Below, piece after piece: positions 1-64,000 of a stretch of DNA of 64,000 nt (the stretch's first letter is position 1; every line of letters starts with the position of its first letter). The stretch is from Bryoerythrophyllum caledonicum (Eukaryota > Streptophyta > Bryopsida > Pottiales > Pottiaceae): positions 21,820,637-21,884,636 of the forward strand of contig OZ020515.1 of NCBI GenBank assembly GCA_963971425.1, read 5' to 3'. The translations under genes were made by a program, and so were the position numbers. A model generated the notes under the pieces. It worked only from the letters and a program-made list of their open reading frames with translations, did no database searches and had not been told where the DNA came from.

Positions 1-420
1 TTCAATGTAAAATTAGGCTTGAAAGAAATTAAAGTACATTTTTAGCTTCAGTCAAGCTGAAAGCAAGCAACACTTACAACTCCAAATATCATTCAAAAAC
101 AAAAGATCAAATGTCAAGGTACGAAAATGCATTTCTCAAATCGAAACACACTATCAGCTCAATTGAATGTGACCCAACAATTCCTATGCGATAAAACATT
201 CAGAATAGTAAATATCGAAGGGCAAATCATCAAGCCCAGAATTCACTTCTCTCCAAGAAGAAAGCCATACACATTCAGCTTGACTCGAGCTGAATGTGCC
301 CAAGCAATTCCTATGCGATAAACCATTCAGCATAGCAAATAATAAAATATTAAAACTCTGAAATGTATTAATCTCCACAAGAAATGGGTGTACACTTTAG
401 CTCGATTCGAGCTAAAATCA
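1..420. repeat. Palindrome-bearing ~120 bp tandem units, 3' flank of transposase copy 1
   Basis: Copies of the motif 1 palindrome lie at 41-61, 274-294 and 396-416, with a worn one near 150-172, so spacing is about 110-125 bp. Between them a segment reading CAATTCCTATGCGATAAA recurs (near 178 and 305). The same palindrome forms the dense arrays at 3,487-3,826 and 7,671-8,044, so this stretch is probably the 3' non-coding part of the same element. The short open frames here (127-378) look like chance. Confidence 0.6.
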
Positions 421-459
421 CACCAACAAATTTCGATCTTATGCACACATTCTTGGATA

Positions 460-3348
460 CTAGTATAAGAGTAACATCTTTGTACTAAAAAAACATTGCG
501 AAGAAGACGGCTCGGTATCCCTGATCAAACTATCTTGGATGATTTGAACTTGATTTCTAGGTATCTTCACAACAGGAAATTCACTCCTACTTCTAGACTT
601 CCATGCAGTCAACAGAGATCCCGTGTCCTCCCATTGCGGAAGTTGCTCGTCATCAATTGTCCATTGTAGACCGTTGGAAGAGGCCCATCCATTATAGCAT
701 CTTTGGACATTTGCATCGCGCGAAGTGGGCCGGAAGTACTGTATATTGATAGAATTAGGCCTTTCCAGATCCGAATTAGGGCCCGAGAGAGCTTGTGCAA
801 TCCAAACAGGACGTTCATCTCCATCACACAGTCTTAATGCAATAAAATAGCCTGAGTAAACGTCTCGATTAATCCGAAAAGAAGGGGCTGGCCTATCTCG
901 ACTCTGCCCAACAAAGTAGTCATCTTCATCATGATCCTCACGAACAGCGCCCACACTAGTGAATTGGTCCTCGATTGTCTGACCAATACGACTAGAAGGC
1001 CAAAAACCATCCTGTAGAGAGGTGGGCAAGTCCATTGGTTGACTAAGTGACTCTCTAACTGCCCGCCAATAGTAGCTCAAAGGCTCATATCGCCTTCGAT
1101 ATTCACCTGTACGATCCTCACGTGCTTGATGCTCCCAATATGAAATGAATCCAGAAAGACCTTTAATCACTTCAGGAAGATTGCGCATTGCCTGTGGCTG
1201 CAATGAAGGTGGTTCTCCACGTGGCCATAAAGACCTCCCATTTGAATCCTCCTTCCACAATTTGATCCCACCCCCTTCTCTTGGAAGCCAATCATCTTGA
1301 TGACAAAGAATCTTTTATTTCATCATGGGACATCCGTTGGAATCAACAAAGAATTTGAATTGGTGAGCCTTTGCGTGGCCCTGTAATGCTTCGTCTCCAC
1401 CTGCAATACCTTCACTAATAAAGGACTTGAAGTCCGGGACTTCTTCAATCAAGTGGGGGATTGTTGGCACACTTTTGTTCTCCATAAATGATCTCATGAG
1501 CAAAGGGATCGTGGGGAAACTCTCCTTCTTCAAAGCCATACTCCATCAACCGAATAATGCATCAATGTCATCATATGTGTGGCCAACAAGCATGAAATTA
1601 ACATAAACCTCTCGGAAGATATCCTTTGCAACAAGAAGAGACCAAAAACAAAACACGTATCTATTTTTGTTGTCACTCACCACATTGTCCATTTGCACAT
1701 GCAAAATAGGCGGCAAAGATTTTGCAGTAGCTAGAGACTCAGGTGCGGCACGGAGGAATGGGACACAAGTATCTGAAGCTCCTTACAAAACTGCTCGAAA
1801 CAATGCAGTTCTCCCCGAACCCTGAAATAATTGTCAGGACGATGTCTTCGAAGGTTGTTCTAAATCTCGCAACAATCTAGCAAAAGATCCCACTGTATAG
1901 TTGACATCATATGGGTAAATGTCCAAGCCATAATGAGCATATCGAACATCACCATGACCATGTGCAAGCATTCCAGTAACAGAGATGGGCAACTTCATCA
2001 GACCATCCAAATGTTTCGTCTTGTGAGAGAGGACAGGAGATGCAGTCTTTGAGTGATCCATCTTGTCGTGCATAATCGTAACACATTCATCCGGCAACTC
2101 TTGAGAGCGGTAACGGTTGGAATAATACAACTCTCGATGAGCCCATGCTGAATCCAAATGGAGATTCAACCTCTGCTGCCACAATAGCGCAGCTTCTGAT
2201 CCAGGCTGCTGCAATCTCCGATGGGAATGGTACTTATCACACGTTGAACAACGTGCAAAGTTATCCCCAGGTCGTTTTGCATCGTCATCGGAAAAATGGA
2301 CCCGCCTAATCTTACTCAGCCCTGAAGTGGAAATTTGGGAAAGCCCGCAATTAACTAAATGGGCATCAATTGCAGGAATTTGATCTTTCCACTTGAAATT
2401 TGCGGGAAGAACTTTGGCCACAGATGTCTCACCCGAAGGCAAGATGCGGGACTTGTGGGGCATGTGGTCAGCATTCCTATTAAGAATGACACGTAATGTT
2501 GCGGTAGCAACTACTATGTGATTTCTAGGTTTCCGTTTCCCTGAATTACCATGGGGTTGCGCGACTACACCAGTCGCTGCATCCTTGGCATATTCATAGA
2601 ATGAGGTTTCACTGACGCCCATGATGTGCTGCCAGGCAGCTGCGCACACATCAACGCCCTCAATGGTCACCACATTTCTACCGTTATTGTCCACATGAAA
2701 CTGTCCGTCAACATCTAGCTTCATATGCCTTCTAAATTGAACGGAGGTTCCAAAATACATCCTCATCCGCAATACCTTAATTTTCAATCGTGAGAAGCGT
2801 TGAACACAACTCCTAGAGCAACAGCGGTTTCCAGCAACAAAGTTGATAGATTCGTCAGAGAGCAGAATTGATGATTTTGTTGAAACCATGGTTGAAGGGA
2901 TCCTAGATGAGCTTTCATAAGACCGAGTCCTCTCTCCAAGAGACCGGGTTCTCATTGCCATTACAGAATTGTAAGTATCACGCTGCAGGTGATGCAAGAG
3001 ACTGACACTATTATAGAAAACTTGACCAATAGGCCAAATCTTAACACAATAACGCCATTCGTCCGGAGCTTCATCTTCAACTAATGTCCTCGAGACCTGA
3101 ATGGCAATGTGCATATCACCTAATGGAGCATCAGTCCTAGAAATAGCCGTGGCGTGAAAGTTACGAAGTATTCCAGTGGCAATTGTAACACCGGACAGGT
3201 TTTTCATTTCGACTATCTTACCAACCCAAGAATGCCTTGGGAGAACTTCGAATTCCATCACATCAACATCTACTGGATTGTGGAAAGACGAGTTGTCACT
3301 TGACAAATCAAAATCATCGTCGATTGAGGCACCGGTTGAAGTGTCCAT
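460..3348 (-). pseudogene. DUF7869-type transposase, copy 1 (decayed)
   Basis: Putative DNA-transposon transposase. The open N-terminal part (3,348-1,834, 504 codons) carries a region shared with copies 2 and 3 (HSWVGKIVEMKN), a cysteine-rich stretch (GNRCCSRSCVQRF), GVDVCAAAWQHIMGVSE and IMHDKMDHSKTA. Past its stop the reading goes on in other frames: QMDN..SDNKNRYVF near 1,685-1,700, VGHTYDDID near 1,560-1,590, then 1,539-1,315 (PDFKSFISEG) and 1,260-460 (WKEDSNGRSLWP). The order D..DN..HxxDD resembles the DUF7869 family, which I take to be an RNase H-like (DDE) transposase; that enzymatic reading is inference. Copy 3 has HTHEDID where this copy has HTYDDID. Several stops and frame changes after 1,834 show it is not functional. 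The start is the ATG at 3,348, shared with copy 2. Confidence 0.75.
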
Positions 3349-3486
3349 CTCGGCACTGCAGAGTTAAGGCGAAAGTGTAAATAATTGTCGTAGTATGATA
3401 GAACTCCAAGGTTCATCCCACATCAATCAAAGTAAACAAAAAAAAAGCATAATTGTTCATCTCCACGATTAGGTGAAGACAAAGCA

Positions 3487-3826
3487 CATTCAGCTGGAGT
3501 CCAACTGAATGTGCACTGCATATTTAGCTCGAGTCGAGCTGAATATGCACTGCACATTCAGCTCGACTGGAGCTGAATATGCACTGCACATTCAGCTCGA
3601 CTCGAGCTGAATATGCACTGCACATTTAGCTCGGGTCGAGCTGAATCTGCACTACACATTCAGCTCGGGTCGAGCTGAATATGCACTGCACATTTAGCTC
3701 GGGTCAAGCTGAATCTGCACTACACATTCAGCTCGGGTCGAGCTGAATATGCACTACACATTCAGCTCGGGTCGAGCTGAATATGCACTACACATTCAGC
3801 TCGGGTCGAGCTGAATGTGCACTGCT
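3487..3826. repeat. Motif 1 palindrome array, left (10 units of 34 bp)
   Basis: Ten head-to-tail 34 bp units, each holding a 21 bp near-perfect palindrome whose core is TCAGCTCGAGTCGAGCTGA, joined by ATATGCACTACA-type linkers. The array is immediately upstream of transposase copy 1 and mirrors the 11-unit array at 7,671-8,044. Units differ at the palindrome centre (GGGTCG, GACTCG, GAGTCG), often without disturbing the arms. Confidence 0.9.
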
Positions 3827-3831
3827 TCAAG

Positions 3832-4260
3832 CTAGAGTACTAAATCAAAACCTGAAGCACTCATACCAACAAAAACTACGCATTTTGACAGTTGTAAGAA
3901 CATATATGTCATAGTGACGTACAAATAATAAAATGAAGCCCTAAACCTGTACTACGGAGGCAATTGTGTTGACGCCGAAGTATCACCTCCTTCCTACAAC
4001 TTTTTCATTAGGCCAAAATCTATGCATGTCTTTTAAAGTTGACCTAGAATAATGTATCCACTTCTTGCTAGAGTACCGAATCAAAACCCGAAGCACTCAT
4101 ACGAAGAAAAACTACGCCTTTTGACAGTTGCATGAACATATATGTCATACTGACGTACAAATAATAAAATGAATCCCTAAATCAGTACTAAGAAGGCGAT
4201 TATGTTGACGCCGAAGTATCACCTCCTTCCTACAACTTTTTCATTACATTGAAAATGACA
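3832..4260. repeat. Two-copy ~240 bp tandem duplication in 5' region of copy 1
   Basis: The segment from CTAGAGTACTAAATCAAAAC to CTACAACTTTTTCATTA occurs twice (from about 3,832 and about 4,070) with modest divergence. The mirror image is present at about 7,245-7,665 in the right arm, so the duplication predates the split of the two element copies. No coding potential seen. Confidence 0.75.
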
Positions 4261-4584
4261 GTATCAAATGTGCAAATCAAATGCCAAGTAAATCACCATA
4301 AAGTTTAGACAGAAGTCACTTACAAATGGCCCGATTGCGTGCACCAAAACGTCTTGAATGAGGAAGGAAGAGAAAACCCTACTCTTTGTCACGGCCGCAG
4401 CAACCATTCATGACCACACACCTCCGCAACTCTAGAAATTCCAAACACAACTAAGTTGACCTAGAATAAGGTATCCACTTCTTGCACAGAAATTTGACTT
4501 CGAATGCAATAGGTCTTTCAAATGTCAAGGCATACTTCGAGACAATATAGATTCACGAAGGCTTACCATACTAGAAAGGTGCAA

Positions 4585-4586
<2 letters not shown>

Positions 4587-4622
<36 letters not shown>
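4587..4622. repeat. (GA)n microsatellite at end of left inverted arm
   Basis: An uninterrupted AG run. Homology between the two inverted element copies stops inside this run and its mirror (CT)n at 6,853-6,901, so these microsatellites mark the element ends or the breakpoints of the inverted duplication. Confidence 0.9.
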
Positions 4623-4627
<5 letters not shown>

Positions 4628-4984
4628 AGGTTGGGGTGTATTGACCACGTCGAACAAGTTGCCGTTAAGAAAAGAGCGGGAATGACATCACGTTTAGTGG
4701 GGAGGAGCTGTTCTAAATAAAGCATCTTTCAAACTTGACCAAAAAATTAACAAGCACATAAGTTTCTCCTCATATTTCGATGTATTGGAAGTTTCTATTT
4801 ACATGATCAATTTAAGGTTATCGATTGGGGTTATGGGTATCAATTTAAATTTGCAAGAATCAATTTAAATTTAAGGTATAGAATTATGTATCAATTTAAG
4901 GTTATCAATTTGGGTTATGGGTAATTGATTACGGTCATTTATTTCCATATTAAGGATATTGATTATGACTAGATTATAAAAGTA

Positions 4985-5260
4985 AAGATTTAGGTTTAGG
5001 GTTCAAATTACATTTTGACATTTAGGGTTTAGGGTTTAAGGTTTAGGATTGCAAGTCCATGGTATAGAGTGTAAATTATAGGATTTAGGGTTTAAGGTTT
5101 AGGATTGCAAGTCCATGGAATGAAGTATAAGTTATAGGGTTTAGGGTTTCGGACTAGACAATTCTAGAATTAGATTTATGGATTTGGATTTAGGGTTTAG
5201 GATTTTAGAATTTAGTGTTTGGGGTTTAGGATTAGGGTTTAGATTAGCATTGAGATTACC
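4985..5260. repeat. Degenerate TTTAGGG-like interstitial repeats
   Basis: Many TTTAGGG / TTTAAGG / TTTAGGA heptamers, interrupted by a unit around TTGCAAGTCCATGG that recurs near 5,053 and 5,108. This is the plant-type telomere heptamer in worn form. It may be an interstitial telomeric tract or just TA-rich simple sequence. Confidence 0.6.
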
Positions 5261-6194
5261 ACTGAATCAAAATGTCCTTTCTATAAGACTGTTTATCGTA
5301 TCAAAATTGAATTGTGCCTTGGTATTGATTTAAGAAAATTCATTACATATCACCTAAAGATAAGATTTAACCCCTAAACGTCCCTGATGTTGAAAAACGA
5401 CATTCCGGATGAGCTCGGGGAAGTTCAAATGGCTGCCATTTTTTCATCTGAAGTCCGTTTCATTCGTTTGTTTTTGAAAGTTACTGTAGACCGGGTGTAG
5501 TTTACTATGGAGTTATTTCCTTTACCCCAAGCGATACTGTGATTTTTGTAGGGAGGTTTTAGATGGAGGAGGTTTTTGTTTTGAAGCAAGTTTTGCAATT
5601 TTTGGTGAAAATTTTGGCTGCCATTTTGAGTTGGGGCAGTAGGGATTAGTGCAAAGATGAAGAAAGAAATTATGCTGCCCTTGGTGGTTCACTTCAAGAA
5701 AAGTATGTTTTTAGAAAGATAAGTAATTAGAGCTACTAATTACTATTACAGGGTGGTTGGACAACCTCCAAAACGGGCTCCCTCATCAAATAGGGCAAAT
5801 CTCAAGACAAGGAGGGGGAAGGACAAAGTGGCATTAAAAATTCAAATGTGCACACAAACTTAGACCTTCTTGTGCATTCAAAAAACCAAGTCATACAATA
5901 CATTTCAACATTATTGAGCCACCATTTCAACATCTCAGCAATCAAATTGCAAGATTCAAATCACAACCAACACCATCCCACCACCATCACGTAATAAATG
6001 CACATGGATTTCAAAATTCAAAATTCAAAACTCATGTACATGCTACATCAAATTCTAGAGGATTCCATTTACAACTTGGACTCAAATCAATTTGCCTACC
6101 AACATTTTACAAATGAAAAACATCCAACAATTGAAATTTGAATCAGTTCTTCTAAACCGGGTTGCATATTGAATTCCATACTATGCCCCATCCG

Positions 6195-6415
6195 CACTAA
6201 TTGGGACCCCAACAACAATAATTAGGGTCCCCAACAACAGCTAAAGGGGCCCCAACAACAGTGGTTGGGGCCCCTAGCAATAGCTCCTGGGGCCCTCAGC
6301 AACAGTCGCTGGGGTCCCCAGCAATAGCTACTGGGGTCCCAACAACAGTCGTTGGGGCCCCCAGCAATAGCTGTTGGGGTCTCAACAACAGCTGCTAGGG
6401 CTCCTACAACAATGT
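6195..6415. repeat. GGGGCCCC minisatellite (~25 bp period)
   Basis: About eight imperfect units alternating GGGGCCCCAACAACAG and GGGGTCCCCAGCAATAG. The GGGGCCCC core is itself palindromic. Open frames across it (Pro/Ala/Gly/Trp repeats) are artefacts of the repeat. Confidence 0.8.
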
Positions 6416-6848
6416 CTTCGTCTTTTTGTCTTTGTCTTTTTGTCTTTGAGTTTTTGTCTTTTACTTTCAACTCAAAATTGATCATATTTTTATATTTTAA
6501 TACTTTTAGAAAAAAAGTATATTTTTATAAATTCAAACTGATACTTACATTGTAAATTTATTATTACAGCAAAAATAAGTGATAGCTTGTAGAAGTTAGC
6601 TATAAATACTATTTACAAAAGAAAATATTGTTATTGTATAGAGTAAACACATATAATTATCAAAATATCGAGATATTTATTGCCTTATATTCTGAAGATG
6701 GCTGAGCTTGTACAATCGAGTGCCAAAAAACCTAGAGTAGGACAAGTTATTGCCCTAAATTTTATAGAAGATCAGCAAATCCTGGAGTTGGTATACGATT
6801 CAAAGAGTAGAGGTTGTAAAACCGTTGGGCACACCAACAAAGCATTTG

Positions 6849-6852
<4 letters not shown>

Positions 6853-6901
<49 letters not shown>
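6853..6901. repeat. (CT)n microsatellite at end of right inverted arm
   Basis: An uninterrupted CT run that mirrors the (GA)n at 4,587-4,622. Downstream sequence (ATTTGCACCTTTCTA...) is the reverse complement of the sequence before the left run. Confidence 0.9.
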
Positions 6902-6902
<1 letters not shown>

Positions 6903-8057
6903 TTGCACCTTTCTAATATGGTAAGCCTTCGTGAATCTATATTGTCTCGAAGTATGCCTTGACATTTGAAAGACCTATTGCATTCGAAGTCAAATTTCTG
7001 TGCAAGAAGTGGATACCTTATTCTAGGTCAACTTAGTTGTGTTTGGAATTTCTAGAGATGCGGAGGTGTGTAGTCGTGAATGGTTGCTGCGGCCGTGACA
7101 AAGAGTAGGGTTTTCTCTTCCTTCCTCATTCAAGACGTTTTGGTGCACGCAATCGGACCATTTGTAAGTGACTTCTGTCTAAACTTTATGGTGATTTACT
7201 TGGCATTTGATTTGCACATTTGATACTATCATTTTCAATGTAATGAAAAAGTTGTAGGAAGGAGGTGATACTTCGGCGTCAACATAATCGCCTTCTTAGT
7301 ACTGGTTTAGGGATTCATTTTATTATTTGTACGTTAGTATGACATATATGTTCATGCAACTGTCAAAAGGCGTAGTTTTTCTTCGTATGAGTGCTTCAGG
7401 TTTTGATTCGGTACTCTAGCAAGAAGTGGATACATTATTCTAGATCAACTTTAAAAGACATGCATAGATTTTTGGCCTAATGAAAAAGTTGTAGGAAGGA
7501 GGTGATACTTCGGCGTCAACACAATTGCCTCCGTAGTACAGGTTTAGGGCTTCATTTTATTATTTGTACGTCACTATGACATATATGTTCTTACAACTGT
7601 CAAAATGCGTAGTTTTTGTTGGTATGAGTGCTTCAGGTTTTGATTTAGTACTCTAGCTTGAAGCAGTGCACATTCAACTCGACCCGAGCTGAATGTGCAC
7701 TGCATATTCAGCTCGACCCGAGCTGAATGTGTAGTGCAGATTCAGCTCGACCCGAGCTAAATGTGTAGTGCATATTCAGCTCGACCCGAGCTGAATGTGT
7801 AGTGCAGATTCAGCTCGACCCCAGCTAAATGTGCAGTGCATATTCAGCTCGAGTCGAGCTGAATGTGCAGTGCATATTCAGTTCAAGTCGAGCTGAATGT
7901 GCAGTGCATATTCAGCTCGACCCGAGCTGAATGTGTAGTGCATATTCAGCTCCAGTCGAGCTGAATGTGCAGTGCATATTCAGCTCGACTCGAGCTAAAT
8001 ATGCAATGCACATTCAGCTGGACTCCAGCTGAATGTGCTTTGTCTTCACCTAATCGT
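6902..8057 (+). other. 5' region of DUF7869 element copy 2, cut off by the LTR element
   Basis: Reverse complement of about 3,460-4,586 at very high identity, including the two-copy 240 bp duplication and the palindrome array. It continues after the LTR retrotransposon at 21,242 and reaches the ATG of transposase copy 2 at 21,363. No open gene in it. Confidence 0.9.
7671..8044. repeat. Motif 1 palindrome array, right (11 units of 34 bp)
   Basis: Eleven 34 bp units of the same palindrome as the left array, in mirror orientation and one unit longer. It sits just upstream of the LTR insertion point and was originally about 120 bp further from the start codon of copy 2 than the window now suggests only because of that insertion. 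Confidence 0.9.
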
Positions 8058-10371
8058 TGTCCTGATGTAAATATTTTCAGTGAATAATATATTTACTTGT
8101 TTACCTTTTTGGAAAGATCTTTGATTAGGAGGACGAAACTTATTGGTGACGCTTCCAGTAGCTTCAAGGTGACGCTTATTGCTCATGGAATTGTTTAAAA
8201 GGCGAAAGCCGTAAATAATATTCACCAATTCGAAGTATTCCTTTACGTTCTTAGAGTTTGTGTTTGGATTTGAAGTTCGAACTAATATGTCGAACTGGAG
8301 GGTTTTTATGAAGTCACAAGATCTAGAGTCTGAACGGGAGGTAGATTTACAGCTTTCCTTGTCTCAGTTGCCAATTCAACCATCCCAGCCGACGGTTTCT
8401 TCACCATTGCCATTTCACCCGCAAGATGAAGCTGGATCTTCTCGTCCGCTAAAGCAGCCTCGTGTTGAGCAGCGTTGGCATGGTAATCTCCAAAAGGACG
8501 CGCGTGTTTTAGTAATCTTACTTCAAACTGGATGTGTTGAACCGGGCACCCGTGAAGTGACATTTGAAGGCAGTTTCGAGGGCTTGAACGAAGACCATTA
8601 TTTCTGTATACCTAGGCCAATCGAGCTAAGCACTGGCCACCATCGTTGGTTAGAAGGGCCAGTGAATCCTTTGACAAAGACTCAACGTGCAGATTACATC
8701 GCAAGTACTATCAAGCGCATCCTCAAGTTCTTGCAGATGGAGTAACACTGTTCTTTGACTTTAGTTTTTACCTCTACTTGTTTTTTATTGAAGCTTTGTA
8801 CTAAATTTTTGTGTTTTGTGTTTCATTTGAATGTTAGAAGTTAAAAGATGATAGATAGAGGGTAGTTTACCTCCTAGTTAGAACTCTAAAGGTTTGTTGA
8901 CCTTTAAAGATAAGTAGATACTTATCTTTTGAGTTTTCCTAGAGCCAATGGGTGTTTTGAGGCCCATATGATATGCACATGGGCTGATCTTATCCACCTT
9001 AGGGGTCTAGAGGATAGGTAGGCATCTTCTCTCTCCCTCCTAGTCGAGTTTTGGGGGAAAAAGGAGAGAGTGTGCTTTGAAAGAGAAGGGTGTGTGTGTG
9101 TGTAGAGAGCCGAGAGTTTGATGGGCAAGAACTCCGGTTGTAAGCAATTTTTTTTGAATGAAATTTTGAGGGTTTCTTCCTCTTTGAGATGCGCTTCCAG
9201 AGAGATTATTTTCGCTTGATTTGGAGTTGTGGGCAAAAAGTTACAAGCGTGTGAGTGGAGGAGGGTCTGCTGCCACCCAACGAAGGGGAGCAGAGATTCG
9301 GGCGGCCACCAAAGTTTGTAGTTTTTGCGTCTTTCTTTGAAAATTTCAGGAGTTATAGAACTTTTGTTTAGCTTTCCATAAACTTATCATTCAAGTTGAT
9401 TAGAGTTGAATTGCAAAAGTTATGAAGGTTTGAAATTGTGAAGACCCGAGGCCATCCATTGAGAGGACAGAGGTTTCAACAAGCCATAACTTTTGGACAG
9501 TAGTTTAGAATGGTTTGAGATTTGAAAGGTGTGTGCACCATTGTTATAGCTCTCCAAAACGCTATTACAATTAACATTTGGAGTTTTGAAGAAGAAGTTA
9601 TAAGCGATTGAATTTCTAGAAGGGCGGAACTTTGAACTCACATAACTTTCGGACAGTAGTTTAGAATGATTTGAAATTTGGAGGAGTGTTAGTTATTTGT
9701 ATTAGCTTTCCAGAAAGTTATTAAACTTAGTAGTTGGAGTTTTGAGTCATCTGTGGCACTTGTTTGAAGGTTACAGCCTTGATGGAAATTTTTCCATTGT
9801 GTTTTTGAACACTTCTTTTGAGTTTCTTAGTGTTTTTGAACACTTGAAGACTTGAAGACTTGAAGACTTGAAGATAAGAAGACATGAAGACTCGTGTGTT
9901 GTGGCTTGTGGCTTGTTATTCCTAGCCGGATTTGGAGGCTCGTTGTCTTTTTTTGTTATTCCCAGCCAGATTTGGAGGCTAGTTCTTTTCAATTCTGCTT
10001 CGTAAATTTTGTTGCGGCGAAGTGGGGTTGATCACCCACACGATCGTATTTATGTTGTTCTCACCGGTGAGGCGCGATTGCTGGTCACCGTGGGTTTGAA
10101 TTTTAGCAGCCAATCTTTCGGACGGTTTCAGCTTGTAGTCTGGCCGTCCCGTTTTACCCGTCCGAGGCCGTGGGTTCTTATCACCTTATCTTTACCCTTA
10201 ACCCGTTTAGAGCCACCACAGGATAGGCCAACGGGGAGCTGTTTGAAGAGTCGAAGAGATGAAGATATGAAGATTTGAAGAATTGAAGACACGACTAGAC
10301 TCTCCTGCCATCTATTCCGGTTGCAGCCAGATTCCCCGTGAATTCTCAAAGCGCTCCCCTCTCAACACGAC
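8058..10371 (+). repeat. 5' LTR
   Basis: Begins TGTCCTGATG and matches 18,930-21,241 almost base for base. Unusually long for a Ty3/Gypsy LTR. It contains a 161-codon open frame, a (GT)n tract near 9,093, and short direct repeats built on GAAGACTT near 9,845-9,880. I did not recognise a standard tRNA primer-binding site just after it. Confidence 0.92.
8260..8745 (+). CDS. 161-codon open frame inside the 5' LTR, unknown function
   Basis: Unrecognised protein of 161 residues. It begins MFGFEVRTNMSNWR and has a Ser/Pro/Gln-rich N-terminal third, a basic patch (RPLKQPRVEQRWHG) and a C-terminal stretch ending RILKFLQME. The copy in the 3' LTR differs at one residue only. A frame this long kept open in both LTRs could be an LTR-carried accessory gene, but high identity is expected anyway because the LTRs are young. 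Confidence 0.45.
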   Translation: MFGFEVRTNMSNWRVFMKSQDLESEREVDLQLSLSQLPIQPSQPTVSSPLPFHPQDEAGSSRPLKQPRVEQRWHGNLQKDARVLVILLQTGCVEPGTREVTFEGSFEGLNEDHYFCIPRPIELSTGHHRWLEGPVNPLTKTQRADYIASTIKRILKFLQME

Positions 10372-10410
10372 ATTTTGTGCTTCCACTGAGAGAGCTTTGA
10401 GGCAACTGGT

Positions 10411-13400
10411 GTGGTTGTTGGTATGGGTGACTCCGAAGGAGCTGCCGGTGGCGGTGGAGGACGTACCGGTGGAGTTCAATTGCCGATGGAGGACATTTTG
10501 GGGGCATTGGCCCTGTTCATGGAGCAGCATAGAGCGAATCAAGGTGGACAAGGTGCCACGAAGGCTCTGAAGGCTGTTGTTTCTAAGATTGGAAGGTTCA
10601 ACGGCAAGAACATTTCCAAATTCTTGCGAACGTACATTTGTGAGATGGAGGTGCATCAAGTTGGAGACAATCAAATGATGCACACATTTGACATGGCGGT
10701 TGTACCTGATATTCGTGACAGGGTGCAAGAGATTCGAGAGTTGGTCATCTCGTGGGCAAATTTTGTTGAGCGACTTCGAGATGAGTATTTCGATGAAGAC
10801 TCGGAGAGGATGACCAAACGATCTTTCCTGGAATGGATTGAGCAACGGCCTGGGAACACTATGGGTCCCAACGAGCTGTTGAGAGACTTTGAAAAGAAAT
10901 TTGGTGTGAGTGGCCAAAGTGGGCCCTCACTCTTTTTTCTTTGTTTTTTCGAGTTTTTGATAGTATTGACCCAATTTTAGTTAAAGTAGTAGTCAATCCA
11001 CCTATTAGAGTCAAAGTCCTAGATTAATAGGCCTAGTGCCATGATGGGACACTAAGTTCCCTATTTTTTCCTCCTCCCTACTAATATGCTTGAAAGTGTA
11101 GTGGAAGTGGAGTGGGAATGAAGAGAAAGATAAAAAAGGGAAAGAAAGGTCCTTGGAAAATGACTAAAAATTGAGAAATGGGACAAAAATTATGGAAAAA
11201 ATTGAGAGAGTGTCTCCTAGCAGGTAGAAGTAGTGGTAAAATTTCTAGAATTTTCCGAGTTGAATTGCTATTTATTTCTAGGGTTTGACTAGTGGATCGG
11301 CGGTTGACCGTTCGGGAAAAATACTTATTGAACTCCAAAAATGCTAGGGAAATTTAGATAGACTAATTAGGGTGCTGGGAGTCCAGCTGTGTGGTTAGTT
11401 TTTTAAGTTATAAGTAAATTGCAAATCATCAGTAGATAGTAGTAGATCTAGGGTAATAGTCTTTAAAAGATCAAAAGGAAAAGAAAAAAAAGGAGGAAGA
11501 AAAGAAAAGAAGGTGGTTGGGCGTGCTTCCCCATGCACATGCCACATGACAATTCTTGCCACCATGGAATTAATTTTAGGGAGGCTTGTCAGGAGCAAAG
11601 CGGCGAGTTAATGCTAGTAATAAACTAAAAACATGCAAAAACGGCTGTAAGTAGCCAATCCTGCACTTCTGTGAGAGGTCATGGGCTGCCTCATTTAAAC
11701 TAAGCCAGTCTTGTCGGGGAAGAAAAACGAGAAAGACCAAAAGAAAAAGAAAAAAAAAAGGGAGAAAGGAGAACCAGCCAGGCTGAGTCGCTGGCGAGAG
11801 AGCTGGAGTTCTCTGGATTTTCCGGGGGCCGGTTTTTTGGGGAGCGAGGAGGAGTTCCTGCGAGCAAGAGGGAGGGCTGGAGCTCTCGTTTTTTTGGGTT
11901 GGGTTTGTTTTTTTTTTTTTTTTTGTGGTTGGTGGGTGTGCGCCCTGGGCGCGAGGGAGAGCTGGCCTCTCTGCGTTTTTTTTTGGAGAAGAGGCTCCTA
12001 CGCGAGTTGGAGGAAGCTCCTGCGAGCTGGAGGAGAGGCTCTTCCGGTTTTGGTGGTGAGCGCACCGGCTGCGCGCGAGGAGGTGTCTCCGTGTTGGTGG
12101 GTGCGAGCGCTCCTGGAGCCGGAGGGCGTGTGTGCGCGCGAGGTCTCGCTCTTCGTTTTTTTCTGGAAGCTGAAGCGCTCCGGTGTGAGAGGCTCCTGCG
12201 CGAGCTGGAGGGTGTACCTGCGCGAGGAGGTGGATCGGCGTGGGTGAGCGAGAAGCTCCTGCGAGCGGGGAGCTGTTTTCTCTTGGAAGACTCTGTTTTG
12301 GTGGTGCGCATCTGTGCGCGCGATCTGTGAAGGGTGAGCTGGTGAACTGAATTTCGGTGATGGAGTGCCGCGGAGAGTACGCACCTGCGTGCGCGAAGTA
12401 GGAGGTGGCGTGTGAATGTGAGCTGGTGCGAATTGCTGGAGGTCGTCACTCGGTTGTCGTGGAGCTGCACGCGAGGTCTGGGGAGCTGGAGCTGTTGTGC
12501 GAGAGATCAAGAGCCGGCGCGCGCGGTGCTAGCTGGAGAGAAGGTGCTGGAGAGCTGCGAGGAAGAGGTGTTAAAATTCCGGTGGCCGAATCTCATGCGG
12601 AAGCGCTGGCGAATTTTTGCCAGAATTAGGTATTTGGCCACAAGTTCCTTCAGAACTGAACCAGTTCGCAGCCCATTGACTCCGTCCTGTATGCATAAGT
12701 TCGTCTTGGTTCATAATGATGTGTTGAGATCGTTGGTGCATGGAAATTGCTTGTGATGGTGGTTTCTATGTCCTCGGCCTGCTGAATTCGGTTTTAAATG
12801 GTTCATTCAAGTTGGAAATGAGTTGCTGATCACTGTGAGAGGAATTTTTTTTGGATTCGGAGTCTCGAGTCAAGAGATAAGTGCTGTTGAAGTTGCTGCC
12901 ACAAAACGGGATCTGGATCAGGCCTGATCAGCCGACCTAAACTCGAAAAATTAACCAAAAAATAAAATAAAATAAAATAAATAAAAAATAAAAAATATAT
13001 ATATATATATAGAAATAAAAATAATAGTAATAATCATGATAATCAATAACCGTAACGATTAGATAACAAATAAGTAAATAATTACCTATACCTAATTAAT
13101 TTATCCGGAGTTAAGTGTTTAAGTTCCAAGGAAGGGTCAATCGAGTCCACATGACTGGGTTAAAATAATAGTATTATTAAACTCTAAATATATAAATAGA
13201 CATAACCAAGGATCCAGCCCCAGTAAATTAGAATATACAGATAAGCATCAGGAATGTTAAGTGGTGTAACATTAGGACCTTGTAGGTTTAAAAATTGATT
13301 CTCTTAGGGGGTCTATTTTTGGCCTTACATTTGGCTAGTTACCTTTGGCAGAAAGGCGTCTTCTTGAATCCAGGAAGACTGAGCTTTTCCTTCAAGCAAC

Positions 13401-14430
13401 TGATGCTGCACTTGAAGACCGACTTCTTCTACTTCTCGGAGATCGGACTACAGAAGGTGGCTTTACAAACGATTGGAGGAGAGTTGAAGAGACAGTAATT
13501 TTTTTGGCCAAACAACGACGTGTGAGGTCAAGAGGAGAAGAAACAAAAATTGATTCTGAGCCTATTCATACACCCAAGTCTCCTAAGGTGTCTTTTGCTC
13601 CATCACCGTCGACGAATCTGGGCTCTACCTCAAAGACCACCAAGACCACGGATGGAAATGCTCTTGATGAACTTATCAAGGGTTTCCGCGAGCTAAGGGT
13701 GGAATTTAGTGAATTGAAGAAAGCTAGAGGAGCTTCATCTTCTCAGCCACCTGAAAGTGCAAGAAAATATTCAAGAAGGTGTGTTTGGTGCGATGAGGAG
13801 ACTGATCATAGTCTCAGGGGCTGTGCATCCTACGAAGAGGCACTCAAGAATGTTCTTGTCTTCTACAAAGACGGGAAAATTCACGATGCCTCTACTGGCT
13901 CTCCAATGGGGACTAATTATGGGAGAGGAGGAATGAAGAAGCTCATGGAAGACAAGACAACAAGATCAAGCTATGTTCAAATGCATGAGACTGATTCATA
14001 TCACATTCAAGTGGAACAACACTCAATTGGTGTTTTCAATGCTCAAAAACAAGTGTTGATGAAAAGAGGAGCTCAAGCCATCAGAAAGGCAATTGGGTGG
14101 GAAGATCCTGTGGATGCAAGTAGCATCATGGCTTTTATGAATGAAGAGAAAGACAATGATGAGTTGCACGCAGCCTCTGTCGAGGAAAAACGTGTAAGAT
14201 TTGATGCTGACGATGGTGTTGAGCCAGAAGCAAAGAGAAGATCTTCGATGCAGAATGAGCCTGCAAAGGAGATGAGAAAGAGGGTTCCTACACGTTCAAA
14301 GCCATCGGACCCTAGTACTGAGCGCCCTAGTGATGCACCATTACCAAAAGAATGGTGGGAGAAGAATAAAGAGAAAGAGAAAGATGGACCAAACAGGCAA
14401 TCCAGTGACAGTAAAAGAGGATAAGAGAAA
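10411..14430 (+). pseudogene. gag region of the LTR retrotransposon
   Basis: The N-terminal part (from about 10,430) reads as a gag-like protein: Gly-rich start, then IGRFNGKNISKFLRTYICEM and FLEWIEQRPGNTMGPNELL. A second long coding part from about 13,345 ends in a charged tail and holds a zinc-knuckle-like CVWCDEETDHSLRGC (CX2CX5HX4C). Between them lies about 2.4 kb without recognisable element protein: GC-rich repeats near 11,940-12,560 and an AT-rich tract near 12,956-13,010. It could be an intron-like segment or a nested insertion. Confidence 0.7.
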
Positions 14431-14514
14431 GGAGACTCCAACAAGGCCAAGGGAAAGGCACCTGCCTATAAGCTTCAGTCAGACATTGAGACTTCCATTG
14501 ATCTGAAGGGAGTA

Positions 14515-17500
14515 TTGGAGGAAAGGATTTTAGATGCCAAAATCGAATTCACTTTGAGGGAAGCACTTGGTATAGCCAAGAAAGATTTTCATGAGCTGAT
14601 TATTGACATCATTAAGCGAAAGCGGCAGATGACAGCTGAGACTGTAATGATCAGAGCTTTGGACACTCACATGACCAAAGATGAAGAAACCGAGATTGGC
14701 GAGGTATTTGCCATGATGAGTGAATCAGTGGTTGAAGAAGAAGAAGATCTTCGGGAGGAAGCGCGAACCTTTGAGTTCTCGTACGATCAAATGATGAGGA
14801 CGGAGAACGAAGAAAGAACGGAGTTTGATTTACCGTTCTGGACTAGGGCCACCACTGAGACGAAGATAAAGCTCGGAGGGGTGGATGACCACATTTTAGC
14901 TCTTGTTGATCATGGTTCTGAGATCAACATTATATCTCGGAGTGTCTATGAAAGGGGCAAATGGCCGATTGATACGGACCATGGGTGGATTATGAGAGCA
15001 GCCAATAGCGGACGGACCCGGCTACATGGAGCTTGCCCAGCAGTACTCACGAAGATTGGAGATGTGGAGGTTGAGCAAAACTTCTTTGTTCAAAATCTTA
15101 GCGCCTATCCGATAATTTTGGGCCAACCATTTATCACCGCTTCACGAATGGAGACTAAGGTGTTGGATGACGGGTCTCATTATGCCCGGATTCGAAGTGT
15201 TGATGGAAAGAAATCAGTGCAGTTCTTAACGGTGAGGCCTGACAATGAGAGGCATGGGCTTCAACTCAGAGAGATCCCTCTACCAACTTCTACGAACTTT
15301 CCGGATTTCTAAAGGGCACACGTGGGATGTGGGGATCCACGGGTGCTAAGGGAATTAAGATTGGCGAGTTCCCCAATGTACATACCAACATTAGGTGTGG
15401 ATTTTTAAGTGTGACAGAGTGCGGCTTTGTGAGCTTTACGGGTGTCAAAGATTTGGACCCTGTATATAGAAAGTTTGTGAAAAAGATGGAGAAAAATCTA
15501 AAAAAGATGAAGGTTTTAGAAGAAGATGAGGCTATTTCTGGTATTTATGAAGAGAATGGAATGCCAGATGATATCTTAGAGACTTTGCAAGATCTAAAAA
15601 CAAACACGGATGCGGAGGGAGCTACTCATTGCTTTGTCAATGTGCATACAAGTGCAATGTATCATGAGATTTCCACAGCAATAACAAGCTTTGATAGTTC
15701 AAGAATTGATGGGCAGAGACCGGAAGCTTCAGTTCATACAAGATACAAAACTGTGGCCAAGAAGGTGAAGCCAGTGGCTACTCAGCTACCACCTGACACT
15801 GATGATCATATCAGACAAGCTGAGAAAGAGCCAAGTTTGAGAGAAACAAGAAAGATTGGACACAAGTTCACCAAAGAGACTTTGGCAAACTTGAAGATTG
15901 GTGGAGATGATTTTTTAACTGAGCCGGAGAAGAAGAAATTTCAAGATATACTTTCGAAGCATGGAAAGGCCTTTGCTTCTTCGCCAGATGAGATTGGATG
16001 TGTACATCCAACTGTTGTGGCACCAATGGTTATTTTTACGGTACCGCATGTACCATGGGATTTGAAGCCTATACATGTGCCTAGAGCTCTACTTCCGAAG
16101 CTTGTAGAGTTGCTCAAAGAAAAGACACGCATGGGCATACTTGAACCTTCAATGGCTCCATATTCAAATCGATGGTTCACAGGGCCAAAGAAATCGGGAG
16201 CATTGAGATTTATTCAAGATATGCAGCCAGCAAATGGAGTGACAATCAGAAACAAGGGCTCAGGGCCTATTGTTGATGAAGTAGCTGAAGCATTTGCGGG
16301 GCATGCAATTTATTCCATTGGAGATCTATACTCTGGTTATGATCAGTTTCAACTAGCTGCTGAGAGCAGAGATTTAACAACCACGAAGACTCCACTTGGA
16401 TTAGTGCGCATGTGTACATTGCCTCAAGGTGCTACCAACTCGGTGGCACATATGCAGAGCGCCATGAATCAAATCCTAAGAGACTTTGTGCCTGAGAAAA
16501 CCATACCTTTTGTGGATGACATTCCCATGAAAGGGTGCGAGGAGAAAGGAAGAGACTTAACCATTCAAGATGATGGTTGCAGAGCCTTTGTGAGTAATCA
16601 TATTGAAGATGTAGCCAAAATCTTGAACAAATTGGAGGAGGTCAATTTGACTCTCTCCATTGAGAAGTCCAAGTTTGGGGTTGATGAGATTTTGGTGGTT
16701 GGACACTTATGTGGTTCTTATGGAAGAAAGCCTAACCATGAGAAGGTGGATGCTATTGGAAGAATGAAGGCTTGTAGCAATATCACTGAAGTAAGGAGGT
16801 TTTTAGGAGCTTGTGTCTTCTATCAAATTTGGATCCCTCATTTTGCTCATATATCAGAACCTCTTTACAAGCTATTGCGCAAGAGAAACAAATTTATTTG
16901 GCAGCGTGAGCAAGACCGAGCTATGATGGAGCTGAAGATAATCTTGGAATCACCATCGGTTCTTAAACAAGTGAGTTATACTTGTGGAAGACCGGTGATT
17001 GTAACTGTTGATACGAGTCCAATTGCAATTGGATGGGTTGTTGGACAGGATGATGAAGAAGAGAATAGATTTGCTATCCGATTTGGAGCAAGGATCTTGA
17101 CAGAGCGACAGAGGGTTTACCCACAAGTAAAAAGAGAACTTTGGGGTGCCCTTACAGCTCTAAAAGTGGACAGAAACTACTTGATTGGTGCGGAGGTAGT
17201 TTTAGAAACTGACTGCTTGCCTTTGCTGGGGATGATAGCAAATTGTTCTTCACCAGACATTGCGATGCTGCGCTGGATAGCCTACATCAAGTCTTTGAAC
17301 CCTGTTCTTGTTCACATTGAAGGTAGAAATAATTCTATAGCGGATATGTTGTCTAGAGCAAGGTATTTCAATGAAGAAGAGATGATGGCTCATGAACATG
17401 GTGAAGAATTTTTACACGGAGGCTATGTGATGAACATAGATGGTGAAAGTTCGTCCACTAGAGCATGGCCTTTCAAATCTGAGTTGTACGAAGGAAAGCT

Positions 17501-18727
17501 GAGAGATATTGGGCTCTACTGGAGCACAATGGAGCGACAAAGAAGTTGGATGGATAAGACATTCAAAGATATCAGACATCAGTCTTATGGATATCTGTTG
17601 AAAGATGGATTTCTATGGAAGAGGGCAAAAAGAGCTAGTGAAGTGCCGTTAAGAGTGGTGGGAGACTCTGAAACCAAGAGCCAAGTTCTACAAGAGTTTC
17701 ATGATACACTTTGGGCTGCTCACAGAGGAGTGTGGGCCACGTATACAAAAATTAAGGAGAGATATTGGTGGAAAGGGCTATATAAAGATGTTGAAGAGTA
17801 TGTAGCTTCCTGTGCAGTATGCCAATTACAATCCAAGGTGCGGTACAGAGACGAATTACATCCCACTTACCCTGTTGCAATCCATTTTCAATGGATGATT
17901 GATTTGGTTGCCATGCCAAGTGCAATGTGGGGAATGAAGTACCTTGTTTTGGCCCGGGAAGAGCTCTCAAACTTTGTCGAAGGAAGGGCTTGAGGACCAA
18001 GGCAACAGAGAATGTGTGCCGATTTATACTTGAAGACATTTTTAGTCGGTATGGGAGTATTGGTCGGATGAGAGCTGACAGAGGAGAATTGAATGCTAGT
18101 GAAGCCAAAGAATTCTTCAAGCGATATGGTGTGCAGTTGGAGCTGACTACGGCTTACAATCCTGAAGCCAACGCCAAAATTGAGAGAGGTCATCCTCCAA
18201 TCATTCATGCTCTAGTCAAGGCGTGCAAAGGAAAGCCTAGTGTGTGGCCGAAACTACTTCCATTTGCTCTATGGGCTGATAGAACCACACATAGTACTGT
18301 GACTGGTTACATGCCTGTGGAGCTTATGCATGGTCAAAAGCCAATGATGCTAGGGGAAGCAAACATTCCTACATGGATGTTTCTTTCATGGGAGGACGGA
18401 ATTACCAGAGAAAGGTTGTTAGAACTTCGCATTCAACAACTTGAAAGATTGCCTGAGAACCTGGAGGTGGCATTGGAAAAATTATAGACTGCAAGGCTTA
18501 GCAATAAAGAGCGCTTTGACAAGACACACCGGCTGAGGGTGAAGAAAATTGAAGAAGGTGATTGGGTACTTGTCTTTGATAGTACCTTGGAACACCAACA
18601 CAGTACAGTGCGTAAATTTGCCAAAAGATGGTTTGGACCCTATGTTGTGGTCAAAGTCTATGAAAATGGCACTTATTCACTTCGGGAATTAGACGGGACT
18701 CTTCTACGTGTACCAATAGCTGGATAG
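14515..18727 (+). pseudogene. pol region: protease, RT, RNase H, integrase
   Basis: Aspartic protease near 14,880-15,150 (LVDHGSEINIIS, then IILGQPF). Reverse transcriptase about 16,030-16,760, with the FVDD catalytic box near 16,510. RNase H about 16,980-17,370 (VTVDTSPIAIGWVVG, then VLETDCLPLLGM). Integrase from about 17,690, with an HHCC zinc finger ending CAVCQLQSK, a catalytic core (RADRGELNASEAKEFF; AYNPEANAKIERGH) and a C-terminal barrel-like region (RKFAKRWFGPYVVVKVYENG). The order RT-RNase H-integrase assigns it to Ty3/Gypsy. Largely open but broken. Confidence 0.9.
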
Positions 18728-18917
18728 AGGATCAAAGCATTCAGAAGAAGAGATGGCAGATTCAATGATGAGGACTTTAATAGCTTCATGATCCTAGACC
18801 AAGATACAGAAGAAAATGAGACCGAAGAGGATCATGAAACATTCGAAGATCCACTACACGATCACCAAGATAATGAAGAGCCCTGAGTTTGGCACATACC
18901 AGAGGATGTGCAGGTTT

Positions 18918-18929
18918 AGAGGAGGTGAA
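18918..18929 (+). other. Polypurine tract
   Basis: AGAGGAGGTGAA immediately before the 3' LTR, the position and composition expected of the plus-strand priming site. Confidence 0.7.
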
Positions 18930-21241
18930 TGTCCTGATGTAAATATTTTCAGTGAATAATATATTTACTTGTTTACCTTTTTGGAAAGATCTTTGATTAG
19001 GAGGACGAAACTTATTGGTGACGCTTCCAGTAGCTTCAAGGTAACGCTTATTGCTCATGGAATTGTTTAAAAGGCGAAAGCCGTAAATAATATTCACCAA
19101 TTCGAAGTATTCCTTTACGTTCTTAGAGTTTGTGTTTGGATTTGAAGTTCGAACTAATATGTCGAACTGGAGGGTTTTTATGGAGTCACAAGATCTAGAG
19201 TCTGAACGGGAGGTAGATTTACAGCTTTCCTTGTCTCAGTTGCCAATTCAACCATCCCAGCCGACGGTTTCTTCACCATTGCCATTTCACCCGCAAGATG
19301 AAGCTGGATCTTCTCGTCCGCTAAAGCAGCCTCGTGTTGAGCAGCGTTGGCATGGTAATCTCCAAAAGGACGCGCGTGTTTTAGTAATCTTACTTCAAAC
19401 TGGATGTGTTGAACCGGGCACCCGTGAAGTGACATTTGAAGGCAGTTTCGAGGGCTTGAACGAAGACCATTATTTCTGTATACCTAGGCCAATCGAGCTA
19501 AGCACTGGCCATCATCGTTGGTTAGAAGGGCCAGTGAATCCTTTGACAAAGACTCAACGTGCAGATTACATCGCAAGTACTATCAAGCGCATCCTCAAGT
19601 TCTTGCAGATGGAGTAACACTGTTCTTTGACTTTAGTTTTTACCTCTACTTGTTTTTTATTGAAGCTTTGTACTAAATTTTTGTGTTTTGTGTTTCATTT
19701 GAATGTTAGAAGTTAAAAGATGATAGATAGAGGGTAGTTTACCTCCTAGTTAGAACTCTAAAGGTTTGTTGACCTTTAAAGATAAGTAGATACTTATCTT
19801 TTGAGTTTTCCTAGAGCCAATGGGTGTTTTGAGGCCCATATGATATGCACATGGGCTGATCTTATCCACCTTAGGGGTCTAGAGGATAGGTAGGCATCTT
19901 CTCTCTCCCTCCTAGTCGAGTTTTGGGGGAAAAAGGAGAGAGTGTGCTTTGAAAGAGAAGGGTGTGTGTGTGTGTAGAGAGCCGAGAGTTTGATGGGCAA
20001 GAACTCCGGTTGTAAGCAATTTTTTTTGAATGAAATTTTGAGGGTTTCTTCCTCTTTGAGATGCGCTTCCAGAGAGATTATTTTCGCTTGATTTGGAGTT
20101 GTGGGCAAAAAGTTACAAGCGTGTGAGTGGAGGAGGGTCTGCTGCCACCCAACGAAGGGGAGCAGAGATTCGGGCGGCCACCAAAGTTTGTAGTTTTTGC
20201 GTCTTTCTTTGAAAATTTCAGGAGTTATAGAACTTTTGTTTAGCTTTCCATAAACTTATCATTCAAGTTGATTAGAGTTGAATTGCAAAAGTTATGAAGG
20301 TTTGAAATTGTGAAGACCCGAGGCCATCCATTGAGAGGACAGAGGTTTCAACAAGCCATAACTTTTGGACAGTAGTTTAGAATGGTTTGAGATTTGAAAG
20401 GTGTGTGCACCATTGTTATAGCTCTCCAAAACGCTATTACAATTAACATTTGGAGTTTTGAAGAAGAAGTTATAAGCGATTGAATTTCTAGAAGGGCGGA
20501 ACTTTGAACTCACAACTTTCGGACAGTAGTTTAGAATGATTTGAAATTTGGAGGAGTGTTAGTTATTTGTATTAGCTTTCCAGAAAGTTATTAAACTTAG
20601 TAGTTGGAGTTTTGAATCATCTGTGGCACTTGTTTGAAGGTTACAGCCTTGATGGAAATTTTTCCATTGTGTTTTTGAACACTTCTTTTGAGTTTCTTAG
20701 TGTTTTTGAACACTTGAAGACTTGAAGACTTGAAGACTTGAAGATAAGAAGACATGAAGACTCGTGTGTTGTGGCTTGTGGCTTGTTATTCCTAGCCGGA
20801 TTTGGAGGCTCGTTGTCTTTTTTTGTTATTCCCAGCCAGATTTGGAGGCTAGTTCTTTTCAATTCTGCTTCGTAAATTTTGTTGCGGCGAAGTGGGGTTG
20901 ATCACCCACACGATCGTATTTATGTTGTTCTCACCGGTGAGGCGCGATTGCTGGTCACCGTGGGTTTGAATTTTAGCAGCCAATCTTTCGGACGGTTTCA
21001 GCTTGTAGTCTGGCCGTCCCGTTTTACCCGTCCGAGGCCGTGGGTTCTTATCACCTTACCTTTACCCTTAACCCGTTTAGAGCCACCACAGGATAGGCCA
21101 ACGGGGAGCTGTTTGAAGAGTCGAAGAGATGAAGATATGAAGATTTGAAGAATTGAAGACACGACTAGACTCTCCTGCCATCTATTCTGGTTGCAGCCAG
21201 ATTCCCCGTGAATTCTCAAAGCGCTCCCCTCTCTACACGAT
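18930..21241 (+). repeat. 3' LTR
   Basis: 2,312 bp partner of the 5' LTR; the 2 bp length difference is one small gap near 20,513. It ends directly at the ATCGT duplication, after which DUF7869 element copy 2 resumes. Confidence 0.92.
19132..19617 (+). CDS. 161-codon open frame inside the 3' LTR, unknown function
   Basis: Same frame as at 8,260-8,745, with Glu instead of Lys early in the protein (FMESQD against FMKSQD). If transcription begins in the upstream LTR, this copy would lie in the 3' part of the transcript. Function unknown. Confidence 0.45.
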   Translation: MFGFEVRTNMSNWRVFMESQDLESEREVDLQLSLSQLPIQPSQPTVSSPLPFHPQDEAGSSRPLKQPRVEQRWHGNLQKDARVLVILLQTGCVEPGTREVTFEGSFEGLNEDHYFCIPRPIELSTGHHRWLEGPVNPLTKTQRADYIASTIKRILKFLQME

Positions 21242-21362
21242 ATCGTGGAGATGAACAATTATGTTTTTTTTTTGTTTATTTTGATTGATGTGGGATGAAC
21301 CTTGGAGTTCTATCATACTACGACAATTATTTACACTTTCGCCTTAACTCTGCAGTGCCGAG

Positions 21363-22738
21363 ATGGACACTTCAACCGGTGCCTCAATCGACGATGATTT
21401 TGATTTGTCTAGTGACAACTCGTCTTTCCACAATCCAGTAGATGCTGATGTGATGGAATTCGAAGTTCTCTCAAGGCATTCTTGGATTGGTAAAATAGTC
21501 GAAATGAAAAACCTGTCCGGTGTTACAATTGCCACTGGAATACTTCGTAACTTTCACGCCACGGCTATTTCTAGGACTGATGCTCCATTAGGTGATATGC
21601 ACATTGCCATTCAGGTCTCGAGGACATTAGTTGAAGATGAAGCTCCGGACGAATGGCGTTATTGTGTTAAGATTTGGCCTATTGGTCAAGTTTTCTATAA
21701 TAGTGTCAGTCTCTTGCATCACCTGCAGCGTGATACTTACAATTCTGTAATGGCAATGAGAACCCGGTCTCTTGGAGAGAGGACTCGGTCTTATGAAAGC
21801 TCATCTAGGATCCCTTCAACCATGGTTTCAACAAAATCATCAATTCTGCTCTCTGACGAATCTATCAACTTTGTTGCTGGAAACCGCTGTTGCTCTAGGA
21901 GTTGTGTTCAACGCTTCTCACGATTGAAAATTAAGGTATTGCGGATGAGGATGTATTTTGGAACCTCCGTTCAATTTAGAAGGCATATGAAGCTAGATGT
22001 TGACGGACAGTTTCATGTGGACAATAACGGTAGAAATGTGGTGACCATTGAGGGCGTTGATGTGTGCGCAGCTGCCTGGCAGCACATCATGGGCGTCAGT
22101 GAAACCTCATTCTATGAATATGCCAAGGATGCAGCGACTGGTGTAGTCGCGCAACCCCATGGTAATTCAGGGAAACGGAAACCTAGAAATCACATAGTAG
22201 TTGCTACCGCAACATTACGTGTCATTCTTAATAGGAATGCTGACCACATGCCCCACAAGTCCCGCATCTTGCCTTCGGGTGAGACATCTGTGGCCAAAGT
22301 TCTTCCCGCAAATTTCAAGTGGAAAGATCAAATTCCTGCAATTGATGCCCATTTAGTTAATTGCGGGCTTTCCCAAATTTCCACTTCAGGGCTGAGTAAG
22401 ATTAGGCGGGTCCATTTTTCCGATGACGATGCAAAACGACCTGGGGATAACTTTGCACGTTGTTCAACATGTGATAAGTACCATTCCCATCGGAGATTGC
22501 AGTAGCCTGGAACAGAAGCTGCGCTATTGTGGCAGCAGAGGTTGAATCTCCATTTGGATTCAGCATGGGCTCATCGAGAGTTGTATTATTCCAACCGTTA
22601 CCGCTCTCAAGAGTTGCCGGATGAATGTGTTACGATTATGCACGACAAGATGGATCACTCAAAGACTGCATCTCCTGTCCTCTCTCACAAGACGAAACAT
22701 TTGGATGGTCTGATGAAGTTGCCCATCTCTGTTATTGG
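21363..22738 (+). pseudogene. DUF7869-type transposase, copy 2 (3' part replaced)
   Basis: Near twin of copy 1: only a few residues differ over about 380 codons (for example NPVDAD against NPVDVD). The frame from 21,363 stops at 22,503, where CAG has become TAG (RRLQ*PGTEAALL against RRLQQPGSEAALL), then stays open in the same frame to about 22,738 (IMHDKMDHSKTASP). At 22,739 the match to copy 1 ends abruptly after PISV, and the transposase C-terminal half with the DN and HxxED boxes is missing; instead the sequence leads into the HAD phosphatase region. This looks like a deletion that joined the middle of the transposase to a later part of the element. The upstream array is displaced 13 kb by the LTR element. 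Confidence 0.8.
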
Positions 22739-23050
22739 ATGGATTGTACAATCTATCTTTCTCAAGATTTACAATCTATCTCCTAAAGTCATTGTTACTT
22801 CTATTGCATATTCAGCTCGACTCGAGCTGAATATGCATTACTTTCTGTATATATTGTTGTTCACCCTCTGTGTGCATCATGTTAAAATTCAAGTAGTCCT
22901 CTCCCTTGTGTGCATCCAATTATTGAGTACTCATAAACTTGCACAATCAGTTTGAGTCGAGGTGTATGTTGATCTTGTTTAGTATCAACTGTCGTTGCAT
23001 TTTTTGGGCATGTTTGTTCATAACCTTTAATCAAATTTGCTGAATTTCAG
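22739..23050 (+). other. Junction or intron-like stretch with a motif 1 palindrome
   Basis: No open gene. A perfect motif 1 palindrome (ATTCAGCTCGACTCGAGCTGAAT core) lies at about 22,807-22,834. The stretch ends in a good acceptor (TTGCTGAATTTCAG) before the next exon-like block. Confidence 0.5.
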
Positions 23051-24112
23051 ATGCCCTAAGCCTTGAAGTCGATTTCATAAAAGATGATGCTGCCTCTTCT
23101 GAGCATCCTTCTATGGTTGGTGCAAAGCCCATTGATGCTACTTTGGCCATCAACTCACAAGTATAACTTTAATCTCACCAGTTCATGGCCAAAATGATTG
23201 TGCTGTCTTTTGCAGTGCTTCCTTCTTCGTAAAATATTTTGTGCTCTATTGTTATATATTGTTTAATGTTTAGTAACATGTACCTCCACTCTTTCCCATT
23301 TGAATTCCAAGTGGTCAAGCCACTAGAGAGCGTTCATAGCGCCGTATTCCGTGTTTCTCGTTCAACCCCTAGAGTGGTCAAACCGTGGTTAAACATTGTG
23401 TTTGACTTGAACGGTATACTGTGTGTGTGCGAGGAATTCCGCTTGAGGTCTGCTACGCAAGCCTTCAATGCATGTTCTCTGCCACACTCAGTAAAGGTTC
23501 CAGCCAAGGTCGGCCCAAAGCTAGTGTATGTTCGTCCTGGCTGCAAGGCATTTTTGGACGTTGTTTCCAAGTTTGCATCGATATCGGTCTGGAGTTCGAT
23601 GAAATTGAACACCACTAGTAGCATCGTCAATTACCTCTTCCCCGAAAGCAGTCTCACCAAAAGTTATATTTGGACAAGAGCATTGTAGGAGAGTCGTAAC
23701 TGCTGTGATACATAATGTACCTCAATATCTGAAAGTTAAGAACTCGGATAAGGAGGTATTTCTGAAGACGTTGTCGAAAGACCTTTTTACAAAAAAAGGT
23801 GGATACTTTACGAAGGAGAATACCATCATCATAGATGACAGCCCGTACAAGCACGTCCTGAATAATCCGGAGAATGTGCTTCTTGCGGAGACTTGGTCCT
23901 ACAAAGGGGATGGATGGAACGATAAGTGCCTTCTCAATGTCTTGCTTCCGTGGCTCCAAAAGCTCCATAATATTATAGAGTTAGGGCTGCAATCTTTTCG
24001 GCAAGAGAATCCCTTTGGTCGTCCAACAATTTGCTCGGATCCATATAGCTTAGAATACATAGAATTAACGCACGCGATTATGATATCTGATGGGCTCGCA
24101 AATTCAAAGTAG
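23051..24112 (+). pseudogene. FCP1/NIF-type HAD phosphatase gene, copy A
   Basis: An FCP1-homology (HAD phosphatase) domain. A short acidic exon (23,051-23,166; EVDFIKDDAASSEHPS) comes first, then a GT..AG-like intron and the domain exon from about 23,312. Motif I is NIVFDLNGILC: the first Asp is present but the second, normally Asp in FCP1-type enzymes, is Asn. Motif II is ISVWSS; FGQEHC follows near 23,660; motifs III/IV are IIIDDSPYKHVLNNPENV. A one-base frame change near 23,655 separates motif II from FGQEHC; otherwise the domain is whole, ending at the stop at 24,110. Copy B (55,358-56,095) has the same Asn. The role is unknown: possibly a protein phosphatase acting on a chromatin or transcription partner, possibly inactive. 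Confidence 0.7.
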
Positions 24113-24333
24113 TTCACTGGTATCAAACATAATTGTCGTGATGTGTTATACTATACATATCTTGTAATTCAAGTGGCAGTTGCCAGTTCTTTGATATTTG
24201 ATTGTAATTGTTTGTTTGTTATTGTTGAGTTTGTAAGTTTTTGTTCTCTCATTGTTTACATGTTTGAAAAAGAGCCGTTCACCATTTTCTCAAGTAAACT
24301 ATTGTATTGCCACCATGGATTCCTGTTTTGAAG

Positions 24334-25358
24334 TCTGAAGATTGTGGATATCGAATTCCAAGAAATCAAAATGATTTGTACTCCCACGGAGCAGCTGATT
24401 ATTTGATGGACTCTTCGATGGCTCCAATTGAAGAAGATGAAGTAAACAGCCCCCCACCAAAATTTTGCATTCGAAAGGTTGCCTCCCGTTCTATTCTTCA
24501 ACCTCGTCAAATTTTGGGGTCCCCCGGTATTGATAGGATTTGTGGGAAAGGTGACCAAGTGCTTGTTCGCGAACGTGAGGAATCATTGTCTCTTCCCCCG
24601 AGAAGCATGGTATTCCCCCTCCCCCTTCTCTGTATTTGTCCTAGGTCTTTTTTTGGCAATGTGCGCATTCAGCTTGAATAGAGCTAAATATGCACAAGTT
24701 GCATTTTAACTCCCTTTGACCCTACGTCATAGGATCACGCGCTTCAAACACTTGATGGTGTAATTCAACCACCTACGACGGTGCCATCAGAGAAAATGCC
24801 CACAATTCCTACTACGTGTCGGCCTGTTGCAACGGTCGGAAATGATGAGAACAAGCTTCAATCTCTAAGTGGGAAAACGCATTCTACTATTGAGGTTGGT
24901 CATATTTTTTGTTATTGTTTAATGTGTTGTATCTTCTCCTCTTAATCAACATTGTTTTGATTTTGCATGTTTCACGAACACCTAAATTGGACATAATTAT
25001 TTGAATGGATTCCACGTCATGGTGTTTGTATTTTTTTGACATGTGTGGCTACATATTCAGCTTGGTTTTAGCTGATTTTTGTGGTCTCTTTTGCTAGGTG
25101 CTTCGACCGACTATGCAGCGTCAAAGTGCTTCCCCAAAGCATGGTTTAAACCAAAACTCGAAGCGTCACTCTCGCCGTTGCCACTCGCTTCCTGTGCGTG
25201 TTGTTACTTGGAATCAACGAATGCAACGCCAACGACTGCAAGAACATATACGTGCTAGTCAAATGCCATATATCGGTTACAGCCGTAAAGATGAACTTCA
25301 GAGGGGTAGGGATGAGCTGAGTAAATCTAATTCTAGTGACGTGGAGAAGATCAAGTAG
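24334..25358 (+). CDS. Exons of an unrecognised gene after HAD copy A
   Basis: Three exon-like blocks with consistent splice signals: about 24,334-24,609 (SEDCGYRIPRNQNDLYSHG), donor GTATTC; about 24,733-24,893 (LQTLDGVIQPPTTVPSEK), acceptor CGTCATAG, donor GTTGGT; 25,098-25,358 (NQRMQRQRLQEHIRASQMPY), acceptor TTTTGCTAG, stop TAG. The last block is basic (Arg/Gln/His-rich). Both introns carry worn motif 1 palindromes (near 24,664 and 25,052), and another lies after the stop (25,386). It may be the C-terminal end of the HAD gene or a separate gene. I do not recognise the family. Confidence 0.45.
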
Positions 25359-26045
25359 ATTTATGATCTCAGTGGTACAAGTGCACATTCAGCTTGGCTA
25401 TACCTGAATGTGCATTGACTAGTAATTAATGTGTATGTTTTTGGTCGTAGTAAAAGCCTTTTTCTGCATGGAAAGGATGATGCATGTTTTGTATATGGAT
25501 TACTTCTATCATTTTATAAATAAAGTCTGCAATTAAAGATATTAGTTCATTTGATTCTCCCATTTGGGTACTGTTTGCCTAACATCTTCATATTATCTTA
25601 CAAATATGGTGTTGTACTTCTATTCTAATCATGTTTTGCTTCATCACTACGGTAAAATATTTGGATTACTCAAGAGCATGTACCTCCTAAATCCCTGGAA
25701 ATCTCCCAATATAATGAATATGGTGTTCTTCCTTCCCGTTGCCGGTAGGGCCCCCTTAGGATGAGGTTTCCCAACCCCCGTGGCCTTGCAAGCTTTACAC
25801 GGCCGAGCCTCCTCCTCCAAGCCTTTCAATTACCCTCTAGGCTAGGGTGTTAGTACCAGGTGTTAAACCACTACTTGTCTACTTTAGTATTTCCCTAGGG
25901 TCCTATTTCTTTCCTATTCTAATTCTTCCTAAGAGCCACTACTAGGAGGCTACTTACCTCTAAACTTTGTAAGGTGGTACGGTGATACCCTTCCTAAGTA
26001 ACTAATTACAAAAATTTTAAAATTTGGGGTACGACACCTGGTGTC
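25359..26045. other. Gene-free stretch; possible LTR-like remnant
   Basis: A motif 1 palindrome at about 25,384-25,412 probably marks the end of the motif 1 element. From about 25,735 the sequence is unrelated. At 26,030-26,045 it reads GTACGACACCTGGTGTCAGA, which looks like the end of an LTR followed by a primer-binding-like TGGTGTCAGA, but no partner LTR or coding region was seen. Confidence 0.4.
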
Positions 26046-27573
26046 AGAAAAAAAAACGCTTGGTTCGGCCTCGGTCTCGGACGGATGGCGCTGAGTGAGG
26101 TCTGCTTCATCGGCGGGCCGACTCACATCAAGTCCAGATAGCGCAGCGATCGGATTTTCTATTGGGGTGCGTCTTTCATCCGATCCATTGTCGTTGTTGT
26201 CCTCTTCTTGAGCGCCCTCTTCAATACGATCTGGATCAGGTATCTCCCCTTCCCTATTGTCGTCCTCTTCGTCATCACGGTCCGATTCATTGTCTTTCTC
26301 CTCGTCACTCTAAGGGCCACCGTGGTCAGTGCCAGCTTCATCTTTTGAGGATTCTGACGGAGTCCTTTGTCGTGCACTCCTGAGAATGATTCTTCTCTCT
26401 GGCTGTACATTTTGGGCAAGTGCGCGTGAAACGACCTGGGACTTCTTTCTAATTCTCTCTGCCTTGGACAACCTCTTCTTAGCCAGCGGAGCCTCAGGCG
26501 GGGTAAGGGCTAGAACCTGACGTGCATCCCAAAATTTCTTTGCATTGTCAAAAGCAAAGGTCTTGTCTGCTGTTGAGAACACAACCTCCACGACTCTAGC
26601 GCCTTTGGTCCGCAAGAAAAGACCCGTTTCGAACATAAGGTACATGATTAACGCACCTAAAAACATCAAGAGCAAGAGTGATAATGATGAAAAATGATGA
26701 CATCATTCTTACCACGGATATCCAGGTAATCGCAGAATTAGCTCCGACGTTGATAATAACAACATTGCGATGGCAAAGTACACCAATCAATTTGTCCACC
26801 GCACCAACGTTGAAGTTGGCACGCCCGACCTGATCACAACTCGGTCCGGAGACGCTCTCAAAGTCCTTCGCATTCCTCACAGGTTGAAACTGCAGATCAG
26901 GCGCAAAGTAGTCTCGGAAGCTTGCCTCCGCTGCGTTGCCATCGGTCCGCCCGAAGACGAAATTGAAGTAGAGGGGTAAGGTTGGCTCTATCGATAGCGG
27001 TTTGGCAAACTGCTCGGCCGGAGAAGTGAGGTACACTGTCAACGTGTAATCCCAAACATAACCTTGAAGATAATTCCGATCTTTATCATTGAGCAAGTTC
27101 ACCAGTAAAACCAACCCAACGCGGTCAGTTATAAACACACCTGGACTTCGCGCTCTCCTAAAATTCTGCTAATCCCTGCTCTCCATTGCCGTGAAGCATT
27201 TCACCATCTCTTGCTTCAGGACGGATACATCTCCGGATCCGCGCTACCCTCGGTTGACGAAGTAGTAAATGTAGATCTGCTTCAAATTCTTCGCGTTGAA
27301 GGTCTTCAGGCTCTCGTCTGTCAAGATATTCTTCACATCACCGGTTTTTCTATCCAGCGACCTGACACGATAATAGGATTCCATAAGCTCTTCAGGTTCT
27401 TCTCTGGATGCGCCACGACTACCACCAGCACTATCTCTCTCACTGTCCCTCAGCTGCTGAAACATAGTCTTGAGCAAGGGTGCAATGTCATCTGTCTTAT
27501 GAGAGGGGTTCAGATTGGCAGTCCTCTTCGAGAAGAATAATTGACCATCCTCGTCTTGACTCAATCTGTTGTA

Positions 27574-27649
27574 TCGAGGATGTACTTCTCAATCTGTTGT
27601 ACCGAAGAAGTACATCCTCGGTACAACAGATTGAGAAGTACATCCTCGG
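27574..27649. repeat. Local inverted duplication inside ParB-like copy A
   Basis: About 28-30 bases at 27,574-27,603 (GAGGATGTACTTCTCAATCT core) are repeated as the reverse complement at 27,620-27,649, with a further partial copy between. The arms come from coding sequence, so this is a local template-switch duplication that disrupts the frame. Confidence 0.85.
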
Positions 27650-28268
27650 TAATCTTGTGAGCAGCAGAAAATTGCTCGTACTCCTCCTCCTTATATGGTT
27701 CTTCTACCATCTTCTGTGGAAGCGGCTTCCCCTCAAAGTCGTGCATGAGCTCGTTCTTCAACAATCTTAGCCTCCTCTCAATAAAGCAAAGGTCCTTCAG
27801 ACTCCTCAGAACAACCGGCTTCTTAAGTCCCTTCGAGAATTTCACGGGAATCTCTTTCCGCATCACCATGTCGGCCATCTTCTGACACTCATCATTGGTC
27901 AGTCCATACAGATCCCGAAGATCGTTCTTGTGCAGCGCCCAAGACTCCCTGTTCTTCGCCAGCTTCGAAGCGCGACTTTTTGATGATGAAGCTGCAGCGT
28001 CGTCGTAGTCGTCATCGACACTCGCAGAAAGGACTCCTGTAACATTGTTCCAAGGATTGGGAAGTAGTCCGTCGATGTATAACTCCTCAATTTTGACCCA
28101 TTGTTGGAAGAGAGGATTCGGAACGTACAGCTACGGAAGTTTCGGCGGTCCACTACTTTTATCGAGATCCAAAGCGCCTGGTTTGTTTTCTGAGAAACAT
28201 ACTTTGAGCTTTTCAACAAACGCCTGAAAGCATGAAATGAAGTAAGTACACTCTTGATTGAGGGAGAA

Positions 28269-28289
28269 GACCGGGTGCGCCCCCGATCC
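28269..28289. promoter_or_regulatory. Motif 3 palindrome inside an intron of ParB-like copy A
   Basis: GACCGGGTGCGCCCCCGATC matches GATCGGGTGCGCTCCCGATC, the motif arrayed at 38,112-38,668. It lies in intron 28,224-28,380. The matching intron of copy B holds CCGGAGATCTCCGG instead. Confidence 0.7.
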
Positions 28290-29095
28290 TGGAGTAAAGC
28301 GAAAACAACGAATCAAAAGAATTGGAAAACTTAGTGGAAATGATGAACCTCAATAAACTAAATGGAATAGTAGGACTTACATAGAATTCTTTGGTGTTCA
28401 GGGCACCATTCCGTTTGGGCAACGAGTTGCCGAGCTCGTTCCAGCATCTCCGAGCTGTTTGCAATTGATTTATATAATTGCCCTCCTTCCGATTACCAGC
28501 AAAGTCTTGGTTTAGGAACTTGCTGAAGTATGTGAGTTGGTTGAATGACTCCTTTTTTGTCCACAATATTGTGACAAAGTACTTACGGGCGTTGGCGGCG
28601 TCGCGATCATTAAGGCTACCTTCTTCAAGGAGCTGTATGTGAGCTGTGACACCATGTTGGCCTCCTATAATATAGAAGTGCGTATCCCTGTTGATTTGAT
28701 CCCGTCTTGGTTGTTCGTCAAATAATTCCACAGCTCCGTCTTCCGTGTTTGGGTCATCAACTGGAGTAGGAGGTCCCCTTATCGGCATCACGAAGACATG
28801 TTGCAGCGCTGCGTTGAAGGAGAGAATCGTCCTCTTCTGCGTGACTAAAGCTTCGACTCGCGACGGTAAAAGAGGCCGGTACATGATTGTTGGTGCCGGG
28901 GCCCTATGCAGGTTGTCAATGTTGACGAGGAGGTCCGGTTCATTCGGATCGTCCTTGATCTTGAAAGGGCGCTGGCCGAATATGTGCTATGGGGCGAACT
29001 CCGTCTCGAAAAAGCTGCGCAACTGTACAAGCTCCTTCGTAGTGAATTTCGGAACAGCGGAGTGGGCAAGATTCACAGCTGTCGCCAATGCCATT

Positions 29096-29446
29096 CACTA
29101 GTACAAAACAGGGAAAAAAAACCACACTCGAACTGGAGTTACGGTTCGTTTGACCACGCTGTCGGAAGAGTCAGCGCTGTTCCTATATTGGGCTGTCCTG
29201 GGTTTTTTGGCCATAACTCCCTCATTTTTGGGAGTTTTTGGACGTGTAATATACCGTTGGAAGCGTGTTTTTAAGGCGCTTTCAACGGTATATTACACGT
29301 CTAAAACATCCCAAACATGAAAGAGTTATGGCCAAAAAACCCGGGACAGCCCGATTTAGGAACAGTGCTGACTGTTCCGACATTGTGGTCAAACCAACCG
29401 CAACTCCAAATTGAGTGCGGTTTTTTTTCCCTGTTTTGTACTAGTG
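29096..29446. mobile_element. CACTA-like foldback MITE, 351 bp, TSD ATT
   Basis: Nearly the whole element is one inverted repeat around a short centre near 29,271. Ends are CACTAGTACAAAACAGGG and its reverse complement, flanked by ATT at 29,093-29,095 and 29,447-29,449. A CACTA terminus with a 3 bp duplication fits the CACTA (En/Spm) superfamily. It is non-coding and interrupts the first remaining exon of ParB-like copy A. Confidence 0.88.
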
Positions 29447-29502
29447 ATTCCGTCAGTAGTTTTGGCCTTAGGTTTCTTCCTGGCCGACTTTTTCTTGATG
29501 GG

Positions 29503-29785
29503 AATTGGGGCCGGACACATACCAATTTGGACCGGGCGCGTTCAGGTAGGGCCGGGCGCGTTCTAATTAGGGCCGGGCACGTACCATTTAGGGCCGGGCA
29601 CGTACCATTTAGTGCCGAGCGCGTACCATTTAGGGCCGGGCGCGTACATACAGGGCCGGGCGTGTACCCCTAAGGGCCTCGCGCGTGCATATCAGGGCCG
29701 GGCGCGTTGCACTCAGGGCCGGGCGTGTATAGTCAAGGTCGGGCACGTACCATTGTGGGTCGCGCGCGCACCTGCCTATCGGGCG
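29503..29785. repeat. GC-rich subterminal array, left
   Basis: About twelve units of GGGCCGGGCGCGTACCATTT type with a 20-25 bp period, varying at CACG/CGCG. The first unit (GGGGCCGGACACATACC) abuts the truncated ParB-like gene, so the element end is at or just before it. Arrays of this sort are known binding sites of hAT and CACTA transposases; that role here is inference. Confidence 0.75.
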
Positions 29786-30021
29786 CACGCGATCAAACAC
29801 TGCGTCTACCCCTCAAAAGGGCTGAGGTATAGGGAATTTGAAAGAATTCAATTATACCAAGGTGCTCTAACATTAAAATTATTTATTTCAATGTGGTGCT
29901 TTCATGAATGGGCACTCTCAACACCAAGTACATATTTTAAAACCGCGGTACTATTGTACCATGCTATCACCACACCACTAAAGTCACTTTTAACTTGTAG
30001 TACCCTCGTGTCCGTCATCTT

Positions 30022-33000
30022 TTAATCATCTGAACTTGAGGATTCTTCATTGTGTTTTCGCTTCCGTTTTGATCGGCAAACATTTTGGGGAAGAGAAAGC
30101 TCGCAAAGCACCACCGTATTGTCGCCACGTACCTCATCGCAATCCTCATCGTCTACATCATCGTCCGATGATGAGAAGTTCTCCGCTGCATTTTCCAAGA
30201 CTGGTTGTACGTACTCCTCAATCTCCGAGGCCAAGTTTCGTAGTTGTAGCTCGGCTCCAGTAGTTGATGCGGCGTTCACAAGTCGTTTTATTCAGATATT
30301 CTTCTTTTTGTCTGTTACTCCATCCATGTTTTTGGAGCGGTTGCCTTTGGCCCCAATGACTCTCTCCGAGGTTCCACTTCGCCAAGGTCCCGTGAAGAAA
30401 GGGAGAGTACCATTGTTCTTGCCCCTCCGTGTCCCTAAATGGCTGCTCATAGTAGAGGACCCAACCCTCGCGGAGGAAAGTTGTGGGGTTAGTATCGCAC
30501 GCTCCACACCACCATTTGGGCCAAATGCCCTACGGTGGACGGGTGGCCGAACTATTGTTGAAGAGGTCTTTTTCTTTACGCGTAAAAGAGTTCGTTCGAT
30601 CGATGCAGTACCAAGAGCACGTGGTCGCCGAAACAAATCTTGGAGCGGCATGTCTTCTTCTGAGTCCGGTTCTATTGCTTGAGGCAAAACCGCATTGCTT
30701 CTCACAACTTCAATGGACCCCGTAGTGGCCATTGGCTCAAGGGATTCATTATTGTTTCCAGCACTGCTCACTTCGTTTCCATCGTGAGGAAATGTATCGT
30801 TTGCTGCAATGCCAATGCCATGACCGTCGATATCAGGGCCATCGTCACTAGAAGGGTCTGAGGCGCTAGAGCCGTTTAAGTTGGAAGACTGATTCTCCGA
30901 GATGTTGTCATCTCCATCAAGATTGCCCCCCAATGCCGACCCATCTTCGTCTGCCCTAGCTTCTTGGGCACGGTCTTCACCCGATAATTCTACTATGGTA
31001 TGGACTGCCGTTGCGTCGACATCATCAAACACAAAAGGATCTAGTGGGTCACCGTGAACGTTGTGAAAATGGTCATGTAGTGCATCTCCACCGTGCTCGT
31101 TGTTTGCAGAGTTGCCCCTAGGTGGGCTATGATTAGACATGGGGTTGTTGTAACCGGCAAGGTCTTCCCAATCGCCGCCCATCCAGTTGTAACCCTCATC
31201 ATCCGACTCCAAGCCCTCGTCCTCTGTGTTTGAAGGAAGTCCCCCATCTAGATCAGACTCCTCCAAATGCACATTCTTCTTATACCATCGAATCGGGTCT
31301 GGACGAGCACGTTCTCGGAGCAATCGACTATTCGTGTAGATGTAAACCAAATCTTTTGCTTTCTGCACTCCCAAGCGATTTCGGCTCTTACTATGCACGA
31401 ACGAATACATGCTCCAATTACGCTCACATGGCGAGGCCGAGCAGGTTTATGCTAGTATACGCTTTGCAATGATAGGCAATGATTGCCCGCCTACACGGTT
31501 CCACCATTGGTGAGGCAAGAGGTTGTTGTTTTCAATTTCCCCAGCTTCCTCCGGTGAATATGGGCCTCGCAATTCTTCATACTCCGTGATTTTGAGCATT
31601 ACTGCCAAAAAAGACACTCCGAGTGGACCACAGAGCGTCATAACAACCTTGTTTAGGGCCCTTTTGGCCTCACCATTGTTTTGAATTTGCAAGTTATTGG
31701 CTAGATAAGGATTCAATAAAGCCCCTGCATAATGGAGATCTGTTGTCATCATCTCCCAACGCCGTAGGAATTATCCTTCAAGGCGAGTTGCAATTCCGTC
31801 AAGCATGTTGAATGGCGCATTGCGCAGCTTGAACACATGCTCCTTTAGCTTGTTCATGGTCACCCAAGCAATTTCCATTGCCGGAGTGTCACCATCAAAA
31901 GTCCGCAATGCCTTTAGTACTGGTGCCACTACAAATTCAAAGTTACTGTACCGATGCCAGAAAGTCTCGTCTAGAACGGTGGCTCGCACCTGCGATGCCT
32001 TCGCATGGGCACGGTGCCCGTTTTGCCTATCGAAAAGAGAGGATACGTTGGATATCCATGCTGGGTCTATCACAACCATCTCCAGGGCATTCTTCACTTC
32101 CAATAGACGATGGATCATTATGTAATTGCATGCAAACCTTGTTGCTGCTGGCCACAACAGAGACAATTTTGGCAAAAATCGACGAAAAAGGGCCATGGGC
32201 ACATGGTGGTTCTGGATATACAATGCAATCTGTTTCGCCTTCTAGACGAGGTCTGCAAACATGCCTTCCTTCCTCCAGTCCTTGAGGAGGAGGTCCAAAA
32301 TATGTGCACAACACCCTTGAATATATATGTGCGGGTACTCATCGTTGACCTTCTTCATTGCCCCCAACATGTTTGAAGCATTATCGGTGCACACTTGGAC
32401 CACATTCAATGGTCCAACCTTACGGATAAAACTTTTCAATTGGTCCCCTATATATGCCGTAGATTTCTTCATACACGTGGTGTCTATAGACCCCAAGAAG
32501 ATATCACCCATTGGACATACGAGCATGATATTCATGAGAGGGCGACGTGTAACATTGTCCCACCCGTCCGAGCATATTGTTGCCCCATACTTGGCAATAT
32601 CTACGCCGGTCTTCTTGTCCACAAGGTCTTTCACTTTTTTTTAGAGGCTCAATGTATGTCGTCCTCATGGCATTGTACGATGGCGGTGTACAATCAAAAC
32701 CCGCCTTTGACATTGCGAGGGTGGCCTTGATGAAGACCGGATGTCTAACCACGTTGAATGCAACGTTGGCTTCATAAAAAAAATGTGCCTATAATTCGTC
32801 CAATTCTTTTTGTTTTTCTATTTGGTAAGCCTCTAGAAAGCTCCGTTGTCGTATAGATCTTGGTGTTGACGATGCTGCTTAGCTTAGAGGATTTGTGGAC
32901 TGCGTGTTCTCCTCATTTTGAGTTTCCAAGAAACTACCTTGTTGGATGGATTGGCTAGAACAAGGTTCAGTGAAACATGTTGCTAGTGCGCTAGGAAGGC

Positions 33001-33247
33001 CAACGATCTCCGCCTCGGTCATCCTAGTAGGAATAATATCCCCGCATCTTTTAAAACGGGCCTTAATAGCTGCTGGGGCCTTAGTGCACGAAGTCTTCGT
33101 CCATTGTGGATACCCATAGTGTGACATGCACCTCCCACGTTTGTATGCGAACGTGTAATTGCACCAAACACATGTCACTTGATCCTTCTTGTTAAATGTG
33201 TACCATGGGGCCCACTCCTTCGTTTGAGCCCTTTGTTGAGACGACAT
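30022..33247 (-). pseudogene. hAT-family transposase with long acidic C-terminal tail
   Basis: Cut-and-paste transposase. The N-terminal part (from ATG 33,247) has a BED-type zinc finger (VTCVWCNYTFAYKRGRCMSH). Next comes a DUF659-like region with the catalytic boxes CSDGWDNVTRRP and VQVCTDNASNML (about 32,580-32,350), a helical insertion (about 32,220-31,770), and the C-terminal hAT dimerisation region ASPCERNWSMYSFVHSKSRN (about 31,440-31,380). A tail of about 450 residues, rich in Asp, Glu and Ser, follows to 30,022; it is not usual for the family. The reading is split at several points (near 32,780, 32,640, 32,240, 31,760, 31,445 and a stop at 30,292), some of which may be introns; at least the homopolymer site near 32,640 is a frameshift. 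Probably inactive. Confidence 0.85.
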
Positions 33248-33461
33248 CACAATAAAATTGGCGCGCAATGTTGTGCCAAAGAGAATCCGCCAAAAGTAAT
33301 AGAAAATTGTGTGTGCATAGAAAATAATGACCCAAAGGTCACTCACAAACTTGTAGATTTATGCAAGGAGCCCAATAAGGAGTTCCAGGACACGAAGCCA
33401 AGGATGTGAGATGAGTCAAGCACATCGCATATAGTTCTTATATAGTGCTGGAGCAGGAGCA

Positions 33462-33600
33462 CCTGGGGCCGGGCACGCACAAGGGTGGCCGGGCGCATTC
33501 TCTATGTGGCCGGGCGCGCACGCTGTGGGCCGTACGCGCACGCTTCCAGTCGAGCGCGCATGCTGTGGGGCCGGGCGCGCACAATGTTGAGGCGTGCCCA
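33462..33600. repeat. GC-rich array upstream of the hAT transposase
   Basis: Six units of GGCCGGGCGCGCACGCTGTG type in the same orientation as the left array. This may be the true right subterminal region of the hAT, which would make it about 4.1 kb. Confidence 0.7.
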
Positions 33601-33870
33601 CTAATTCGACGGTATATTGAAACATTGCAACACTTAACATTTTGATATGTAAAACATCTCATAAAAATCCACTAAATATACATGATGCCACTCAATTTAC
33701 AAGGTTTTATTAAATATACAAAATATCGCTCAATATTAAATGGCAGTTACAAAATTGTAGAAAGCTCTTGTTCCAAAACAATTCAACATTGCTCTATGTA
33801 CATTTCTCGAGCTATTGTTGTTCTAGAATCCCTTAAAGCCAGTAAAAAATGAAAGAAGATTGTCTTTTTC

Positions 33871-34750
33871 CTAAACTCGTGCCTTCAAGTCTTGAATTTC
33901 TTTAAGACATTTTGCAACTTCATTATCCTTCTCATCGAGCTCTTCTCCTAGATCCTCAATTACGTCCAAGCTTTCATTTAGTCCCTTCTTTACTCGAAGA
34001 TAATCGTCACGACTCACCCAGTCACCCTCCGTAGACTTTTTTTTATTATCCACGCCCTCCTCAGGTACCGCATCCGTCTTTGTCGCATCTCCGTCTTGTT
34101 GTGAAACCGACGGTTTAGGGTTCGACGCTGATATGATGGACAATTCTTGTTGCCTACGCACAGACTGATGACATCCAGTATTCGAGTCGGATGATGAAGA
34201 CGCGGACCACTCGATTGTTTGATTCTAAGGTTCAGCTTCCATGGTTTTCCCGAGACCTTCTCCTGGAAACTTCCGCACAAACGGTATTGTTAATCCAATG
34301 ACTGGCGCCATCTTGGAGTGTGTTTGGATTTCCATTGTCCTCCAATCAACCGATATGCCAAGTACCACCTCCACGTAAACCATTCGTAAAATTGAAATGT
34401 TTACAGAGTTGCCGCTCAATTTTGCCTCGTCGTAAATGTGCTGGTACGCTTGGATACAATGCTCCGTAAAGAACTCATTAGTGCAGTACCCCAAGTTGGC
34501 CATGTTTGTACGTCACATTAGAGAATATCGCGAGTATGGCCAGAGGTGCCCCAAATGACACCATCCAATGTATTTTGCACAGTGTGCAAATGTCCATGGA
34601 GTTGGAACTGACTACCAACCAGAAAATGCCTTCATCTTCTCATCCATCAACACGTAGAGGCGCTTCTTCTGCTTTGAGCATGTGTGACGGAAATCACGTT
34701 GTCGCTTTCCATGGGGACTGCTAGTGGTAGATGGTTGTCCAGAATCCATG
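33871..34750 (-). pseudogene. Unknown accessory gene, copy a
   Basis: Not a family I recognise. From ATG near 34,750: a basic, Ser-rich start (STTSSPHGKRQRDF), KKRLYVLMDEKMKAFSGW, WTFAHCAKYIGWCHLG, YCTNEFFTEHCIQAYQHIYD, ILRMVYVEVVLGISVDWRTM, then a Ser-rich linker and a C-terminal coiled coil (ESLDVIEDLGEELDEKDNEV) ending at 33,871. In-frame stops (TGG-TAG near 34,610, TGA near 34,515, TAG near 34,223) break it. The gene at 36,011-36,828 is a diverged duplicate. Confidence 0.6.
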
Positions 34751-34924
34751 GTGACGAGGTGGAGGAATACGAAGGTGGCAAAATACAAAGGTGTCAAAAG
34801 ACACCGTAAAAAACTTCCCAAAAGTGCCAAGCAAGCAGCCGCCACGTGGTAGTTGCAGGCCAAAGCGCCTAGGAAGTGGGGTCCATAACTTTGAAATCTC
34901 ATATTTATAGTAAATTAGTGACCT

Positions 34925-35015
34925 ATGGCGGGCGCATACGACCAAGAGGCGCGCGTACGCGCGAGGGCTGCGCGTGTACGCTGGAGGGCTACGCGCGTAC
35001 GCGAGAGGGGTGCCT
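34925..35015. repeat. GCGCGTACGC array upstream of accessory gene copy a
   Basis: Four units around GCGCGCGTACGCGCGAGGG. A matching unit precedes copy b at 37,017-37,056. GCGCGTACGCGC is itself palindromic. Confidence 0.65.
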
Positions 35016-35880
35016 TGAACTTGTGCCTTGAACTTGACATACAATACTTCTACTTACTTATAACCTAGTGCCTTGAATTTATACTTACTTATACAATACT
35101 TATACTTTCACATACAATACTTAATACTTATACTTACTTATACAATACTGATACTCACTTAGGCACACAATACTTATGCTTACTTAATGATTTTTGGGGA
35201 GAGTTAGTACCTTCATATAGCATGCTCAATGATTTGTTCCGCAAACTTATACTCATATTAAGATATAATATGGATAATTTGTATGGTAGAATGCCATCTC
35301 TTATCATTTGGAAGGCCGTTGCAATTAGTTACATATAATTCAACCAAGAATAATAATGTTGCATAAATATTGGGGATTTTGTTACATCCCAAATCATTTA
35401 TTATGCAAGAAAGTAATATGATTTTTATTGTTTAGTCTTATGATTGACATGTTTGAGACAAAAATTTAAGTTTTATTCTTCAACACATGATATAAATTCC
35501 ACTACAAAAAAAATCTCGATGATACTATAGACTATTGTAGTCGGTTATCAAATATTAGACAAAAGTGAATTTAATTTATCGACTAGGGTGCATGAAGTTG
35601 TACAATCATGGAAGATCATAACACATTCATCAAATATATAATTTAAATGTATACAAGACTGTATAGAACATTCACTTTATAACATCTAGCCAAATTATAA
35701 AACATGCTGAACCATACAAACTTGATTAACGTTAGAGATAAACAATATTGTTTTGAACTAAAGCCATTTACAAATGAAGTGCAATTTACAAAATTCACAA
35801 GGTCTATGATTTCAAAATGTTACAAAATTTCCCGTTTATCATTCATGGCACTACTTCCATTGCTATCAAATTCTACGATT
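35016..35880. other. AT-rich spacer between accessory gene copies, with TACTTATAC minisatellite
   Basis: 35,030-35,190 is a simple repeat of ACTTATACTTACTTATACAA type. The rest is AT-rich with no gene that I can support; the 61-codon frame at 35,704 is not convincing. Confidence 0.6.
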
Positions 35881-36010
35881 TTAAAGTAAACACCAACTTC
35901 GCGTATTCCTGGATTTGATTGTCCTTTTCTTGGAGTACAGTGCGTAATTTTTGAAGTTCTTCTTTGTTACGGTTGGCTTCTTCTACCAGATTCTTGTTTT
36001 CCTGTAAACT

Positions 36011-36828
36011 CTACTGATATTTAGCAAGAAGTTGAAGATGAGCCTCTCGTCCAATTGGAACATCGTCAGAAGACTTTAGGTTTTCATTGATGTTCTCATA
36101 TGCAACCGCGTCCATCTCAGTTTGATCTTCTTCCTTGCCGGAATCTTCTCCAATTGTCAGTGTTTCTTGGAAGGCATAATCTAGCCAATGGCATTTAATA
36201 AAGCCCTCAATCTCCTTGCGAATAGATGGGTCGCATCCAGTGTCCAAGTCGTCACTGGAAGTGTCTGACCACACGACTTCCTCGTTTGGAACTTCAACTT
36301 CCTTCGCCTTTTTCCTAGAGCTTCGCCCAGAAACTTGCGCTGTATTGGTAGTGACGCCGTGGATATTGGTGTCATCTTGGAGTTTGGTTGTATATCCATC
36401 GTCCTCCAATCGACTAGTACTACTCCGAGTATAATCTCAGCATACACCATACGTAAAATGGATAGATTCACCTCGTTTCGGTGAACCTTTGCCGTGTTGT
36501 AGATGTGCTGGTACGCTTGGATGCACCGTTCTTTGAATACTTCATTGGTGCAATAATTTAAATTACTCTTGTCGTATTTCCAAAGTTGCAAATACCGCGA
36601 ATGCGTCCACATTCGTCCCAAATGACACCAGGCAATGTACTTTGCACATTGTGTAAATGTCCACGGACTTGGTACATCTCCCCAGCCTCGAAATGCCTTC
36701 AACTCACCATTGATGAATATGTGAATGCGTTTCTTCTCCTTGTGGTTGCGTACTCGTCCCGCATCACGCTCTCGTTTCTTCATTTTCTTCTCGGAAGCCC
36801 GAATCTCAGAAGGCCCACTTGAGTCCAT
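36011..36828 (-). pseudogene. Unknown accessory gene, copy b
   Basis: Better preserved duplicate of 33,871-34,750. From ATG near 36,828: basic start (KKMKKRERDAGRVRNHKEKK), RIHIFINGELKAFRGWGDVP, WTFTQCAKYIAWCHLGRMW, LNYCTNEVFKERCIQAYQHI, ILRMVYAEIILGVVLVDWRT, then a frame change near 36,380 into an acidic tail (VVWSDTSSDDLDTGCDP) ending at 36,011. The conserved Trp/Cys/His pattern suggests a folded domain of about 130 residues; function unknown. Its upstream region (36,900-37,056) resembles that of copy a (34,800-35,015), so the whole cassette was duplicated. Confidence 0.65.
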
Positions 36829-37060
36829 GCTTGAAACTAGCGTGAAGGGGCACCGGGAGTAAAAGGGTGTCAATAGACACCGGGAGTAAAAGGGATGTCA
36901 ATAGACACCGGGACCCACTTCCCAATAGTGCTTAGTAAGCAGCCGCCACGTGGCAGTTGCAAGCCAAAGCGCCTGGGAAGTGGGCCCATCGTGCCACGAT
37001 TCCCAAACTTATAGCAAGGCGCGCATGCCCCCCATAGGCCACGCGCGTACGAGATGGGAT

Positions 37061-37260
37061 NNNNNNNNNNNNNNNNNNNNNNNNNNNNNNNNNNNNNNNN
37101 NNNNNNNNNNNNNNNNNNNNNNNNNNNNNNNNNNNNNNNNNNNNNNNNNNNNNNNNNNNNNNNNNNNNNNNNNNNNNNNNNNNNNNNNNNNNNNNNNNNN
37201 NNNNNNNNNNNNNNNNNNNNNNNNNNNNNNNNNNNNNNNNNNNNNNNNNNNNNNNNNNNN
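37061..37260. other. Assembly gap (200 N)
   Basis: Exactly 200 unknown bases, most likely a nominal gap of unknown true length. It starts right after a GC-rich array unit. The open frames drawn through it are meaningless. Confidence 0.99.
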
Positions 37261-38111
37261 GAACGAATTGCGCTCCTATTCTAACATCATGAGGAAGTGA
37301 ACAACGTCATGTACAAAATATTGTGTAATGTACAAAAAAAAAGACTTTATCCGAAATTTACAAGAGTGATACGAATTGCGCTCCTGTTCTAACATCATGA
37401 GGAAGTGAATGACGTCAACTTCAGCCGACAACAATCGATTTCTAGTCTACCGTCACTCTCACATGCCACGCTCACCTTCCTCTTCCCCATCCTCATTCAC
37501 ATTTCCCTCCTCCCTTGCTCGAGCTCGCCATAGCCACTCTTCCTTTTCGCCATAGCCGTTTTCATTTTTTGTGGTAGTTTTTTACTGTCTTCTGCATCGC
37601 CTTTGAAGTCATCACCGTGGTCTTTCTCTATTCTTTCTCTTCTGTCTATGTTCGCGGTTGGTCCATCGTTGTGTTCTTCCTTCTCATCTTCGTGCTCATA
37701 ACTAGAGAGCGCTTCGTCCCATACTAGAGACAGATTGAACCGAAGAGGCGCATTGAAGAGGTGCGTGTGCATGCGAGGAAGAGCGATGAGGTGGTGACCT
37801 TTGTGAGCTCCTTAGGTGAGTAGGTGAGCAAGGTGGACGGCGTTCAGGATTTAAGGTATGGTCCTCTATTGGCACTCGGTTTTTAGCATGCATAAGATTT
37901 GACATGGATGTCTGTTCGATTGTCTCCGTGACATCTTCTTCCTCAATCACTTCTCATTCAGTCTTCTTGATCACTCTCGTGGGAGAGCAAACCGTATCAC
38001 TCACGGGTTCGTCTATAGACGTTTGTAACATGAACTGCGTTGCTACCGTATATATGTATCCGTATATCCATACGTCCAAAGGATTTCTAGAAATTCTGAA
38101 ATCGGGCGCTC
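37261..38111. other. Gene-free stretch before motif 3 array
   Basis: A 43 bp direct repeat (37,264-37,306 and 37,372-37,413) is 108 bases apart. Between the copies lies a 32 bp sequence (37,341-37,372) found again at 47,156-47,187. The frames at 37,497-37,950 are acidic low-complexity readings and not convincing. Confidence 0.6.
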
Positions 38112-38668
38112 AGGGATCGGGTGCGCTCCCGTTCTCGTGAGGGGGATCGGGCGCGCCTCCGATCTCTTGCGGGGGATCGGGTGCGCTTCCGATCTCATGT
38201 GGGGATCGAGTGCGCCTCCGATATCTTTTAATGGATCGGGTGGGCTCCCGATCTCATGTGGGGGATCAGGTGCGCTTCCGATCTCTCACGGGGGATTGGG
38301 TGCGCTCCCGTTCTCGTGTGGGGGATCGGGTGAGCCTCCGATCTCTTTTGGGGGATTGGGTGCGCTCCCGATCTCATGTAGGGGATCGGGTGCGCCTCCG
38401 ATCTCTGCGGGGGATCGATTGCGCTCATGTTCTCATGTGGGCGATCGGGTGCGCTCTCGATCACCTTCGGAGGATGAGATGCGCTCCGATCTCCCAGTGG
38501 TTATTGAGTGCGCTCGCGATCTCGACTTGGGGATCGCGTGCGCTCCCGATCTCCTAGTGGAGACCTGGTGCGCTCCCCTTCCCCGGTATAATCAGGTGCG
38601 CTCCCGATCTCTCGGTGCTCATCGGGTGCGCTCTCCATCTCTCAGTAGGGGACGGGTGCTCCATGTCT
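38112..38668. repeat. Motif 3 palindrome array (about 19 units of ~30 bp)
   Basis: Tandem units of the form GGGGGATCGGGTGCGCTCCC with CGATCTCATGT. The GATCGGG/CCCGATC arms form an interrupted palindrome around TGCGCT. It lies just upstream of transposase copy 3, the same place motif 1 takes before copies 1 and 2. Further units are in an intron (40,093-40,112), after the gene (46,960-47,003; 47,327-47,425; 47,587-47,611) and in an intron of ParB-like copy A (28,269-28,289). Confidence 0.9.
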
Positions 38669-40092
38669 CTCTACGTTGATTTAAACTCACATTTTCTTCT
38701 CCACCTACTTTTGTCATTTCGCAGGGATAATCGAATCGTGTGGAACTGTTTGTTCCAGCAAACCGTGATCGATGACTACTTCACCTACGCCCCCCGTTGA
38801 TTTCACGAATCTTCCCCCAGAGCCGCGCTCCGAATTCGTTCCGGGCAAGGCAGTCTCCCTTGTCTACCCCGTCATGGTGTGGTTGGAGAGGGCGTTGTCA
38901 TTGAGGCTGCTCCCGACCGGTCACTGGCTTGGTGTCAACATTCATCTTCACCTGGCCAATTTGACGCTAATTAGCGTGTCTGAGATCATCCAAGAGGCCT
39001 GTTATCTTCTCATGCACCCACAACAGGACGGCGTCTCCGTCTTGGCTGATTCTGTTGGTAGGACAGTCCTTTGGATGGCAGAGTGCTTAGTCCTTCCATC
39101 GAAGGATGTTCCCGTTGATCTGCACGGTGATTCTTCTTCTGAATCCCAAATCCCTCTTCCTTCTTACCTCAGATCGAGTGGGTGGATAAGGTGGTAAAGC
39201 GGTATAACAGCGACGGTATTCTAGCGGCCACTGGCAGGGTCAACTGCTCCCTAGCTAATGAGCCATTCCAGAATATTTCCCTAGGCGAGGGGAATGTTGG
39301 CGTCACGGTGTTGGACGTTTTCATTGGGGATCGTGGTGACATCATGAGTCATCAGAGTTGGCCAATTTTGAAGTGCAAATTTGAAGGTGGGCGCGGTCTA
39401 AGCGAGACACTCAATCACTTCATTTGAGTTCCGGAACCAGCGGACCCGAATGCGCACCTAGGTGGTCGTCCCAAAGCACCGTACCGGTTATCCGTCGCCG
39501 GAAGCGAACTGACGAGAAGCTCGCCGCGTACTCTAAGAAGACTATGCCGAAGCGATTCAAGCGGTGACCTCGGAGGTCATGTTGCCCTACTCAATGCCTC
39601 CGCCTAATCCGTCCTGAGGATACCCTCCTAATCCGGCAGAAGTTCTAGTTGAAGGGTTTCGACGATCGACGAGATTATGCTAGATCCTGTCGGAGGTCAA
39701 CTTTCGTTACTTGGACCACACTCGGAAAAGACAATATGTCACATTGCTTGGTCGGGATGTCTGCGCAACAGCATGGTACAAGATTCACGGTATCGCAAAG
39801 TCGACATTTCACGAATATATTGACCAGTATAAATTGGGCATCATCTCATCAACACATGGGAACAAAAGCGTCAAACGCCCCCGCCTCAGTACTGTCCATG
39901 CTATGGGTTCAATTACAACAATCATCAATGAGAATGCTGATCAGATGCCTCATCAGATGCGGTCGACTGTGCCAGGGTGGATGGACACACTCAAGTTTCT
40001 GCCGTCCAGACATAGCTGGAAAAGATCCAGGCCGATGCTAACGAGGTATTGTATTGTGTTCACGCTACTCTGTTTATAGCAAGTCCGAGAGA

Positions 40093-40112
40093 GATCGGGT
40101 GCGCACCCGGTC
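40093..40112. promoter_or_regulatory. Motif 3 palindrome inside the intron of transposase copy 3
   Basis: GATCGGGTGCGCACCCGGTC within intron 40,047-40,257 (donor GTATTG, acceptor GTTGCAG). Confidence 0.75.
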
Positions 40113-40969
40113 TCTTGAGTCCAATCCTATGTCCCATGGGATTATTTAGCTAACATTTTCTTCACTTTCGCAATGTATGATGACTTCATCGATTTGCACA
40201 CATGGGAGTGCTTGGGTTGCCTATTCTCCGATTAATATATTCTGTACATTGTTGCAGACAAATACGAAGTTGGGGTTGCCCACGATATCGCAGTCAGCTG
40301 TTGGTAGAATGAAAGGGATCTCTTCAACAATGTTGCGGTGAAGCCGGTTGGTAGTTCTTTTGCGAAGTGCACCGTTTGCGACACCCTACACCAGTTTATT
40401 AACAGGTCGGTGAAGGGCTCTGCGGAATATGTTTCTTTTGTGAAACAACGAACTCAACACCAGAACCTTCAAGCTTTGTGTAGGCGTGTGTACCATAGCT
40501 GGAGAGAGGAGTCCAAGCGCAATAAGGGAGAGATTTCTTTGCATAATCCACGATAAGATGGATACAACGAAGACCGCAATCCCACGTATGCGAGTTGCCA
40601 CAAAGTTCACTGCAGCTCTTGAACAACTTCCAATGAACGTCACTGGCATGGTCACTCATGGTCATGAGGACGGCGCATATGCTCATTACTCCACTGACTT
40701 GTGGCCAGGAGACTCAAACTACACTATTTCATCCAGGGTTGTCATACTGGACGGACGTCCGGTACGCCCGTCTGTCCAATTCGCCTGTCCGGTAGAGCTC
40801 TCGCCCGTCCAGGTAAGTCAACTAAAGGTTGACTTACCCGCTAGGTAAAAAACAGACGACGTGGCAGCCACGTATGAACTAAAAGTGATGCCACGTAGGA
40901 TTTAAACTAAAAAAATGAATAGTTGACTACATAAGATAATATATTGGCCGCAAAGATGTGTCCGCCCCA

Positions 40970-41610
40970 AAAAAGTTGGGGCGGGGACGTCACCGCCCCT
41001 AAATGGTAGGGGCGGAGACGTCCCCGCCCCTAAATGGCAGGGGCGGAGACGTCACCGCCCCTCCCGCCCAATTTTGGAATCAGGATCTTTGAACGGCCAT
41101 ATCTCACTCAAACATAGTCCAAATCAAGCGTGTGATATGTTTTTTGGCATCTACACAAAATTTAGATGCCAAATCACACCTCAAACGCTCGATTTGAGCT
41201 ATTTTTGAGTGAGTTATGCCCATTCAAACATTTCTAACTCCAAATTTAGGCGGGGAAGGGGCGGGGACGTTAGGGGCGGGGACGTCTCCGCCCCAAAATG
41301 TTAGGGGCGGAGACGTCTCCGCCCCTAAATGGTAGGGACGGAGACGTCCCTGCCCCTAAATGGCAGGGGCGGAGACGTCACCGCCCCTCCCCGCCCAATT
41401 TTGGAATCAGGGTCTTTAAGAGGCCATATCTCACTCAAAAATAGTCCAAATCAAGCGTATGATATGTTTTTTGGCATCTACGCAAAATTTAGATGTCAAA
41501 TCACACCTCAAAAGCTTAATTTGGACTATTTGTGAGTGAGTTATGCCCATTCAAACATTCTAACTCAAATTTAGGCGGGGAAGGGGCGGGGACGTTAGGG
41601 GCGGGGACGT
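40970..41610. repeat. ~326 bp GC-rich tandem units, left arm of foldback
   Basis: Two units, each with a GGGGCGGAGACGTCCCCGCC stretch and a conserved AT-richer block (TTTTGGCATCTAC...) that folds on itself. Small open frames within are repeat artefacts. Confidence 0.8.
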
Positions 41611-44349
41611 GAGGGCGAGGACTCAACCCTTTGAAGGTTGTAGAGGAACAAAGTTGGGCAAACTCCATTCTCGCCTAGGCAAAGGCCTTCCTCCTTCCCA
41701 TGCGTTAGAGAAACGATATTTTTAATATAAATTTAGTTTTCCTTCCAACTTCTAGGGAATGACATGATTGCCGTGATGATTGAGGAATGCAAAGATCTTG
41801 TCGGAACTAAATATAGCGGCTTTTTCCTCTATTGGACTTGAATTAGGAGAAGAAAAAGAACTACGATCTTCCAATGGGACCGCCGTGAATGTAGTGTTCG
41901 TTCATTCTCTTCACTAAGCATATGGCCACGGGACATAGGCTAGTGTGTATAGAACTAACTTCCTCTCTTGAGGGTAAAGACTTTTCCACACTAAGTGCTT
42001 TCCCACACTAATTGCATTAAAGATAACCGACATGTCATCTCCCCCAAGGGCTTTGTGGGTCTCCATATGATGAGGCCATGGGATCTTCCATCATAATTGG
42101 ACGGACTATGGTGGTACTTGAATTAGAATGTTGTACTATACTATAAACAACAAATTCTTTTTGACATTTTCAAATAAGGTAATATTCTTTGCACAAGTGA
42201 AACCTCCTTTATTATCGACGGACAAATACCATTGAGCAATGTAGTTTTAATGTAAAGACGTGTTCTTAAATGACTCATCTTGAGGTCATATTCAAATTTT
42301 TGAAGCATAATGTCGAATCGTCCAATGTGTAACAACCCCTTTGGATCAATCCACGAATTACTCTTCATAACCGTAGGGTCGATGAAATATCTATCTTTAA
42401 ATTGTTGAGGTTATGATTATTTATCGCTTAATTCAATCATAAAGAAAGATGATGCAAATAAAAGCATTCTCTAAAGGCCACAATGTTCCAAAGTAGAAGT
42501 GGTTCTCTCACAACACTTCTTACTAAATGGTGTCAATTTAACTTTAAATTGATTAAACCTTGCAAAGGTTAGATGAAACTCCAAAAGGCTTTGCAACTAA
42601 GGGTGACACCTCAAAAGGTCACATTAAGCATGTCTATTGTAAAAGCAATGGATGTAGGGGAGAGACATTGGACCAAATGTTTTTTAGTATACATATAGAT
42701 GTACAAAAATTATAAATGTCAATAGAAGCTCTAGTAAAATTTCTAGCAATATAGGACATAACTATTAACTTCTTTCTTGAACTCATGTCTGTATACAATA
42801 ATGATAGAACTCTGTATGGTTTGCATGAAATTCTTTTCCTAAATAAATATAATTTTGAGGTTGTGATGTACTATACATATGCCGTATTTATAAATTGGGA
42901 ATGTCAATTTCTATATGTTGAAATGGAAACTATTACATTTCCTCTAACACGTGCAAACTATTTGTATGTTCCTTACCTTTTGGTTTATCTTTCCATGCCC
43001 CTTCTTAACATTGGATTCAATTGTAGAATACTTATATATAAAGCGTATTACCTTCTTATAAGATTCCAAAAAAAAGTATTTTTTTTGTTGTTAAAATACA
43101 TTTTAACCCAAGTAGAGCACGTTTACACTTTTTGGGGAAGTTGGAAAAAAAAGTAATCTCAAAGGGGCCACTAGTATAAATTGTAGAAACGACATACGAT
43201 AAAGAAATAGGGGCAAATATATTCACTTAGGATAAATTTTATAAAGAAAGTACATGAAACATACATTGCTTTAAAAGTGTGAAATATGGTTATAAATAAT
43301 ATATAAATAGATATAATATCAAAGAACTACGTAATTGATACATACAAAATATCATGGAATAAATAGGTACAAAATTTGAATGGTAGATTATATTGATTTG
43401 TGTTCTCACTATTTCTCAATGGATGAAAAGGGAGTATTTATTGTGGGGCACTCATGCAACATTATATTGTTGGGTAAGCTGTACATTTCCTCCGTGGTTA
43501 GAAGTTTACATGAGCTCTTATGTTTGGGGATATATATATTTCTCTCTCATTGCATGTTTAAAAAATTCGTTTCTAAAGTTAAGTTGAGTAATTCCTTTGT
43601 AAAGTAAAGTTGAAGGGTTGTTTCACAAGGGAAATATAGACATTGGATGATTCAATATTATGCTTCATAAATTTGAATATGACCTCAAGATGAGTCATTT
43701 AAGAACACATCTTTCCATTAAAACTACATTGCTCAATGGTATTTGTCCGTCGATAATAAAGGAGGTTTCACTTGTGCAAAGAATATTACCTTATTTGAAA
43801 ATATCAAAAAGAATTTGTTGTTTATAGCATAATACAACATTCTAATTCAAGTACCACCATAGTCCGTCCAATTATGATGGAAGATCCCACGGCCTCGTCG
43901 TATGGGGACCCACAAAGCCCTTGGGGGAGATGACATGTCGGTTATCTTTAATGCAATTAGTGTAGGGAAGCACTTAGTGTGGAAAAGTGTTGACCCTCGA
44001 GAGGGAAAAGTAGTTATTTATACACTAGCCTATGTCCCGTGGCCATATGCTTAGTGAAGAAAATGAACGAACACTACATTTACGCCGGTCCCATTGGAAG
44101 ATCGTAGTTCTTTTTCTTCTCCTACTTCAAGTCCAATAGAGGAAAAAGCCGCTATATTTAGTTCCGACAAGATCTTTGCATTCCTCAATCATCACGGCAA
44201 TCATGTCATTCCCTAGAAGTTGGAAGGAAAACTAAATTTATATTAAAAATATCGTTTCTCTAACGCACGGGAAGGAGGAAGGCCTTTGCCAAGGCGAGAA
44301 TGGAGTATGCCCAACTTTGTTCCTCTACAACCTTCAAAGGGTTGAGTCC

Positions 44350-45290
44350 TCGCCCTCACGTCCCCGCCCCTAACGTCCCCGCCCCTTCCCCGCCTAAATT
44401 TGGAGTTAGAATGTTTGAATGGGCATAACTCACTCACAAATAGTCCAAATTAAGCTTTTGAGGTGTGATTTGACATCTAAATTTTGCGTAGATGCCAAAA
44501 AACATATCATACGCTTGATTTGGACTATTTTTGAGTGAGATATGGCCTCTTAAAGACCCTGATTCCAAAATTGGGCGGGGAGGGGCGGTGACGTCTCCGC
44601 CCCTGCCATTTAGGGGCAGGGACGTCTCCGCCCCTACCATTTAGGGGCGGGGACGTCTCCGCCCCTAACATTTTGGGGCGGAGATGTCCCCACCCCTAAC
44701 GTCCCCGCCCCTTCCCCGCCTAAATTTGGAGTTAGAATGTTTGAATGGGCATAACTCACTCAAAAATAGCTCAAATCAAGCGTTTGAGGTGTGATTTGGC
44801 ATCTAAATTTTGCATAGATGCCAAAAAACATATCACACGCTTGATTTGGACTATGTTTGAGTGAGATATGGCCGTTCAAAGATCCTGATTCCAAAATTGG
44901 GCGGGGAGGGGCGGTGACGTCTCCGCCCCTGCCATTTAGGGGTAGCGACGTCTCCGCCCCTACCATTTAGGGGCGGGGACGTCTCCGCCCTTACCATTTT
45001 GGGGCGGAGACGTCCCCGCCCCTAACGTCCCCGCCCCTTCCCCGCCTAAATTTGGAGCCAGAATGTTTGAATGGGCATAACTCACTCAAAAATAGCTCAA
45101 ATCAAGCGTTTGAGGTGTGATTTGGCATCTAAATTTTGCATAGATGCCAAAAAACATATGACACGCTTAATTTGGACTATTTTTGAGTGAGATATGGCCG
45201 TTCAAAGATCCTGATTCCAAAATTGGGCGGGGAGGGGCAGTGACGTCTCCGCCCCTACCATTTGGGGGCGGGGACGTCTCCGCCCTAGTG
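44350..45290. repeat. ~326 bp GC-rich tandem units, right arm of foldback
   Basis: About three units of the same repeat in inverted orientation; conserved blocks begin near 44,410, 44,736 and 45,062. Confidence 0.8.
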
Positions 45291-46935
45291 CCACGGTGGC
45301 GTGACACGTCCATATGTGACATGGCGATCACAGTAAAAATTTCTTACTTGCAAAAAATTACTGGGCGCTTTTCGGGAAATCCGTCCGAACCGTCGGTCCG
45401 TGCCGTCCGGACCGCCCGTCCGATTGTCCCGTCCGATCACCTCAACCCGTCCGTTATGACAACCCTGATTTCATCCATTGCAAAATTGCTTCAGCGTCTG
45501 GAAGAACCACCCATTCGTGTAACAGGCAAACTTTTTCTTACGAGTCGGCAAACTTTTTCTTACGAGTCGGCAAACTTGATGTTTGCTGCAATGCTAAGAG
45601 GAAAGTCTAGATGTATGGACCTCCTACCTTGAGTGGATACCGACCACTCCACTCAGGCGATCTCTCTTTCAACAAATTTGTACTTGCAGTTGGACAACTC
45701 AGCAAAGGATAATAAGAACCAGTATCTCTTCGCATTTTTATCCATGTTGACTTATCGGGGGGTGTTCAAGGAAATCCAGGTTGGATTCTTGTTGGTAGGG
45801 CACACCCATGAGGATATAGATGCTTACTTGAGCCACTTGTCCAAGAAGTTGAAGAGTGAGAATACCTATGTAGTCGCTGATTTGATGTCGTCTTTCATGA
45901 AGTCGCAGGATTTGAGTTTCATGCCTGAGTTTGTTCAAGAGGTTGCCGATTTCAAATCATTTGTGGAGGGCTATATACGTGATCGTGGTGACAGACTCAT
46001 TGGCACGAAAGATCAACACCTCTTTAAGTTCTACGTAGATGAAGACGGTTGGCCCATCATGCGGTATAAGGAAAATGCAGTTGATGCACATTGGCTCCCT
46101 AGAAACCAACCTGGAGTTCGGCTTTGGAAGGAAGATGTTGACGGGAGACCCATGATACCTTCTAGTATGCCAACGCCTGTGCCTTTCAAACGAGGAGCCT
46201 TCCAAACGTGGCAATCAAGTCAAGGCCAAAGAGAAGGTTGCAAAAGCGCTGGATAAGAAGTCTATGATTCAGTCTGGAATTCGCGCTTATATAGCATTCT
46301 GGGAGAGAGGGATGGTTAAGCGCGCTGGATGGAGAACGGCTATGCCGCCTTATATTGCTTATTGGAAAGGAATACTTGAAGAACTTGAAAAATCCCTTCC
46401 TCCTACTACAGACGTGTTGGCAGAAGGCTTTTGGCCAAATCATGATTGGAGAGCGACGGTTCCAGCTCCCTTGTGCCTCATTACTAATGGGGATGTCACA
46501 CCTGAAGATCAGGTACCTGAAGTTTTTTGCGGGTCATTCAAGGAGAGGCCGAAGGAAGCTTTGAATCCATGGCGGCATATCATAGCGGGATCATGGGTCC
46601 TCCTCCGTTCCTCTGACCCTGATATTTATCCTGTCTGGATGGGGAGAGCATGTTCATCTATTAATAATGAGCAAGGTCACGAGGAGTACGGGAAATTTAT
46701 CATTCAGTTCTGGGAGCCAAGAAACGCCATAAAGGAGCACAAGCAGAAGTATGCGGGATGCTGGGAAGCGACCTGGGTACCGGAGCCCGGTCGTCGTCCA
46801 TATCTTTGGGATTGTGACTGCGTTGTATATGCCTCTTGGTCAACTAAGGCAAATCCGAAGACACGGACAATTCCAAAAACGGACCAAATTGTAGCGCTCG
46901 TTAACCTCGATGCTGCAAACGCAGCTGATCCTTGA

Positions 46936-47956
46936 TTGGTGCGCTTCTTATCTCTCGTGTGCGGATCGGGTGCGCTCTCGATCTCGTGTGGGGGATCGAG
47001 TGCAAATTCAACTGATCCTTGATTGGTGTAGTTTTTTCCCAGCCAGATTGGAGGAGCCCTAGTTTTGTCGTCTTCTAGCCTGCCTCTATTGGGATTTCTT
47101 CAACGCGGTGGTTCCTAGTATGTTCAAGGAATTTGAACGTTAATCTTGTACTTGAAAGACTTTATCCGAAATTTACAAGAGTGATACTTCTAAGACACAC
47201 GTTTTCACCATCGCCTTACATTGCATCCACAAATAATGAAGCCTTTTTAAACACTTTCTGTTCTACTATAACTGATTGTATGCTATGAATCTGTGACGCT
47301 TTTACTTCCAACCAATTGCTCTTCTGGTCTCTCACTGGAAGATTGGGTGCTCCCCCTATTTCCTCGCCGGGTTCGGGTGCTCCCCCAATCTCCCAGTCCG
47401 GATCGGGTGTGCCTCCGATGTTTCCGTCTTAAATGCATGTACTATGCTTCGTATCGTTTGTTTCATTCTTCCAATCGCTTCCACTACTATCAACTTCTAA
47501 TACATGTTTCATGTTTAATGCTTCAAGGTAGATGTTTCATGTTTAATGCTTCAAGTCATCAATCCAAATCTCAAGGAAGAGCCCGTTGGATCGGGTGTTC
47601 CCCCTATACGATGAAGCAACCCACATGGTATATTATCAAACTAAATACGGACTTTGACCAATCTGGACTTTTGAAAGTCCAGATTTAGTTAAATGTCGCA
47701 TAGTTGCATCATCTCTACATTACTTTTCCCGCCACTTAGTCGAACCTTGTCGTTTTTCATTTAATATTTTTGAGTCAGTTAGGTCACATAGGACAATAAA
47801 GTAAACGCTTTTCCTATTTTCAGTGAGTGAAGCGCGACATTTAGCCTGAGTGAAGAGCAACACTTTTGAAAGAAAATCGAAAGGGTTCCTTGTAGTGAGG
47901 AATGAAAAACGACGCTATTCGTAGTGGTGCGCGAACTCTCTTGCATATCTTCTTGA
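46936..47956. other. 3' region of motif 3 element; no gene
   Basis: Motif 3 units at 46,960-47,003, 47,327-47,425 and 47,587-47,611. A 32 bp sequence at 47,156-47,187 repeats the one at 37,341-37,372. A short hairpin (CTGGACTTTTGAAAGTCCAG) is near 47,665. Nothing coding that I can support. Confidence 0.6.
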
Positions 47957-48154
47957 TTGGATTTCTCGGATTTTATAACAACAACTGGCATGGCCGATGA
48001 TGGCATAGCTCCGCCAAGAGCAGACTTGGTGGAGTATGTGACTTCCATGTTGATTGAAGGGATCCCCTTCAAACGAATTGCTGAGTCTTTACAAATCTTC
48101 GATCCAAGACATTTGAAGAAGATGATGTCAAAGGCATTAGGATACGAGTTTTGA
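47957..48154 (+). CDS. Small open frame, 65 codons, unknown
   Basis: MDFSDFITTTGMADDGIAPP then LVEYVTSMLIEGIPFKRIAE and IFDPRHLKKMMSKALGYEF. The composition looks like real protein and a helical C-terminal end, but I do not recognise it. It may be the last exon of a lost gene or part of the motif 3 element. Confidence 0.3.
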   Translation: MDFSDFITTTGMADDGIAPPRADLVEYVTSMLIEGIPFKRIAESLQIFDPRHLKKMMSKALGYEF

Positions 48155-48198
48155 CTATATCAAGAAATATCCAACACCATCAAGGGTGCACTTCCTAT

Positions 48199-49005
48199 TA
48201 ACCCCTAAAGGACCAATGTCCCCTTGAGGGACATTTTGAGTTTGGGTAAGGTACCACGTTTTCAATTCTAGGCATTATTTTCTGAGATTTTTTTATGAAT
48301 GGACAACTTTTGATTAGCTTTGCGTCGACACAAATTTCGTAGAATTCCGACTTAGGGTTCAAAAGTTACAATTTATTTTCACGTACATATACAAATAGTG
48401 CAGCAGTTTAGTGTGACATATCACAAATATTGTCACCAAACTTTAATAACTTCAATAGAAATTCGAGTTTTTGTCCATTTAAAAGACTGAAAATGTCCTC
48501 TTGGAAAGAAAATTGAGATCTTTGCATCTACCGTATAGATTTGTGACTTTCAAATATTTGAGAAGGATATGATATATGCAAACTATCAAGTGTATTGTTG
48601 ATTATCGGCACATAGTTGCATTGCAAGATTTTTTAGGACATCTTCTACACCTCTTCTACTTCTAAAATTTGGTGCACATGTGCCTAACATGATCTTTTTC
48701 AAGTTAACACAATAAACTCACAGCGCGTAGTGCAAAAAGTTGCTATAGAAGGTGGTCGAAGTTTGTTGAAGGTGTATAGTATGACCTGAAAAAGAGATTA
48801 TGTTGCACTTCAAAGGCTAATATCTTTCAATCCGTGCGGTCAAACTTACCAAAATTTTTACCACACACTTTCATATAAGTCTTGTACAAGATCTTATGGT
48901 TAAATTTTCAAAAAAATGATTTTGTATCATTTTGTGTTGAATGTGGTGAAAATGGCAGTTTTGGAGTGTTTTTGAGGAAAAATCGCCTTGGTCCTTTAGG
49001 GGTTA
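48199..49005. mobile_element. MITE with ACCCCTAAAGGACCAA ends, 807 bp
   Basis: Terminal inverted repeats TAACCCCTAAAGGACCAA and TTGGTCCTTTAGGGGTTA. The flank allows a TA duplication if the ends are taken as ACCCC. AT-rich and non-coding. A shorter relative lies at 51,982-52,210 and shares inner sequence (TATCTTTCAACCCGTGCGGT). Confidence 0.75.
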
Positions 49006-49217
49006 TAGAGCATTGAACTCACAAGACATGGGCTTTTTGGTACACCGTACACGAGACGGGGATGGAGGCCATATGGTGTGCAACTTGCAAGGCCGGGGAA
49101 GGTCCAAGGTCGGGGAATGAAGGTCGACGAAGCTCGGGCATAACTCGCCTCTCATCTAAGGCGCCCCAACGAGGGGGTCAGTTTGCCCTGGACCTACACA
49201 TAGTGTGGTTACACTAA

Positions 49218-49772
49218 GGGCCGCTTCACACCACGCCGAGTTGAGAGTCCTTCTATCAAAATTTCTGCCCAAACTACAGCGAGAGTCCAAACTTTTGGAT
49301 AAAAAAAAACATGAAAATATATACATTGAAGCCTTTGGGCAACTATGGTGTGAAGCCCGAAAGCCCAAGTCCAAAGTCCAAACCCCATATCATTATGCCA
49401 AAAAAAATCAGCCCAAAAGAAAGTAGCCATAAGAAATCAGCCAAAAAAATCAACCTGTAAATTTGGCCTCTTGCATCTAACGGTCGAGATCTTGTCAAAT
49501 TTTGATTGTTTGAATGAAAAAATCGACCGACTCTCGAAGGAAGTTTGGGTTGACTAAAATCAACGACCTAAGTTTTGCTCGAGAGTCCGACGCCTTGGCG
49601 TCAAAACTCTTCAAAAGTACTGCCATGTAGGCACAATGGAAGACGACGACCCTTGGACTTTGACCTTTGGCCTTTGGTGTGAAGGCCGAGAGGCCAGACT
49701 TTGGCCATTCAAGCAATCTCAATGGTGGAAACCGACGGACTCTCGACTCGGGCGTTGGGTGTGAAGCGGCCC
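49218..49772. mobile_element. Harbinger-like MITE, 555 bp, TSD TAA
   Basis: Ends GGGCCGCTTCACACC and GGTGTGAAGCGGCCC, flanked by TAA at 49,215-49,217 and 49,773-49,775. A TWA duplication and GGGCC ends are typical of PIF/Harbinger. The flanks together read TTACACTAAACATC...AGTGTAG, so it sits inside a terminal sequence of the CTACACTAAACATCGC MITE family. Confidence 0.8.
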
Positions 49773-49893
49773 TAAACATCATAATCAGTGTAGTGGAGTA
49801 ATGAAGAAGTCCCTGGAGATAAGACGCGTGGCTATGGGGGGCGGGGATGTGGACATCTGCGGCGGCGGAAGTGGCGGCGTCAGTGGTGGGATG

Positions 49894-50116
49894 CTACACT
49901 AAACATCGCATTTAGTGTAGCGCCCAATAAATGACTTGTAAATGCTATAAGTTTTTACTCTTGATGCCAATTTTTACCAAGAGCACAACTCTCTCTGGTA
50001 TTCAAATAAGAGGATCATCATATACACAGTTGGTAAAAATCTTCACTTAAAGTAAAAACTTATAGCATTTACAAGTCATTTACTGGGCGCTACACTGAAT
50101 GCGATGTTTAGTGTAG
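49894..50116. mobile_element. MITE with self-palindromic ends (CTACACTAAACATCGC), 223 bp
   Basis: Each end is itself a near palindrome (CTACACTAAACATCGC with ATTTAGTGTAG), and the whole element folds: TGACTTGTAAATGCTATAAG on the left is inverted on the right. A TA duplication is possible. It lies 570 bp upstream of the CASPL start codon. Confidence 0.8.
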
Positions 50117-50684
50117 TGGGTTCCCTCCAGATCGAACATCCCAAAGAAATCAAACTCGGCACCGGCAAAATCGCGCCCCCACACATCCCGACAACACGGC
50201 AAACCCCCGTCCATCCCAAGGAAATCAAACTCGGCACCGGCATAATCGCGCCCAGCCGACACGGCAAACCCCGTTGACACCCGCTTCCCGAACCTTCATC
50301 GAACGCCCGCGGTGACCTTCCGCTACCTGAGCCAACAATCGCCGCCGCTCCGATACCGACGGGCCATCCAACGTGTCGTGTAGAGTCGACCAACACAGTA
50401 CATCTAGATCTAGGTCTAAGCTGATAGCCCACCCCCTCGCTGTTGCATAAAAGCGACTGCTTGTAGACCCCTTCAGTCAACTTCACTACTAGCTCATCTG
50501 GGACATCGACTCCAGTTACTATCATCAGCTGGGATCAGTAGAGAGTGCTCTAGAATTTGTGACTGCCAGGTTTTCTAGTTTGTGCGGAACTGAGAAGAAG
50601 TGGTCTTCATCGTAGCCAAGTTTGCTGCAGCTCCACACTGCACCATTAGAGTGTGCTTCGATTCTGCGGCTGTTTCGATGAGCG

Positions 50685-51597
50685 ATGGCGACCGGGGGGG
50701 CTTGGCAATCCGAGACGTTCGACAACGGGCGCCACTACGAGAAGCCGGTGCAGGGACCGCCGGCCATGTACAACGGCCCGGCTAGCTCGATGGGCGCGGC
50801 CGACAGGGGCGCTTTCGGCGTACTGGCGCTGTCGCTGCGCGTCGCGCAGATTGCGCTCACGCTCGTCGCGTTCAGCATCATGGCCGCCAACAAGGAGACC
50901 ATCTACAGCTCGTACTACAGCTACTACTACACCTCCTACGCCAGCACCATCAAGTTCTCCAACGTCAAAGCCTTTGTGTAAGCACCTCATAGTCGTCCAT
51001 GGCGGACGCGCTAGCTGAGTCAACCTGTAGAGGTTCCGATTTCTCTGAACTCGCTGTACTGACTTGTTCATCTTCTTTGCTCCAGGGGCGTGCTAGCGAT
51101 GAACTGCATCGTGTGCGTCTACGCCATCGGGCAGCTGGTGCAGTCGCTCGTGAACATGGCATCCAACGGCTCGTTCGTCTCCTCCGCAACCACCGGCGCC
51201 GCCCTCCTCACCTTCGTCTTCGACACAGTAATAAGCCCTACCCTAAACGAGTGATCGCAGCACACGACAAGGATTCTAAGTCTCATTTTCAGCACTACAG
51301 CTATCAAACGAGTGTGGTAGTCTCTCACTAACGGAGCTGCTGTCAGGATGTTTGAGCTGATTCCTTGTTGTCATGTGTGCGGTTCTGGCTTACGCTTTGG
51401 TGGCAGCAGCGGCAGCGGGAGCGGATTCCGCTTCGATATTGTCGGATGCTGGTTACGATTCATACAAGAAGTTCACGCAGAAGGGGCAGGCGTCCGTAGT
51501 GACGTCCTTCCTGGCTTTCATTGCAAACGTCCTTCCTGTGTTAGCTGCGTCCGCAGCCTTGTACCCCATCCGTCTTCGGAAGCTGGCCAGTTCGTAG
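50685..51597 (+). CDS. CASP-like (CASPL) four-helix membrane protein
   Basis: Member of the Casparian strip membrane domain protein-like family (DUF588), related to MARVEL proteins. CASPs organise membrane domains and local wall deposition; CASPLs have broader, mostly unknown roles at the plasma membrane. Exon 1 is 50,685-50,977: a short cytosolic N-terminus, then helix 1 with the conserved Arg (VLALSLRVAQIALTLVAFSI) and a Tyr/Ser-rich loop. Intron 1 runs 50,978-51,085 (GTAAGC..TCCAG). Exon 2, 51,086-51,227, has helix 2 (VLAMNCIVCVYAIGQLVQSL) and ends FVFDT, the conserved Asp before helix 3; donor GTAATA. Exon 3 starts about 51,370: VMCAVLAYALVAAAAAGA, then helix 4 (VVTSFLAFIANVLPVLAASA) and the stop at 51,597. 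About 220 residues, normal for the family. No standard AG acceptor sits in frame before exon 3, so the exact start of that exon is unsure. It is the only clear host gene here and is more GC-rich than its surroundings. Confidence 0.85.
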
Positions 51598-51981
51598 TCG
51601 TCATACTTGTAGTTGTATTTGTACCCGGAAATTTGCAGCGTTTTGTACATGATTCATGGGCTCACATTAATCTCATTTCTATTTTAAAAAATATTGACGT
51701 TTTAGCAGTGCACATTGCAAACTGGTATGGTTTCCCAATGCTTGCAAGCGAATTGTAAATTTCCATAGACAGCTTTAACATGTTTATAATGAGCTATTCG
51801 AAATTTTCTGTCTTTTACAACATGAGCACCTCAGTCTCATCCGGGTATCACATGGTATCAGACTAGTATCCCAGTGATCTCAGTGAAGAGGTGTACATTG
51901 TAAACTAGCAAATTGTTCATATTCATTGTGTGCAGTAGCCTTCACAATAATTGCACCAGTGGGACCTCGATGTCCTACATT
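51598..51981. other. 3' flank of CASPL gene
   Basis: Presumed 3' UTR and beyond; AT-rich. No gene or clear repeat seen. Confidence 0.5.
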
Positions 51982-52210
51982 TGCCCCTAAAAGACCAATG
52001 TACCCTGCAGGATACAAATTTTTCACTTTTAACTGCGATTATCTTTCAACCCGTGCGGTCAAAATTTAGCAAAATTTCTACCACATCATCACTCTCAAGT
52101 TTAGAAAAAGATTGTACTGTATAGATCTATTCCCAAAAAGTTTATCTTGACTGCTTTTTATCAATGGAGTAGAGATTCCTCTAAATATGCTTTGGTCCTT
52201 TAGATGTTAA
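51982..52210. mobile_element. Short MITE related to 48,199-49,005
   Basis: Ends TGCCCCTAAAAGACCAATG and TTGGTCCTTTAGATGTTA are worn versions of the longer MITE's ends, and the inner sequence CAACCCGTGCGGTCAAA is shared. Probably an internally deleted, older copy. Confidence 0.65.
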
Positions 52211-52440
52211 ACAACAATACTCTACATTACACACATACGTCACATCCAAACTCTCGATATCAAAACACATAAAATACTATGATTCAAGCTGCAAACCTGA
52301 TAGTATGTCTAGGCCTGATATGTGTTAGAGTCCGCTCTATGGTGATTTTGGTGGGCCCTTGGTGGCTGTGATGGATCCACAGGTACGAGAAAACTCTGAC
52401 ATACAACTCTAAACATGTTGCACGCATAAAAACTTTACAA

Positions 52441-52721
52441 CTACACAAACATCGCATTTAGTGTCGTAAATACACTAAATTCGAACTCTTACACTAAAAG
52501 GAAGAATTACAATTAGTGTAACGACACAACATTACACTAAATGTGAAACATTACACTATATGTGAATTGCAGTAAAAATGGGTGGTTTTTTTTTACTTGT
52601 GCACAATTAGTGTATGAAAAAGCTTGCCGCAACTAACACTAATTGTGAACAAGTTCGCAAATAGTGTAATAGGGTAATTACACTATTTGTGTGACTACAC
52701 TAAATGCGATGTTTAGTGTAG
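52441..52721. mobile_element. MITE with CTACACTAAACATCGC ends, 281 bp
   Basis: Ends match the MITE at 49,894-50,116 (CTACACAAACATCGCATTTA on the left; TAAATGCGATGTTTAGTGTAG-type on the right, shown from about 52,701). The inside differs: it carries many TTACACTAAATGTG-type short repeats in both directions. Confidence 0.75.
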
Positions 52722-52725
52722 CTCT

Positions 52726-53061
52726 TCAAAAACATTGGCGTACATCTGCATTAAAACTGGGGCATGCAAGTGCGGATAAGCACCCCAAGCTGCAAAGGAC
52801 CCAACTCGCTGCCCCTCTTTGCAGTGACATGCAAATAGTCGATGAACCCCACAACATTGCCCGTGGAATCCTCAACCGGAACAGCACCCCCGCCCGGTCC
52901 TTCTCGAATATCACATTGTACACCTCGTCGTTGACCGGGCAGGCCTCGGTCTCGATGATGCAGACGATTCTGCCCTCGTCGGATGGCGGACAGTAGAGGT
53001 ACTTGCCGAGCGGACAGCGAACAAGCTCCACCGCGAAGGACACCATGTTGCAATGGACCAT
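52726..53061 (-). pseudogene. Possible alkyladenine DNA glycosylase (AAG/MPG-like) fragment
   Basis: The reading from 53,061 contains AVELVRCPLGKYLYCPPSDE and GRIVCIIETEACPVNDEV. This resembles the start of AAG-type 3-methyladenine DNA glycosylases (ARxLLGKxLVR..G.IVETEAY..xD), enzymes that remove alkylated bases. The match covers only about 45 residues; the key Tyr after ETEA is Cys here, and the rest does not follow the family. The frame runs up to a MITE end at 52,721. Best seen as a decayed or captured gene piece; the family call is tentative. Confidence 0.33.
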
Positions 53062-53146
53062 GGCGTGTAATTGAACGACATTTCAGTGATTTGAAATTCA
53101 CAAGTTCCTGCATCAAATAAGCGTGATTATTTCTGAATAAGCTCAT

Positions 53147-54266
53147 CAGGCCTTTGGAGCATGCAGTTGTTTATTCACATAGAATTACATTGGCTCCTGT
53201 GCACCTTATATCATGATCCCTGGAGGCAAGACAGTTAAACTGATGCTATTTTAATATTATAACCTATGATCATGTGAAGGTGAAGCTCCAGTTGCCGCAT
53301 ATGTGTGTAGTACGCGATGAGGTGAGGCGGAGTTCTGCCTAAAATCATAACAATTGGTGCGTAAAGAGTTGAAAGCATCATGGTACACTTTAACAGTGCA
53401 CTTGACGAAGTCGAGTGCATAACATGAAATAGAATATCATGATTTTTGCAAAAAAAAAATTGATTTTTGCAAAAAAATATTATTTTTGCAATTTTTAAAT
53501 TATTATTTTTTAAACTTCCAATATTGAAATAGTTACTAATCTATTAAAGTGTTAAGTAAGCCATGATACATTCTCTGCCATAGAATCTAGCCTATGTCCA
53601 CTACATATATTGCCATTATTGATCCCACTGCACTCAAAAACTGCTCCCTAAGAACTCCTGTGTTGGAGAATCATGCTGAAAACAAAATTACTAGTTGTAG
53701 TAATTTCACAATGGTTACAACCTTATTGGTGGTTGTCCTACCTTAAAACCACTATAATAGATGACATCATGAAATCACCTCAAAAGATGGACAATGGTGG
53801 ATCATTATTCATAGTTGGTCGTTCATTGGATGTGATTTGTTCACGCTATTAAGATGGGTGGTGGAGATAGGACATTCAACCTTAGCTCATGAGGTGAGCT
53901 ATATCCAATTTGCATGAAATTTGTGAGGAATTTGTACGGTAAAAAATTCACAAATTTTTTACCACATCATCTCATATAATTCCCAAGAAGCAGGGTTGTC
54001 TATTATGTCGTGACGGGGACGATTTCCGTCACAATGTCACGATGTATGCCATATTCAACTATTTCTGGATTATGAGGTGAATTCTGGACTAAGGACTAAA
54101 AGAAAGATCCGGAGATGTGCCTCATAAAAGATAGTGAAGCATAAAAGTCGAGGAGTTTAGAGTACTTTTCAAGCATTAAATGCATCACCAATGACACTTA
54201 TGAAGGAAGAAATGGCTAGAGCGACCAAATTTGAATTTAGACAATACTTGAGTCCGCAGCATGCAG
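53147..54266. other. AT-rich stretch without recognised gene
   Basis: A/T homopolymers near 53,440-53,510 and a short inverted pair near 53,940 (GTAAAAAATTCACAAATTTTTT). No gene, RNA or complete repeat seen. Confidence 0.5.
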
Positions 54267-54438
54267 CCGGATATCTCCGGGTAAATATCAAGGTGGAATT
54301 CAGAAGAAGAACCGAGACCTGAGAACAGAAATTGATGGACATACTGAACATCACAAATGTGTGGTTGGGAAAAATGTGGTAGGAAAAAATGGGACAGAGC
54401 TGCGGACAAAAATAGAACATGCAACCGGATATCTCCGG
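54267..54438. repeat. Two motif 2 palindromes at the 3' end of element B
   Basis: CCGGATATCTCCGG at 54,267-54,280 and 54,425-54,438, each one base from CCGGAGATCTCCGG. They lie beyond the last coding block and may mark the element's left subterminal region. Confidence 0.75.
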
Positions 54439-54554
54439 ATGAAATCAGAGTAAGATTCCAATACTAAACTGTTTCATTATAAAAAAGTGTCATTCAATAA
54501 ATAAAGGGTGGCCGTTTCTAAGAGGCGCATGTAATCTACAGAAAATCGATTCAA

Positions 54555-55019
54555 CTATTCTAATTTAAGTGCTTTACAGATGCCCTCTACCCGTCCTGTA
54601 TGGTGTCTCCTATATGTTAGATAATGGACTATAGCCTTTGTAGGATTCTTGAATGGATCTAGATCTGCAACAACAACACATTTAGGCCACAAATAATGCC
54701 TTGATCGAGGATTAAATGAGGCTTTCTTGAAGATGTGGAGAAACCTAACATAGCTAGGCCTTCGAGTCTGTTTGCTGGCATAGCAAAAAAGAATATCTGA
54801 TAAGATGTCTGGGGGCAATAACACTTAGGCCGCCTCCATGAGCCTATCTGGACGCATAGGAGACGAGATCCCGACATTGAAATACCGTAGTAGTATTCGA
54901 ATAACATCTGCCGTGTCATCAAAGGAAGGTAGCTGCGCGGAGCGGGACTTGGCCGAGTCAAGGACCTCGTCCGAGCAGAGAGGACCGCGAAGAGATATGA
55001 TTATGACCTGCGAATAAGA
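54555..55019 (-). pseudogene. Last exon(s) after HAD copy B, unrecognised
   Basis: From an acceptor near 55,020 (TTATTCGCAG) the frame reads SLRGPLCSDEVLDSAKSRSA and RILLRYFNVGISSPMRPDRL, meets one TAG at 54,822-54,824, and continues VLLPPDILSDILFCYASKQT to RVEGICKALKLE and the stop at 54,555. Family unknown. The intron before it contains motif 2 (55,099-55,112). It may be the C-terminal part of the ParB/HAD gene. Confidence 0.45.
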
Positions 55020-55098
55020 TGGCACGAACATAGAATTGGAAATTGAACATTGAAACGAAGAGAAAATATGGTAGGAGGACTTCATGTGACATCCTCGA

Positions 55099-55112
55099 CC
55101 GGAGATCTCCGG
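55099..55112. promoter_or_regulatory. Motif 2 palindrome in last intron of element B gene
   Basis: Perfect CCGGAGATCTCCGG between the HAD region and the last exon block. Confidence 0.8.
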
Positions 55113-55357
55113 GTGCCCCTCCCAGACCAACGTTCCGTAGTCGAAATGGTCAGGAGAATACTCAATAGTGTTCACAGATATTGGAAGGTGAAGTTTGGGG
55201 GCGAGACACTAACAATAACAAATCAAAAGGACCTCAACAAATAACGTTACTGACAAGAACATTTATCTTCAAAATTGAATGGTCGAAATCCCACAGACAT
55301 TTTTGGCTTAACATTTACAAAGCATACAGTTAATAATATCCAGTATATTTCAATGTT

Positions 55358-57080
55358 CTAAGGCGCCGGAGTTATGCCCTTCACCACGGGGCGGGCCTTA
55401 GAGGAATTTTTGTCTACTGGAACACTGGCAAACATCAATGGATTCCGTCTAACAAAGTCGGGAACATCCTCATTTGACGCTAGCAGTCCGAAGAGCCATA
55501 GGAGAAAAATGGTGGCCAACCAGGTTTCATTCGAAAATCCAGTCCATGATGGCGGATGAACTACGTTGAATGGATCGTTAAGGATGATCTTTAGTGGGAT
55601 ATCGTCCACAAGCAAGACATCCTTGGGAGACCTGGGCCACGCCTTGGTGTTATAAACTGTCAGGGCCTTAAGGAAAATTGGCTTCTTTGGATGGGATGGG
55701 AGCGTATATGTTGTTTTTGTGCAATGGGCCTGCGTCAGGATTGTGACGCCTTCCGGAATGACAACACCTTTCTTGCGCAACTCCTAGATAATATCCACAA
55801 TATTCTTTTCCATCTCACTGCTCCAGAATGAGATAGTAGCCTTCTCTCCCACGAAGTTCAGGAGTTCAGTGGAACCAGGCCTTACTTTGATGTCTCTCGG
55901 TTGTCCCTGTTTGAATTCCCCCATGTGTACAAGAACTCCATTTAAGTCAAACACGACATGATAAACCCGATTTGATGTTACCTGATCCTCGGTTGGAGGC
56001 TCTCGGACAATCGTAGTAAGCTTCGTTGGACTTGAACCCAAAATACGAGCACGTAGACTGAGATGAGGATGTTGTTCAGCACAGAGAAATTGCAATTATA
56101 CATGTAGAAGTGTTCCGCACTCACAATCCTGAAATGCTCGATGGAAGAATGAGCACTATATAGATGATGGCACGTAAGTATGAATGTACATATTAGGCAC
56201 CTGGGACAGTAGGTGGAGTATCCCTAGAAGTCTGAGCTACACCAGCGACTTGAGCAGTCTGTGCGAGGTTTCTGTCACCAACATCCTTTGACTGTGTTGA
56301 TTTTGCCGACCCCTGAATACCAGTAATGAAGTGGTAAGAATACAGTCTGCATTGAGTGAACTGTCCTTAGAACAATGAAGAAGGTTTGATGGACAAGTAA
56401 CTATTCACCTTATCTTTCTGGGCCCTTGTCAGAATTGTAGGTGGAGGAGGAGGAGCTTTCGCCGCAGGATTCTTCGCGGTTGCTTTTTTCTTCTCATTTT
56501 GAGCCAGCTGCCCGTGGCTCCGCGGAGGGCTGCGCAGAGGGCTCATAGCATGTAATTCTCACAATGTCTGTTGCGCCGATGCGTCATCCATCGTTTGATT
56601 GGTGTCACGCAACGTCAAGTCCTCGGCACTCTTGCACACAACCTCCACTTCAGGACGCGTCCTCGAAGGGTCGTCCAACGGGAGAACTCCGGCTGCTCTG
56701 TGGGTGTCGTCGAAGTCTAGGCGATTGGACATTGCCGTGACATCGTCCAGATCTGGCGGAGGAGAACGTGGCATTCCGGAATGCCAACTGGTTTCCTTTT
56801 GAGAGGTACCCAGTCTAGCGTCCGGAGTAGAGTTGCTTGTTGAACTAGGCGAGGCTTGCCTGATAGGAAGAGGTGGTTCATCAACGTTTACCTGTATGGG
56901 GTCGATTGGGACGCCCGCTCCGATGATCCGCGCGGCTGTGGCTAAGGACTGGAGTCCAATGTTGGGTGAAGCTGAGGAACTCGGTTCATACCGCACATCA
57001 ACTTCAATCATCGTGGCATCAGGCATTTGCGTCACATTGACGAAGTCAGTATGAAAAACATTAGGAAGCAGTACAAAAGA
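55358..57080 (-). pseudogene. FCP1/NIF-type HAD phosphatase region, copy B
   Basis: A linker exon (57,080-56,559, rich in Pro/Ser/Asp: MPRSPPPDLDDVTAMSNRLD), two short exons (near 56,521-56,409, AAKAPPPPPTILTRAQKDK, donor GTGAAT; 56,309-56,198, SAKSTQSKDVGDRNLAQTAQ), then the HAD domain from about 56,070: YHVVFDLNGVLVHMGEF (motif I, Asn for the second Asp as in copy A), ISFWSSE (motif II), and LLVDDIPLKIILNDPFNV (motifs III/IV). An in-frame TAG (CAG to TAG) near 55,784 splits motif II from III; otherwise the domain is whole to the stop at 55,358. It follows the ParB-like gene on the same strand with matching splice signals, so the two may be one gene. Confidence 0.7.
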
Positions 57081-57096
57081 AAATAGTATCATACAC

Positions 57097-57222
57097 CCGG
57101 AGATCTCCGGTTCAAAGTAATCCTTGTCTACTGGGCGAACTAAAACTGAGCATGGCCATGAGAAATAAGAGCCCTTAAATATGGAGGGCATCCTAAACGT
57201 ATGAACAGCCGGAGATTTCCGG
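57097..57222. promoter_or_regulatory. Two motif 2 palindromes in the intron between ParB-like and HAD parts
   Basis: Perfect copy at 57,097-57,110 and CCGGAGATTTCCGG at 57,209-57,222. The intron's donor is GTATAACG near 57,246, after the coding block ending SRMNYTGE. Confidence 0.8.
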
Positions 57223-58971
57223 GTCATGTAGTTTTCTTAGGCGTTATACCTCGCCGGTGTAGTTCATCCTTGACATTGCCCGTATTAGAACACCAGCGCC
57301 TGGGGTTGATCCAGTGATGGCAGTCTCCTCTGCCTCCTCGGCAACGGCGTTGGGTATGTCGGCTAAGATATTCAAGTGGTACTTGAATATTTCTTCTACG
57401 CAGGATTCTGCCTTGAGTTTGGCATCTTCGCTGTTGACAATCTCGAGGACCCGCGCGTCGTGAGTCTGCAAGAAATAACCGGCGTAAGGCGTCATCCAAA
57501 ACATATAACTGAATGCGGACCAGAAGTCTTTGACGTTGAAGTGCTTGGAAAGGATGTCCTGCTTACCAAGCCGAGGTATGTTAAATGTGGTCCATCATGG
57601 ACATTGACGACCACCATACCCTCTCTAATGAACCCCGTGAACAACAAATCGAGGACCGAGATCCTCAGCTGTGGGACACCGGTTTGCTTCCAACGTTGGA
57701 TGGTTTCTTGATGTTGAGCAGCTGAAAAGAAGGCCGGTATTTTGTCCGAGTGGACTTTGTAGAGCCTCTTGAATGACTGAGCAGGCGTCTTGGTCGAGTC
57801 GTATTCATACAGGAATACACAGTATTCTACCTCCTCGACCCCGATTACTGGGGTCGGAAACCAATCACCTAGGTGGGGGAAGTTTCAAGTAGTAGACCAC
57901 ATGCGTCGCCCACAATTTCACCTTGCCCCTGGATTTTCTCTGCCGAAGACTGATGTACCTCTTCAATTCAACAGATCCCGCAACATCGGTGATAAGAACG
58001 GACGGTGATCTGATCCTTGTCCTCCCGTCCTTCGTGTCCACTTCCAGATGGTCGAAAATTGTTCTGAAGTCCAACGCATCAAGGACCTGTGCACGGCATA
58101 TGTCGTCTTTCACGCGATAGAGGAAAAAGAAGTAAAAGTGAGGGTCATTGACGTTACGCCACTCCTGAATGTCCAGCATGATAAGTACTTCGGCGATCTC
58201 GCCCCCTCTCTCTGGCATAACCCTGCAGGTGTATTTGGAGTCGAACAGGGACGTGTCATCCGTGGGTGTGGCCTCGGCAACATCTTCAACGATGTGTTGA
58301 CTCCAAATGGACACAAGGATGTCTGGGGTGGGGTCGGTCTCCTTGTTGATCGCCTTCAGCCGACCCTCAAGCCAAGCTTTACCCTTGGCAGAGTGATTAG
58401 CAGCGTCCACCCAGGACTCGAGCTGAACCCGTCCAATATCCCACTCTTCCGCAAAGGCGTCCCACTACTCCTTCGTATAAGGGACGAAGTCAGCAGCCTT
58501 TGAGGGAAGGAGGTGCGACTTGTAATGCAACATCAGTTCATTCTTCATTGCTCGGATTTTCTTCTCCCTGTTCGCCGCCTTTTCGAGAGTCTCGGCCTGC
58601 CCTTTTAAGTTTCATAGTACCTTGGTTTGCCACTTTGGAGGACTTCACACAGACCTTCTTCGCAAGCACTAACTTCGCATGGTAGTCCAGGTCTTCAGCG
58701 CGCATTTTGTAGAGTGGCTTGAAGTCGTTCTGCACTAGAGGTTTCCGCTTCAGCTTAGCTCGGTCGCCCGTCTTCCCGTTCGAGTTTGGTAGGAGTCCAG
58801 CGACGAACATCGTATCGATTTGGATCCACTTCTGGACCACCACATCATCCATCTCGAATAGAAGAGGGACCTTCGTGTCTTTTGGGTCAATTTTGCCGAG
58901 GTAAGTGAAAACCGTCGGCACCACTTGCTGTTGGAACGCCTGCAATAATATATAACTCAGTGTCTGAGCAC

Positions 58972-58985
58972 CCGGAGATCTCCGG
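58972..58985. promoter_or_regulatory. Motif 2 palindrome in intron 58,940-59,062
   Basis: Perfect CCGGAGATCTCCGG in a 123 bp intron (donor GTAAGC, acceptor ATTGCAG). The matching intron of copy A carries motif 3 instead. Confidence 0.85.
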
Positions 58986-59380
58986 TAGATTGGATTGGTT
59001 GCTTTGAAGAATGAGCGCATTCATTTTATTAAAATTTATTGAGGCGGAAAATGTAAGCTTACCGAGAATTCGTCAGATTGTGGACGACCATAGAGTTGGG
59101 GGGCAGGTTTTCCGAACTCAAACCACTTCACTCTGCACGTTTGTAGCTGTTCTGTAAAACTCTGCTCCCTCCGCAAACCCGTCAGATCTTGATTGAGAGC
59201 GCGCGAGAGTTGTAGCAGGGTCATGTCTTTGGGTCCGGATTGGTCCAAACCGGGGTGATAGAGAAGTGCGAGATTTCTTCGAGCGTCCACGTTGATGGCA
59301 GTTCGTATGACAAGATCTTGTACGCCTCCACAGTATGCTGACCACCAATAATGTAAAAGTGTGTTGTGTCCCTTAGGCAG

Positions 59381-59869
59381 TCCTCATTCGTCGGCTTGGT
59401 CGCGAAGAACTCCACCTTAGTTCCTTTAGGTTTTTTCTTCAGTGGCAAGACTCGAATGTGAATCTCAGGGGCCGTGCCTTCGAGGATGCGCGAACTGCGT
59501 TGATGATTCCTTCGAGCCGTTCTTTCTGGATGCCCCTGTACACTAATCCTCCAGGGAGGCCCTGTGTAGGTTATTGAAATGAACGAGCTTCACGACATCC
59601 TTCTTTGTGACAGGGTCTTCTACTGTCAAAGGCTTATTCTTGAGTATGTAAATGCAGTCCTCCTTCGTCGGCTTGGTCGCAAAGAACTCCACCTTAGTTC
59701 CTTCAGGTTTCTTCTTCAGTGGCAAGACTCGAATGTGAATCTCAGGTGCCGTGGCCTTCGAGGATGCGCAAACTCGTTGCTGATTCCTTCGAGCCGTTCT
59801 TTCTGGATGCCCTTGTACACTAATCCTCCAGGAGGGGCCCTTTGCAGGTTATTGAAATGAACGAGCTTC
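59381..59869. repeat. Tandem duplication within ParB-like copy B
   Basis: About 59,381-59,600 and 59,660-59,869 are near copies (both contain AACTCCACCTTAGTTCCTT and TGTACACTAATCCTCCAGG). The coding segment upstream of the GGQH box is therefore present twice. Confidence 0.8.
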
Positions 59870-60480
59870 GGGTAGAAGTCAGCTAGGATTACTCACGTTT
59901 GGGCAAAAAAAATATACCCAAAAGTATATTTTTTTGGCCAAAAAAACTTAATTTTGCCCAATTTAATGGAAAAAAAGGTTTTTCTTCAGAAAAAATTATG
60001 TTTCAAGATGGATCTATGCATGATGTATCTGATTGGATAAGAAATCAAAGAAAAAATCAACATTGAGTCCTATTTTAGGAGCCTTGAAGAAATATCTTGT
60101 TTTTTAGCAATAAAAGTGAAAATAAGTTTTCGATCTAGAATTTTCAATTATAATATATGAACACATTATGGCGTGAATGTGTCCCAAAACTTTTGGAGTG
60201 TTTAACTTCCTAGAACTCTCAAAATAAGTATATTTGACAAATGTCATATACTTGTGACAGATATATACTGATGGAAGATATACCTATATTGGCCAAATCG
60301 TAAATCAAAACTCAACATTTTTGAGGTTCCTAGACTTTAAATCAAGGCAATTATCACATTCCATCAATAGAATTCCAAGATCAATCCCACATTCGCACTA
60401 TGTAGCAAAAGAAGGTTTGTAATTCTTTCCAAAACCATTTGTGACTTTATAAATATACCACCTTAGTGGACTTTGACCCC
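59870..60480. mobile_element. AT-rich MITE-like insertion, 611 bp, TSD TTC
   Basis: Starts GGGTAGAAGTCAGCTAGG and ends as the reverse complement of GGGGTCAAAGTCCACTAAGG, an imperfect inverted repeat, flanked by TTC at 59,867-59,869 and 60,481-60,483. It splits the coding sequence of ParB-like copy B after KKDIVK. No coding potential; superfamily not assigned. Confidence 0.6.
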
Positions 60481-61511
60481 TTCACGATATCCTTCTTCGT
60501 GACAAGGTCTTCTACTGTCAAAGGCTTATTCTTGAGTATGTTAATGTTTTTGAAAGCATCGTCCAGTACCTTGCCAATTGCTTCAACTTCAGTCCGCTTC
60601 ATTTTGGCAAGGTCAGCCTGTGTGAAGTTCAGGCACTGTTCGATCGCGAGGCCAGGCTCATCGGCCTTCGCTTTCTTTCCCTTCTCCGCCCGCGACGAGG
60701 AACCTGGGGTCGAAGTTTTCAAGGTGATCTTGCGTTTTCATCCCGGGGTTGATTCTGGTGTCGGAGACAGAATGGGAGTCGCGTCTGGAACAGGCTTTCG
60801 GGACTTCTCTTGTGCTTCTGCCATCCACTTCCACTACTCATTAACGTACTCCGGCATCCAAGTATCACTCGTGGGAGGGGCATATAATAAGTTCTCATTC
60901 TGACATGTCTCCACCATCACATCCGAAATCTTAGATGTCTCCAGGATCAAGCCGAATATGAGAGGCTCGGTGGATGAGTCCACGTTCTCCTGGACGATAA
61001 GGAGGCAGACCTCGTCATCAAGACCCCGCATCTCCAGAACCTCAAGTCCAATGTCGGGGTGTCCCCGTTTGCCAATCCGAAGTTGGGGGACGTATTTCCA
61101 GGCTTCTTCAGGGGTTTTCATGAGCTTCATTCCCTACTGGCTAATGCTCTGTCGGCATGTGTAGACGTAGCCAACATTGTTAATCCCTCTGTAGACAAAC
61201 TCAGGGAGCCAGAACTCTACAAATGCCCCAAGCTTCCCGGGACGACATTCAGTCGGAAGTGTGGTTGTCGACGAATCCCTGCAAGATGATATCGAAAGAA
61301 CACAAACGCAGTTAGAAATCACTGCAATTAACCGGTAATCTATGCGGAGTCCGTCACTCAAAACCGGATGTATTCGTAGGGATGGAATCCATAAAACGAG
61401 CTTCTAAATCAATTTAATATTGCCTCAACTAGGGGAGGTCTTCGCTCAATTATCAGATCTACAGACACTCCAATGATCTCAAATCGCTTGAAGTATCTTG
61501 CATGCGCTCAA

Positions 61512-61981
61512 CCGGAGATCTCCGGTTCGGCAGGCAAGATTTGTAGTCGTTGTGAGGGGGTATCGAAACTTTCTTGAAACGTCTCGAGATCTCTAGCTCT
61601 ATTTCGGATTTTGAACAGCAATGGGGATCGTTTTCGTTCAATCCCATCGCAAAAGTATCCGGAGATCTCCGACTGATTTGTGGAAGTCGTGTGCATCCGT
61701 CCAGGAACGATTCGGCGTAGATCAGACGGATCCATTTCTGTCCTAACCAGAGATCTCCGGATGATGACCACAATGAAGAGTTTCACGATATTCACATCTT
61801 CATCCGCGCGAAAATGCACTGCTTCATAACGTCCGGAGATCTCCGGCTATTTTTGAGATTTACTTAATCGTGGATATATATTTTAAGACTCATCAGACCT
61901 CGACATGTCACATTATCTAGAGATCTCCGGCTGATTATTGGAACTCCGTATTCCGTTCGGGATGCAACCGGAGATCTCCGG
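61512..61981. repeat. Cluster of six motif 2 palindromes in intron 1
   Basis: CCGGAGATCTCCGG or one-base variants at 61,512-61,525, 61,659-61,672, 61,747-61,760, 61,833-61,846, 61,917-61,930 and 61,968-61,981. Spacings are 147, 88, 86, 84 and 51 bases, with unrelated sequence between, so only the palindrome recurs. Confidence 0.92.
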
Positions 61982-62608
61982 CTGCAGCAAGTACGGCATT
62001 ACAATGCACTAATCGCTACTGACCATCAAGGGTATATTCACAATCATTCACAGAGAAGTTTGACATACTATTCTGGATGTTTGACATACTCAAAATACAT
62101 GTTTCAAAATAGAAAACACAAAGAAACGTATCAAATGCTCACACAATGCTTTCAATAACCGACCTTACACACAAGAAATTGAATCTGCAAATGTTTCGAC
62201 GGAATGCCAAATGTGACGTTTGTACATAGATTACTCTTCTCACATTGAATCGGACCGGACTCGAAAGACTCAGTATGGACAAGCACATTCAAACGTCCGT
62301 ACAATACCATAATCAAACGCATATACATGAATTGAAACACACTTCTGTTCAGGGGACAACAAAAAATCAATCGACTATAGCCTAACAGACATCTGAATTC
62401 CAGTACTCAACTTCTGAGGTTTCTCTTCATTATTCGAGTGTTGCTCATTGTCATACACCCGCTCGGAATCAAAAGAAGAAATTCGAATCACACTCAAATA
62501 AAGAATCCACACACGGTCGCTCAGATACAGCGTAAACAATTCAATGTTGTGGACTTACCGGTCTCCTTGCCATGAAGTCTCACTCGACGTTCCAGCTCTA
62601 GTCGCCAT

Positions 62609-64000
62609 TTTCCAACCTCCTCGAGGAACTGCTCGGAATCAAAGCGAATTCACAGCTCTGAATAACATCAACATTCAACAACTCAACTTCACAAACTCTA
62701 CAATTTTTCAGATGCCCTAGAATTTAAGGTCCAGATCTGATTGACAAGATTTCCGCGAAATAAATTTCAACACTACATAACATGCTCATTTACAGACCTT
62801 CTAAATTGAATGCACATAACACCAGAACCCTATACCCTAAGCCCTACAATTCCGCTTAAACGTCTTACAACATCAGAATTACTCGACTCCCTTGAACCCT
62901 AATGGCGCTTACCAAACCCTACACCTGCCCCAGTGCCGATTCTAAGCAGTCCTGGGCAACTACGATATTTAATGACACTGAATTTTAATCTTTGAAACAA
63001 TACATACCTCTTCACTGGCCGAATCGGCACACCCGTTCGTCGTGGTCGTTTGTGAAGACGCCACCCTCAACCGCAACGTCGTTTCCGCTTCGCTAGTGAA
63101 CCAAGGCGCTCGCTAAATTTAAATGCCTATTTTAATCGCTCTGTTCTAGTCCTGCTCTCCGACCTTCAGTCTATATCCAGAAACAACCTCTCCACGATAT
63201 GCTTAATGTCCCTCACTTATATCAACACTCACCTCGCACACCGACTGCCTCTCACAACGCACACCGCCCTAACCTAATGCGTTGACGCCTATTGCGCAAA
63301 CCACGAAAAAAACCCCTTCCGCCACTTCCGCTCACTACCTACGACATTACAAAGACAGAACCCATAAAAAACAAGAAAGGTTTGATGCTTGGAGTTCCCC
63401 TAACCTGAAAAGGACAAGTTGGACGGCTCAAGGGTGTGACGGCTCAAGGGTGTGACGGCTCATGATGACAGTGGGTGAACTAAAAAATGAGCTCTAATCA
63501 CGTACATATACAACGTGTACATTTCACAATCATGACATTGTCAATGTCGTGAGCATGCGTGACAAGACGTATTGATACCCGGTCTCCTGGGTATTACATA
63601 TGACTATAGTAGATACTCGGGTTCACCGGGTATTAGTGTAATCATTATACTTGAATTTAAAACGTCATACGTGAAAAAGCTTAATCTCCCTCTCCGTTAC
63701 TCTCCCTCCCTTCTTTCCCTCACTTTTTTTTCTTATTTATATTTTACTCTCCCCTCTTTCTCCATCTCCATCTCATTTTTAATCTTGATTCTAATAATTT
63801 TTAGACTCCCCCTGATTTCAATAATTACACATTCTTAAATTAACCTACGACTCTAAAAATAAATCCCGCACTCTTCCTCTCCCTTACTCTCCTCTGGGAA
63901 GCCGTCCCACGAGTTTCCGGAAGTTAACCGTAAAATCCGGCTTAAATATAAAAAAATAGTGGTAAAAGATAAGTAAAATTGAGTAATGTAGCACGGAATC
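62609..64000. other. Upstream region of element B; no gene seen
   Basis: Presumed promoter side of ParB-like copy B. It contains a triplicated GACGGCTCAAGGGTGT (63,421-63,465) and two copies of a different palindrome-like unit, GATACCCGGTCTCCTGGGTA (63,574-63,596) and GATACTCGGGTTCACCGGGT (63,612-63,636). The 88-codon Leu/Ser/Ile-rich frame at 63,572 is a simple-sequence artefact. Confidence 0.5.

Follow-up and report, generated by a model that had tools for sequence, protein, structure and literature searches.

Probable Cut-and-Paste Transposons of a Moss That Carry DUF7869, ParB-Like and FCP1-Like Genes

Introduction

A window of 64,000 nucleotides from the genome of the moss Bryoerythrophyllum caledonicum raises the question of whether three gene types that recur in it, coding for a DUF7869 transposase, a ParB/sulfiredoxin-like protein and an FCP1-like HAD protein, belong to a single kind of mobile element. 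The first-pass annotation had reported this recurrence, and the similarity of the copies was confirmed at the protein level, with identities of 26-52% between transposases A/B and C, 30-41% between ParB1 and ParB2, and 27-32% between HAD1 and HAD2. One element type carrying all three genes exists in multiple families. Taken as a whole, the data are very probably best explained by autonomous cut-and-paste transposons of about 19-20 kb with a DUF7869 transposase, in which the ParB-like and HAD proteins are fixed members.

Three Families in the Window

Three palindromic motifs are nearly confined to separate blocks, each to its own family. Motif 1 (TTCAGCTCGA/TCGAGCTGAA) occurs in a block with transposase and HAD genes, motif 2 (CCGGAGATCTCCGG) in a block with HAD and ParB genes, and motif 3 (GATCGGGTGC..) in a block with ParB and transposase genes. 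These are the pairs through which the palindromes had previously been said to link the genes, and the accompanying idea that families differ in their palindrome holds as well. The window part of family 1 contains transposase and HAD genes:

1..25727, minus strand: rearranged family-1 element, with the terminal inverted repeat at both ends plus flanks, and homology to P1-P4 and S3
460..3363, minus strand: DUF7869 transposase copy A, with 4 stops within its alignment to P0004
3484..3825: array of 34-bp motif-1 palindromes
7663..8038: second motif-1 palindrome array, in the inverted arm
8058..21243, plus strand: inserted Ty3-type LTR retrotransposon of 13.2 kb, foreign to the element
21348..22750, plus strand: DUF7869 transposase copy B, a truncated inverted duplicate of A, 99.0% identical
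23233..24112, plus strand: HAD1, FCP1-like (NIF, DLNG motif), with frame shifts between two matched pieces
25700..25727, minus strand: family-1 terminal inverted repeat AACACCATATTCATTATATTGGGAGATT

The other end of this copy lies at C2:21820478, 159 bp to the left of the window, and its target site duplication (TSD) is CTTC/CTTC. Transposases A and B and HAD1 are all located inside this one element. A and B had been listed as separate transposase copies; their homology is real, but they are the inverted arms of one element, and 12 inverted pairs of this kind occur among 40 scored genomic matches. The LTRs of the inserted retrotransposon are 99.57% identical, and its apparent TSD, from a junction read by eye, is ATCGT. 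The stretch 3465-8057 was considered as a separate foldback transposon and rejected, being the interior of the family-1 element.

Family 3 follows, its HAD end missing or displaced:

26039..47701, plus strand: remains of a family-3 element (motif 3), with ParB1 and transposase C
26039..29094, minus strand: ParB1, ParB/sulfiredoxin-like gene (FYIIGGQHGVTAH)
38113..38659: motif-3 palindrome array preceding transposase C
39657..46935, plus strand: DUF7869 transposase copy C, interrupted by an insertion
40955..45285: long-inverted-repeat (foldback) element inserted in transposase C, foreign to the element
47674..47701, minus strand: family-3 terminal inverted repeat (ATGCGACATTTAACTAAATCTGGACTTT inward)

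The right end at 47701 is fixed by all 12 of the 12 family-3 rows among the scored matches, and homology to L037 begins at 26039. A 230-bp repeat of L037 (2935-3164), S3 and others was rejected as the family-3 terminus, since it is a flanking repeat that stops at the element start.

Family 2 extends past the window end:

54046..64000, plus strand: family-2 element (motif 2), its start placed from genomic copy starts
54267..61968: 13 motif-2 palindromes CCGGAGATCTCCGG (at most 2 mismatches), with none elsewhere in the window
55412..55960, minus strand: HAD2, FCP1-like (DLNG motif), with one stop
57247..59589, minus strand: ParB2, ParB/sulfiredoxin-like gene (FYIIGGQHTVEAY), broken

Among the other scored genomic copies of this family, 36 of 39 start at 54042-54046. 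Stretches of 3.5 kb and 2 kb inspected for a family-2 transposase contained none. The abundant DUF7869 group was rejected for this role, as it lies within 60 kb of only 1 of 39 family-2 ends, at 52.7 kb.

A Complete Copy and Linkage in the Genome

A complete copy of 18,763 bp (S3; L029+L030+L025+L026) was found elsewhere in the same 437-Mb genome. Its ends are 28-bp inverted repeats without a mismatch, flanked by a TAGG/TAGG duplication, and it encodes an FCP1-like HAD protein and a ParB-like protein on the minus strand and a DUF7869 transposase on the plus strand. The single element with three genes that had been proposed from the window thus exists, within the 20-25 kb, shared termini and target duplication suggested for such a locus. 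A near-repeat of this layout, belonging to a second family, occupies 20.3 kb at C1:32925164-32945431, where the HAD gene and the 3' part of the ParB gene were read directly and the transposase was placed by match position; its target duplication has one mismatch. Terminal inverted repeats, which differ between families 1 and 3, and a TSD of fixed length flank several independent copies of these families; the TSD is 4 bp long, exact in 10 of 11 copies and with a single mismatch in the remaining one. All three genes are present in no fewer than two diverged families, namely 1 and 3, and at least the HAD and ParB genes in family 2.

That unrelated transposons and host genes merely came together in a nest of insertions might be suggested by the LTR, hAT-like and foldback insertions in the window. 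In the genome search, however, 23 of 40 ParB matches had a transposase match at most 60 kb away, with identical geometry every time, and on large contigs 20 of 31 ParB matches were near a transposase, against a null mean of 0.3, so that the genes lie far closer together than chance would place them. Chance neighbourhood is ruled out by this recurrent linkage in fixed geometry and by the complete three-gene copy with its TSD, which leaves the nest reading practically no probability. Nor are the partner genes single-copy host genes, the other outcome that would have spoken against a shared element: ParB DNA and HAD2 DNA are multi-copy, and HAD1 is present in every family-1 copy examined at its left part.

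As an observation in its own right, the genome carries many copies of an element of about 20,000 bases.

The Three Proteins

Pfam DUF7869 matched 45633-46256 with E 8.5e-36, and 1834-3363 with a score under the curated cut-off. Residues D299, D425 and D465/D467 of the transposase are conserved, and no E was found in the third place. An RNase-H-like fold has modest support from structure prediction, and cut-and-paste transposition by a D-D-D transposase with a predicted catalytic role is strongly inferred; the 4-bp TSD and short terminal inverted repeats fit this mode. Frames without stops were found in 30 of 58 scored transposase matches, and with so many of them open, activity can be tested.

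The large size, the several genes and a ParB-like partition protein might also recall what remains of a self-synthesising, virus-like element of the Polinton or virophage kind. This origin is very improbable: Pfam scans that covered the main frames other than those of the LTR retrotransposon, and part of the S3 ORFs, showed neither polymerase nor capsid, the TSD and termini are those of cut-and-paste elements, and none of 39 pattern stretches in an IMG/VR scan was confirmed as a relative of the transposase. In prokaryote genomes, 1 of 83 such stretches was confirmed as a relative, on a 4.3-kb contig of a "cyanobacterium" MAG that is probably contamination.

The ParB-like genes had no convincing match to any Pfam or NCBIfam family. 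The model of P0001, a relative of these genes, matches structures of ParB, Noc and sulfiredoxin, and the predicted fold is accordingly that of ParB/Srx nucleotide-binding proteins, although Foldseek of either this model or that of the transposase against the PDB gave no significant match. The protein has a GGQH motif like that of sulfiredoxin/DGQHR proteins. The ParB gene ends in a stretch that resembles a methylase, a reading rejected for lack of a supporting Pfam or PDB match. The window copies of both the ParB genes (ParB1, ParB2) and the HAD genes (HAD1, HAD2) carry stops or frame breaks.

Pfam matches to the NIF/FCP1 HAD family cover HAD1 at 23233-24112 and HAD2 (5.6e-13, with X at its stop), and the S3 protein has a NIF domain at 55.5 bits against a curated cut-off of 21.8; searching the PDB by sequence with the S3 protein returned nothing at E 0.01. 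FCP1/NIF HAD phosphatases have the catalytic motif DxDx(T/V). Here D-L-N-G stands in its stead in 8 of 8 places, counted with a pattern allowing N or D that misses other variants, and with the HAD2-like gene of P2 outside the count; by eye, the HAD of L037 also reads DLNG and a second HAD-like stretch SVNG. With Asn replacing the second catalytic Asp, the protein may, judging from these residues, bind a phosphoprotein rather than cleave it.

Palindromes and a Possible Mechanism

In family 1 the palindrome precedes all three genes, as seen in S3, and it recurs within the ParB gene and close to the two ends. That they are sites of the ParB-like protein rather than of the transposase is a tentative assignment. 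In the proposed mechanism, the DUF7869 protein, with its predicted RNase-H-like fold and three conserved Asp, would act on the short inverted repeats at the element ends and leave the 4-bp duplication. In this reading the ParB-like and HAD proteins are fixed members, and their genes lie together on the strand opposite the transposase. By analogy with ParB and parS, the ParB-like protein would most likely bind the palindrome of its family, and binding could mark the DNA of the element, regulate its genes, or hold its long ends together for the transposase.

A bolder and more doubtful proposal is that of a transposon group carrying its own ParB-parS-like system, in which the putative CTPase of each family would recognise a co-diversified, element-wide palindrome. 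With such a system the element could label its DNA as its own, bring its distant ends together, or secure its retention and segregation, and the FCP1-like pseudophosphatase might tie it to transcription. Bacterial ParB-parS, KorB and Noc share the predicted fold, and there, too, the DNA encoding the protein bears palindromic sites. They differ in that the present case is a eukaryotic transposon with a GGQH motif and putative ParB binding, with no ParA match in the frames scanned.

Relation to Known Transposons

Large plant elements often capture genes, and the ParB-like and HAD genes could be captured passengers without a role in the transposition of a Sola-type transposon, the palindromes being sites of the transposase or of host factors, as are subterminal repeats in other plant DNA transposons. 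Sola1-3 elements are described as ones that have a DDD transposase, a 4-bp TSD and variable termini, exceed 15 kb in some cases and occur in Physcomitrella (PMC10741241). Fanzor genes can be carried by Sola2, and these chimeric elements have a 4-bp TSD and code for a transposase of about 888 aa besides the second gene (PMC3627910). The order, strand and motifs, however, are kept here between HADs 26-35% and ParBs 25-41% identical across families, which argues for long retention and not for recent chance capture, and the motif sites ahead of all three S3 genes also speak against mere passengers; this reading is considered rather unlikely.

With the ParB-like and HAD genes as fixed members, the 4-bp duplications and the D-D-D pattern still suggest the Sola superfamily, and the element may, judging from the published descriptions of Sola, be Sola-type with new partner genes. 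The accessible part of the Sola account mentions no ParB-like or HAD gene (PMC10741241), and in that on Sola2 the partner is Fanzor, with family palindromes unmentioned (PMC3627910). The AT-rich AWWT duplications described there for dictyostelid Sola2 fit 1 of 10 exact TSDs here (ATTT). KolobokP, likewise a DNA transposon, encodes another nucleic-acid protein beside its transposase, a His-Me homing endonuclease, but it differs in superfamily and partner (PMC9587614).

CACTA/EnSpm and foldback elements have repeated motifs in their subterminal regions. They differ in transposase and TSD length, and the motifs described here also precede all three genes. No transposon with ParB-like and FCP1-like partners was found in open-licence literature on transposons, moss genomes and sulfiredoxin, which likewise yielded no mention of DUF7869; both partners appear new.

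These results tie three orphan gene types (DUF7869, ParB-like and FCP1-like) to one mobile element abundant in the genome. If true, a ParB-like protein acting with family-specific palindromes would be a new mode of self-recognition for a eukaryotic transposon, and these palindromes offer a direct test of ParB binding. Annotated DUF7869 proteins can be read as transposases, and related ones are named from Ceratodon and Physcomitrium.

A complete element with three genes

The first-pass annotation had proposed one transposon type with a DUF7869 transposase, a ParB-like and an FCP1-like HAD gene, to be sought as a locus holding all three between the same termini and a target duplication. The genome that contains the window (G000:C2:21820637-21884636; 437 Mb, 894 contigs) was searched with TPase B, a transposase copy of family 1 (window 1-25727). 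Among 40 matches scored from 658 candidates, 24 form 12 inverted pairs, the window's included, and 16 are singles (about 96%). Four pairs (P1-P4, DNA pieces L009-L020) and four singles (S1-S4) were fetched besides the window, some incomplete; for S1, S2 and S4 a single end was read. S3 (L029+L030+L025+L026, 7275-26037), one of the singles, is complete: its 18,763 bp are bounded by perfect terminal inverted repeats (TIRs) and the 4-bp target-site duplication (TSD) TAGG/TAGG. It is such a locus, with HAD, ParB-like and DUF7869 genes in one element.

Features of element S3
1619-2554, minus strand: HAD gene, open frame of 312 aa
about 4450-7316, minus strand: ParB-like gene carrying KFYIINGQHSVAAS (tblastn with the window's ParB1, E 6.6e-8, 26% identity)
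15291-18103, plus strand: DUF7869 transposase
1051, 2761-2905, 4386-4457, 5766-5822, 7375-7858, 15060-15094, 18182-18544: motif-1 palindrome sites

Stops interrupt both the ParB and the transposase genes of S3; the transposase frames of S2 and S4 have zero stops within the aligned stretch, and the ParB frame of S4 is open (575 aa). The single-element model holds for family 1.

The paired copies P1-P4 have the 28-bp terminus AACACCATATTCATTATATTGGGAGATT on both ends, with one mismatch at one P1 end, and TSDs CAAA, CAAA, TGGA and ATTT. The HAD gene is present in them, and the 5' part of the transposase occurs a second time, inverted, at a place that in the singles is taken by other sequence. The window copy, with TSD CTTC, spans C2:21820478 to window position 25727, and its TPase A (minus) and TPase B (plus) are inverted arms, 99.0% identical in the window self-comparison. 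Since these five copies have intact TSDs, the inverted form seems mobile. This rearranged subfamily, in which a large internal inverted duplication takes in both the transposase and the palindrome array, accounts for 12 loci among the 40 scored matches. Between the window's arms, within the element, sits a young 13.2-kb Ty3-type LTR retrotransposon (8058-21243), with 2.3-kb LTRs 99.57% identical and an apparent target duplication ATCGT.

Linkage and ends in families 2 and 3

For family 3 (window 26039-47701), searches with ParB1 and TPase C DNA gave 40 scored matches each, among 77 and 413 candidates; contig C1 holds 25 of the 40 in both cases. A TPase C match lies within 60 kb of 23 of the 40 ParB1 matches, always in the order ParB (minus), transposase (plus) or its mirror, with no other order found. 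The linkage exceeds chance: on the large contigs of the control set (C1, C2, C3, C8, C9 and C11), 20 of 31 ParB matches are linked, against a mean of 0.3 and a maximum of 3 in 1000 random placements (C8 length assumed; C7, C14 and small contigs excluded). One such locus, L037, has two HAD-like stretches and a ParB 3' part. Each of the 12 scored rows that belong to family 3 stops at window 47701-47706. Five copies read at both ends share the TIR ATGCGAYATTTAASTAAA.., with TSDs TCCT, ACAT, AGAC and TAAG exact and AAGG/TAGG with one mismatch; the locus at C1:32925164-32945431, read in its outer parts, measures 20.3 kb. The single-element model is nearly established for family 3.

Where the HAD2-ParB2 element (family 2, window 54046 to beyond 64000) begins on the left is set by copies of 52700-57200, as 36 of the 39 others scored (1007 first-look candidates) start at 54042-54046. 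Its terminus, ATGCCATATTCAACTATTTCTGG, resembles both family-3 ends and the family-1 end: among 5000 composition-matched random 28-mers drawn from the window, a set that includes the window's own ends, 3 and 74 score as high against the former and 15 against the latter. Family-1 and family-3 termini are not alike above chance (2680/5000 and 1420/5000). A family-2 transposase was sought without success in the 3.5 kb to the right of the window copy and in 2 kb of another copy, a stretch that still has five motif-2 palindromes.

Palindromes

As had been proposed, the families differ in palindrome, motifs 1, 2 and 3 being nearly confined to elements of their own family. Motif-1 half-sites (at most one mismatch) number 30 inside S3 and 1 in 16 kb outside; inside/outside counts are 33/0 in P1, 32/0 in P2, 40/1 in P4 and 34/13 in P3, and the window has 44 in family 1 and 2 in the rest. 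The 13 outside sites of P3 (L015-L017) lie beyond its span, 4802-22937, perhaps in a neighbouring family-1 fragment. Motif 3 occurs 28 times in 26039-47701 and nowhere else in the window, and in L037 11 times inside the element and never in its flank. The 13 window sites of motif 2 (at most two mismatches) all lie within 54267-61968, a 14th at 11803 needing three mismatches; outside the window, three occur in P2 close to a HAD2-like gene and one in L037 within a family-3 copy. In S3, motif 1 stands ahead of the HAD, ParB and transposase open frames, within the ParB gene and close to each end of the element. From its fold, its position and the distinct palindrome of each family, we infer that the ParB-like protein may be linked to the palindromes.

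Classification

Cut-and-paste transposition by the DUF7869 protein is strongly indicated by the TIRs, the fixed TSD length and the D-D-D pattern. By TSD and D-D-D pattern, the closest known superfamily is Sola, for which Physcomitrella is among the reported hosts (PMC10741241); Sola elements carrying another partner gene are already described (PMC3627910). There is a chance that the three-gene elements form a new superfamily.

Window genes and other relatives

The Pfam scan placed DUF7869 at 45633-46256 (E 8.5e-36) and, under the curated cut-off, at 1834-3363, and NIF/FCP1 HAD at 23233-24112 and, once its stop was read as X, in HAD2; the ParB-like genes match no convincing Pfam or NCBIfam family. 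Protein identities between window copies are 30-41% (ParB1, ParB2), 27-32% (HAD1, HAD2) and 26-52% (TPase C, TPase A/B). The named proteins closest to the transposase belong to two mosses, Ceratodon purpureus and Physcomitrium patens, which suggests that the genome is that of a moss or of a close relative. A different DUF7869 group was matched by protein P0043 (58 scored among 4768 first-look candidates, 30 of the 58 without a stop).

At L032:2752-4392 (minus), a later frame of a ParB-like gene terminates in PGDLVFSAFGGSKFLIAS, reminiscent of the DNA methylase FxGxG motif, with no Pfam or PDB support; phages have ParB-methylase fusions. The ENA proteins P0078 (DUF7869) and P0138 (ParB-like) originate from contigs of identical length, 325,919 bases, which may be a single contig of another genome. 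L048, a cyanobacterium MAG contig (AVDCRST_MAG81) encoding a 63% identical DUF7869 transposase, is probably eukaryotic contamination.

Within the window, 30292-33358 (minus) holds probable hAT transposon remains, with dimerisation-like and zinc-finger-like frames discerned by eye and no Pfam match, and 34231-37058 is a gene-like stretch in two diverged direct copies, followed by a 200-base N run (37061-37260). A foldback (long-inverted-repeat) element with G+C-rich repeats of 31 bp and 326 bp lies within TPase C (40955-45285); related sequence adjoins the right flank of P1 and occurs in L049. Finally, a repeat of very high abundance starts at 48198-48900, a part that is all that 27 of 42 genomic match rows cover.
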